From: Cymbidium sinense
Lineage: Eukaryota > Streptophyta > Magnoliopsida > Asparagales > Orchidaceae
Reading direction: 5' to 3'
NCBI GenBank assembly: GCA_021442155.1
Contig: JAKCPB010001392.1
Span: 100,490 to 164,489, forward strand
Length of the DNA stretch: 64,000 nt
Shown here: positions 1 to 64,000 of the stretch, in pieces
Layout of the letters: each line of letters starts with the position of its first letter
Position numbering within the stretch: position 1 is the stretch's first letter
Program-made: the position numbers and the translations under genes
The notes under the pieces: generated by a model
What the model saw: the letters and a program-made list of their open reading frames with translations, nothing else
What the model was told of the DNA's origin: nothing
Databases searched by the model: none

Positions 1-3000
1 AAGTTGATGTAAAACTTGAAGATGATTTATATAAAGATTTAATAGAATTACCTTTTGATTAATACTTGCCTTTTGTTCATAATTTACCAAAGAAAGTATT
101 AATCCCACATAATTTGTCAAAGCAAAGGTCAGACTACTTCAAAAGAATATTGAAGAACAAATGCAAAAGCTCTCAATCAAACCGAGACTAGATTGAAAGG
201 TCCAATCAATGATGATGACCGCTAGTCATTACCAATCATTTGGTTCTTTTCAAATTAGATTAACTCATGAGGAGTCAGGTTAGAAAATTTAGATGATCCA
301 AATGATTTTGAAGTCAAAGATGCACCACCAAAGTTCAAAGAAGAGATCAAAACCATCGAGTTCAAGGAAATCAACTTAGTAAATCAAGAAGATCCACTAG
401 ACATACACGTTCTTTGTTGAATAAAATTGAAACTAATGACTTAGTTAGGCTATTGATTGAGTTTAAGGACTGCTTTGCATGGAGTTATAAAGAGATGCGT
501 GGATTATCTCTCGATGAAGTGGTCCATAAATTAGCAATAGATCCTACTGTTAACTCTATCAAGCAAGCTCCTAGATGCATATGATTAGACATAGAACAAC
601 AAGTCATTTATGAAGTCAAGAAACCGATCGATGTCGCTTCATCTAAGAAGAAAAATACCTACCAAGTAGCATCATCCTAGTTAAGAAAAGAATGGTAAAT
701 TCATATATGCATCAATTTTAGGGATTTATATAAGGCATGTCCAAAAGATGAATTTCACTACCAATCTCTAAGTGATGGTCATCTCATCTCTCATGGACTC
801 ATCTGATATAATAAAATAAAGATATTCTCAAGATGAAACAAACACTTCTTTAGAACCCCATTTAGAATATATTACTATAAGGTCATGCCTTTCAGCTTGA
901 AAAATGTTGGTGCTACATACCAAGGTTGAATCTTCAATCTTCGATGAACTCATTCATCATCAGGTCGAGTGTTATGTTGAAGATTTTGTGCTCAAAAGTA
1001 GAGATAAGGAAGACCATCTCTTTGACTTGGGAGTAGTTTTTGAACAATTAAGATAATTTAACCTCAAAATGAACCCCCTGAAGTGTGCATTTGGAGTAGC
1101 TTCAGAGAATTTCTTTGGGTTTGTTGTTTGACACCAGGGAATCAGAATTGATCCAGAGAAGATCAACATGATATTATAATTTCCACCCCCTAAAGTTTAA
1201 CTTAACTCAAATCATTCCAAGGGTGGTTGGCATATTTAAGACACTTAATATCCAACTTATCGGGAAGATGTCAGCCATTCCCAGCACTGGCCAAAAAGGA
1301 TGTCAAGTTCAAGTGGGATGATAAGTGTGATCTTGCCTTTGAATACATCAAGCATTACTTGATGACATCATCAATTCTAGCAACTTCTATCCTTGGAAAG
1401 CTACTCATACATTACACTACCTTGTTAGATGACTACCTTAGTGCTTTGTTGGCCCAAGCCAATGATGAAGGGAAGGAATACGCAGTCTACTACTTCAGCC
1501 GAATATGAGGCTTTGATTATTAGTCCGGAGTTAGCTGTTACTCTAAGCATCTATAACATCAACATCTTTGGAGATTATCAACTAGTTATCAACCAAATCA
1601 CTAGGTCCTATAATTTTATAAAGCCCAAACTCCATCACTACCACAAGTACAAAATTGAGTTATTGGCATAAATCCCAGAGATTACAATTTATAAGATTCC
1701 TCGAGGAGAGAACATCATAGAGTATGCTTTAGCCAAGCTTGTCAAAGAGTTGGCATGGCCGGAGGATGAGTCCATGTCAATAAAAGTCTAAAATAGATAA
1801 ATATTATCCCTTATTGATACTAAACTCATCAAAAAGTACTCTCTTGAAGGGACAGTTTCCATTGCTAAGAAGGATAAAGAGTTAGATTTGAGGCAACCAT
1901 TCATGGATTACCTAAATAAAAGAAAACTACCTCAAGAGAAGTCCTGAGCCCATCAGATTAAGCAAGAAGCACTTTCCTATGCTCTTGTGGATGGTATCCT
2001 TTGCCGGCAAACTTTTGATCATATGTGGTTACATTGTTTAAACAAGCACGAAGCCCGTAATATCATGACCAAGGTACACTTATGATTATGTAGAGCTAAC
2101 CAATCTGATCCAAAGATGAATTCCAAGATCAAGAGACTAGGATAGTAGTCATCGATGATAAAAGCATGCATGGATACGGCTAGGTAAAGCCACCAATGCC
2201 AAATACATGGTATGGTCCTACACCAACCACCGAACATTCTAAATCCTACATTGGCCTCATGGCCATTTGAGTGTTGGGGTATCAACATAGTGGGTCTGAT
2301 TGATCCTCTTTATTCTAAGGATCATCAGTTCATCTTAGCAAAGATGATTCCTCTTAGAGAGGTCACAACTCACCATATCCTTTAGTTTTTAAGAAACCAT
2401 ATTGTGTATAGGTTCAGAGTGCCTGAACGAAATATATCTGATAATGGTAATTCATTTAAGAGCACTGAGATCAACAACTTTTCTAGGAGACACAACATAG
2501 ATTGGAGATATACTACCATCAACTACCTAAGGGAAAATGGCTTAGCAGAAGCCTTCAATAAAACTCACATCCAAATACTGAAGAATACACTCGATAATAA
2601 CAAACAACAGTGGCATGAGCAGTTAGTTGAAGCTTTGTTGGCCTACTTTACCACATATAGAACTCCAACTCAATATATTTCTTTCTCCTTAGTGTATGGT
2701 ATGAAGTTGTTGTACCATTAGAAGTCTAACTCCCATCACTAAGGACAATTATGGGTAGCAAGATCACAACAGAGCAGACCACCAAGTTGCGGTTAGAAGA
2801 ACTTGAAGATTTGGAAGAGAGATGCCTATAGGCATGCTAAAATCTCAAGTTGTACAAAGCTAAAATGATTCAAACTCACTACAAGTTGGTCCATCATAGA
2901 TTTTTTAAGTATGAGAGCTTATTTTAGTTCTAAGGAGACCGATTGTTGCCCATCGTAAGATGGGAGGCAAGTTTGAACCCACTTGGGAAGGCCCTTTTTC

Positions 3001-3110
3001 CATAGAGATGGTTTACCAAGGAGGGTCTTATCAGCTTATTAATCATAAGGCAGAAACCCTAATGCTTCCAATTAGCAGGCTCAACTTAAAAAAATATTAT
3101 AAATCATGTC
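1..3110 (+). pseudogene. Decayed pol of a Tat/Ogre-like Ty3/gypsy retrotransposon (element E1), 5' end outside window
   Basis: The polyprotein would make the protease, reverse transcriptase, RNase H and integrase that copy and insert the element. The window opens just before RT, in sequence that matches element E2 near 21105. The RT thumb and palm are seen in pieces at about 480-1190. The active-site box reads YVED at 973-984, where YVDD is usual. RNase H is at 1227-1505 and joins directly to the end of a second, Tat-type RNase H (about 1503-1671, with FGDYQLVINQI). Integrase runs about 2020-2720 and keeps SDNG and NGLAEAFNKT, but the first catalytic Asp is Asn at 2284-2286 (WGIN). A GPY/F-like module (WEGPF) at 2960-3110 ends with LKKYY. 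Many frameshifts and stops mean it cannot be active. The Tat assignment rests on the second RNase H and on similarity to E2. Confidence 0.85.
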
Positions 3111-4560
3111 TAAAAATAATTATCATCAATGTAAATTTCATTTCAAATTCAATCTCTTCCATGTTGAAAATATTCTTGTTTGCGAATTTACCATGATGTA
3201 TTTAGGGTAGGTGTAAGGAACCTAAGCATCATTCTATCCTTCATTGACACAACACAAACACAAACTACACACAAACATATAAAACAAACACATATCTTTT
3301 ATCTCAAGCTACTATGAGTTTAGATAACGCTTCCAGTAACACTCACTCAGTGGTCTTATTTCTTTGGAGGATGTAAGTCTGCTATGCTTTCCTTCCTTAC
3401 TTAACCACTACACATCGATGAGCGCCTTGTTAGTTTGGTAAGCCTTACTGCATGGCCAGTAATCTACCTCATGTTGTCTTCATTTAAGAGGATGTGAGTC
3501 CACAATGCTTTCTTCTTGGATTATCCTTTATGCACTTACTGGGTTGTGTTTATTTGAGGTTTAAGAAAAGTCCCCTAGTGGCTCCTTCCCTCCTAACTAC
3601 TTCAAGTCTGGGTCTAGTTCTATCTCTGGGCTCCCCACTTAGTAGCCCTCTAGGTCAGATAGCATCTGTCCCGCTAATGATAGACTATCCCGATGATCAA
3701 TTCCACTAGAAAAATTGTAAGCATATAAGCTTTCTTTCTAGATTCATCATTGCACATCGACGGGCACCTTAGGTTGGTTGGTTCTCACTATGCTGATGGA
3801 TACACCACTCATGCCAACGGATACACATTAGGTTGGTTGGTTCTCGCACCTTAGGATACACTACTCATGGTAGATGTAAGTTTGCTACACTTTCTCCTTG
3901 AGTTAGCCACTGTACACCTATAAGCTTTCTTTTCTAAGGCTCAAGATAATGCCCCTAGAAGCACCTCCCCTATGGGCACTATATTTGGATCACATCCTTT
4001 GCGACCCCATTTAGACACTACCTTGGTTACTATGATGGACAGCCTCTTCCTAGTAACCACACTGGTTGGAGAATCCATCACATGTGCGTGATTCTCTCTT
4101 GGTCCAATAAATCTGAGATAAGTCAAGGTCAACATAGCCCCTTCTCGGTGTGATCCCTCACACACCAACATGAACCATTCAAAGACATAAACAAAATATA
4201 TATTCACTTATAGATTAGGAGGATACCCTTAGTGGTATCTTTTCCTAAGAAGGCATCCTATGTTTAGAGCAATGTCAACAAAACTCCCTATGGGAATTGC
4301 ATGACTACTCTTAAGTTGATATAAGTCACAAGCATAATTAACTCAATAGACGCCCCTAAGTCATGTTTGATTTATTATGCTACCAATAGGTCACCCCAGT
4401 AGCTGTTCTTTGCTTTAGAAGATGTAAGTCTGCTATGCCTTCTTCCTAGAATAGATGTTGCACACCAAAAGGAAACCCTTTAGGTTTGCTAGCTCTACCT
4501 GATGGCCAGTAGACTATCCCCTTGGATTTATAAATTTGAGATAAGATAAGTCTGATATAG
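3111..4560 (+). repeat. 3' noncoding tail of E1 with diverged tandem repeats
   Basis: No coding sequence is credible here. Variants of one cassette recur near 3370, 3490, 3720, 3870 and 4420. The cassette has a GATGTAAGTCTGCTATGC-like start, a TTTCTTCCTAG-like block, a CACAC-GATGGGCACC-like block and a TTAGGTTGGTTGG-like end. The same family follows pol in element E2 (25080-26700) and occurs again at 33690-34260. Long 3' noncoding tails with tandem repeats are known in Tat/Ogre elements. The short ORFs at 3494-3709 and 3941-4207 are treated as chance. Confidence 0.65.
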
Positions 4561-6840
4561 CCACTTCTGAATGGACTCATCACATACTAACAGGGTCCAT
4601 ACATTAACTCAGATTAAATTAAACCCAATCTAATATTCCCTAGTGTAGTTAAATCACACCCTTCTCCCTAGTGGAGCCCCAAATCATATGTAAACAAGTC
4701 AAGCAAACAAGTCAACTTCAAAACCAACCTCCCGAGTGGAGCCAAATTAAATAAACTCCCCTTGTAGAGTCTAAATCAATAAAATCCAAATAAATTATTA
4801 TTCCCAGTGGATACATCCTCAAACAAATCTATGAAAATAAACTCAAATCCTAATCCCCAATGGATAGGTTGAACATGCTTCCCTAGTGGAAGGTTCATAT
4901 ACCCGATCCCAGAAGACTCTAGCCCATATATTTAGTAGATATGCCTCCACATCAATTAAAACAAATTAAATTAAAGTCAATTCGATCTTAATCCCCGATG
5001 GATTATAGATTTTTATCCCTAATGAATCTTCTTTCCACAAATCATATAATCAAATCTGATTCAAACCTTATCCCCAACAAATTTTCTTCTTCTATGCCCT
5101 CAAGATAGACCCCTCACATGTCATGTCCAATGCATGTGTGATCCCCTAGCAGATCTCCCTTCATGTCCTTCACATGGAATTCTCATCAAATCTCATTTCT
5201 CTTCTTATGCACACCTTTAATACTTCAACCAAAAGTCTAACAATGTATTCATTCAAATTACATCATCTTAACATTGTAATCAAAATTTTATGATTTATGA
5301 TGGTGCAAACTCAAACTAACTATACAATATCATGCTAAACATATTATAGTGTGGATTAACACACTATATTATATTATAATATATGATGTTATATTATAAT
5401 TTATTATAATATAATATATTGTCTAACATTACACCTCATTATAATCACTTAAAAGGAACAAATCATAAATTTTTCTCAAAATATGAATAATTTTCAATTT
5501 TGATGTAAAATTGTTATTTTCTATTAGAAATGGTACACAATATTATCATTTTGGTGTTGCTTATTGGTGTGTGCCATGAATTTGGCCAAATTCTTTCATA
5601 TCAACCTTCAAATTAACATTTTTTTGAGTTTTGACCCAATGTATTATAACAAAAGTAAAATATTCTGAAATGTATAATAACATTTAATAACAAACCACCA
5701 CATTCATATATATGTGAAGTTATATTCTTATGTACATTATATTTTAATATGCTTTCATATATTATATTATCTTACATTACACCTTAAAATGAATCACTTT
5801 AAGCAAAAAAATTTATAAAATTTGGTTGAAAAATAAATATTTATTTTGGATGCAAAATTTCATTCTTTGATTAAAGGACACACCATATCACACCAATGAT
5901 GTTCCTAAAGCTTACCTTAAATTTGGCCAAATCCCACCATCTCACCCTATAAATTAATATTTTTATAAATTATACCAGTACAAAATCTACTACATCATAC
6001 TATAATAAACTAAAATATGCTAAACAATAAGTTGTAATACACAATAGTATGCTATAATGCATGATGATACACTATGTTAGGGCATCCTATATTATTATAC
6101 ACTATAACATATTATATTATATTATATTATATTGCATATCACAACACAAGAGAATGCTTAACATAAAAAAATCATAAAATTTGTCTAAATAATAAAAAAC
6201 TATATGTTTTAGTCGTATCACTTTCATATTTTAAATTAAAATAATATATTTTGATGCCATGCTCTATCTATTATGAATTTGGCCAAATTCCACCATTTTA
6301 AAGTCTAAATCAACATTTTTATAAGTAATGCTAGTGTAGGCTCGACTGCTTGATTGTAAAATACTAAAAGAATTTAAATGCCTAGAATAATATATTATGA
6401 TATATGATGTTATACTAAGCTACAACATATAATATTTATTTTGAACATACAATCTTACTTTTTAGACAACAAGTGGCGTAGCACACCTTTGATACTACAA
6501 CCTAATTCTCACTTCAAATTTAACAAATTTCATCATCTGATTTGTTAAATTAATATTTTTATGATTTATATTAATATGGACTATAGGGCACAATACCATA
6601 ATACTAAAACATTTCAAAACATCTTATAACATCCAAAAACACATCACTACATGCTCAAATATATGATGCTACATTATATTATAAAATTTGGTATTATAAT
6701 ATGATTTAGGGTTAGGGTTTAAGGTATTCAAATCTCTAATAGTCAAGAGAAAGTTTATTGAAGACATTTTCTTTAGCTACCACAATTATGTTAGGATTAG
6801 GTCATTCTTTAGATGTACTCCTAATGACATCTTTATTCAA
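4310..6840. repeat. Copy 1 of a large direct repeat (second copy at about 33960-36375)
   Basis: This stretch lines up with 33960-36375 in the same order and strand, over shared blocks such as the ATATGATGTTATATTATAAT segment, the ATTTGGCCAAATTC blocks and the end block with TTCAAATCTCTAATA. Similarity continues through the step into telomere-like sequence (GATTTAGGGTTAGGGTTT, about 6703). By eye the copies differ by many substitutions and 1-5 base indels. Most of it is AT-rich, with self-complementary ATAATATATTAT-type runs around 5340-5420 and 6100-6135. It is probably the end of a retrotransposon tail duplicated together with its junction. I see no gene in it. Confidence 0.75.
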
Positions 6841-9800
6841 GGTTTGAGGTTTAGGGTTATTTTAGGGTTTGGGGTTTAGGGTTTAAAAGTCTAAGTTATA
6901 GGTCTTGTGGGTTTAGGTTTATGGTTTGGGTTTTAGGGTTGGTGGGTTTTTAGGTTTGGGTTTAAGTGGTAGGATTTATGATTTAGGTTTAGGATTTTAG
7001 ATTTGGGTTTTAGGGTTTAGGGTTTAGTATTTAGATTTAGAGTTTAGAAGTTTAGTTTTAAGGGGTTGTAGGTTTATGGTTGCAGGATGGGGTTTAAGGT
7101 GGTTAATTACCAAGATAAGGCTTAGGGTTAGGATTTAGGGTTCAAGATTTAGATTTTTTGTTTAAATAAGCAAAGGTAGTTATTTAGTTTAATTTTTAGT
7201 TTATGTTTTATTTTAATTTTAGTTTAGGTTTATGTTTATTTTGTTTAGTTTATTTTCATTTTATTAGGTTTAGGTTTTATTTTTATTTTTAGGTTTAGAT
7301 TTTATTTTATTTTTTTAGGTTTAGTTTTTAGGTTTTTATTTTAGGTTTATTTTTATGTTTTATTTTGTAATTAATATTTAGGTTTATTTTTTTAGTTTAT
7401 TTTATTTTATTTACTTTAGGGTATAGGTTTAATTTATTTTAGGTTTAGGTTTAGGTTTTATTTAATTTAGTTTAGTTTATTTTAGTTTAGGTTTAGGTTT
7501 ATTTTATTTTGTTTAATTTAGGTTTAGATATTTTGTTTAGTTTAGGGTTTAGATTTTATTTTTATTTATTTTTGGTTTAATCTATTTAGTTTTATATTAT
7601 TTTACTTTAGGTTTATTTTATTAATATTTTAGTTTTATTTTATTTGGGTTTTATTTTATTTTTAGTTTAGTTTAGGTTTTTATTTATTCATTTTAGTTTT
7701 ATTTTTTTTATTTTATCCATTTTACATTTAGGTTGTAGGTTTATTTTTTAAGTTTAGGTTTTAGTTTGGTTTTGTTATTTTTTTTTATTTTATTTTGTTT
7801 TAGGTTTATTTATTTATTTATTTATTTTGTTTTATTTTTATTATGTTTTAGGTTTTATTTTAGGGTTTTGGGAGTTTGAATTTTAGGATTGAGGTTGGTA
7901 CATTTTTTTATTATTTTTTAGGATTTATTTTATGGTTTAGTTTTAAGGTAGTTTAGGTTTAGTATCAGTTTTTATTTTTTTAGGTTTAGGTTTGTGGTTA
8001 GGGTTTAGTTTTTAGGGTTTTAGGGTATGGTTTTGGGTTTAGGTTTGGATAGTCAGGATTTAGCTTTTAGGGTCATGTAGGATTAGGGTTGGGTAGAGTT
8101 ATTAGGTAGGTATTTTGTAAGGTTAGTTTTAAAGTCAGCATATTTAGTATTTTAATTTATTTACATTTTATTTTTTATGTCCAGCTCATTTCATTTATTT
8201 AGTTTTATTTATTTTTTATTTATTTTATTTTAGGTTTAATTTATTTTAGGTTTATTATTTAGTTTATTTATTTTTAGGTTTTATGTTTATTTTCTTTATT
8301 TTATTTTATTTTATTTTATAGGTTTAGGTATTTTTTATTTTAAGTTTATGTAGGTTTTATTTTATTTTATTAGGTTTTATTTTTTTGTTTTATTTTTTTT
8401 TAGTTTATTTAGGTTTTATTTATTTTATTTTATTTTAGCCAAGTTTTATTTATATGAGGTTTGTAATTTAGAATTTAATAATTTAATTTTATATTTTATT
8501 TATTTGTTTTTTTAATTTATTTTATTTTGTTTTATTTAGTTTAAGTTTATGTTTTTTTTGGGGTTTAGGGTTTAGGGTTTAGTGTTTAGTTTTTTTGGTT
8601 TAGGGTTTACAATTTAGCATTGTAGGTTTTAGGGTTTAGGGTTTACAGAAGGGTAAGGGTTTAGCGTTTGGTTTTATTGGTTTAGGATTGAGGCTTTAGG
8701 GTTTACGGTAGGTTGGGGTTTTATTGTTTATTTTAGTTTTTATTTATTTTAAATTAATTAAACCTTAGGTTATTTAGTTTATCCAATTTATTTTATATTT
8801 ATTTTATTTTACTTTATTTTTATTTTATTTAGTTTATTTACTTTTATATACTTTATTTTTAGGTTTATTTGTATAAGTTTAGATTTTATTTTAATTTATT
8901 TTAGGTTTAGGTTGGTAGGTTTTAGTTTATTTTTTTGTGTAGATTTAGTTTTTTTATTTTATTTTAAGCTTTGATTTTATGTTTATTTTAGGTTTTAATT
9001 TTTTAGTTTAGGTTTAGGTTTCATTAGTTTATTTTATTTAGTTTAGTTTATTTTTAGGTTTAGGTTTATTTATTTTAGTTTAGTTAATTTTAGTTTAAGT
9101 TTAGGTTTTTTTATTTTATTTTAGTTTAGGTTTTTTTTCATTTAGGGTTTAGGTTTATTGTTTATTTTTTTTATTTTATATTTTTTAGGTTTAGTATTTT
9201 ATTTATTTGATTTTATTTTATGTTTGTTTTTTTATTTTAGTTTAGTTTAGGTTTTATTTTTTTTACTTTAGTTTAGTTTTATTTTTTTATTTTATTTTCT
9301 TTTTATTTAGGTTTAGGTTTGTTTTAGTTTATATTAAGATTTTAAGTTTTATTTATTTTAACTTTAGATTTTTAGCTTTTTAGGGTTTAGGGATTAGGGT
9401 TTAGGGTTTAGCATTTAGGGTTTAGGGTTTTTGTGGTTTATGATTTTCAGGGTTTAGAATTTAGGGTTGAGAGTTTAAGTTTTAGGTCTAGGGTTCCGGT
9501 TTTAGTTTAGGGTTTAATTTTATTTAGTTTAGTTTATTTAATTTAGGTTAATTTATTTTAGTTTAGTTTTTTTATTTTAGTTAATTTCTTAAGTTTAGAT
9601 TTATTTTTTATAGTATTATATTTATTTTATTTTTTTAGGTTTAGGTTTTATTTTTATTTTTAGGATTAAGTTTAAGTTTTATTTTATTTTTTTTGTTAGG
9701 ATTTTTCTTTTTATTTTAGGTTTATTTTTAGGTTTTATTTATTTTTAGTTTAGGTTTAGGTTTATTTTGAGTTTATTTTAATTTATATAGGATTTAGGTT

Positions 9801-10431
9801 TAGGATTTATTTATTTAGTTTAGTTTATTTGAGTTTAGGTTTAAGTTTATTATATTTTTATTTTAGGTTTAGGTTTTTTTGTTTAGCTTAGGATTTAATG
9901 TTTTTAATTCATTTTATGTTTTATTTTATGGTTTATTATTTTGATTTAGGTTTCAAATTATTTTTATTTAATTTTATTTTAGCTTTATTTGTTTAGGTTT
10001 AGTTTAAATTTTTTTTAGGTTTTTTATTTTTTTAGTTTAGTTTAAGTTTATTTATTTGTTTTATATTTTATTTTCTTTTTAGGTTTAGGTTTAGGTTTAG
10101 GTTTAGTCAGTTTTTATTTTATTTTATTTTCATTTAGGTTTATTTATTTATTTTATTTTAGGTTTTATTTTTGATTTAGGTTTTTAGCTTTTTTTTTAGG
10201 GTTTAAGGTTTAGGGTTTAGGTTTAAGATAGATTTAGTTTTTTTTATTTTATTATATTATTCTTTTCGTGGTTTAGGGTTTAGGGTTTAGGTTTATTTGG
10301 GTGTCAAGTTTAGGGTTTAGGGTTTTACTGGTGAGTTTAGGGTTTAGGGTTTAGTTTTTTTAGGTTTAGGTTTGGGTTTAGGGTTTAGGGTTTATTTAGG
10401 TTCATGTTTTTAGTTTTAGGGTTTGGATTTT
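6840..10431 (+). repeat. Degenerate plant telomere-like array T1 (TTTAGGG, TTTAGG, TTTTA variants)
   Basis: The G-rich strand is on +. TTTAGGG and TTTAGGTTTAGG tracts (6840-7140, 7990-8110, 8560-8700, 9375-9510, 10200-10430) alternate with long TTTTA/TTTAT-rich tracts (7180-7860, 8150-8560, 8720-9360, 9520-10190). A junction motif (T run, then TTTAAATAAGCAAAGG) lies at 7155-7176, at the start of a TTTTA-rich tract. There are no genes. It could be an interstitial or subtelomeric array, or partly a basecalling artefact of telomere sequence. Confidence 0.85.
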
Positions 10432-10866
10432 TGGTTTTTCAATAGAGAATAAGATTCAACATCTCTTCTTTTGATTTCATCAACCAAGTAACACACCATG
10501 TTTAAAACATAAGCAACATAGATAAAAAAATGAGAATAGCAAATCAAAACCCTAGATAACTAGAACTATCCCTACTATAAAGACACAGTTCCATAAGCTA
10601 ATTTGGATCTTCTTTAGTTTCTCCTCATCCAACAGCCTCTGAGTAGCGTGATCCACCCTTATATCCTAGATCTCCCTTGCCACCACCATAGTAACCTCCA
10701 TCACTCCTCCCGCCTCATAACCACTTGCCACCATCACCTCCATATCTACCACACCTAGATACCACCACTACGATAATGGCCTCATCCGCCTTCACTTTCA
10801 CCGCTAGATCTAGATTGAGTCTGGTTGATGGTGATGTTCCTGCCATCAAGGTTCTGCACATTCTTA
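10432..10866 (-). pseudogene. 5'-truncated retrocopy of a glycine-rich RNA-binding protein mRNA (copy 1)
   Basis: Read on the minus strand from 10866, the sequence starts within the end of the RRM RNA-binding domain (LDGRNITINQTQSR, about 10800-10855). It continues into a glycine-rich tail (GGRSDGGYYGGGKGDLG, about 10650-10715) and then into 3' UTR-like sequence ending near 10440. The family normally has about 150 residues: an N-terminal RRM and a C-terminal Gly/Tyr/Arg-rich tail. Only the RRM end and the tail are present. There is at least one in-frame stop in the Gly region. No intron is seen, and the downstream end meets a short T run (antisense of poly(A)) beside telomere-like DNA. The 5' cut is at AAGAATG, the same point as in copies 2 and 3. 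It is best read as a processed pseudogene made by LINE machinery. Confidence 0.8.
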
Positions 10867-10875
10867 GGGTTTAGG

Positions 10876-12200
10876 TTTTTTTAAGGGAAATTTGGGGAAT
10901 TATATTGCCATAAAGAAAAAGTACAAAGTCCTTAGAGGGGGTACATTTCTTAACAAATGCTCAAAGAGCCATAATAAGCCCTGAAGAGATAAACCCCCTA
11001 AATATTACAATAATATAAGGAAAAAACAAAGCAGAACCAAAACAAAATCAACAACAACAATAGATCCATGTGCGCAATAAAAACATCCACTAGGTCCTTT
11101 GATACTAAGAAGATCCACCTGCAAGATTCTCCCAACCTATAAAAGGAATCTACAACATACTAATGAAAGGATGAGTATAATTAAGCAAGCATAAGGAGTA
11201 TGAGCAAAGAAAATGAGCAAAGTAAAGAAAAGGCTCAGGCTAAGTTACAATCATCTCAAGGAGAAATACTATATGTAAGCATCCAAACTTTTGGAGAAGA
11301 GTTACAATTACATATAATGCTACTAGCCAAAAGAAGATTGGGAGGGAAACATCAACCATCATTTCCAAAGATACCTCTTATAGCCCATCATCCCAAGTCC
11401 ATCTTAAGGTTGCAAATCCAAGCGCATTATCCAACCACAGAGCCTTAAAATAAATAAGCCTAATAAGGCAAAAAAATCTACCAACCATCAGGGACAGCAG
11501 TAGTACAGTAGGAACACCACCAAAGCCACCACCAAAGACCCCACCAAAGAGGAATAGGAACATCAAAGGGAGCAAGCATCATGACCTTAACAACACAAAC
11601 TAGAGAAAACCAAGACCAAAAAGGAAAAAACACAACAGCTCATGTCCTTCACAAGAAAATAGGAAAGGCAGCAAGGCTTTCACCCAAACCTAAAAAAGGG
11701 AAGCAGTAGCAACAAAGAAAGAAGAACCATAGTAGGAGCAGGCCAACCAGCATGTCCCCAATAGAGCAAGAAAGAAAGGCCAAAACATCCACCCATCCAT
11801 CCAACCCGAAAAAAATAGCCAACCAACCCAAATAAAATTGTCACCAACCATCACAAATAGCAAAAAAATTGAAATCGTGGAAAGACCATCCCTTCATGCC
11901 AAAACCACCCAAGATAACCAAGAAGAAAAGTGTAGAAAATAGTAGCATCCACCAAACCCAACCAAAAGAGATAAATTTTGATCCGGGTGAGGTGAAAATC
12001 TAGCCAAAAACTAAATGATACAAAGACCAGTAAGATAGATTAAAAGCCATCCATCAGGAGCAGCAGCAATACAACAGGAACACCACCAAAGCCAATAGAA
12101 AAAAGGAGGATAAATATCAATGAGTGCAAGCATCATAACCAGACCCAAGTTAGGCACCAACACACTAAACCAAGTTACCAGATCTCAAATAAAAACAACA
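10876..12200 (-). mobile_element. LINE A: 5'-truncated L1-type LINE, 3' end only
   Basis: The 3' terminus lies at the T run 10876-10882 (antisense poly(A)) directly after TTTAGG. The first 350 bp closely match LINE D (63250 onward), including ACAAAGTCCTTAGA, GATAAACCCCCTAA and GATCCACCTGCAA blocks, and share the GCATCCAAACTTTTGG block (11279) with LINEs B and C. No RT or endonuclease is present, so only the 3' untranslated region survives. A block at 11478-11590 is repeated at about 12045-12140, giving an internal repeat with a period of roughly 570 bp. The other end abuts the truncated LTR of E2 near 12200. Minus-strand ORFs at 11378-11575 and 11649-11831 look like composition effects. Confidence 0.75.
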
Positions 12201-12219
12201 GCCATTTATTCTTTTGCAG

Positions 12220-13707
12220 TGGTGCCCGACCACATAAACCATTTATTCTTTTTGCAATTAGCTTTATAAATTGATTGATGATTTGTTTAGCTTTTGCATT
12301 AGGTTGCATGATTTTACTAGATTCTTCTTTGCTTTATGTATGGCCTAGTGTGGATTAGGCTCTTTAGGAAAAATAAATCTTTACCCAACTTAACAATTCA
12401 AATTAAAATTAAACAACTCATAACCTCATGCTTAGGTTAAAATCAAGATAAAAGAATTAGCAACCCTTTAGTTGGATGAGCATTTATTTATAATATCATT
12501 CACAAATGCATCTTATTTCACTCTTGATTAGAGGGCTTTCACTTTTTCCAGAGAACCTGGCTTGACCTTTGAGTGCCGTGGTGGAAACTCACATCATCTC
12601 TTCTCACTGATTTTGGCCAATAATCATCTTTCTCATGCATTAGTCAAAAAAAACCTATTAGCCTCAGTCAAAATATTTTTCAAAAATAAAAATAAAATGA
12701 AATTTGAATTGCATTAGATTTATGTCATTTTAAGCATATCCCTTTACATGATCTAGTCTCTTTAGGCAGTGAGTTTAAGGACTTAGTCTCTTTCTAAATA
12801 ATAATAACCTAGCTATCTTGTGTAAGCATAAAGACTTCCCTGCATGAATTTAAAATCATAGGAGGAGTTAGTTGGTAGCCACCGCGAGGCAGTTATAAGT
12901 CCAAGCCATCGAGTGGTTTGTCCTCTCTTGTGGAGGCAAAGTAATTACCCATTTTTCACTTTAGATTTAGGTTGTGCTTCTGACTCTCGCTAAAGCTCCC
13001 TCAATTTAGGTTCTGAGGTTCCTTCTCCCATTTATGGGCCATAAGCATAATTCCTCACCTCCTAGGCATTTCCTTAATCTTGTATTAAGGAATCTTAAGT
13101 CCTAAAATTCTAATGAAAAATTCAACTTAAATAAACTAAATCAATTTCAAAAATGTAAAGCCTAATTATAGGATAGTCTGAGATGCTCGCTAGGTTTCCT
13201 AGCATCGTGGGCATCTCTTACTTATCTTCCATTATGGCTTCGATAATAAATCCCTCTTTTGATCAATCCCATTTTGATCTTCAAACATAAACCAATCGAT
13301 TGATAGTCCTTTCTTATTGGAATCTTCAAAGATAATGATCATTTACCTTAATCAAGAGTTTTCCTAAGGGATCCCATCCTTTAAGATGTAATTAACTATG
13401 GGGGCTTGCCCTTGTAGGGAACATAATGAACCTGGTTTAAAATAAACCCTGCTTAACTTTTCCATGTAAAGTAGGGGAAGAATCTCGGTACATATGCACT
13501 CATCATCCTTAGAGTCCTTATTGAGGTGATTAGGTCCATTAAAGGTAGTGCTTTTGTCTTTGAGATAGTACACTATTTCCTTGATGATACCGATCACTGA
13601 ATAAGTACATCAATCGTGGCATCTTACGAAGATGAATTTTTATAGGTCTCTTCTTTTCTTTCTCCCTGTAGATTTGAAGGTGACTCCCTATAAGAATTTA
13701 TTCACCA
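12220..13707 (+). repeat. 5' LTR of Tat/Ogre-like element E2 (5' end probably truncated)
   Basis: It matches 32209-33679 along its whole length, from TGGTGCCC to the shared end GAATTTATTCACCA, with scattered substitutions and short indels. One difference is an extra block near 12430 (TGCTTAGG) missing from the 3' copy. LTRs carry the promoter and polyadenylation signals of the element, but I cannot place these with confidence. The 3' copy may begin about 107 bp further upstream, just after a polypurine run, so this copy may have lost its first bases at the LINE A junction. A partial duplication of CCATTTATTCTTTTGCA (12202-12218 and 12239-12256) marks that junction. Confidence 0.85.
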
Positions 13708-13740
13708 TATATTTTTCTAGCGACTCCACTGGGGATGGTT
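13708..13740 (+). promoter_or_regulatory. Post-LTR start of E2 internal region (primer-binding area)
   Basis: Directly after the LTR end CACCA, the sequence contains CGACTCCACTGGGGA at 13721-13735. From memory, this block is typical of the position just inside the 5' LTR in Tat/Ogre and related plant elements. It fixes the LTR boundary and the element's orientation. I cannot name the priming tRNA with confidence. Confidence 0.6.
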
Positions 13741-14639
13741 CCTCTCTCCATCTTTGATAAATGATCATTATCTTTGAGTATCAATAGTGTGTTTGTACTT
13801 TGGTATGAATCCAAGACTATCCTTCTTTTCATTGGCACTTAGCTCATTTCATTCTTGAGTTAAGTTAGCCAACATCTTTAGGTTTTAGGACAACATTCCT
13901 TATTGGTCTTCAAACCCCCGTTGGGTCCTCCAATAGATAAAATGAAGAAGATCTAAATAAATAAAAAGAAAACATCTTTAAGACTTCTTCCTTATCAATT
14001 TCATGATAAGCAAAGGTTCATCCTAAAATAATAAATCTTCCATAAAGAACTTTACCTTTTCAAAACCACCTTTCCAAAAATGCACTTAATAAAATATTTT
14101 CCACAAAATTTCTTCACCCTCATTTAACAATTCACAAAATTGTTACATGTTCTAAAAGCACGGATGAACATCTTCTTTAAAATCACTTTAATAAAGATTT
14201 CATTTTCAAAATAAAAATGAACAATAATTTTTTTCCAAAAATCATAATCATAATCATAAAGTTTTCAAAAGCACACATGAATATTTATATTTCCATACAT
14301 TCACACTTATTGAATGGAAAGTTCATTTGTAAATAAAATTAAAATTTTCAAGAAAAAAAGAAGCATACATGAATACCTTTATTCAATATACTCCAATTTA
14401 TTAAAAGAAGATTTCATTCCCAACTAAAAATAAAATATCATTTAGGAAATCCCACTTAAACATATCCCACATATGTTTTAAGTTGGAATTCCTCCCTTTT
14501 CAAAAAAAAAAATAAAATAAAGAAAAGTTGTAATCACACATAAAAATTTCATACTTCAGAAATAAAAATTGATTTCCATTCTACATACCTAAATTTGTTG
14601 AATGGAGGCCCTCTTTTCAAAACATTAAAATCAACAATC
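13741..14639 (+). other. E2 untranslated leader, AT-rich, no gene seen
   Basis: This is A/T-rich leader sequence between the LTR and the tandem repeat. It is dominated by TTTTCAAAA and AAAATAAAA stretches, with occasional CATATCCCACATATG-like inverted short motifs (14460-14480). I find no coding similarity. Long leaders are usual for large Tat/Ogre elements. Confidence 0.5.
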
Positions 14640-15960
14640 ATATTTCAAAAAAAATTCAAACAACATTTGCAACTTCATTTAACATATCAAATTTGTAAGT
14701 TTCTCCAAATTCTAACCAAAAATTTTCAAACACATTTTGGAACATCATTTGCATAATTGAATTTTAAGTAAAGTTTCCAAATCCAAAATCAAAATCAATA
14801 ACCATATTTCAAAAAAATTTCAAAACACATTTGAAATTTGATTTAGCATAATCAAATTTGCTAAGTAAAGTTTCCAAATCTGAAATCAAAATCAATAATC
14901 ATAACTTAAAAAATTTTCAAAACTCATTTGGAATTTCATTTAGCATAATCAAATTTGGTAACTGAAGTTTCCAAATCCAAAATCAAAATCAACAATCATA
15001 TTTCAAAAAAATATACATTTGGAACCTCACATAGCATCAAGCTAAGTTTCCAAATCCAAAATCAAAATCAACACTCATATTTCAAAAAAATTTCAAACAT
15101 ACATTTGGAACCTCACTTAGCATAATGAAATTTGCTAAGTAAAGTTTCCAAATTGAAAATCAAAATTAACAATCATATCTCAAAATTTACTAAACACATT
15201 TGGAACCTCCCTTAACATACCCAAATTTGTTAAGTGAAGTCTCCAAATCCCAAAATTCAAAATTTTTCAAAACACATTTGGAATTTCACTTAGCATAATC
15301 AAATTTGCTAAGTAATGTTTCCAAATCCAAAATCAAAATTGACAATCATATCTCAAAATTTTCAAACAAATTTGGAACTTTATTTAACATACCCAAATTT
15401 GTTAAGTAAAGCTTCCAAATCCAAAAATCAAAATTTTCAAACACCTTTTGGAACTTCTTCCCTTAGCATACCAAATTTGCTAAAGATAAGTTTCCATTTT
15501 CATAATAAAAATGAAAGTTTAAACACACCATTTGGAATTTCATTTAGCATACTCAAATTTGCTAAGTGAAATTTCCATTTCATAAAATCAAGTGGGACTT
15601 CATCTTTAGCATACCAAATTTACTAAAGTTGAATCTCTACTTTCAAAACACTTCAAAAACAAAACAAAACACTTAGGATTCCTTTAGTATAACAAATTTG
15701 CTAAGGATCCTATCCTTTTATAAAAATAAAAAAATTTCCAAAAAAATGAAACACTTAGGATTTTCTTAGCATACTTAAATTTTCTAAGAATCCTATTTCC
15801 AAAAATTAAACAAAACACACTTAGATTCTTCACTAAGCATACTTAAATTTGCTAAGTAAGAATTCTAAATTTTCCCAAAATAATCAAACACAAACAAAAT
15901 CATTTTGACCCTTACTTTAACATAACCAAATTTGTTAAAGGAAAGGTTCCTCAAAATCAC
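14640..15960 (+). repeat. Tandem repeat with conserved hairpin in the E2 leader
   Basis: About 10-12 diverged units of about 105-125 bp. Each carries an ACACATTTGGAA-like block, then CTTAGCATAATCAAATTTGCTAAG, whose ends CTTAGCA and TGCTAAG pair around an AATCAAATT-type loop, then a GTTTCCAAATCCAAAATC-like block. The stem is clear near 14850, 14940, 15115, 15290, 15470 and 15545. In later units (15610-15950) the stem sequence changes on both sides in step (for example TTTAGCA with TACTAAA, TTTAACA with TGTTAAA). That suggests the hairpin itself is kept. A structured leader RNA, a packaging signal or simple expansion are all possible. The ORF at 15315-15569 is a by-product of the repeat. Confidence 0.7.
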
Positions 15961-15999
15961 AAAATTCAAATTCAAAACATAAATGAACCTATCGAAGCA

Positions 16000-18900
16000 T
16001 CGTATCAAAAATGTTGAATCCATATTTCAACATACCTAATTTGTTGAAGTTTGGATTCATTATCAAATTCCTCTTTGAATCAATCTCTTCAAATCTATTT
16101 GAACCCCATTTAATGCTTCCAAGTTGTAGGATGTGGGTTCAAATTTTCAAAATTCAAAATTCAAAATCTGTGGAAACAAAAATTGATACAAGTTCATTTC
16201 TCATTGCATATTCTTTTCGCTAGTGCATGCTTTAGTGTCGCTTACTATAGTTGTGGAAATGGCTAGTTCTCGAAATTTGTCTTACTTTCCCACATGGATC
16301 TAGCTTTAGACCGTTGACTTCATTGTTTGACGCACTATTCACTTTTGGCGGGATTTGAGGGAGGGGGGATCACTTGTGAGGGCATTCCCTCACCACACCA
16401 ACAAGAAGAAGGTGAGGTAGAAGCGATCATCGTGATAGATTTATCATCATTCTAATGTCTCTCAAGAAGAAAGCTATGGTAGTACCATGCACTTCAACTA
16501 TTACGCCTAGCATTTTAGCATTCTGAGTTCATCCTAGAGAGCTTGTTGCCCCAGATAGGCTAGCACCTACCACCATTCTTTGGTAGGGGCTTGCCTCCCC
16601 GACATTTGAGTAGGGGTCTAGCTCAGAATCTTCCCATCCTACCCGTAGCCAATGCATGAACAAGAACCGTATTGTCAAATAGTTCCACACTCGGATAGCC
16701 AGAGAGCTAGAGGTAGCAGCTCAATTAGCCATGGTTGAGTCTCCCATTATCACTTCACCACTTTAAAACCGCCATCCTCTCTCGGGATCGGTAGAAGATG
16801 CCAACCTATTCACCATCCTCTAGTGCAGTGCAACCAAGTTTCTAGAGTAGAGGGTCATATGCCCTCGCTCATTCTTCTACAGTAGCATACCTGGACACTC
16901 AAAGTCTGGTACCTAGTTCAACCTTTGATCTGTTATCCCTTATAATGTAGAGAGGTAGATTCATCAAGAGAGGGCCCATGAGGCCCTTACATCACACATT
17001 ACTAGCAGAGAGCAATGAAGGTTCAGCCGTTAGTCAGCCACTTTTGTTTGGTTTATTTTCCAGCTTGGCGTGCTACCCATGCTGACCATAATGATAGTAT
17101 TCTCCTCATGGGGACCAGCCACCATAGAGGGCGCTTCTGCATGAGAGTCGGTGAGTCTCCACCCCATCGCTCACCCATGCCATGGGGTGGGTTTCAGATC
17201 TCCCATTCCATCTAAGGCCATGAAGGCTACATCCGTGGAAAATGTACCCGTTGGTGATCCTATGGCCAAGGGATCCTACCCTCCTACACCACCCATTATC
17301 ATAGAAGCTCCCGCCTGACCTTCTACCCTAGTGGTGGAAGGAGTGGCCCCAAGCATCGTGGTCATTCCTTCACCAACTCACCTATACAACCTGATGCAAA
17401 ATGGTGATGTATCAGATATTCCGATGACAGACAGCTGTAGTAGTAGAGGATCATCCTAGGATTATTACCCTTATTACATCCAGTATCGATCAGGAGTATC
17501 ATTCTTTTAGTGAGGTGCATGGATTAACTCACAAATTATGTGGGGTCCTGCCTCTCATGATAGTGATCACACTGGTCAGCCCAAACTATTTGTACCTATT
17601 GAGTTAGATCAATCCATAAATGAGATAGTTGAACAATATGTTATGGAGAAGAAGGAGATCTTAGGGTATGCTTGGTTCGATGAAGAGAGAGTCAGCTTTG
17701 ATCCTAATAAAGATGACTTGATGGGGGACTCAGCTAGGATATGCATGGTTGATACTAGAGGATCTCTTCTTAGGGATCAATAAGCCATGGAAGATGATGA
17801 GATTGATTAGGGAGACATCATAAAATTAGCCCATCACCTTTGATAATAGTTAAGGAAATAAGGTGACAAGATTGATAGGATGGCACAATAGTAACAAGAC
17901 TTGTTAGCAATAGTGCCAGTGCTTCAGAAACAAGCCCCTCTAGTTCATCCTAGTACAATCAATGTCACCAGCTAGTGCATCTCTTAGATGACCTCCTAAA
18001 GGTAGCACTAGATGGAAGGTAGTGGATAGTACCTCCATACATGAAAATGATCTAAAATCAATAGTTGAGCAAGAGGTGAAGGAAGCTTTGGCTCAACCCC
18101 AGGGAGGATCACTAGTTTCAAAAAGTAAACCCTACCTAGAGGAATTCGATGCTATCCAGTATCCCAAGGGTTTCGTGCCTCCTTCCTTCAAGAGCTTCGA
18201 TGGCGAACCCGAAAGATAGCACTTTACCGCTATTGCAAATGCGTGGCGAGCTTTTACTCTTTAGACTCTTTGTAAGTAGCCTAGCAGGCATCACTTTTGA
18301 TTATTATGTCAAATTGCTCAATGGTTCAATAAAGACATTTGTTGAGCTAGAGAAAATCTTCATCAAGAGATTTGTTGGAGCTCAGGAAAGGGTTACTGTA
18401 TGTGATCTCGTTATAGCCCAATAACACTCTAGTGAGTCCCTTGTTGACCATATTCTCTGATGGCAGAACCTGGGTATGAAGTGTGACCCTCAACTGTCTA
18501 GACAACATGCCATTAAGATACTCTTGAAGATTATTTATGGCTCAATCACCTTCATGCTTAAGGGCTTCACTATCAAGATATTTAAGAAGCTAATCATCAA
18601 GGTGGGTAGTTTACAAGGAGATGCCAAATAGCTACCTTTTCTAGATCTGTTGCCCAAGCATAATTCTTGAAAGGATTATGAGAAGAAACCTAGAACAGTA
18701 GTAGCAGTTGACAAGGGAAGCAGCCACTAGAGATCAATTCATGATCCACCCAGCCTCCACCTCTTTTACCACCATTGGGTAGCCATACGCCTCCACGAAC
18801 CTCCATGGCCACGCCCATCTGCCTCACCATACCAATTAATAGCGGACATGCATATCCATTAATAGGTGTCCACACCTTCTAGATAATTTAAACAAACCTT
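16000..18900 (+). pseudogene. Decayed gag region of E2 (retrotransposon gag)
   Basis: Gag would form the particle that packages the element's RNA. The clear part begins at about 18022 in one frame with YPKGFVPPSFKSFDGEPER (18160-18219). After a shift it continues in another frame with SLAGITFDYYVKLLNGSIKTF and FIKRFVG (18270-18390), then ESLVDHI and KCDPQLS (18430-18500) and MLKGFTIK (about 18555). This order matches the capsid-like Retrotrans_gag domain of Tat/Ogre and related plant gypsy elements. Upstream (16400-18000) is probably the N-terminal gag or an extra ORF, including an 81-codon stretch at 17538-17783 that I do not recognise. A proline-rich patch lies near 18720-18830. Several stops and at least two frameshifts are visible. 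Confidence 0.65.
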
Positions 18901-19880
18901 CATTTTTAAGAGGAGATAATCAAGAAAATTTTAAGAATCTCTTAAAGAAACTTGATTTTGCTACTGAGCCTAGAGACAAGGAAGTAGGTAAAAGTCATGA
19001 TCCAAACTTCTTCCATTACCACCAGTATGTTAGCCGTTTTAGGATTGTTTTCACATTCAAGGACTGGCTTGAACATGCTTTCTAGACCAATGCTAGTTAT
19101 CCCAAAGGAATATGGAATAACCTTCTAGTTTCATTAGGGTAATCCTTAGGGATACAAGTGATCCTACCAAAACTAAAGAAGGTTGGGACATTTCTTTATC
19201 TAAAATCTTTAAGAAAATAAATCAGAAGATCATGAAGCTTTTCTTACAAGTGTTTGAGTCAGCTCAAACCTTCAACACTATGAAATGTCAAGTAGTTTCC
19301 AAAGTTAACTCTAGGAAAGTGGCACCAAGAAAGATGTGTTCCAGATAGCCCCTTTAGCTCAACCATCGATCGAGTCAGATACAACTTCTCCACACACTAT
19401 GACTTCTACCATTTCATCTACTTGTAGGACTCTTGTATCAATGGTATGAGCATCAAATCCCTTACTACAATCACTCTACTCGACTTCTACTTTGTACCCC
19501 AAATAATTCCAAAAAATTTAAGAATAAAGTTGATTTGAATTACATCTGTGTCTCTTCTAATGAGTTGTCTTCTTCTATTCCTAAAAATAACTCTTCAAGT
19601 ATAATTAACTATAATAATTTTGGTCTTCCTCTTTCTAATTCAGAGTTGTACTTTCCAACTCTTAATACTGCAGGTTCACCTCTTAAGATAGACTTGGAAT
19701 CATTTGATTTCGAGAATCCCATAAGAGAAGTCTAGATGAGCAAGTGCAGTGGGAACTTGGCACCACCTTGCCTCAAGAGACATCAAGTCAACCTCAGAAG
19801 TGGCAAGGTTCTACCTCTAGGCAAGACCTCTAAGAGCAAACAAGTCATTGGTAAAATATGAGAAAATTCACAAGATGCTC
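18901..19880 (+). other. E2 gag-protease spacer, remnants only
   Basis: No recognised domain. A 100-codon open stretch at 19433-19735 is rich in Ser and Asn and contains no motif I know. It lies where large Tat elements have a low-complexity linker between gag and protease. The surrounding sequence is broken by stops. Confidence 0.4.
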
Positions 19881-22800
19881 CACCCTTGGTTATGCTTGTG
19901 GAAGACAAGTTGAAAGTTGACTACAACATCCTTTCTCATCTAAGAAAGTTGACATCTAAGCTATGCATATATGATGCTCTCATCTTATCCAAAGAGATGA
20001 GGGAATCACTAATCAAGGCTATCCATGATCCTAAAATATGCTTAGCTCAGCTGATCGCTATAGGTGAGGAAGCACATTATGCAAAAGAAGCCCAATGGAT
20101 CACCTTCACAGATGAAAACCTTTAGGGGACTTGGAGTACAACGCCTCCTTTACATCACACATGGACATGTTTTCACCAGGTTCTCATGGATTTAGATACA
20201 TCAAGATATTATGAGTCAAAGACCCTTTCCTACTTGAAGATCGACATTCTCTACACTCAAGGGAGATAGGATGATGTTGAGATTCAATGATCAAGGTGAG
20301 CGCTTTAGGTTCTATAGTGTTACCTAGAGATCAGATTGGAAGACTAAAGCAAAGTATACATCATTGATTCAAATACTTCACTCTTTGCTTTGGATACATC
20401 AGAACAAGATCATTCCATCCTTCTTTTGTCAGTGCATAAAGTTCAGAAAAGATGAAATTGAGTACCGTGTCAATAAGGATAAAAAGCCATTTTTAGTTAA
20501 AAGGTTGACATCTATGAGGATGCACCTTACTATCTTCCTCAAAATTCCCTTTCTCATGAACTTGGACAAAATTTAAATGCAAATGCAAAATCAAAAGAAA
20601 ATGAAGCAAAAAAAAAGAGAAAAGAAAATAAAAAGAAAAAGAAAATCCTTGTACATAAGAAAGGGGAATTGAAGAAGATGAGATATCACATTCCACCCAC
20701 ATTTATTCCATCATATGGACATGTAGGATGGCTCAACCTCCAGTGAGGTGAGGCGAAGAGGTAGTTCTAGAGATGGGAGACCCCTTAGTTGGCCTTCAGC
20801 CAAGAGAGGTCATGTTCTAGTTCATAAGAGTACCCTTACTATTCACATAGACTTGGAATTCAGCTCAGAGGACAAATATAATGTGATTAGTATACCAGAC
20901 AATCCCTCTCAATGGGTTTCATTGGAGGTGCCTTTTGATCCAGCTAGAGACGAAGACCATGCCTCCAAGAAAAGCAAAGTATTTGAATTTGGTTTATGTT
21001 AAACTATTAGGCAGCAATTGGGAACCTTAGCTCTAACCTCACTTACATCTCAAAAAGTTGAAGGTTTAGTAGTATAGAGGTTCTTTTTGGTTTCTTCATC
21101 CTCAAGTCTAGAGCTTGATGTAGGATTTGAGGAAGATACTTTTAAAGAATTAATGGAATTACCTTTTGGCTTTTACTCACCTTGTGTTCAAAATCTTATA
21201 CATAAAGGTTTAGTTCCTCAAACATGGTCTAAGCATAGGTCAGAATACTTCAAAAAGCTATGGAACAATACAGACACAGAAGCACAATTCAGAGCAGGAT
21301 TAGGATTCAACATAGTGGATCCAATCGATGACTAAGATTATTGCCTAGTTGTTAGCAACCATTTGGAGTCTAATAGGTTCTTCTTACACATCCCCAACTC
21401 TTATGAAAATGTGTGTTTAGAAACTTTAGATAATCCAGATGATCTCCAAGTCAAAGAGGCACCACCAAAATTTGAAGAGGAGATTCATTCAATAATCGAC
21501 AAGCTTAAAGAAATCAACCTTGGGATAGAAGAAAATCCTCACCCTGCATACATCAGTTCATTACTGAATGAAGAAGAAACTAATGGCTTAGTTAGGCTAT
21601 TGACTTAGTTTAAATACTGCTTCACATTGAGTTATGAGGAAATGCCTAGATTATCTCCTAACATAGCAGTCCATAAGCTAGCAATAGATCCTAACGTTAC
21701 CCCTATTAAGCAAGCACCTAGACCCAAGCGATTTGAAGCTGAACAACAGGTCATTTCTGGAGTCAAGAAATTGATCGATGATGGTTTCATCACAGAAGAA
21801 AAATATCCTAATTGGTTAGATAGTGCCATCCCAGTTAAGAAGAAGAATGGTCAAATTCACATTTGCATCAATTTTAGATACTTAATTAAGGCATGTCCTA
21901 AGGATGAGTTTCCACTTCTATACCAATTAATGGTGGACATTGCCTCATCTCATGCGCCTTTCTCTTTTGAACCCTAAGATTCTATTATAGGGTCTTGCCT
22001 TGAAACCTTAAAAATGTTGGTGCTACATACCAACGAGACATGAGATCTTCAATGAGCTCATCCATCATTAGTTGAGCATTGTTGATTTAGTAAAGAGTTT
22101 AGAAGACCATCTCTTTGATTTGAGAGTAGTTTTTAAATGGTTAAGATAATATAACCTCAAGATGAATCCCCTGAAGTGTGCATTCAAAGTCGCTCTAGGG
22201 AAATTCCTTGGGTTTATTATTTAATATTGGGGAATATAAATAGATCCTGAGAAGATTAAAGCTATCTTAGAAATGTCACCTCCTAAGAGTTTAACAGAAC
22301 TCAGATCCTTTCAAGGATGGCTAACATATCTAAGACACTTTATCTCAAACCTATCAGGGAGATGCAAGCCATTATCAGCACTTGTCTAAAAGGATGCCAA
22401 GTTCAAGTGGGATTACAGTATGCCTTCAAGACATCAAAGATTACTGGTGAAGTCTCTAGAGCCCCTATCTCTCAAAGAATGATCCTTTCTACTACTGCAT
22501 TGGATGACTCTCTCAACACTCTGTTAGCCTAAGCCAATGATGAAGGGAAGGAGAGTGTACTCTACTACCTCAGCCATCATCTGATCCTTACTAAAGCAAA
22601 CTATCCACCTATTGAGAAACATTGCCTAGCTTCTGCATATCTGGAGCTACGATAATACATGCTTTCATAAGGTGAACAATCTCAAACCAATCCATCAGAG
22701 TACCTCATGACACAAATCTTTCTAGATGTTTGTCTAGGTCATGATACTCGCAGGATTTGATATCACATTTGTACCCCTGGCGGTAAAGAACATGCCACTG

Positions 22801-24665
22801 CCGGTTCTTAGTAGCATACCCACTTCCTGCTAATCCTTTGCTTAGTGATGATCTCTTCGATGAACAAATCATGAACTTAGGGGAGATATATTTTGATGGT
22901 GCTACTTCTTTTCTTAAAGGTTAAGCACCATGATCTATTCCTAAGAAAGGCAAGGGTAGGAACAATTCTTCTAACTCCAAACCATGATGTGATGAGATTC
23001 TCATACTATCTTTCCAACCCCTACAACAACAATGAAGCTATGTATGAGGCTTTGATTGTCAATTTGGAGTTAACCATCACTATTAATGTCAAGAGAATCA
23101 ACATCTTTGGGGATTCTTTGTTGGTCATCAACCAGATTGTCGGGTCATACCAGGTTCTTAAACCCAAGCTTCATCATTACTACGAGTATACCATGAAGTT
23201 GTTGGTCTAGATTCCTGAAGTCACCATCTACAAGGTTCCCCGAGCAGAGAATGTAGTAGTTGATGCTTGGGAAAACTTGCCAAAGATCTAGCATGTCTGG
23301 AAGATGAGTCCATTTCAATAAGGGTGCAAAATAGATAGGTCATATCCCTTATGGATGCTGAACTCATCGAGATACTTTCTCTTGAAGAGGAGAGGTTGTC
23401 ATTGCCAAAATGGACAAATGAGATTGGAGGCAACCATAGATTACTTGAACCTTTGGCAAACTACCTTGAAATCACAAGCCCATCGGATAAAATAGAGAGC
23501 TCTTTCCTGCTCTTGTTGATGGCACCTTGTCTTGTGATCCTTTGACCAAATGTGGTTATGTTGTTTAGACAAATATGAAGCCAATGGAATTACAACCAAT
23601 TTACATTTAGGTCTATGTGGAGCACATTAATCCGGTCTGAAGATGAAGATGAAGATTAAAAGACTTGGATACTACTGGCCTTCTATGATTATAGATTGCA
23701 TGGATGTAGCTAGGAGGTGGTATCAATGTCAGGTACATGGTGTGGTCCTCCACCAACCACCCAACACTCTACACCCTACATTGGCTTCATGTCCATTTGA
23801 GTGTTGGGGTACCAACATTGTAAGTTCGATCAATCCTCCTTCTTCCAAGGGTCATCGATTCATCTTAGCTATTACCAACTACTTTTCCAAGTGTGCGAAA
23901 GCCATCCCACTCAAAGAAGTCACAACTCACCATGTGCTTCAGTTTTTAAGGAACCATATCGTATATAGGTTTGGGGTGCCTCAATGAATTATATTTGAGA
24001 ATGGTACTACATTCAAAAGCATTAAGATTAATAACTTTGCAAGAAGACATGGTATAGATTGGAGATGCTCCACCATCTACTACCCCAGTACTAATGGTTT
24101 AGCAAAAGCATTCAACAAAACTATCATCCAGATACTAAAGAAAACTCTTGAAGATAATAAATTATAGTGGAATGAGTAATTAGTTGAAGCCTTGTGGGCC
24201 TACTGCACCATATACCGAACTCTAACTTAGTCTACCCTATTTTCCTTAGTGTATGGGTGCAAAGCCATTCTTCCTTTAGAATTTCAACTCCCATCACTAA
24301 GGATAACATTAGGTAATAAAGTCACTACAGAGCAGAATGCAAAGTTGCAGTTAAAAGAGCTCAAAACTTTGGAAGAGAGTCGCCTACAAGCATGCCAAAA
24401 CCTCGAGTTGTACAAGGCCAAAATGATTCAAGCTCACTACAAGTTGGTCTGCCCTAGGTCTTTCTAAGTAGGAGAACTTTTGTTAGTCCTAAGGAGACCA
24501 ATTGTTGCCCATCAAAAGATGGGAGGCATGTTTGAACCCACTTGGGAAGGCCCCTATGTCATAGAGAAGGCCTACTAAGGAGGATCTTATCATCTTATTG
24601 ATTATAAAGGGGAACACTCGATGCTTCCAATTAATGGGCTCTATCTAAAGAAATATTACCCATGA
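19881..24665 (+). pseudogene. Decayed pol of E2: protease, RT, RNase H, aRNH, integrase
   Basis: Order and content are those of a Tat/Ogre pol. Protease region 19886-20480: KVDYNILSHLRKL, YDALILSKEMRESL and AQWITFTDENL are conserved lead-in motifs, and the active-site DxG is not recognisable. RT: 21627-21977 reads well (KKKNGQIHICINFRYLIKACPKDEFPL); the catalytic region near 22060-22100 is broken. The first RNase H is about 22317-22800. The second (aRNH, a Tat hallmark) is 22893-23215, with FGDSLLVINQIVGSY. Integrase runs 23640-24470 (zinc-finger end YYWPSMIIDCMDVARRWYQCQVHG); the first catalytic Asp is Asn (WGTN, 23814-23816) and the second reads ENGT instead of DNG. GPY/F-like WEGPYVIE is at 24520-24570, and the frame ends near LKKYYP at 24660. 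Not functional. Confidence 0.85.
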
Positions 24666-26900
24666 AATAAATCTTATTTGAAAAATAATATTAATAAAAA
24701 GAACAAAAATCTGATTCCATTCATCAAATCTTTTCTTCTTTTGAAGTGTTGTTTGCTTATCTTTCAAATCCACCATGACGTGTTTAGGGTAGGTGTAAGA
24801 TTCCACCAGTGGCATCCAATCCCTCTTGCACAACATAAACACAATCTCCTGATGCTTTTAGAATAGGTGTAAGAGAACTTGAGAGGCATCCTATTTTGAT
24901 TAGCATAACTAAGTCAGGTGTGAGAGAACCCAAGAGACATCCTTTCTTAGTAGGAATTCTTGTTGCCATCCATGGCATAATTTCATAATTCCTAATCATA
25001 TTTTAAGGTAGGTGTAAGAGTCCCCAAGAGGCATCATATTCCTTTTAGCACATGCACAAAAACAAACACAAATCCTTTATCTTAAGCTATTCTGATATGG
25101 GAGCAAGCCCTCTATGATACTCACTCATTAGCTGCTCTAGGTTGGGTTTACATGTTACTTTGCTAGTATGTCACCCCAGTGGTCATTTGTTGGAAGATAT
25201 GACTCCTAGTGCTTTCTTCCTAACTTGATCATTGCAATCCAATGAGCGCCTTGTTAATATGGTATGATTCACTTACAACCTCAAGGATTGACTCTGCTTA
25301 AGAAGAGATGTGAGTTCCTGTGCTTCTCTTGAATTGTCCATCATGTTCTAACTAGGTTGAGTATTTCTTGATGCTTGTGATAAGTCCCCTGTGAGGCTCC
25401 TTTCCTTTCCTCTTACTAAATTTGAGCTATATAAGTCCCCAGGCATTCACCAAGAGTTGCCCTAGTCATAAACCAATCATCTAGCTGAAGATAGGCTATC
25501 CCAACAGCCGCCCATTATAGATGTGAGTCACCGAGCTTTCTTCAGTGACATTGCAAACCGATGGGCACCTTAGGTTGGTTGATGTTTGCTATCGACAAAT
25601 GACTCACCCAAAGTGTACACCACTCTTGGACATATGAGTCTCCGAGATTTCTCCTTGAGTTGGACACTTAATACCAATTAGATATATGACTAGCCATGTC
25701 ATCTTCTCTAGGGTATTGGATTAGGCCCTTACATCCCCCATCCCTTATGGGCACTCTATTTTGATCAAGTCTTTTGAGACCCCATTTAGACATTACCAAG
25801 TTACTTTTGGATTGGACAGCTCTTCCTAGATACCCCCCGTGGTTGGAAAATTTGTGATGCACTAATTCTCCCTTGAAATAGATAGTCTAGGCTAATATAA
25901 GCTATTTCTGATCCCTCAAACTACTAGGTCCGATAAATAAACAAACTAAAATAAAACAAATAAAAAATTAATTCACTTATGGATTAGAATTTAAGCCCCA
26001 AGGGCCCCTTTTCCCAAGCAGCATCCTATCTTTAGGCGTGTCAACAAAACTCTATAGGAATTGCCTAACTAAGTTGTTGAGAGATAAATCCTCTCGTACT
26101 CAGTAGTCCCTTAGGTCGTTCAATATTTTCCTCAAGCAGGTTACCCCGATAGTCATTTACTTAAGATATGATATACATTTTTCTAGCATGATTATCAAAG
26201 ATGAAAACCCTAGGTCAATTTGTTGCCCAAAGTAAAACGTGACCCTAGTGGTCTTTCTAGTGAAGATGAGCTTTCTCTTCACTTAAATTGATCATTGCTT
26301 ACCAAAAGGCACCCTTTGGGATAATACTCCATCACGAAGCTACCCCTTTGGTTCAAGAATAGATAGGTCTAAGCTTTATAAGCTCCTTCTGTGACCCATC
26401 AAAACCAACGAAATCCATAAAACAAATTTGGAAAATGAAATCAATCTAACTATCTTTGAGTTAATCTAAGTCCCTAGTGCATTCACTCTTCCAGCCCTAG
26501 GTTCAATCTGCCTTACTAATAGATTACTCTAGAAATTGATCCTTACTATGATTTCTACCTAGTACAACTGCTATACACCGAAAGGCATCCATTTGGTTGG
26601 TTAGTCCTACTATGTGCTTAGTAGACTATCCTTTTGGATTGGTAAATCTATGTTAGGTCTTAACCTTCATGGCTCCTATTCAGTTTAATCCATTGTAACC
26701 AATAGGGTTCATTCTAAAAATTCAAACCTAACAAAATTAGAATCAAGTCAAACCTCTCATCCCCTTATGGATGACTGAACTTGCTTCCTAGTGGAAGGTT
26801 CACACTCTATCCCTTAGTGGGGTTCTTCCCTCTCTTATGTCTTATACATAGCCACATTGCACTAAGCTCTAGATTCTTTCTCCTTTGGATAGATTGTTTT
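24666..26900 (+). repeat. E2 3' noncoding tail, part 1: diverged tandem repeats
   Basis: Related to the E1 tail at 3200-4900. It holds repeated blocks with GGTGTAAGA..CCAAGAGGCATCC (24790, 24865, 24910, 25010) and the GATGTGAGT..TTTCTTC..CCGATGGGCACCTTAGGTTGGTTGATG type (25190, 25310, 25510, 25620, 26160, 26260, 26560). Fragments of simple units recur every 90-150 bp but have drifted far. No gene is seen. The tail family is shared by three places in this window. Confidence 0.6.
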
Positions 26901-27865
26901 TATGTAGTGCTTGTGATCTCTTGGTGTTGTTGATCATTTCGGTCAACACTAATACATGCGGTGTTCCTTGTCACTCACACCACACCTATTGAACGCCTTT
27001 TGTTGACCTCATTTTTAGGATGAGCTCTCAACCCCTCTATTTAAGACATAGGACTTCTCTTAGACTTTAAGAGTTCCTTAGTCTTATGACACATCTAGTG
27101 ATTAGGTGGACACTCAACCTAGCCCTATAAGACTTAAAAGAGTTACCATAGAATAGGTCATGCCTTGGGTGTTAGAAAACTTCCTACCCTTAGCTTAAAC
27201 CATTCCTCACTTTCCTCCTTCAAGTTAAACTCCAAATCAATTCTATTTGATTTTTCAAATCCAAATCAACTCCAGATTGAAACCATGATTGAAATCTATG
27301 ATTGAAACCCATGATCAAAATCCATCAAAAATTCCTATGTCCAAATTTTCCTAAGTCCTTAATCTTCCCTTAAGGACTTAACCAAAATCATGATTCAATA
27401 TTCAAACCTGAGATTTTCTTATAATCAATATTCTATCATATTTATATATACAAATGAAATATAAATTCAAATCAATCAAACTAAACTCAAAACTCCAAAT
27501 CAATTCATGAAAATTTTCTTAAGTCCCTTTAATTTTCCATTAAAAGACTTAGCCAAAATCAATCTTAAACCTTGATCAAACCTATTCAAATTCATGATAT
27601 TTTCTAAAAAATTATTTATATTCTCATTTATATTCTCATATATAAATGAAATATAAATTTAAATCAATCAAATCAAACCCACAAATTAAATTCCAAATTT
27701 AAAATCCTTGAAATTCAATTAAATCCTTTAAATTCCCTTTAATAGATTTTACCTAAATCATGATCAAACCATTTAAAATTGAACTTAACCGAAATTGATT
27801 GGAAACAAAGATACAAATTTAGTCCATATGACTAACCTAACCTAAACCTACCTTGACCTAAAAAA

Positions 27866-27905
27866 TAGGTCAAATGGGTCAAATCAACTTGACCCATTTG
27901 ACCTA
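27866..27905. repeat. Perfect 17-bp inverted repeat with 6-bp loop
   Basis: The left arm TAGGTCAAATGGGTCAA (27866-27882) and right arm TTGACCCATTTGACCTA (27889-27905) are exact reverse complements around ATCAAC. Further TTGACC(C/T) words follow at 28010-28075. It would form a strong cruciform or RNA hairpin. TTGAC is also the core of W-box sites bound by WRKY factors, so an element-encoded stress-response site is possible but unproven. Confidence 0.8.
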
Positions 27906-30900
27906 AGTGAAGTCATATGAGCCAAAACCAAATATATACCAAATTGAATCAAACCAAAGCCACCAAAACATTTAAAATGGTCATATGAACTTGAACCAAC
28001 CTTGGTTTGACCCAATTTGACCTATTGGTCAACTTGACCTAAGTTGACCCATTTTGACCTAAATGGATCAACATGAGCCAAACCCTATCAAATGGATTCC
28101 AAATCCAATGAAACTTGGCCAAACGTAGATTCTCCACATATCGAACATGTTCAAGGTGGAAAATAGCAAAATTACCATCCTACCCCTAGGACATAGAACA
28201 CATTTTAGCCTAATCCATAGGTAATTTGGCCATACCCTCCTCACAATCACTTCAGGCTTTTCTAAAAGCTCAAGGGGACTTAATGATGAGTGGTGCACCC
28301 AACCGAATGGGTGTCAGTCAGCCCATTTGGTCCCTAGACCAAACCTGACCCCTAGCTTAAAATTGAAATTTCAAACTCCCTCTTAAGCTCAAATTCATCA
28401 CATGGGAAGTTGGCAATCTATTCCTCAGATCAAATAGACCATGTGCACACTCAAAATAGATCAAACAACCCTCCCAATCTCATTAATTGGATCAAAATAG
28501 CAAGACCATCTTCATCCATCCTTCAAGGGGAGATAAACTCCCCTAATTCACTCTATTTTCACACCTTCATTGAAGAATGGAAGCCGGGATCCATTAAGAT
28601 TGATCCTAAGCCTCCTAGAGCTCTTCCCATTTCTTCTTCTTGGCTTTGAAGAAAAATGGGGAGGTGAATTGCCAACTTCTTTACACTTGATTGCCTCCAC
28701 CCTCCTACACACTTCTTCTAAGGACCAATCCGAGCTCACCCAAGCTTCCATTGGAGTTCCCATAGCAAGGAGAGGAGCAATTGGATTAAAGCCACAATGA
28801 TCTTCTGTTGGTCCATAGAACAAGCCACTCAATCCCAAGGCCTAGGAATTTCAAAGGCTTCATCTCCACTGAAAAGCTACCTCAATGATCTCGAGCACCG
28901 GATCACCTCGTGAGGTATGGAATTTTATCACTAAACTCAATGTGGTGTGGAGCTTTATGAAAGAAATTTTACCTCATCAAATTTTGACCATTGGATTCGT
29001 TCCGCCTCTAGATGGTGTGGGTAATTTTGGTTTGATTCAATGCTAGATCGAAAGTTTGATCTTCCCTTGATCATGGATGGTCTCTATTGATCAAGGGGAA
29101 GAACTTGGCTCATCTCAACCATCCATCCACACATTTTAGATGGACAAATGAGATTATTTAGCACGTTTAGTTACCTATTTATCTTTTATAAACTGTGGGT
29201 GAATCCTTAGCCACCTGATCTTTGATCAGATGGAATAAAATATAAGCGTGCATACCATCACCATTTGGGATGATAAGTTACTCTCATGATGCGTAAAGAA
29301 AGTGACTACCACCGCCATGACGCGGAGCTGATTACTTAGGGTTAATTAAAATTAATTAATTTATTAATCCATGGATCTTCAAAATGCATATAACTCTTCA
29401 TAAAAAAATTGAGATATGAAAAAATTTTGGATAGATAATTAAACCTAGAACATTTTAAAATTAATTTTGATGAGATTATGATTTTCTCTGAATTTGATTT
29501 TATTTAAAGTGTATTTTACTAATTACTCTTTGATTAGCTTTGATTAATCCCAAATTTCTTGGGTAAGTTTTAGGGAATGACCTCACCCTCTAATTTGGGA
29601 TTTATTAAAGGCTTGATTAGAGTAATTGCATGTGGTTTTCATAATTACCCTTCTCATGTAATTAAGCATAATTAGGGTGTAATTAGTGGTCTTACCATCT
29701 AATTAGGGTTAATTAAGGCTTGATCAAGTAAGTAGGAGGTTTATGGAATAATTTTGGGGCATTTCCCCTAAGCTATTCCCTAAACCTCCTCTTATCTCCT
29801 TGATCTTCTCTTAATTAAGGTTTAATTCATTAATTATCCCTTTAATCAATTTTCTAAAAATTCTGCACAGTTCCAGAACTTAATTTATCTACTATGCATA
29901 GATGATTAGGTGTTTAATAACCTAAGTTCAATTAATAAAATCAAAACCCCATTCATAAGTATGAAAGGGTGTTTTGAAATTACTTAAGCTAACCCCTTAT
30001 CTTAATTTAACTTTTAATTGTGAGCCAAATTGCATTAGCTTTTCATTATTAGGTGCATTGAAATTTAAATTCTTGTGGGTTTTATGTCATCATTCTCATA
30101 ATTATTTAGTTAATTCTTCTAAGGTTGTCTAGGTAAGGGTTAATTACTTAATTCATACCTTAACCTAATCAATACATAAAAATAGATCTAATTATTTAAT
30201 AATTAAACAAAAATATAAAAAACATGTGGAAATGGGTTAGGAATTGTAAACTCATCTCACCTTTTCAAAATTAAATCAAACTTCAAACTAAACAAAATTA
30301 CTTTGAAATTCACTTTGATTTATTCTAAATTTTCTTATTCTATAAGAATGTCTTTAGATTTAAGTGAAGTGAGTTTGTTTACATGCTTTCATTACTTTGA
30401 ATCTTTCCCAACATGTTAAGTTGTATGCCATGTGATTTCATGCATTCATAATTTCATGTTTCAAATTTTAAAATGAAATTATTTTACTTTATGTCAAATG
30501 TGCATGTGTTGGCTAAAATAAAATATGAGTGGCTATTATCACTACTAAAATTATTTTTCAAAACTTATAAATGAAATATGAAATCTGAAAGTATGCTACT
30601 TATACTTTAATTATAAGCTTGCATGTGAAATATTATAAAAGTATGCTTAGTATTTCCTTTCTCTCTATGTTGGTATAGTTTTGAATAGAATTTTGAGATA
30701 TAAGGTTCATTTGAAAAAGACCTAATGCGCACCTAATTTAATATCATATTCATCCCTATTATACCATCTAAGAAGGGTTACCTACACTTACATGCATAAA
30801 TTTCATAAACAAAATAAATCTATTAAATAACTTTTGCAACTTCCTTTTTTATTTCATTTCATTTGTATGCATGTTTGTATTTAAAGAAAGTGGTATATTA

Positions 30901-31152
30901 GTCCGACAACCCCAAGGGTTGTAGCTTTAAGTAGGTCTTATCTTACACTTGTTAACAATGGTTGTACTCACTTATGCCTTTCTTACTTTCATGTATGTGA
31001 AATTTTGGATAAGGAAAACCTTTTCTACTTACAGAAAAATCATGCATATTCAACTTCTAAATTTTCATAAATGGATTACTTAGCATGCATCATAAAGTGT
31101 GTTAACTACTCTCATTTGTATGTATAGATATGCTTAAGGTCCATCCATATGC

Positions 31153-31156
<4 letters not shown>

Positions 31157-31184
<28 letters not shown>
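31157..31184. repeat. (TA)n microsatellite
   Basis: A clean TA dinucleotide run of about 14 units inside the E2 3' tail. A short TC run follows at about 31381-31399. Confidence 0.9.
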
Positions 31185-31187
<3 letters not shown>

Positions 31188-32046
31188 GGAAGGAGATGAA
31201 GTAATGCGTGTTATGTGAATTTTGATTCATTTTATTTAATCTTAAAATGCCTTTCTCTTGAATAGGTTTGTTTAGGGTTTATCTAAACTTAGGATTGATT
31301 AAAAGATGTAAAAAAACATTCACCTAAATGAAACTAAAATATGAACCCACTTTAGAAAATTACTTAAAGGAAAAGAGAAGTTCTCTCTCTCTCTTCATAA
31401 CTTAGTAATTAATTGTAGGTTTCACTTAAACCAAATTAAAACATGAAATAAAATCAACCCAAAACACTTAAACAACTTAAATGAAACCTTCCTCTAAGTT
31501 GAACATGTCCTTCACACTTAGAAAATTTGAACCTAAAGCCATAGCTAAGCATACCACACAAACCTTCAAAGCACACACATTAGCCTAAGTCACCACTTCT
31601 AGCCTTAGGTTAAGTCATGGTTTGATGTTATGTTTCATTTTGTGATATATGTTTTAGACTGGATGTTAGGGTGTATGCTCATAGAATGAATGGTAGACGT
31701 CTTCCTAGTCTAACTATTCTTGTAGGGATTGTGCTTAAGGGGCTATCATAATAAAAATATAAATGCTTTTCTTGTAGATGCTTTTATACCCCTAAGCATA
31801 ATCCATAGTGGACTTTAGTCCATGTGTGGGGTGATAAGTCCAATATACATGCTTGGGATTTGTGTGGTGTGTTTTATCAATCTTTGCAGTGTTAGTTAGA
31901 TTTCCAATTTTCCCTTTTCAAAAAAATTTGTATAATTAGGATTTTGGAATTTTTTATGGGATTAGATGAGCATTGGTCATAAGATCCTATCTTATGCACC
32001 ATATGAAGCCTTGGCATCTACCATCCAACCATCCAAAGAAGGAACC

Positions 32047-32095
32047 AAAGAAGAAAAGAAAAGAAGAAAGAAGAAAGAAAAAGAAGAAAGAAGAA
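32047..32095 (+). promoter_or_regulatory. Polypurine tract of E2 (plus-strand priming site)
   Basis: Forty-nine uninterrupted purines (AAAGAAGAAAAG-like) lie just upstream of the 3' LTR. In LTR retrotransposons the polypurine tract primes second-strand DNA synthesis and normally touches the LTR. Here TGAAGACCCC begins at 32102, so the true 3' LTR may start there and not at 32209. Confidence 0.7.
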
Positions 32096-32101
32096 TAAAG
32101 T

Positions 32102-33679
32102 TGAAGACCCCATAATAATGAATTCCTTTGCTTAATTGTAATTTAATTCATTTGTAATTGAGTTTTATAAGGGTAGAGCTCTACCCACATTTGATATTTT
32201 TGGCTGTGTGGTGCCCCACAATGGCCATTTATTCTTTTTGTGATTAGCTTTATAAATTGATTGATGATTTGTTTAGATTTTGCATTAAGTGGCATGATTT
32301 TCCTAGTTTCTTCCTTACTTTATGTATGGCCTGGATGTGGATTAGGCTCTTTGGGGAAAAATAAATCTTTTACCCAACTTAACAATTCAAATTAAAATTA
32401 AACAACTCATAACCTCAAAATCAAGATAAAAGAATTAGCAATCCCTTAATTGAATGAGCATTTCTATATAATATCATGCACAAATGAATCTTATTTCACT
32501 CTTGATTGGAGGGCTTCCACCTTTGCCGAGAACCTTGATCTTTGAGAGCCGTGGTGGAAACTCACCTCCTTCATTATAATTGGCCAATAATCTTCTTTCT
32601 CATGCATTAGTCATAAAAAATCCTATTAGCTTGAGTCAAAATATTTGTCCAAAATAAAATAAAATGAAATTTTAATTGCATTAGATTTAGGTCATTTGAT
32701 GTCCCTTTACATGATCTAGATCTAGTCTCTTTAGGGAGTGAGTTTAAGGACTTAGTCTCTTTCTAAATAATAACCTAGCTATCTTGCATAAGCATAAAGA
32801 CTTGCCTACATGTATTTAAAATTATAGGAGGAGTTAGTTGGTGGCCACCCACAGGCAGTTGTAAGTCCAAGCTGTAGGGTGGTTTGTCCTCTCTTGTGGA
32901 GGCAAACCAAATTACCCATTTTTTGCCTTAGATTTAGGTTGTGCTCGCCTCACCAAACACTCCCTAGATTTATAGAGGTTACTTCTCCACTTTCAAGGCC
33001 ATAAGCATAATTCCTCACCTCTTAGGCATTTCATTAATCTTATGTTAAGGAATCTTAAGTCCTAAAAATCTAAAGAAAAATTCAACTTAAACAAACTAAA
33101 TCAATTTGAAAAATATAAAGCCCAACTATAGGATAGTCTGAGATGCTCGCTAGGTTTCTAGCATCATGGGTATCTCTTATCTATCTTTATGGCTTCAATA
33201 ATAAATCCTCTTTTGATCAATCCCATTTTGATCTTCAAAGATAAACCAATCGATTGATAGTCCTTTCCTATTGAAATCTTCAAATACAATGATCATTTTT
33301 CTTAATCGAGAGTTTTCCTAAGGGATCCCATCCTTTAAAATGTAATTAATTATGGTGGCTTGCCCCTATAGGGAACTTAACGAACCCAATTTAAAATAAA
33401 CCCTGCTTTACTTTTTCATGTAAAGTAGGGGAAGAATCTCTAGTACATATGCAGACCCATCATCCTTAGGAGTCCTTATTGAGGTGATTAGATCCATTAA
33501 AGGGTAGCATTTTCTATCTTTCAAGATAGTACACTATTTTCTTGATGATGTACCCGATCACCTAAATAAGTACATCTACGGATTTGCATGGCATCTTACG
33601 AAGATGAATTTCTATAGGTGTCTTCTTTTCTTTCTCCCTACAGATTTGAAGGCGACTCCCTATAGGAATTTATTCACCA
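32102..33679 (+). repeat. 3' LTR of element E2
   Basis: The segment 32209-33679 matches the 5' LTR (12220-13707) and ends with the same GAATTTATTCACCA. The 107 bases from 32102 to 32208 have no partner in the 5' copy but follow the polypurine tract, so they are probably the LTR start lost from the 5' copy. Together the LTRs define an element of about 21.5 kb. No target-site duplication can be tested because the left end is damaged. By eye the LTRs differ by roughly a tenth of their bases, so the insertion is not recent, unless sequencing errors inflate this. Confidence 0.8.
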
Positions 33680-36375
33680 CAGGCTTCTTCTTAGCACAAT
33701 ATACACAAAGGCAACCAGTTGGTTGCTTCTACCCCATGGCTAGTAGACTATCCCTTTGGATTTGTAAATCTGAGATAAGACAAGTCCGATATAGCCCCTT
33801 CTCAGTGGGTCCATCGCACACCGACATGGTCCATAAATTAAATCTATCAAATTTGATTGACCTCACATCTCTAATGGTTATGCCCTCAATTCAAAATCAA
33901 ACTAAACCAAATAAACCATATCAAATGACATGAAATTAAGGTAAAATTAATCTTGACTACTTTTGAGTTGACATAATCCCCAACAGCATTCACTCAGTAG
34001 TCGCCCCGGTCAAGTTTGATTTGTTGTGCATCCAATAGGTCACCTCAATGATTGTTCCTCACTTTGGAAGATTTAAGTCTGCTATGCCTTCTTCCTAGCA
34101 TAATCATTGCACACTGAAAGGCAACCCCTTAGGTTGGCTAGCTTTACCCCACATCCGATAGACTATCCATTTGGATTTGTAAACCTGAGGTAGGTCAAGG
34201 TTGATATAGCCCCTTCTCTGTGGGTCCATCACACCGACAGGCTCCATACATTAACTTATATTAAATTAAACCCAATCTAATTTTCCCCAGTGGAGTTAAA
34301 TCACACCCATTGGAGACCCAAATCAAATATAAACAAGCAAGCAAATCAAATCAAAACCAACCTCCCAGTGGATTAAACTAACTCTAGAGAGTCTAAAATC
34401 ATAAACAACCAAACACTTATTCTCGGATACATCCCCAAACAAATCTATGAAATCAAACTCAAATCTCAATCCCCAATAGATAGCTTGAATCTTCCCTGGA
34501 AGGTTCATATACTGATCCTGGACTAATATCTCTAGCAGATGTGCCTACATCAATTAAAATAAAATAAATTAAAGCCAATTTGATCTTAATCCATGGTGGA
34601 TTATAGATTCTTATCCCATAGATCTTCTTCCATAAAACATATAATCAAATCAAACCCTTATCCCAACAAATTTTCTTCTTCTATGCCTCATATAGACCCT
34701 TCACATGTCATGTCCAATGCGTGATCCTACTCCTCCATGTCCTTGACATGGAATTCTCATCAAATCTTATTTCTTCTCTTCTGCACACCATTAATACTTT
34801 AACCAAAAGCCTTACAATGTGTTTGTTCAAATTAGATCATCTTAACATTGTTATCAACATTTTATGATTTTGATGGTGCTCAAACTAACTATACAATATC
34901 ATGCTAAACATATATATAGTGGAATTAACACACTATATTATATTATAATATATGATGTTATATTATAATTTGATATAATATAATATATTGTCTAACATTA
35001 CACATTAGAATCACCTAAAAGGAACAAATAATAAAATTTTCTCAAAATATGAATAATGTTCATTTTGATGTAAAATTGTTATTTTTCTATTAGAAATGGT
35101 ACAAAATAGCATATTTTGGTGTTGCTTCTTGGTGTGTGATGTGAATTTGGCCAAATTCTTCCATCTCAACCTTCAAATTAACATTTTGTGAGTTTTACCC
35201 AATGTATTATAACAAAAGTAAAACATACTAAAATGTAAAATAACATTTAGTGACATACCACCATTCATATATTTGTGAAGTTATATTGTTATGTACATTA
35301 TATTTTAATATATTTCATATAATATATTATCTTACATTACACCTTTAAATGAATCACTTTAAGTAAAAAATTTATAAAATTTGGTTGAAAATGAACATTT
35401 ATTTTGGATGCAAAATTTCTTTCTTTTGATTAAATGACACACCATAGTACACCCCCAATGATGTTCCCTAAAGCTTACCTTAAATTTGGCCAAATTCCAT
35501 CATCTCAGCGTATAAATCAATATTTTTATGAATTATACTAGTACAAACTCTACCACATCATACTCTAACAAACTAAAATATGCTAAACAAGAAGTAGTAA
35601 TGCACAATAGTTTGAAATAATGCATGATGCTACACTATGTTATGGCATCCTATATTATAATACACTATAACATACTATATTATATTATATTGCATATCAC
35701 ATCACAATGGATTGCTTCAAATAAAAAATCATAAAAATAGTCAAAACAATAAAAATCTATATATTTTAGTCATATCACTTACAAATTTTAAATTGAAACA
35801 ATATATTATGATGCCATGCTCTATGTATTATGAATTTGGCCAAATTCCAGCATTTTAAAGTCTAAACCAATATTTTTATAAATAATGCTAGGTAGGCTCA
35901 TTGGATGATTTCAAAATACTTAAAGAATTTAAAATGCATAATATATATATATATGATATATGATGCTATACTATGCTACAACATATAATATTTATTTTGA
36001 ACATAAAATCTTACTTTTAGACTACAAGCATAGCACACCTTTGGTACTACAACCTAATTCCACTTCAAATTTAACAAATTTCATCATCGATTTATTAAAT
36101 CAATATTTTTAGGATTTATATTAATATAAACTATAGGCACAATACCATAATATACTAAAACATTTCAAAACATCTTATAACATCAAAAGACATAACATAC
36201 TACATGCTCAAATATATGATACATTATACTATAACATATGGTATTATAATATGATTTAGGTTAGGGTTTAGATATTCAAATCTCTAATAATAAAGTCTCT
36301 TGAAGATATTTTCTTTAGCTACTATAACTGTTAGATTAGGTCATTCTTAGACCTACCCTAATGACATTTTATTTA
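33680..36375 (+). repeat. Copy 2 of the large direct repeat: tail of a third Tat-like element
   Basis: It starts abruptly at the E2 LTR end. 33690-33950 resembles 4435-4620, and from 33960 to 36375 it follows 4310-6840 collinearly, including the AT-rich blocks and the end block that leads into telomere-like DNA. This is therefore a third fragment of the same element family, with its left part missing or replaced by E2. The ORF at 33604-33933 spans the LTR boundary and is chance. A minus-strand ORF at 34323-34508 is also judged chance. Confidence 0.7.
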
Positions 36376-36452
36376 AGGTTTAGGGTTTAGTAGTTTAGTT
36401 TAGAGTTTGGGTTTAGGGTTTAGGGGTTAGGTTTAGGGTTCAGGGTTTAGGG
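36376..36452 (+). repeat. Short telomere-like array T2
   Basis: About 77 bp of TTTAGGG and near variants joining the Tat-like tail to the T run of LINE B. The last two repeats before the T run are clean (CAGGGTTTAGGG). Confidence 0.9.
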
Positions 36453-36489
36453 TTTTTTTTTTTGATAAAACCCACAAAGGGGAGAAATT

Positions 36490-36906
36490 TTATTGCCACA
36501 AAGAAGGATTACAAAAGTCCTTAAGAGGGGAAAATCTCAAAACTAATGCTTTAGGAGCTACAATCAACCTAGAGAGAAAAATCCCCAAACTATTACAACC
36601 AGAAGAAAGAAAAAGAAAAAGAAACATAAGAAAATGAGCAACAAAATAAAAGCAAAAAAAAGTAGCCAAAGACCACAAAGAGAATACAGGAGAGGGAGGG
36701 CATAGCCACAAGTAGAAGACAATAATGCAAAGAAAGAAGAAATACCAGAAGGAAATCAAGAGAAAGATCAAGAAATAAAAGAAGAGGAGGGAAAGCAAAG
36801 AAAGGCTCCGCTCAAGATAAAAGGCAACCAAATTTTGTGAGCATCCAAACTCCAAAAGAAGGGTTTTACAAAAAAGGCTACCAAAAAAAAGATATAAAAG
36901 GAACAT
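36490..36906 (-). other. LINE B 3' untranslated region with a 138-codon hydrophobic ORF
   Basis: On the sense strand of the LINE, downstream of RNase H, there is an open frame of 138 codons rich in Leu, Phe and Tyr. I recognise no domain. LINE A and LINE C have similarly hydrophobic frames in the matching region. The T-rich sense strand is enough to explain this, so a real third gene is unlikely. Confidence 0.3.
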
Positions 36907-37119
36907 CTAGCCATCATTGCCAACAAACCTCAAAAAATGCACCACCAAGTAGCAAAGTCATCCAAGAATAGGGATAGCAACCACCATCATAGAAGAGAAA
37001 AAAATTAAGTAACTGACATAAGGCAAACCAGCTTTATCAGTTAGAAAGGCCTCTTAATTGCTTTGGAATTTTATCATTGGAAAACAAAGTAAAATTAGAA
37101 AGATTACTCCCCAAGCCAG

Positions 37120-37500
37120 CTAAAAGTTAGTGTAAGCATTACCTTCTCTCAAAATATGAGTCATCTTAAAAGATAGTTTAGAAATAATAGCATTAATATT
37201 CCTAAGTAAATAGAAAAGTTTAGCATTACCCTTGTGATTAAAGTTGAACATAATAACAACCATCTTAGCATCAGATTCTAACCAAATGGAAAGAAGAATT
37301 CTTCTCCAAATAAAGCTTAAGAGCATCATAAATAAATTTAGCCATAATAATAAGTAGAGAGAGGAGTCGAAAAAGCCAAAACAATACTCCCAAGATTATT
37401 ACAAAAAATACCACCATAGCTAGACTTGTTAAGTGCAATGAGCCATCCATTAATTTTAATACAACAATTAAGAGGCTTAATCCAATAAATGATTTTATAA
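37120..37500 (-). pseudogene. LINE B RNase H domain remnant
   Basis: On the minus strand the start of the domain reads KINGWLIALNKSSYGG and GSIVLAFSTPL (37330-37470). The end reads FKMTHILREGNAYTNF (about 37120-37170), matching the plant LINE pattern H-x-x-REGNxxAD. The two halves are in different frames. RNase H removes the RNA template during copying. The usual catalytic NxDG start is NGWL here, so it is not intact. Confidence 0.75.
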
Positions 37501-37999
37501 GAAGGACAAGTCATAATAAGGAAACTTAATACCCAATTTAGAAGCAACAAACTTGTAACCTCTAAAATGAGTACCACTAAGAAGCAATTGTGTAAAGATA
37601 AATTTTTTTCTTTAGTCATAATAATCCTCTTATGATTCATAGGCACATTATGATGTTTAGCATGATTTCTATCAAGCCAAATAAACCAAATCAAAGTAAC
37701 ACCCATAATAATTTTGATATGCCCTTTGACAACATTAAGAAAGTCAGAGCTAAGGAGCTGCATTAAATTAAAATTACCATTAAAAGAATTAAGGTTGAAT
37801 AAGTCCTCATACCAATTCCAAACTTTAGAGGAAATAGCACCATTAACAAATACATGACTAACATTCTCAATATAAAAAAACACAAACATTTAGAAGGAAG
37901 ATAAAAACCTTCTCCAAAAGTAAAGAATCAACAGCAATAAAACCCCTTAAAATCCTCCAAACAAGAATAGAATAAGAGGTAGGAATAATGTTATTCCAA

Positions 38000-40120
38000 A
38001 TCTTAAAAAAAGACAAAAAGAGGGTTTATTATCTCTAATATGGTGCCAAGTATCTTTAAAGAAAAATCACCATTACTAGAAATGTTATAAAGAACCTGAT
38101 CAGAAATAATACCATCAATAGAAATCTTGATGATATTATTACAAATGGAATCAAGAATCAAGTCATACAAAAGTGAATGATTCCAATCACCATTTAAATT
38201 AAAATGATTAACTTTCAAAAAAGAAGTAAAGTGAGAATAGAATCAATAGATGTCTCCCCCATCCAATTATCTTGCCAAAAGAAAGAGGAGCCACTATTAA
38301 TATGCTAGAAAATGAGAGGTTTTGCTTGCCATTTAACAACACAAAGGTGTTTCCAGCCAATAAAGTCACCATGCTTATAGCTACAAGTTAAAGGATGTTT
38401 ACCTTTGCAGTATTTGTAATTCATAAAATTAGCCCAAAGACTAACATTCTTCCTAAAATTCCACCAAAGTTTATAAGAAAAAACATTAGTGGAATCCAAC
38501 AAGGACAGCCAAGGCAACCTTCAAATAAAGTACCACACATGTTAGACCAAGAAGACCAATGAAGCCTTTTGGCCGAAAGTGTAGAGCCCCAAAAAAAATT
38601 ATTAAAAAGCCTTTCAATCTATGTAATAATAAGAGAAGTTGGAACAATATTAAGCAACAAATAAAAAGGAAGAGAGTAAAGAATACTTTTAGTAATAATT
38701 AATCTACCACCAAAAGATAAAAAATGAAATTCAAGGGTAGAAATCTTATTCTGAATATTTTGGATAACCTCATCAAAAAGGTGAGACCTCTTAGGACCAT
38801 AGTATAAAGGAGAACCTATATACTTGATAGAAAAATTGATGAGAAAATCAATATCCTTAATTATATTGATTCTATGAGTAAATAGAAATAGAGGGATAAA
38901 ATAGTTTTTCCGAGTACTAACCAAGAGGCCACTTTCCTTTTCAAACTTATTCAAAAGACCTTCAATTTTAACATATTATAATGAGCCATTACAAAATATA
39001 ATGAAGAAATCAACAAAACATAAGTGGGATATAGCCAAACCACCAAGATTCCTAAAATACATGCTAGAATTCTTCTCAAACAAAAAGTTAAGCCAACGAG
39101 ATAAATATTCAATAGCAATAATAAAAAGTGATGGAGAAAGAGGACCACTTGGTCTAATACCTTCGAAAGACTTAAAGAAGCCAAAATTTTCACCATTAAT
39201 AACTAAAGAGAACCAAACATTACAAATGATATTGTTAACCAAAGAGATAAATTTAGTAGAGAAACTAAATAAAGAAAGAATGTTGTTTAAAAATACCAAG
39301 AAATGTTCTCATAAGCTTTAATAATACCAAGCTTAAACAGTTAATTACAACCTCTAGTTTTCACATTTAAGTCATGAATTAATTCTTATGCAAGCAAGAT
39401 GTTGTCAGAGATAGTCCTACCTTTCACAAAGCTAGTTTGATTAGGAGAAATAATCTTAGGAAGAAATTTACCAAGCCTACTAGTCAAAATTTTAGAAATC
39501 AATTTATTAAAGAAAGTACAAAGCTTAATAGGTCTAAAATAATTCTAGAAGTCAAGATTATCTTTCTTGGGAGTAAGCACAATTTTTGCAGAAGTAAAAT
39601 ATTTAAGAATAGAATTCCCAATAAAGAAACCCCACACAACATTAACAAGATCAGATTTAATAATAAACCAAGCTTTTTGAAAGAATAAAGTAGAGTAGCC
39701 ATCCACCCACAATGTAATCATCATTCATACCATTATAAATATTAAAAATTTCCTCATCAAGGAGGAGAAACCAAGCAATCATTATCCTTAAGAGACATAA
39801 TAGAATGATAGGGGTTAGATAACTAATCAAGTTGACAATTTTATTTAAAAGATCTCTAAAATAGTTAATAGTAGAAGAAAAAATATCCTCTTTTTCGGTG
39901 ATTCAAGAACCATCAGAATTCTCAATTTTATGAATTTTCCTAAGAACTCTCCTTTTCATAACCAAAGCATGAAAATATTTGGTGTTTCTTTCTCCATCAA
40001 AAAGATGTTTATAAGTAACCTTTTGTCTCCAATAGGTTTCCTCCATATCCTGAAACATAATGAGGTTATCTTTAGCTTGAAGGTTAGAGCAAAAGAGAAT
40101 CATTAATAACATGTTCATCC
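38000..40120 (-). pseudogene. LINE B reverse transcriptase remnant
   Basis: The RT core lies at 39299-38976: VWFSLVINGENFGFF, then GIRPSGPLSPSLFIIAIEYLSR, then the active-site region ISHLCFVDFFIIF, where FADD is normal. Downstream, 38954-38619 holds YIGSPLYYGPKRSHLFDEV and LSFGGRLIITKSILYSLPFY, the standard block after the palm. 40118-39903 matches the linker before RT (NTKYFHALVMKRR). A tryptophan- and cysteine-bearing segment at 38517-38305 corresponds to the zf-RVT area. The loss of the second Asp and the frameshifts rule out activity. Confidence 0.8.
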
Positions 40121-41040
40121 AAATCTTTCACTGTCTCCATGTTGATATTATCAAAAAGATTTTGAAATAATTTCTATTCCAACCAATTAATATGATGCTT
40201 AAGCCTTTTTAATTTAAGCCAAAATCTCTTCATACTAAAAGTAGAATCTTTAGGAGCAAGAGTAGCATACCAATTAAAAGCAATAGCATCAAGAAAATAA
40301 CTATCTTGTAACCACTTATTCTGAAATCAAAAATTTTTAATGACATTATTGTTATGAACAAAATCCTAAATGGAAATCAAAAGAGAAGCATGATCCGAGA
40401 GAGTTATTCTAAGGTTTTCAACTGAAGTCAAAGTCCAAAGATTATAAAAAAAGGCACAATCTTAACATTGCCAAAGTCTATGATTATTCAAAGTAAACTA
40501 AGAGCCAATAAAACTAACATCTTGCAGATTACAATCCAGGATCATATTCAAAAAATCTTCCATAGAATGTAAATTCAGAGAAGAAACCCCTTTTCCTTTC
40601 ATTCAGAAAGGACCACCTTTGAAATCCCACCAACAATCCAAGAATCATTAATAGTAAAAAGTAGATAATTGATCCCAAAGAATCCTCCTCTCAATCTTAT
40701 TTTAAGAAGCATAAACAAAAGAGCCAAAAGCATGATAATCACCAAAAGAAATATCCACATTTAGAACTTGATGAAAATCATTAATGACATTAATAGAAAG
40801 TGGATTATTCCAAAATAACCAAATCTTATTGCTATTGTTAAAAAAATAATTGGAAAAACTATTCATTCAAGCCACATGCATAATTTTAGAAGAAAAACTA
40901 AGAGGTTCAAGAATAATCAAGAAATTGATATTATAAACCCTACAAAGGTTCCTAATCCTATTCCTAACAGCAAGAGTACCAATGCCTCTAACATTCCAAA
41001 TAAGAAAATTAAACATTAATTCTTATTGGGTAAAGAAGAT
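40121..41040 (-). pseudogene. LINE B endonuclease (APE-type) remnant
   Basis: The region lies where the AP-like endonuclease sits in L1-type LINEs. The segment at about 40560-40640 aligns with the GDFN block of LINE C, but reads WIVGGISK followed by a stop. The short LSEKEKG-like tail corresponds to the LSPSERRGG block. The remaining endonuclease motifs are too decayed to mark. This enzyme nicks the target DNA, so its sequence matters for any claim of telomere targeting. Confidence 0.55.
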
Positions 41041-42531
41041 GAAGAAGATCGAGTCGATTTAGAAACTTTAGGAGGAAAATTTTTGAACTATTTTTTCTTT
41101 TCAAAAAAATAGTTTGAAAACCAAGTTTCATTTCCCAAAGATTCATCAGTATTAGAACTCTTAACAACTATAAATTTGGTAGGAGATTCCCAGTGATAAG
41201 GCCCTAAAGCATTTTTATCAATTAATTTAGAAGAAAGCATAAGCAAACTGCCATCAAAATTAGCAGTTAAAGAAGCAGTAGAAATAGATTTGTTAAGCAA
41301 GCAAGAAATAGGTTGCACAAAATCCATCGTATCCATACCATCAACATCTTCCATATTTAAAGAATTCAAATCATCATTTTCTTTTAGAGGTTCTTGAAAA
41401 TCAAAAAGAGAAACATTATCTTTAAAATTTTTAGGTTGTAAAACACAAGTATCTTTAAAGGAAGAAATCAAAACAAGATTAGCATCATCTTGCACAATTC
41501 CTAAAAAAAAAGAATAAAAGCAGCTGAAATCTAGTTTTCATTCAAAACAACATGTTCATTTTTAGCATTAATTTCAAAACCATTCTCATAAGGTAAAGCT
41601 TTAGAAAGATTTATAATACCATTAACAACATCTTTATCTTTTCAAAAGAAGTAAAAAATTTATTTTTATCAGTTAAATGATCTCCAGATTGATCAACTAG
41701 CTTAGGAATTTTAATAGATTTTTACTTAAGTTGAGGATGAGCAGTGAAATAATCCAAAAAGACATGTCCATGGGTTTTACAGTGATTGTAAAAACCAGGA
41801 AGGTTTTTAAATTCAATAGACTGAAAATAATAATAATTTTCAAACCCTATCAAAATCTCCTTAGGAAACTTCTTTGTAACATTAATTTCAACAAGGATAT
41901 GACCAATTCAAGGTGAGACTTAGTTGCTTGATCAATTTGTAAAGGTCTACCAAAAATAGACCCAACTGCATGAAGAAATTGATAATTAACAAAATGAATC
42001 CTAAGATTAGGCAAAGCAATCCAAACCAGCACTATAGGAGATTCTTCTTGAATGTCAAAAAAGGAGTCCATTTAAGAATGCACATTTGATAATTTTTAAC
42101 ATAATAAGAATGACGAGAGAAAATTTGGCTATAGTCAAGATCATTAGATAACTTAATGAGGACATGACCATCCAACAAACTGATTGAAAATGCACCAAAA
42201 GCTTTAAATCATGAAAGAAAAATTGAATATCTTCCATATTAGATAAAGAAAATTTACCAATTAGAGTAAAGACATAAGGTTTGGTGAGTTTCTCAATATC
42301 TAAATTAGAACTCATTATAGCCAGAACGCCTTTAAAAGTCATATGAACAAGAGTAATCAAAAATTCAAGGGAGGTTGAAGTATCCTTACCAAGTAAGGCA
42401 TCTTTGAAGGATTTAGAAGAACCAACCTTAGATTTACCCAACAAAATATTTGCCCTAGGAGGAGTAGTAAAAATCATTTGTTTAGCCTTGCCAAATGTCA
42501 AATTGAACTCCATGGCAGCCATCAAAATCAA
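41041..42531 (-). pseudogene. LINE B ORF1 remnant: DUF4283-like region and damaged zinc knuckle
   Basis: ORF1 proteins of plant L1-type elements bind the element RNA. From the N terminus: MAAMEFN (42522), then KSFKDALLG (about 42400), a DUF4283-like block SPIVLVWIALPNLRIHF..GRPLQIDQAT (42045-41920), a zinc-knuckle remnant HCKTHGHVF (about 41760-41795) with the first Cys missing, and an acidic C-terminal part (41495-41088). The pieces fall in at least three frames. The layout is the same as LINE C ORF1. Confidence 0.75.
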
Positions 42532-42667
42532 TGGAGAGGAGGACAGCCGGCCAAAGGTGAAAAAATGAAGGGCTTATTAGTGAACATCCTCACATCAGCT
42601 AAGAGAAATGATGAAGGAAAATGGGGTTCTTGAATCCAGATTTTGAAAGGGGAAGGCACATGAAAGG

Positions 42668-42933
42668 GTTTTAAATTTGTTTAGGTTATTAGTTAGGTTG
42701 GGGTGTGGGTTTAGGGTTAGGTTTAGGTTTAGGGGTTTAGGTTTTAAGGTTTGTGGTTTAGGGTTTAGGTTTAGGTTTAGGTTTAGGTTTAGTGGTTTAG
42801 GGTTTAGGTTTAGGGTTTAGGGAGTTTAGGTTTAGGAATTAGGGTTTAGGGATTGTGGATGTTTAGTTTAGGGTTTAGGTTTAGGTTTATGGTTTAGATT
42901 TTAGTTTATTTTAACTTTTAGTTTAGTTTAAAG
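42668..42933 (+). repeat. Telomere-like array T3
   Basis: TTTAGGG, TTTAGG and GGTTTAGG variants between the 5' end of LINE B and the T run of GRP copy 2. No gene. Confidence 0.9.
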
Positions 42934-43397
42934 TTTTTTTTTTAATAGAGAATAAATTTAGATTCAACATATCTTCTTTTCAATTTCATCAACCAAGTAT
43001 CACCCCAAGTTTTCTAAAACACAAGTGATGACATAGATAAAAAATCATCACCCATAGAGCAAATCAAAAACCCAAGATAAGTATAACCATCTCTACTATA
43101 AAGACATAGTTCCATAAGTAGCAGATCGAATAAGTCATTCTTCAATTTCTATAGTTCATAACTAACCCTATCTCTCAGTAGTGGATCCGCCATCGAACCT
43201 TGAATCTCTTCTGCCACCACCATGACTTTAACCTTTGTCGCTCATCTTGCCTCAAAAACCACCAATACTCTGACCATAACCTTCATATCCACAAGCACCT
43301 TCAGATTCCCCACCACCACGTTTGCCACCCTCCTTCTATCCATCGGGTCTAGACTTAGCCTGACATGATGTTCTGCCATCAAGGTTTTCCCATTCTT
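42934..43397 (-). pseudogene. GRP mRNA retrocopy 2, 5'-truncated, with poly(A)
   Basis: The 10-T run at 42934-42943 is the antisense of a poly(A) tail. It follows telomere-like sequence and precedes the 3' UTR (AATAGAGAATAAATTTAG). On the minus strand, from 43397, the retained coding part begins AAGAATGGGAAAACCTTGATGG (read as the NLDGR end of the RRM) and continues into a Gly-rich tail (KRGGGESEG and YEGYGQSIGGF, about 43240-43320). A stop follows the RRM end. It has the same 5' cut as copy 1 and is followed by telomere-like repeat. Confidence 0.8.
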
Positions 43398-43497
43398 TGG
43401 TTTAAGGTTTAGGGTATGTAGGGTTTAGGGTATGGGGTTTAGGGGTTTAAGTTTTAGTTTAGGGTTTATAGTTTAGGTTTAGGGTTTAGGTTTAAAG
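43398..43497 (+). repeat. Telomere-like array T4
   Basis: About 100 bp of TTTAGGG and TTTAGG variants separating GRP copies 2 and 3, ending TTTAAAG before the next T run, as the array before copy 2 also does. Confidence 0.9.
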
Positions 43498-43880
43498 TTT
43501 TTTTAATAGAGAACAAATTTGATTCAACATTTCTTCTTTTCAATTTCATTAACCAAGTAGCACCCAAGTTTTCTATGTGCCATGACATAGATAAAAAATG
43601 AGCCCCATAGAGCAAATAAAACCCAAGATAAGTAGAACCGTATCTACTATAAAGACAGTTCCATAAGTATATCGATTGGTCATTCTTCTTCTCCACTTCC
43701 ATCAAACTACCCTTACCTCAGTAGATCCGCCATCATATATCTAGATCTCTTTCCATCCACCACTATAACCTCTTTTCCTCACCCTATAACCAACACTGCT
43801 CAGCCACACTTATCCACCATCACTAGAGCTTTTCACTCCATCTAGGTTTATGAGTGTGATGTCAAGGTGTCATTTTTGGA
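43498..43880 (-). pseudogene. GRP mRNA retrocopy 3, more decayed
   Basis: The T run 43498-43504 follows TTTAAAG and is followed by AATAGAGAACAAATTTG, as in copy 2. The 3' UTR part (43505-43690) matches copy 2 closely. The Gly-rich and RRM-end part (43720-43880) is badly eroded, but the TGGAGTGAAAAG and ACACCTTGACATC remnants line up. Starts of copies 2 and 3 lie 564 bp apart, so they form a tandem pair together with the intervening array. Confidence 0.7.
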
Positions 43881-46800
43881 TTTGGGTAGGTTAGTATTTA
43901 GGGTTTGAGTTTTAGGGTTTATGTAGGGTTTAGGGTTTAGGGTTATGATTTAGGGTGGTTTAGGGTTTAGGTTATTAAATTAAGGTTATAGTTTTTTAGT
44001 TTAGATTTTGGCTTTAGACTTGGATAGTTGGTTTATGGTTAGTATATGGTTTAGGTTAGTATTTTTAGGTTTTTTTTTAAAATTAAGCAAATTTTATTTT
44101 ATTTTTAATTTATTTAGTTTATTTATTTTTTATTTTTATTTTTTTATTTATTGGTTTTATTATTTTTTTAGCATTTTATTTTATTTATTTAGGTAGTTTT
44201 AGGATAGTTTTAGGATATAGGTTTTAGGTTTAGGTTTATCTTTATTAGCCAAGTAGGTTTAGTTTAGTTTTTATTTGAGTTTTATTTATTTTTATTTAGG
44301 TTTTTATTATTAGTAGTTATTTTAGTTTATTATTTATAAGTATTTAGGTCATTAGTGTATTTATTTATTTGGAAGTTTATTTAGAGGTTTTAGGAGGTAT
44401 TTATGGGTTTATTAGTTTAGGCTCAGGTTTTAGTTATTTATTTAGTCATTTGGGTTTATTTAGTTAGGTTTATTAATTTTAGGGGCCCAGGATTATTTAT
44501 TTATTTAGGTTTATTAGTTTAGGTTTAAGTAGTGGGTTAGGGCCTGGGTTGTGGGTTTGGGAGTTTTAGGTTTAGCCCAGGGTTTAGTAGGGTTTAGTTA
44601 TTAGGATGATTTGGAGGTGATAGTAGTAGGAGGGCCCAGGGCCCAGTGGGATTTGGTTTGGGTAGGTTAGGTTTAGAGTAGAAGTGTTAGAAGTAGGTTA
44701 GATTAAGGTTTAGGGAGGATTAAGATTTAGGTTTTTAAATTAAAATAGTAGGTTTATTTTATTTAGTTTATTTTATTTATTTATTTTATATTTATATTTT
44801 TATTTAGTTTATTTATTTAGTCTTTTATTTTAGTTTTTTTATTTTGTTATTTTTTTTGTTTATGTTTGTTTTTAGTTGAGTTTTATTTTATTTTTTAGTT
44901 TAGGTTTGGTTTTATTTTATTATTTTTTAGTTTAGGTTTTAGGTTTTATTTTAGGTTATTTTTTTATTTTTATTTTTGTAGGTTTATTTTAGTTTATTTT
45001 ATTTTATTTAGTTTAGGTTTAGGTTTAGTTTATTTTAGTTTAGTATTAGGTTTATTTTATTTTATTTTATTTATTTTTTAGTTTAGGGTTTATTATTTTT
45101 ATTATTTTAGGTTTATTTTTTATAGGTTTATTTTATTTTATTTTATTTTATTTTATTTAGTTTTATTTTATTTAGTTTAAGTTTATTTATTTATTATTTT
45201 TTATTTTATATTTATTTTATTTTTAAGTTTAGGTTTACATTTTAGATTTTATTTTATTTATGTAGATTTATTTATTTTATTTGGTTTATTTAGATTAGTT
45301 TAAGTTTAAGTGCAGTTTAGTTTAGGCTCAGTGTAGAGTTTAGAGTTTAGTGTGGCTAGTTTAAGATTTAAGGAGTGTTTAGGGCCTGGGTGTCATTGTG
45401 GATTTAGGGAGGGTTTGAGGGTAAAGAGTCAGTGATTGGTAGAGTAGAGTTAGAGTGGGAGTGTGTTTTTAGGTTTAGGGTTTTTAGGGTTTAGAGGTTT
45501 AGGTTGTGGGAGTTAGTGGTTTTTGGGTTTAGGGTTTAGGGAGGATTAGATTTAGGGTTTTTAAAAAAGAAAATCAGTTTAGTTTATTTAGTTTATTTTA
45601 TTTTTATTTATTTATTTATTTTATTTATTTTTTTTATATTTTAATTATTTATTTATTTATTTATATTTTAGATTTTTATTTTATTTATTTTTAGGTTTAA
45701 GTTAAGGTTTATACTCATTTAGCTTTATTTTATTTTATTTTATTTTTTTAGGTTTAGGTTTTATTTTAATTTATTTAGGTTTAGGTTTTATTTTAGTTTT
45801 ATTTAGGTAATATTTTAGTATTTTTATTATTTATTAATTAGTTATTTATTTAGTTTATTTATGAGGTTTAGGTTTTATTTTTAGTTTAGTTTAAGTTTAT
45901 TTTATTTTATTTAGTGGTTTTATTTAGGGTTTAGGTTATATTTATTTATTAGGTTTTATTTTAGGTTATTTTTTAGGTTTAGGCATTTATTTAGTTTTAT
46001 TTTATTTTATTTTAAAGTTTATTTTTTTTATTTTATGTAGTTTTATATTATTTGTTTTTATTTTGGTTTATTTTATTTTTTAGTTTATGGTTTTATTTAT
46101 TTATTTTATTTTAGTTTTATTTTATTTTATTTTATTTTACATTTATTTAGGTGGGTTTTAGGTTTAGGTTTAGTTTTATTTTATTTTATCTTATTTAGGT
46201 TTAAGTTTTATTTATTTATTTTAGGATTTATTTAGTTCCAGCTTTTGTGGTTTAGTTTAGTGTTTAGGGTGTAGGCTTTAGGGTTTAAGGCCCATGGTAG
46301 TGTTTAGGTTGTGTGCAAGGTTTATTTATGGCTCAGTGGTTTATGGTTTAGTTGCAGCTCAGTTAGGTAGTTTATCTTAGGCCCATGTTTAGGTTTTATT
46401 CTCTTTAGCCTATTTATCTTAATTTAGGTCAAGTATTTTATCTTATATTAGGTTTATCTTTAGTAGGTTTATCTTTATCTTTAATTTATCTTAGTTTTAT
46501 TTATCTTATTTTAAGTCCATCAGAGGTTAGCTCAGGTTTAGGGTTTGTTAGGCCCAGTGGTAGGGTATAACCCAGGTGGAGGTTTAGGCCCAGAGGGTTT
46601 AGGGTTTGTGGGAGGCCTCAGTGTAGCATGGTCTTGGTGGGCCCAGGTTTAGGCTCAGCCTGAGTGAGGGCTTAGGCTCAGGTGTCAAAGGGCTGGTGGC
46701 CCAGGTTTAAAGTTAGGGCCCAGGATCTGCAGTGGCCTAGAGTAGTGGTCAGGAGTAAATTTGGTCAGCTCAGTATGATTGTAGAGAGGAGGAGGTAAGG

Positions 46801-48637
46801 TCAGGAGGTCATGGTCATTAGTAGAGCCTCAGTGGTTGGGTGGCCTGTGGCTCAGTGGAGGTTAGGAGTTTAGGGGGAGGTGTGGTCATGGGTCAGGTTT
46901 AGGGTTTAGGTCAGGGTCAGTATGGTAGGATGGAGGGTCAGGGTCCAGGGTCAGGGTTTGGGGTTTAAAAAAAAAAATTAAGCAAACCGCATGTTTAGGT
47001 TTATTTAGTTTATTTTATTTATTTTAACTTATTTTGTTTTATTTTATTTAGTTTATTTTTAATTTATTTAGTTTATTTATTTTAGGTTTATTCATTTTAG
47101 TTTATTTGTTAGTTTAGGTTTAGGTTTATATTTATTTTTAGTTTAGTTTTTATTTTATTTTGGATTTTTTAATTAGATTTTATTTTATTTTTAGGTTTAG
47201 GTTTAGTTTTATTTTATGTTTATTTTTAGGGTTAGGGTTTTAGGTTAAAGTTTAGGGTTAGTGGTTTAGTTAGGTGGTTTGGGTTTAGGGTTTAGGATTT
47301 AGGGTGGGGTTAGGTTTTAAAAAAAAAAAAGTAAAAGGCATATTTAGTTTATTTAGTTAATTTTTATTTATTTTTATTATTTTATTTCTATTTTATTTAA
47401 GTTTTTTATTTTAGTTTTAGGTTTAGTTCATTTATGATTATTTAATTTAGTTTTATTTTATTTTATTTTTAGGTTTTATTTTTATTTTTAGTAGGTTTAG
47501 TTTTAGGGTCAGGTTTAGTTGGTGGAGGGATAGTATGGTGGGGTTTAGGGTTAATTTAATTTTAATTTTAAATTAAATATACCCAAGTTTAAGTTTATTT
47601 TATTTATTTTAGATTATTTTATTTTTATTATTATTTAGTTTATTTATATAGGTTTCTTATTTATTTTTATTTATTTTATTTATTTTATTTATTTATTTAT
47701 ATTTATTATTTTATATCTTTATTTATTTTTTTTTATTTTAGTTTTTTTATTAGTTTTAAAATTTAAGTAAGTTTATTTATTTTATTTAGGAAGTTTAGGT
47801 TTAAGTGTATGTTTAGGCCTGTGGTAGGACTCAGATCTGGGGTGGGGGGTCAAGTTTGTGGCCCAGTAGGCCTGTGGTTAGGTTTAGGGTAGGCCAGGGT
47901 TTAGGGCCCAGGGTAGGGTAGTAGGTCAGCTTAGGGTCAGCCTGGGCCAGTGAGGAGTAGGGCCAGTAGGGTGTGGCCTGGGCCCAGAGTCAGTGGTCAG
48001 TGTCATGGCTCAGTGGTCAATTTAGGGTCAGTTTAGGTTTAAGTTTGAGTAGGGTTTAGGGCCCAGGTGGCCCAGGGTCAGTGGAGTCAGATTTAATGTT
48101 GGGTGGGCTGGAGGTCAGTTAGGATTTCTTTAATTTAGCAAACCAAAGGTCAGTGATCTAGTTTATTTTTTATATTTTAATTTATTTTATTTATATAATT
48201 TAGTTTATTTATCGAGTCATGTTTATCTTAGTTTATTTTAGGTTTAGATCAGATTTTGATTTTAGTTTAATTTTATTTTAATTTTATTGTGCCTAGTTTT
48301 ATGTTTATTTAGTTTAGGTTTAGGTTTTAGGTTTAGGATTTAGGCATATGTTGGGTTTAGGGTCTTGGGCTCATGACAGGCCAGGGAGGTTTAGGGTCAG
48401 TTAGTTGGGTTAGTAGAGTTAGGCCTGTGGTTTTAGGTTTTAAGTAGTAGGTGGGTCTGTAGTAGGTTTAGGTTAATGCTGTGGTTTAGGGAGTGTGTGA
48501 TTTAGGTGTGGGTTTGGGGGTTTGGGGTTTAGGGTTTAAGGTTTTAGGTTTAGGTGTGGAGTGTTTAGGGTTGTAGGTTTATGGTTTTGAGTTTAGGGTT
48601 TAGTTAGTTTAGAGGGTTTGTGAGTCCAAAGATTGGG
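43881..48637 (+). repeat. Telomere-like composite array T5 with ordered variant blocks
   Basis: Eight array units begin with the junction motif at about 44070, 44732, 45558, 46963, 47314, 47555 and 48125. After the motif, TTTTA/TTTAT tracts change to TTTAGG, then to TTTATC and CAGG words, then to G-rich GGGCCCAGGG, GGTCAGG and TTTAGGG words, before the next motif. The gradient is clear from 44735 to 45558 and from 45577 to 46962. The G-rich part at 46540-46960 and 47800-48120 is the least telomere-like. The ORF at 44008-44196 is a by-product of T-rich repeats. Confidence 0.8.
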
Positions 48638-49785
48638 ATTTATTAAATTAAAACATACCGCTAAACAAAAATCTATAGAAAAAAAGAGTGAGAGAAGATT
48701 GGGATTAGAATAAGTTTTACATGGTTGAAATGGAATTGTGTTAAAAAAATTACATTTATCCTACTAAGATCAATTGTTTAGAGTTTTACTCGCTAAAGCA
48801 AAAAAACCAAAATTACAAATGAGTACATGAACAAATTTGAAGTATTATTATTATCTTCTAAAATTAGAGAAAGATTAAGCTAATGTTGTGTAGGTTTAGA
48901 TAAACTTGAGCCCTAAACTTAAAAGAGACACTACACAAAATTAATTTGCATGTGGCTTTTCAACAAACTTTAGATTTCAAATAACATCAAGAATTTTGCA
49001 CCTAAAAGAATGTCATCAAATGTAGAATTATTCTTTCCCCCATTAAATCAAATTCAAATGAATACATCTAAATGAAGTAACACTACTACTAATAAAAAAA
49101 TAGAAAAGATGATAAATACCATGTTGGGATCCAAAATCTCTCTTAAATCATTTATTTGATGTCAACATAAAATCTATGAGTGTCTTAAATCTCTCACAAA
49201 ACTATGCCACCTATTTCTAAGCATTGACTTAGTAGTTTTATTTGAGCTTTCTTGCTTTGTGTTGAAGTGAATTATTTGTTACATTATGTTGCCGTCAAAG
49301 TTCTCAAAGTAGAGCTATAGTTCGAAATCTCTATGTAGAGATATTGAGTTTGGATTATTCTTGTTACGCACTACTTATTAAGAGAGTTTTTTAGATACAA
49401 TCATTATTGTAAAAATCTCATTCAACAATACTTTGCATCAAGTCTCCCTAATTCGCCAAGATCTCGAGCACAGTCTCAAAGCATTGAAATCCTACTAGAG
49501 AGAGCTTTTTAAAGCATAGATTTAGCTCATGACATATCTGCTAAATTGAAAGAGGTGTAGTTGAGAAGACAATATCGATTAGAGAGGAGTTTTATGATTA
49601 GATAGCTATCGAGAGGATTGCTCACAAATGGACACTTAGTGTCTAAACTTAGTATTCTTTCTTCATTTGTCTATGAAAAGAAGCTACCCTTTGCATCTCA
49701 TGAAACTTGAGAGGCTCACCATGGCATACACATACAATTTTTTTTTATATTAGAGAAATTTAATCATTTGTAGTGAAATCTCTTT
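48638..49785. mobile_element. Unidentified 1.15 kb insert within telomere-like array
   Basis: Ordinary-composition sequence between arrays T5 and T6. It starts after a junction-like TTTATTAAATTAAAACATACC (48641-48659) and ends near the T-rich stretch 49739-49747 and AGTGAAATCTC. It has no long ORF, no protein similarity I recognise, and no terminal inverted repeat I can see. It may be another retroposed transcript fragment or an unrelated element. It has no second copy in this window. Confidence 0.5.
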
Positions 49786-51626
49786 TATTTAGTTTAGGTT
49801 TAGGTTTAGGTTTTTTGTGATTTAGTGTAGTGGTTTGGGGTTTAGGTTTGGGGTGTGGTGGTTTAGGTTGTGGTTTAGGGTTTAGGTTTAGGGTTTAGGG
49901 TTTAGGGTGTGTGGGTTTAGGTTTAGAGTTACTTTAGGTGGCTTAGGGAAGTTTTTATTTATTTATTTTTTATTTTAAATTAAGTAAACCAATGATTTAG
50001 TTTATTTTATTTTCTATTTTATTTAGGTTTATTTATTTAGTTTAGTTTATTTATTTTAGGTTTATTTATTTTAGTTTAAGTATTTTAATTTATTTTTAGG
50101 TTTAGGTTTTAGGTTCATTTTAGTTTAGTTTTAATTTAGGTTTTATTTTATTTTTGAGGTTAAGGTTTTATTTTACTTTTAGGTTTAGGTTTTAGGTTTT
50201 ATTTTAGGTTTATTTTAGGTTTTATTTTTAGTTTAGGTTTAGGTTTATTTATTTTATTTTATTTTATTTATTTAGTTTTATTTAGTTTATTTATTTAGAT
50301 TTAGATTTTATTTATCATAGTTTAGTTTATTTTAGTTTAGGTTTTTTTTTTAGTTTAAGGTTTAGGCTTTATTTTTTATTTATTTTTAGGTTTAAGTTTT
50401 TATTTTATTCTATTTTAGGTTAATTTTAATTTTATTTTAGGTTTAGTTTTTATTTTATTTAGGTTTTTTTTTAGTTTAGTTTATTTTATTTATTTTTTTA
50501 TTTTATTTTATTTTTATTTTTTTTAGGTTTATTTATTTAGGTTATAGTTAATTCTTTTTTTAGGATGTTATGATTATAGGTTGTAGTTGGGTTTAGGTCT
50601 TTATGATTTAGGTTTAGGGTTTAGGGTTTAGGGTTTAAAGTTTTTTTTAATAATTAACAAACCAAAAGGTTTTATTTATATATTTAGTTTATATTTTATT
50701 TATTTTAATTATTTATTTTTTATTTTATTTTTATTTTTATTTATTTAGTTTAGTGTATTTATTTTAGGTTTATTTATTTTAGCTTAAGATTTTTATTTTA
50801 GTTTATTCTTTCAAGTTTAGGTTTACTTTTTAGTTGAGTTTTATTCTTATTTTATTTTTTAGGTTTAAGTTTTCCTTTTATAATTTTTAGGTTTTAGGTT
50901 TTATTTTATTTTTTAGTTTAGGTCTAGGTTTTTTAGGTTTATTTTAGTTTTAGTTTTAGTTTAGGTTTAGGTTCATTTTAGTTTATTATATTTATTTAGT
51001 TTAGTTTAGGTTTAGGTATTTATTTTAAGTTTAATTTATTTAGTTTATTTTATTTGTTTATTTTATTTAGGTTTATTTTATTTATTTTATTTATTTATTT
51101 TATTTTTTTACATTTTGGTTTTATTTTAGTTTATTTTTTATTATTTTATTTTTAGGTTTTATTTTATTTATTTTATTTTATTTTTTTATATTATTATTTA
51201 TTTTTATTTTATTTATTTTATTTAGTTTAGTTTATTTTATTTTTACTTTTTTATTATTTTATTTAGTTTAGGTTTTAGGTTTTATTTTATCATATTTTAT
51301 TTATTTAAGTTTAGTTTATTTATTTTATTAGGTTTTATTTAGAGGTTTAGAGTTTAGGATTTAGGGTTTAGGGTTTAGTGGGTCAGGTAGGATTAGTTTA
51401 GGGTCAGGGGAGTGTGTGGTGATTTGTGGTTTAGATTAGTGGAGGTTAGAGTAAGGTTTAGGGTCTGGGTTTTAGTTTAGGTTTAGGTTAGTTAGGGGTG
51501 GTTTTGGTTTGGTGGGTTTAGTTGTGGTTTAGGGTTTAGGTAGGTTTAGGTTTTAGGGTTTAGGATTTTAGGGAGTTTAGGGTTTATGGGGTTTAGGGTT
51601 TAGGTGGTTTAGGGTTTGGTGGTGGG
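49786..51626 (+). repeat. Telomere-like composite array T6
   Basis: Two units start at junction motifs at about 49970 and 50640, the second with the same TTTAAAG + T run lead-in as the GRP copies. TTTTA-rich tracts (50000-50560, 50690-51330) give way to TTTAGGG and GGTTTAGG (51340-51620). It ends at LINE C. Confidence 0.85.
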
Positions 51627-52590
51627 GAACCCATAGAGGGAATTTTATTGCCACAAAAAAGGTTATAAGGTCCTTAAGAGGGATAAACTCAAGAACTACT
51701 CAAAGAGCAAACAACCCTAGAGTAAACCCCATGTCTAAGTACAATCAAAACAAAGCAAATGGGAAAGGAAAGCAACAGATATAAATTGATAAAGAAGAAA
51801 AGCCAGTGCACCATCTTCATTAAAGGCTCTTGAGGATGAGAGAAGCCTATGCTTCCACTAGAGAAGAAACCAACAAGAAAATATCACAAAATCTACAAAC
51901 ATCTAGAAGAAAGAGTTAGCACAATTAAAGTGATACAAATCAAAATAAAAGTAAAAGTAGAATAATATGAGAGAATTATAGAAGAGTGTGAGAAAGTTGC
52001 TACCACAAACAAAGCATCCAAACTTCCAATGAAGGGTTACATCACAAGTGCTACTACCAAATGATGAGTGAAATCATCCCAACCTTCATAACCTATACCC
52101 GATGTGGAACTACCATTGGGAGGAGAATTCATATGGTCTTTAGTACTGCATACCCAAAAATAGCCACATACACTATAGAAAAGAAGGCAACATAGATATG
52201 AATGGTAAAGGGATGCCACCCATCCCTTATAAGATAAGTATCACCAACTAATGCCAACAAAGCATGAGAATGCACAGCCAACAACATCCCAACCCAGATG
52301 AAAATCTTGGCCACATCCACCATAATAATAATATGCCACAACAATAAATATACATGTTTAGAAGAGGAAGGATTAAACACAACCAGTAGGTAAATCCAAA
52401 TAGCAAAGACATAGATAATGGGGTGAAATACATGACAATCATCAAAGTAAAGGCCAGGCAGGAAACCAAAATAATATTCAAATTGGACAAAGTAATCCAA
52501 AAAAAACCATTCAGATATAAGTGGACCATCCCTACCTGAGAGCTCAGTCTGTAAACATAAAGAGGAAAGCTATTTAGGATCAGCAATACA

Positions 52591-53985
52591 GATGTTGACA
52601 ATCACCTTGATAATAGCATGATCACAACATTAATTGCACAAGTCTAGAAGATCCAAGGAAGAAATGAAACAATAGATAGACCCATACCGTAAAGGCACAT
52701 ATATTATGGTTATCCATACAACAAACAGAACAAGAAACCATCCACAAAACTAGCAATAAATAGCTATAGAATAAGAACCAAAAGACCATGCTGGCAATAA
52801 CCAAAATGGCAAAATAAATACTGAACCCGACATAGGATATTGTATGCAGTACCATTACTGCAATGAACCAAAATGAAAATAAAAAATAACAACAATAAAA
52901 TCTTGCAATTCAAGGGAAAATAGACCAGCAGCTAAGCAAACAACATCAAAAAAGACAACATGAGAGGGAGTTAAGAAACAATCCGAATTGTGCAAGGAAA
53001 CAATAGTGATGGCAAGCAAAATAAACATTCTGTCTCTGCAGGTTGGGAAAAGGGGCAGCACAAACCAACAGGTTAGCAAATCAGGAGACACAAACCCAAA
53101 GAGCAAATTAAAAAGAACCCAACATGTAGTGAACAACAAACACAACAACAATGGGAGAACATAGGCAAGAACCTCCAATACAGATATCCATAAAATGATA
53201 TAGGAAATGCATCAAAACCAATTGTTCCATAAACAATAATCATCGGTGGACATAGTAATCCAAAAACCACATTATATAAGCAAAACTCTTTTCATGGCCA
53301 CCCAAATAGATGTTAATAATCACCTTGATAATAGCATCACAAAGAATAATGCACAAGTCTAAAAGATCCAAGAGATGAATGTAGATAGACCCATACCTCA
53401 AAGTCAATCACAACCACACAAACAATAGAACATAAGACCGAAAGCCAACCATAATAGTTAGCCTGCTTACAATACAAACCCTTAAGACCATTCACCCAGT
53501 AGCCAAAAAAATAGACCAAATACTGAGCCCGATAGAGGATAATATAGGCAGTATAATTACTGCATTGAAACAAAAGGAGAATCTAAGAAAATATCAGCAT
53601 TAATCCTTCAAATCAAGGAGAAATAGATCAACAGCTAAGCAAATAGTATCAGTAGAGATAGCAGGAAAAAAGGGAAAAAAATAGTCCTAATTGTGCAAAG
53701 AAATAAATAGAAAGCAGTCCCAATCATGCAGTAAGATAGTAGTGATGGCAAGCAAAATACACAATCTGTCCCTGCAGATTAGGAAAAGGGGCATCACAAA
53801 CAAGCAGATTGGGGAAATAGGTAACACAACCCTTCAGAAGAAGTACAATAATACCCAATAAGTAGGTGGACAATTAACAAGAAACCAACAATGAGGCTAA
53901 GGAAAGAGCCTCCAACACAAAATCTAATAGTTTCAGGGAAATGCATCAAAAGAAACCAAGTAGCAACATAAATTAAAAAAAGTAT
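52591..53985 (-). repeat. Tandem duplication, period about 718 bp, in the LINE C 3' region
   Basis: The block starting GATGTTGACAATCACCTTGA (52591) recurs as GATGTTAATAATCACCTTGA (53309). Matching landmarks keep the same spacing: the CACAAGTCTAGAAGATCCAA, ATAGACCCATACC, CTGTCTCTGCAGGTT and GGAAATGCATCAAAA blocks. The second copy runs to about 53985 and has extra short insertions. Overlapping hydrophobic minus-strand ORFs (52129-53573) arise from the A- and C-rich + strand and have no known domain. Confidence 0.75.
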
Positions 53986-54099
53986 TGAACATATAGGGTA
54001 GGTAAACCATTAATAGATCAAAACATTTAACTGAGACTAATTTTTGATATAGGGTAATCCAGTATTTTCCAAATTAACTAATCCACACAAGTGTTTAAG

Positions 54100-54600
54100 A
54101 AGATTAAGCTAATCAAAGAAAGCTATGTCTTCTAATTTAGCACCCAGATTATCAAGATAATCATCACATGCATTACCTTCACACCATACATGAGTGATTT
54201 TGAAACAAACATGAGATAGAAGAGCTCTAGTGTGATTAAGGAGGTAATACAAATCTGTATTACCCACCTTGGTGGATGTCAACATATCAATCAGTAAGAG
54301 AGCATCCACCTCAATCTAGATGTTCCAACCTTTTGTAAACAAATCTCAATAGCTTTGTTAACAACCATTAATTCAAAGAAAGATAATAGAACATGTAAGA
54401 GGATAGGCAAAAGCACAAGTAACATTACCTTTAAAGTTTTGAAAATGCCACCAACCAAAATTATTGAGAGGTAGATTAATTTTGATAATATTATTATGAG
54501 GCTTTATCTAATAGACAATCTTATCTTCTTTACAATTAGGATAATCAAGAAAGTTAAGACCTAGTTTGTTGGCCACAAATTTACAACCTTTAAATTGAAT
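54100..54600 (-). pseudogene. LINE C RNase H remnant
   Basis: The end of the domain reads FKITHVWCEGNACDDYLDNLGA at 54130-54200, close to the plant LINE pattern H-x-x-REGNxxAD-x-L-A-N. The upstream half is broken by frameshifts. It matches LINE B 37120-37330 in layout. Confidence 0.75.
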
Positions 54601-55199
54601 GTTGGTAATTAAACCGCATTAAATAATGCATAAATTTTATCTTTAATTCTAGAAATAATCCTTTTATGATTCATAGAATCCCACGATGTTTGGCATCATT
54701 TCTATCCATCCATATGAACCATATAAGAGTGATGGCAGTTATCACTTTAATGTGACCTTTACAGTTCTTTGAAAATAAACATCAAGAAGTTGATATAAGG
54801 ATAAGGAGCCATTGAAATGGTCAATATTGAAATCATCATACCAAACCCATAGTTTAGAAATAGCTCCATTAACAAAGACATGGTTCACATTCTCAATGTG
54901 AAAATACAAGAGTATTTTGAAGGTAAATAAAAGCCTTTACCCCACATCAAAGAATCAACAGGGATGAAATTTTTCAAAATTCTCCAAGTAAGAATAGAAT
55001 AAGAAATAGGGATAGTGTTATTCCAAAGTTTAAAAAACATGTTAGAGAAATCATGAGCTTCTAATATGAATCCACATCTTTAAGGTTAAAATCACCATTT
55101 TGAGACAACTTAAAGAATCGATCGATGGTTAGAAATGATAATGTTAGTAAATTTATGTAAAGAGAGGTAGAATATATTCAGTAAGCTTTATATCATTCC

Positions 55200-56800
55200 A
55201 TTTAGCCGAAAGAGTTTACTTTAATAGTGAGTAGATAATAAATCATCAATGGAGCCACTACCAGTCCAGTTATCTTGCCAAAAGAAAGAAAATCCAGAGT
55301 TGACCCCCCAAGAACTAAGGGATTCAACTTCCCATTTGATGTAACAAAGTCTTTTTCATACATGAGAATCAGCCACCTTGTAAGGACAGATGAGATGATG
55401 CTTACCCTGGCAGTACTTGGCAATCATGAATTTAGCCCCAAGACTATTTTTGCTCCTAAAGTTCCACTAAAGTTTATGAGAGAATGCAGTAATTTCTTCA
55501 TGGATTAGTTTACAGCCAAGCCCACCTTTAGCAAGGGTGCCACAACTTTTATACTAAGAAGTCCAATGCATCCATTTAGTAGAGTTGTTTGATCCCTAGA
55601 AGAATTTATTAAGGAGGCACTCTATTCTATTTAAGGTAGAATTATTAGGAACAATGGTTTGAATAAGATATAAAGGCATGGAGTTAAGGGTACTCTTAAG
55701 AAAAGTGAGTCTACCACCAAATGATAGTAAATCAAATTCCCAAATAGAAATTTTATTTGAAATGTTTTGGATTAACTCATCAAAGAGATGTGACCTTTTC
55801 TGACATTTATATAGAGGAGCTCCAAGATATTTAATTGGAAGTTGTTGTTGCTGAAAATTGGTGATTCTCAAGATTTGATTGATTTTGTTATTAGAGATTT
55901 TAGTGGAAGGAATGAAACAACTTTGCCTTCATTAATAGAAAGACCACTTTCCTTCCCAAATTTATTTAAGAAGTTTTAATGTTTTAATGTGATGAATGGA
56001 AGCATTGCAAAAGATAATGAAATCATCAAAGAAAACTAAGATGGGAGACAGAATACCACCAAGAGTTCTAAAAACATGCTTGGATTATTATTGAAGAGGT
56101 CATTAAGGCTCCTAGAAAGATATTCCACAATAATAAAAGAGAGGGAGACAAGGGATCCCTTGTCTCAAACCATGTGAAGAAGGGAAGAAACCAAGGCCTC
56201 ACCATTTCAAAAATAATAGAGAACCAAGCATTACTAATAGAATTTTTAATGAGGGAGATGAAATTATCAGAGAAGCCAAACAAATGAAGAATTTGAAAAA
56301 GGAAGGTCCAAGAGATGTTGTCAAAAGCTTTAGAGATATCCAATTTGAAAAGGATGTTACCACCTCTATTAGAGGCATCCAAATTGTGAATCAGCTCTTG
56401 GGCAAGAAGAATGTTATCAGATATAGCTCTACCTCTAACGAAACTAGTTTGGTTGAGAGAAATAATTTTTTGAAGCAAAGGACTAATTGTTGGGCAATTT
56501 AGCAATTAGTTTATGAAAAAGGTGCATAGACCGATAGCTAAGTCACCCCAACACTCAGGATTATCAATTTTGGGTATAAGGATAATGGAAGCGCTAGAGA
56601 AATATCTAGGTAAAGGATTACCATTAAAGAAATCAACCACAATGTCAACTAAATCATACTTAATAATAGGCCAACAATGCTAAAAAAATTCAGTAGTATA
56701 GCCTAGCAGCAGAATCAACATTCATGTTATTAAGAATTTTACCAATCTCCTTCCATAGGGACCATAGTAAGTGATTGTCATCACTAGTAATTGTTAAGGG
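55200..56800 (-). pseudogene. LINE C reverse transcriptase remnant
   Basis: 56505-56068 reads QTSFVRGRAISDNILLAQE and LFKLDISKAFDNISW, the finger and first catalytic Asp block, then GFSDNFISLIKNSISNAWFS and RDPLSPSLLL. The second catalytic box is near 56002-56035, reading FFDDFIIFCNAS, so the Asp pair is kept. 55871-55596 holds LPIKYLGAPLYKCQKRSHLF and LSFGGRLTFLKSTLNSMPLY. The fragments occupy different frames. RT copies the element RNA at the nicked target. Confidence 0.85.
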
Positions 56801-57099
56801 AATCAAATGAGTGTTGGAGATAGCCTCTAAAGTATGGCTCTTGTTCAAAATATTTCTAAAATGATTAGTGATAGAGTCTTTAATCTCATTATTGTCAGTG
56901 ATCCATTGTCATTAACTTTTAATTTTAAGAGTTTAAAGCTCTCTTTTTTTTTGAAAAGAGCAATGGTAGTATTTTCCCCATTAGCAATATATGTTTACTA
57001 GCACCTTTTCCACCAATAAGTTTCTTCCATATTCGATAGGTAATAGTTATCTTTGGCTTCATTTAAATCCTTCGTTTTAGAAGAATCAAAACTACATTT

Positions 57100-57960
57100 T
57101 CAAGATAGCAAACCAATTGTTCCATATTTTGATATTAGCAAAGAGATTTTAAAACTGCTTGTTCCACCAAGGTTTTGTTTAAGTCTTTTAAGCTTAAACC
57201 AGAGATGAGTCATGCCCTTAATAGAATTATGAGGGTAAAGGGGGGCCATCCAATTATTTGAGACAACATTTAAGAAATCAATATGCTGAATCCACATATT
57301 CTGGAATCTAAAAGAGGTAGAGGAGGAGAGTTTATTAGAGGGATTTTTAAAGGATATCAAAAGAGGAGCATGGCCAGACAAAGTTCTACTCAAATGCTTA
57401 ATAGAGGTACAAGGCCATTGATTAATCCAAAGAGAGTTAAAGAGAGTCCTATCAAGGCATTGAGTCTAGAGTTATGCCAAGTGTAATCCAACCCAGCCAA
57501 TGTCAATAAGGTTGCAATCAAGAATCATATTGGAAAAATCTTCCATGGAATGAATGTTAGGAGAACAACCACCCCTTCTTTCAGAGGGTGAGAGGATAGT
57601 GTTGAAATCACCCCAACCAACCAAGGTTTGTTGAGAGTAGAAGCAAAAGTTCTTAAATTGTCCCAAAGGATGTTCCTACCAGCCCTATTATAAGAAGCAT
57701 AAATAAAGGAGCCTAGAGTAGAGAAATCACCCAAAGAGATATGGACATTGACAACTTACTGAAGATCATCAAGAATAGATACATTGACTAAATTATTCCA
57801 AAACCAAATTTTACTAATATTATAGAAGAAGTTATTAAAACCTAGCATTCTAGCAACATGGTTGATCTTAGAAGAATGTATGAGAGGTTCAATAAGAACC
57901 AATAAAGCAATATTATTAATAAGAGACTTCTAACACACTATGGACAATGAGGGTCCCAAT
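57100..57960 (-). pseudogene. LINE C APE-type endonuclease remnant
   Basis: 57666-57472 reads LVGWGDFNTILSPSERRGG, with the conserved GDFN metal-site block of AP-like LINE endonucleases, then LIDIGWVG. 57393-57330 reads SRTLSGHAPLLI, the SDHxPL block with Asp changed to Gly. Upstream motifs near 57720-57950 are partly visible. The Asp loss and frame breaks indicate it is inactive. In telomere-specific LINEs this domain determines target choice. Confidence 0.8.
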
Positions 57961-58049
57961 CCCTCGAACATTCCAAATAAGTGAGTTAAACATAAAGGAA
58001 AATTATAATAAGCTAAGGAAAAATAGATAATAGGGGGATAAGAAGGAAA

Positions 58050-59494
58050 AAGAAATAGTTATTTATGAGATGAGGAACCAGATCTAGTAGATCTAGTTGA
58101 GTTATTAGGAAACATTTTTGCTTTTAGTGATTTCTTTTTAAAAATAGTTTGAAATGGCCTATTTTTGTCCAATGAATCACCATCCAAGAGAGATTGATTA
58201 GTTGTATTAAGAATGGGATCAGAATCAGTCAAAGAATTTCTAATGAGAACATTCCCTTCCACAATTTAAGTATTAAGCTGAAAGGTCAGATTAGCATGCA
58301 TGTCAATCTCGGGATTAGGAGAAGGAGATGTTGTAAAACCATTTAGAGCACAAATTTCAGGATCAGCTTCAGAATTTTTTTTTAGATTTTCCTCCATCAT
58401 CAAGTTTCCATTCAAATTACTATTAAGGGTCACATGCTCCTCCTCATGTTCAGCAATCAAGAGAGGTAGTCAAATAGAGGTAATATCTTGAGGAGGAAAT
58501 TATTATGTAAAGAGGACTGATATCCAAACCATCATATTCAACATTTTGGTTAACATTAGCAATATCTTTAACCTGCTCAGATTGAAATTTTGGAGTGTCA
58601 TCATTGAGCACTTCATTAAGCAGAGTAGTTGGTTCCAAGGAAGTAGAAATAAGATTCCCATTTTGATTAACCTTACATATAAATAGATTTACCCACTTTA
58701 TTAGTTTAGTAGATTAGGATTAGGATCAAGTTTTTTTTTAAGTTGTGGGTGCAGCACAAAACATTCTGAATTATCATGCCCATGAATTTTGCAATGCGAG
58801 CAGAAAATAAAAAAATTCTCAAGTTCAATCTTTTGATTGTAACCAAACTTTTCAGAACCTATCCAAACATATTTATGGTGCTTTTTAGAGATATCAATTC
58901 CACCAAAATGCGAGCAATAGAAGGTTGGGATCTCACAATGGTGGCCTGATCAATTTGAAGAGGCTGACCAAAAAGAGCCCCAACAGCAAAAAGAACTTGA
59001 TGCGTAACATAATGAATTCTCATATTAGGAAAAGCCAACCATACAGGAATAATCGGTGATTCCTATTTTATATCAAAAAGGGGAGACCACTTTAAAAGGT
59101 GCATTTGACAATTAAAAACAAAATAAGAACATCATGAGAAAACCCTTGAATAATTTAGATCATTAGTAAGCTGAATTAAAATGTGCCTTGGATCAATCAA
59201 ACCAATAGAAAATGCACCTGAAAGCTTAAGATTGTGAGAAAATGAGCAGATATTGTCCAGATTAAGCCAAAGTAAATTTACCAACTAAAGTGAATTCGTA
59301 AGGCTTAGCTAGCTTCTCAACATCATTATCCGAGCACATAATCGCAGGGATGCCATGAAACGAGGTCGATATCAAATTCAAAAGGGGAAAGGCTCTAAGA
59401 GAGCATCCTTAAAGGATTTAACCGTAGGTAAAATAGAAGCAGATTTTGGATCCATAAATCCCATAAAATCTAATGCCCCAGCCGCTGCCTCCAT
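58050..59494 (-). pseudogene. LINE C ORF1 remnant: DUF4283-like region and intact CCHC zinc knuckle
   Basis: Starts with MEAAAGALDFMGFMDPKSA at 59494, followed by KSFKDALLE, the same block as LINE B. The DUF4283-like region is about 59075-58955 (PVWLAFPNMRIHYV, GALFGQPLQIDQAT). The zinc knuckle at 58815-58750 reads FCSHCKIHGHDNSEC, an intact C-x2-C-x4-H-x4-C. The C-terminal part (58640-58060) is acidic and Asn/Ser-rich, ending near a basic KKKSLKAKMF..RSTRSGSSSHK stretch. The protein would bind the LINE RNA. The pieces lie in different frames. Confidence 0.8.
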
Positions 59495-59671
59495 GAAGGA
59501 AGCCTTCACAACCAAAGGAACCCATCATCAACAAGACAATGAGAACATCATGCACGTACCAAACAAAGGAAAACAAACAAAGAGCCAAGAATGGAGGAAA
59601 ATCAACCAAACGCAAGGAGAAAAGATTCAAAAAGAGAAAATCAGAGAGAGTCAGAGAGGAGGAGGGAGGAG

Positions 59672-62600
59672 GTTTAGTTTAGGGTTTTAGGTTTATGTTA
59701 GGATTTAGGGTTTTGCTATGTTAGTTTAGGCTGAGGGTTTGTGTTTTTTTTAGTTTTTAAATTAAGTAAACTAGTAGATTTAAATTTATTTAGTATAGTT
59801 AGTTTATTTTAGATTTAATTTTTATTTTTATTTAAGTTTTTTTTTATTTTTATTTAGTTTAGTTTATTTATTTTTGGTTTATTTTTTAGGTTTAGGTTTA
59901 GCTTTAGGTTTATTTTTTAGTTGAGTTTTATTTTTATTTTGTATTTTATGTTTAAATTTTATTTTTTTTTATTCTTAGTTTAGGTTTAGGTTTTATTTTA
60001 TTTTGTCTGGTTTTTTTAGGTTATTTTAGGTTTATTTTAGTTTATTTTATTTTATTTAATTTAGGTTTAGGTTAAGGTTTAGTGTATTTTAGGTTTTATT
60101 TATTTTAGCCTAGTTTATTTTAGTTTAGGTTTAAGTTTATTTTATTTTGTTCATTTTATTTTATTTTAGGTTTAGATTTTTTTTATTTAGGATTTTAGGT
60201 TTTATTTATTATTTATTTTTTAGTTTATTTTATTTATTTTTTAGGTTTAGGTTTTATATTTTATTTTATTTTATTTATTTATTTATTTTATTTTATTTAG
60301 GTTTTTATTTTATCTTTTAGTTTAGTTTAGGTATTTATTTTATTTAGTTTTTATTTTATCTTTAGGCTCAGGCCTAGTTTTGCAGGTTTATCATTTATCC
60401 TTAGTTTAGGTTTATTTATCTTATTTTTGTGGCCTTAGTTTTTAGGAGTGCTCAGGCCCAGGCTCAGGTCTGTGAAGGTCAGGGCCCAGGCCTGGGCCCA
60501 GGGTCTGGGTCGGGGGCCCAGGTGAGGGCTTTGTGGTCTTGTGGCTGGCCTGGGTCTGGGGCCTTGGTGGATTTAGCCTTTGGTCCAGTGTAGGGTCTGC
60601 CAGGACTGCACAGTGGTCAGGCCTGTGGGCTGTGGGGTTTTTACTTTTATTTATTTAGGATTTATGGTGTAGAGTGCCCAGGGTCATTGTGATTGAGTGG
60701 TGGGTGTGGATTTTGGATTTAGTGCTTGTGGAGGGTGGATTTAGGGAGAGTTTGTGGTTATGGTATGTTTTTAAATTAAGAAAACCTGTTTAGTTTATTT
60801 AGTTTATTTATTTATTTAGTTTATTTTATTTTATTTTTTTTTTACATTTTATTTAGTTTAGTTTATTTATTTTAGTTAGTTTTTATTTTAGTTTATATTT
60901 TAGGTTTAGTTTATGATTTTATAGTTTAGTTTTTATTTTATTTTAGTTTAGTTTATTTTTATTTTTAGTTTATTTTATTTTAGGTTTAGGATTTAGGTTT
61001 TATTTTAGGCTATTTTAAGTTTTATTTTTTTTTAGTTTATTTTAGTTTATTTTATTATATTTAGTTTAGTTTTGTTTAGTTTATTTGCATAGTTTAACTT
61101 TTATTTATTTAGATTTATTTTATTTATGCCAGATTTATTTTATTTTTTATTTTATGTTTTATTTATGGTTTAGGTTTTATTTTTATTTATTTTAGGTATT
61201 TATTTTAATTTATTAGATTTTATCATTTTATTTTATTTATTTTTTATTTATTTTATTTAGTCTTATTTTATATTATTTTATTAATTTAAGTTTTAGTTTA
61301 GGTTTTACTTTAGGTTTTATTTTATTTTATTTTAATCCATTTAGGTTTAGTTTTTTATTTATTTATTTATCATTTAGCCTAGTTTTGTGTTTGGCCCAGT
61401 GGCTCAGGGCTGTAGTTTTGGTCAGGGGTCTAGGGTCAGGGCTTGGTTTGTTTAGGTTTAGGGCCCAGGCCTGTTTATGGCCCAGTGGCCTGTGGGTCAG
61501 GCTCAGTGGAGTCTGGCTCAGGTTTAGGGTCCAGTTTAGGTCAGGTTATTTTATTTTTTTTTAAATAAGCAAATAGTTTAGGTCATTTTATTTATTTTAT
61601 TTATTTTAGTTTATTTATTTTATCTATTTAAGTTTATTTTATTTTTATTTATATTTAAGCATTTTATTTTCTTAGTTTATTTTATTCTAGATTTTATTTT
61701 ATTTAGGTCTATTTTAGTTTAGTTTAGGTTTATTTATCTTATCTTAGTTTCATTTTATTTTATTTATCTATTTTAGAAAGTTTTATTTATGTTTCTTATC
61801 TTATCTTGTGAGGTCAGAGTGGTCAGGCCTGTGGAAGGCATGTGGAGGTCTTAGGGCCCAGGGCCCAGGGTAGGCTCAGTGGTTGGGGTTTAGGGTTGTA
61901 GGGCTAGGTCAGTGGTCAGGTTTTATTTTATTTTATTTAGTAGTCATAGTGGCTCAGGTTAGAGTTTAGGGTCAGGTTTGGGGCCCAGGGTTTGGGGTTA
62001 GCCCAGGGCTCAAGTTTAGGGTTTATGGTTTATTTTAATTAAGAAACCACCAGTTTTAGTTTATTTTTATTTATTTTAGTTTATTATATTTATTTTATTT
62101 TATTTTACTTTATTTTATTTTAGTTTAGTTGATTTATTTTAGTTTAGGTATTTTATTTTAGTTTATTTTTTAGGTTTAGTTTATTTTATGTTTATTTCAA
62201 GTTTATTTTATTTTAATTTTAATTTTAAGTTTTGGATTTATTTTTATTTTAGGTTTAGGTTTTATTTTATTTTGATATTTAGGTTAGGTTTTATTTTATT
62301 TAGGTTTAAGTTTTATTTTTTATTTATTTATTATTTTATTTTTAGTTTAGTTTATTTTTTTAGGTTTAGTATTTATTTTAGTTTATTTTATTTTAGTAGG
62401 TTTAGGTTTATTTTATTTGTTTTAGGTTTATTTTTTAGTTTATGGTTTAAGTTTCATTTTTATATATTTTAGGTTTATTTCTTAGGTTTAGGTTTTATTT
62501 ATTTTATTTTATCTCATTTTAGTATTTTATTTTTGTATTTATTAGGTTTTATTTTAGGTTTATTTATTTTAGTTTAGTAGGTTTTATTTATTTTATCTTT

Positions 62601-63249
62601 AGTTTAGTTTTATCTTTATTTTCCTTGTTTCAGCTTATCATTTTATTATTTTTATTTCTATCTTATCTTAGGTTTATTTAGTAGTTTGAGCCCAGGGAGT
62701 GATCAGGCCTAGGGTCAGGCCCAGGGCCTGGGGTTTAGGGCCCAGGATTGTGGTTTGGGTGGGTTTGGGGATGGGTGGGGTTAGGGTTTTGGGGTCTTGG
62801 TTGTGGTAGTAGAGGGCAGTGGTTTAGGGTTTGGGTTTATTTTTTTTTAAATTAAGCAAACTTATATAGTTTATTTATTTTATTTTATTTATTTAGTTTA
62901 TTTATTATATTTTTTTATTATTATTTATTTTATTTTATTTTATTTTATTTTATTTATTTTATTTAGTTTTTATTTTATTTAGTTTTAGGTTTATTTTGTT
63001 TTTATTTTAGGTTTAATTTTATATTATTTAGGTTTTTTTTAGTTTAGTTTAGGTTTCTATTTATTTTATTTTATTTTAGTTTTTATTTTTGATTTTATTT
63101 TCTTTTAGGTTTAGGTTTTATTTTATGTTTTAATTTAATTTATTTTTATATTTTATTTTGGTTTTTTTATTTCTTTTATTTTTATGTTTTATTTAGTTTT
63201 GGTTTAGGTTTTAGCTTTTAGGGTTTGGGTTTGGGTTAGTTTAGGTTTT
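59672..63249 (+). repeat. Telomere-like composite array T7 with ordered variant blocks
   Basis: Junction motifs at about 59744, 60768, 61554, 62034 and 62839 divide it into units of about 1020, 790, 480, 800 and 410 bp. Each begins TTTAGTTTATTTATTTTATTTT, passes through TTTAGG and then TTTATC/CTTATCT words (60345-60425, 61735-61805, 62590-62670), and ends in G-rich CCCAGG, GGTCAGG and GTGG words. The ORF at 62188-62472 is low-complexity and rejected as a gene. Confidence 0.8.
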
Positions 63250-64000
63250 AGGGAAATTAGGGAATTTTTATTGCAAAAAAGTACAAAGTCCTTAGATGGG
63301 CTAAATCTCTAAGCTAATGCTCAAAGAGCTACATTAAGTCCTAAAGAGATAAACCCCCTAACTATTACAATACTCAAGGAAAGAAAGCAAAAGAAAACAA
63401 AAAAATCAACAGTAGAAAATCCATGTGAGCAGCAACAAACTTCATTTGGTCCTTCTGATACCAACAAGATCCACCTGCAATACTCCCCTTGCCTATAAAA
63501 GAAATCTGCAACATAATTTTGAAAGGATGAGTACAATTAAGCCAACATAGAAAGTAAGTGTAAATAGAAGGAGTAAAGTAAAGAAAAGGCTCAAGCTCGC
63601 CATAATCATCTCAAGGAGCAACACTATATGTAAGCAACAAACATCGAGAAGGGTTACAATTACATATACTACCAACCAAAAGAAGAGTGGGAAACATCAA
63701 TGCCATCATAGCCAGAATTAGCCCATCATCCAAAGTCCATCATCCAATACAATCCTCCAAACAATAAACATAATAGCCAACCACCAAGCCAGAACAACCA
63801 AGCCCAATAAGCAGATAATCAACCAACCATCGGATAAGAAAGAATATAGTAGGAGCACCACCAAAGCCACCACCAAAAGGAATAACAAAATCCAAAGGAG
63901 CAAGCATCATGATAGGGTAAACACAAACCAGATAAATAAGAGCAAAAAGAAAAAAGTGCTCATATCCTCCACCAACAAAGTAGAAAAAGATCTAGTAAAA
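63250..64000 (-). mobile_element. LINE D: 3' end of a LINE, continues beyond the window
   Basis: The 3' end begins after TTTAGGG at about 63250 (GGGAAATTAGGGAATTTTTATTGC) and closely matches LINE A over at least 600 bp, including the ACAAAGTCCTTAGA, CAAGATCCACCTGCAA and GGAGCAAGCATCATGA blocks. No long T run remains at the junction. The coding part, if present, lies outside the window. Minus-strand ORFs at 63321-63903 are hydrophobic and low-complexity. Confidence 0.75.

Follow-up and report, generated by a model that had tools for sequence, protein, structure and literature searches.

Evidence for one-directional insertion of an L1-type LINE group into telomere-like DNA of a plant genome

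A one-directional mosaic and its founding events

Why do the LINEs and mRNA pieces of one stretch of plant DNA all face the same way within telomere-like repeats? In the window (the whole stretch analysed, 64,000 nt), 132 TTTAGGG units on the plus strand stand against 6 CCCTAAA. As the original prediction held, four LINEs (A–D) and three copies of GRP, presumably a glycine-rich RNA-binding protein mRNA, all lie on the minus strand, each in or beside TTTAGGG-type DNA. The four junctions singled out at the start also proved real: T-runs lie at 36453–36463, 42934–42943, 43498–43504 and 10876–10882, each immediately preceded by the G of a telomere-like unit.

The mosaic is built as follows, all features being given for the minus strand. 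A telomere-like and AT-rich array with its G strand on the plus strand (6861..10436), holding two 3′ ends of an AT-rich unit (motif places 7176 and 8764), adjoins GRP1, a 5′-truncated mRNA piece labelled by eye (10437..10863). A short junction (10864..10882) links GRP1, through a CCTAAACCCTAAG linker and an A-run, to the 3′ end of LINE A, of which only the 3′ part is present (10883..12218). We considered position 12219 as the insertion end of LINE A and rejected it; comparison of the two LTRs showed that a later LTR retrotransposon starts there. LINE B, full length and degenerate (36464..42668), is joined at its 3′ end to a telomere-like tract with T-run (36372..36463). A second such tract (42669..42943) leads into the 3′ end of GRP2 (42944..43398) and a third (43399..43504) into that of GRP3 (43505..43880). 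Beyond lies a mosaic (43890..51626) whose blocks are TTTAGGG-like, AT-rich or GGCCC-rich, about 48640–49780 being other DNA; five AT-rich-unit 3′ ends fall within it (motif places 44093, 46988, 47583, 48144 and 49990). LINE C, also full length and degenerate (51627..about 59677), is followed by a further mosaic (59678..63246) with five more (59772, 60786, 61575, 62049 and 62862) and by the 3′ part of LINE D, which is 76% like LINE A and runs past the contig end (63247..64000). The 12 AT-rich-unit ends of the window give no orientation test, since the filter that found them demanded C-sense flanks and reversed copies were invisible to it.

What kind of LINEs are these? LINE C contains a reverse transcriptase match (RVT_1, 1.4e-10) and DUF4283 (7e-10), with a weak zf-RVT match below the Pfam cut-off (9e-4). 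In LINE B, DUF4283 (4.6e-7) and RVT_3 (3.7e-8) exceed their cut-offs, as DUF4283 does in LINE C; the RVT_1 piece of LINE B (4.4e-4) and RVT_3 in LINE C (0.1) fall below. The best solved relatives of the reverse transcriptase in a PDB search are LINE-1 ORF2 proteins (E 8.9e-5). By these domain matches and closest structures, the elements are classed as putative L1-type plant LINEs. For the endonuclease domain, short query pieces gave nothing in Pfam and nothing meaningful in PDB; a GDFN-like stretch seen by eye is a candidate APE-type endonuclease motif.

Seven copies on one strand do not amount to seven independent events. Shared junctions of GRP2/GRP3, LINE A-GRP and LINE B rule this out, so that the seven-of-seven orientation first remarked upon stands as an observation and reflects fewer founding events. 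The match between GRP2 and GRP3, which are 80% alike, starts about 13 bases before their T-runs. The LINE A-GRP unit, to which GRP1 belongs, has the same junctions on both sides of GRP in 20/20 other copies read. The LINE B 3′ junction and its tract are common to 30/30 loci (the window's own counted), at least 1.5 kb beyond that junction is common to the 14 aligned loci, and 8/8 5′ flanks share about 30–45 bp adjoining the LINE. Each of these two, LINE B and the LINE A-GRP unit, goes back to one founding junction, amplified afterwards.

Target, orientation and register across the assembly

Is the single direction then a matter of chance? A 21-base LINE 3′-end signature occurs at 1896 places in the assembly. 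CCCTAAA follows 5–35 bases after it at 428 of the 948 forward sites, and TTTAGGG in the same interval at none of them. At a few of these 428 sites the CCCTAAA belongs to the end of the LINE itself or overlaps with it (3 among 85 distinct sites listed, and some of the 9 that lack an A-run). When 20 sites were sampled by position, all 20 had telomere-like 3′ flanks in the C sense (TTAGG, 0), compared with 6/20 random places of the same stretch that were telomere-like in either sense (Fisher p 3e-6); sample and control cover C1, 0–47 Mb, and the remaining samples are of best-scoring copies. With so high a telomere-like background, location is enriched no more than about threefold, and orientation is the stronger part of the result. 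C-sense words outnumber G-sense words in the 3′ flanks of 30/30 LINE C loci read, the window's own counted (weakest, L041, 5 versus 2). At the other end, 20/20 LINE C 5′ ends read among best-scoring copies follow C-sense telomere-like DNA. In the copies sampled, LINE C-group insertions are confined to telomeric repeats. Neither a preponderance of copies outside telomere-like DNA nor a mixture of orientations was found, and the genome-wide test removes the doubt about a chance origin of the one-way orientation for the LINE C type.

Could these copies be amplified satellites with a small number of old pieces of LINE and GRP inside, their one direction inherited from few events? This account is true of LINE B and of the LINE A-GRP unit, whose flanks are shared as described. 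Some truncated LINE C copies also have one common 5′ truncation (L044 and L050, 2.6 kb apart at C1 211.28 Mb; L045 and L052 elsewhere). For LINE C in general the flanks are mostly not shared: they exceed the control's 99% level in only 15 of the 77 pairs that are at least 90% alike, 3/190 flank pairs in the position sample exceed the control maximum, and the 20 LINE C 5′ ends fall into 12 flank groups. Moreover, LINEs B and C are 21–29% apart in aligned pieces excluding the 3′ end, yet have the habit in common. Because closely similar copies mostly have unrelated flanks, LINE C represents many separate insertions, and amplification of a few old pieces is an improbable explanation of the whole. 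Some of the differing flanks could, however they look now, stem from one insertion and have been swapped later by recombination within arrays. The idea that the telomere-like DNA is part of the LINE RNA was rejected for LINE C, since the flanks vary between copies.

The junctions also have a preferred register. An A-run is missing at 9/82 listed junctions; of the 73 that have one, 50 join it to CCCTAA (at most 1 mismatch) and none is in the CTAAAC or TAAACC register, all these sites being conditioned on a nearby CCCTAAA. In the sample of 20 the A-run meets CCCTAA, with the same tolerance, at 12, compared with 8.1% for A-runs within the window's arrays (p 5e-9). The insertions thus have one orientation and one preferred place in the repeat. 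An ordinary L1-type taste for T-runs would by itself produce the orientation, because TTT/A occurs only on the G strand of TTTA-rich DNA, and such DNA is plentiful in the random control; no telomere specificity would be needed. We nevertheless regard it as an unlikely account: telomere-like flanks and canonical CCCTAA are both favoured beyond their controls, and much of the window's arrays consists of AT-rich TTTATTTTA blocks, which would be better targets for a T-run preference, exact CCCTAAA covering 5.8% or less.

Chromosome ends or internal arrays

We give a probability of about 0.7 to the reading in which one group of L1-type plant LINEs targets, as sampled, only TTTAGGG-type DNA by G-strand priming, with later multiplication of some insertions. 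The primer would be a 3′ end on the G-rich strand, freed mostly after GGG or within TTT, from which the LINE RNA would be reverse-transcribed, usually starting at its poly(A) tail; every copy would for this reason read G-strand, T-run, antisense LINE. Target, orientation, A-run, preferred register and many separate 3′ and 5′ flanks are all observed. The originally proposed family, target and fixed orientation recur in every genome-wide sample taken, and of the junctions read nearly all agree with priming by a G-strand 3′ end and an oligo(A) junction, the exceptions being those without an A-run. From these data we infer the source of the primer (an endonuclease or an end), the sequence of events and the activity in trans. 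GRP pieces would be other RNAs, apparently using the LINE machinery in trans, and the AT-rich unit ending ..GGTTTACTTAATT-A(n) is perhaps another RNA so served. The LINE B and LINE A-GRP insertions were later copied together with their flanks, through duplication or through other mobile DNA, and a large part of the target DNA has probably decayed since.

Where does the primer come from? Alternatively to existing arrays, a terminal G-strand overhang may prime, with telomerase or recombination re-capping the 5′ side and later rearrangement making the mosaics internal. The fixed orientation, the oligo(A) junction and telomere-like DNA on both sides would all follow, and one locus (L177) reads LINE 3′ end, about 50 bp of telomere-like DNA, then a LINE C 5′ end. 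No sign of target-site duplications was seen either: across 11 elements, of which L052 was mis-parsed, the value was 5.7 for own pairs and 5.0 for crossed pairs. Signatures at C1 0.3–3.5 Mb are in the left-arm sense, by our own expectation of that sense, at 13/15 sites, but at 4.7–8.9 Mb the sense is opposite in 14/14, which rules out a simple end polarity. Among 100 listed signature sites the number of sense runs is ordinary (p 0.10) and the longest run unusual (14, p 0.002). Furthermore, sites occur on at least 17 of the contigs C1–C18, mostly far from ends, and several of the assembled ends terminate within arrays, of one sense or the other. Priming at natural ends is possible, if somewhat doubtful. 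As judged by word counts and the outermost 70 bases, 18 assembled ends of 9 chromosomes show no clean terminal repeat. Because copies are dispersed inside chromosomes and 6/20 random C1 places are telomere-like, arrays that already existed are at least as probable a target.

A wider and still tentative suggestion, on balance unlikely, is that most of the telomere-like part of the genome arose by a retroposon-telomere cycle and was then internalised. LINEs, pieces of GRP mRNA and a non-autonomous AT-rich RNA, itself abundant, would in turn have been joined to G-strand ends, with telomeric repeats added between. Rotifer terminons and Drosophila arrays are comparable; here the setting would be a land plant of the telomerase type.

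Relation to known telomeric retroelements

SART and TRAS have an oligo(A) junction and lie in TTAGG repeats, mainly at chromosome ends. PMC10088271 places these R1-clade non-LTR elements of Bombyx and Tribolium in telomerase-type repeats, with an orientation fixed per lineage. The plant LINEs are alike in target type, single orientation and oligo(A) junction, and differ in an L1-like reverse transcriptase, TTTAGGG, many internal sites and other RNAs within the same arrays. In Drosophila, HeT-A, TART and TAHRE (Jockey clade) have one orientation, with poly(A) toward the end that primed; to our knowledge, Drosophila is without telomerase repeats. The plant case differs in having telomere-like repeats between elements and is known from assembled arrays, mostly internal. 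Drosophila tandem repeats with poly(A) tracts, oriented like the transposons, appear in the same text (PMC10088271), and the AT-rich units resemble them as described there. Zepp of Chlorella, the sole Viridiplantae entry named in that text (PMC10088271), is likewise a green-plant LINE associated with telomeric repeats, but its host is an alga, whereas here a large plant-like genome carries internal arrays. FoTeR, reported at fungal chromosome ends (PMC12857005), is likewise flanked by telomeric repeats at either end, with 5′ and 3′ junctions that are asymmetric and target-site duplications that are not resolvable; with MoTeR it forms the fungal counterpart. Seed plants have interstitial telomeric-like repeats within chromosomes (PMC8621592), although the sections available describe no LINE insertion system or such amounts. 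No telomere-specific LINE of land plants was found in the literature searched (including the available parts of PMC8621592, PMC10088271, PMC9498494 and PMC12857005; subscription journals were mostly outside its scope). The one-way habit of LINEs in telomere repeats, known in insects, fungi and an alga, is thus apparently new for a land plant.

If the proposed reading is true, land plants possess LINEs that depend on telomeric DNA, at a scale that shapes chromosomes, and pieces of host mRNA travel along with them. It would make testable both the growth of telomere-like arrays inside chromosomes and the TTTAGGG specificity of an L1-type endonuclease.

Orientation of LINE 3' ends

The assembly surveyed (3.53 Gb, 2174 contigs) includes the window as C1342:100490-164489, whose end is also the contig end. 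Plant-like traits of this DNA are TTTAGGG repeats and DUF4283 LINEs, and the G-strand word prevails (132 TTTAGGG versus 6 CCCTAAA). Checking the window sequence bore out the minus-strand placement of the four LINEs (A, 10883-12218; B, 36464-42668; C, 51627-about 59677; D, 63247-window end) and three pieces of glycine-rich RNA-binding protein (GRP) mRNA, and the T-run junctions lie at the positions given in the original prediction. Next to LINE A, which it appears to cut, an LTR retrotransposon spans 12219-33679; its LTRs (12219-13707 and 32208-33679) are 86% alike, and its ORFs look gag/pol-like by eye. A ~97-bp tandem repeat occurs at 14718-15500, and DNA that looks similar by eye opens contig C2 (start of locus L066).

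We searched the assembly for a LINE 3'-end signature, TTTGTGGCAATAAAATTCCCC, independently of score ranking and found 948 forward and 948 reverse matches; the reversed signature had none in the whole assembly. CCCTAAA lay 5-35 nt after it at 428 forward sites (45%; the reverse-strand figure, 591, counts some sites twice) and TTTAGGG at none. From 100 listed sites on contig C1 (0-47 Mb), 20 were picked by spacing; in all 20 the A-run was 5 or longer and the flank C-sense (CCCTAAA/CCTAA) with no TTAGG, whereas by the same criterion 6/20 random places of that stretch were telomere-like, in either sense. Among the flank pairs of the 20 signature sites, 3/190 beat the maximum of a control built from unrelated array pieces. 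CCCTAAA at 5-35 nt was present in 9/20 of these sites, close to the overall 45%, a sign that the sites sampled on C1 are probably representative. Judging from the 20 random places (L142-L161), telomere-like DNA may make up near a third of C1 0.3-47.4 Mb; besides the six telomere-like places, L156 resembles a GRP copy (by eye).

Amplified units and separate insertions

The LINE B 3' junction and its ~80-100-bp telomere-like tract were the same in 30/30 loci, including the window copy (30 cut from 40 scored, of 2387 candidates). At least 1.5 kb past this junction was common to the 14 loci aligned, as was ~30-45 bp of 5' flank to 8/8 copies (8 of 39 other matches listed). After the LINE A 3' end, an A-run, CCTAAACCCTAAG and GRP followed in 20/20 other copies (20 of 39 other matches listed, 5181 candidates), with the DNA beyond GRP likewise the same in those 20. 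LINE B and LINE A-GRP loci are amplified units, and not all seven window copies are separate insertions. An 84%-alike block (4302-6854 and 33954-36390) terminates at the telomere-like tract in both places, and at least 1.5 kb of it travels with LINE B in the 14 aligned loci.

Downstream of LINE C, C-sense words outnumbered G-sense words in 30/30 loci (the window copy among them, taken from 40 scored out of 4306 candidates), with 5-66 versus 0-2 words in about 1.49 kb; the weakest flank, L041, had 5 versus 2. C-sense telomere-like DNA also lay 5' of LINE C in 20/20 copies (CCTAA 3-11, TTAGG 0; 551 candidates, 40 scored, 20 of 39 others inspected), several junctions reading ..AAACCC and then LINE. 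These 5' flanks form 12 groups, the biggest of seven copies. Among 77 pairs with LINE C ends at least 90% alike, 15 flanks exceeded the 99% level of the control (unrelated array pieces) and 47 were at or below its median. Because inherited flanks can remain recognisable at such LINE identity (L033/L035: LINE 94% alike, flank 81%), most of these LINE C copies have separate histories, unless flanks were exchanged by recombination.

5'-truncated LINE C copies had telomere-like or GGCCC-rich DNA ahead of the cut; L044, L045, L050 and L052 share one truncation point, and L049 and L056 differ. GGCCCAGG-rich blocks occur inside arrays (46500-46960, 47830-48110, 60430-60600, 61390-61550) and upstream of L044, L045, L049, L050 and L052. 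The LINE C 3' part contains an internal tandem duplication (52590-53097/53308-53832).

With a filter set post hoc (up to 3 substitutions in the motif, 112 raw matches on both strands, C-sense flanks required, reversed copies invisible), AT-rich blocks in the window have 12 ends with a GGTTTGCTTAATT-like motif, an A or T run, then telomere-like DNA. A motif version with CCCTAAA at 2-32 nt occurred at 858 forward and 1289 reverse sites genome-wide (some counted twice). The case for the AT-rich unit as a possible third partner of the LINEs and GRP is suggestive only.

Junction register and proposed priming

Repeat phase at the T run was tabulated, as had been proposed, in 85 distinct sites chosen for nearby CCCTAAA, 3 of which were dropped because CCCTAAA was the LINE's own end. 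An A-run was present in 73/82; 36 of these runs meet CCCTAA without a mismatch and another 14 with a single one (50/73 together), and 0 of 73 join CTAAAC or TAAACC. The 9/82 sites lacking an A-run seem fused at or near CCC. In the 20 unconditioned C1 sites the A-run joined CCCTAA exactly in 7 and with at most one mismatch in 12; for A-runs within the arrays of the window the corresponding shares are 4.2% (p 1e-5) and 8.1% (p 5e-9). This enrichment argues against mere T-run taste: the target at insertion was probably the canonical telomeric repeat, not AT-rich DNA in general.

The junctions fit the proposal that a G-strand 3' end would prime reverse transcription of LINE RNA; this end may come from a LINE endonuclease nick, a break or a chromosome end. 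Target-site duplications sought at the LINE insertions gave no signal. The endonuclease piece had no meaningful match in Pfam or PDB searches, and the reverse transcriptase resembles LINE-1 ORF2. Assembled chromosome ends were judged not to be clean telomeres; those at L064, L068, L073, L074 and L079 stop within telomere-like arrays, in either sense.

Relation to known systems

Telomere-associated retroelements are known from insects, Giardia, a fungus, a lizard and rotifers according to the available text of PMC10088271, where Zepp, from Chlorella, is the sole Viridiplantae case; the literature searched yielded no land-plant case of a telomere-specific LINE. Target-site duplications are as unresolvable here as in the fungal FoTeRs, as described in the available text of PMC12857005. 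Given this context, the present LINEs are kept apart from SART/TRAS and HeT-A. LINE B is 71-79% identical to LINE C in aligned pieces (85% over 61 bp of 3' end) and 77% to LINE D over 157 bp of 3' end, and LINEs A and D are 76% alike. By these identities, three or more lineages (A/D, B and C) have the telomere-like habit.
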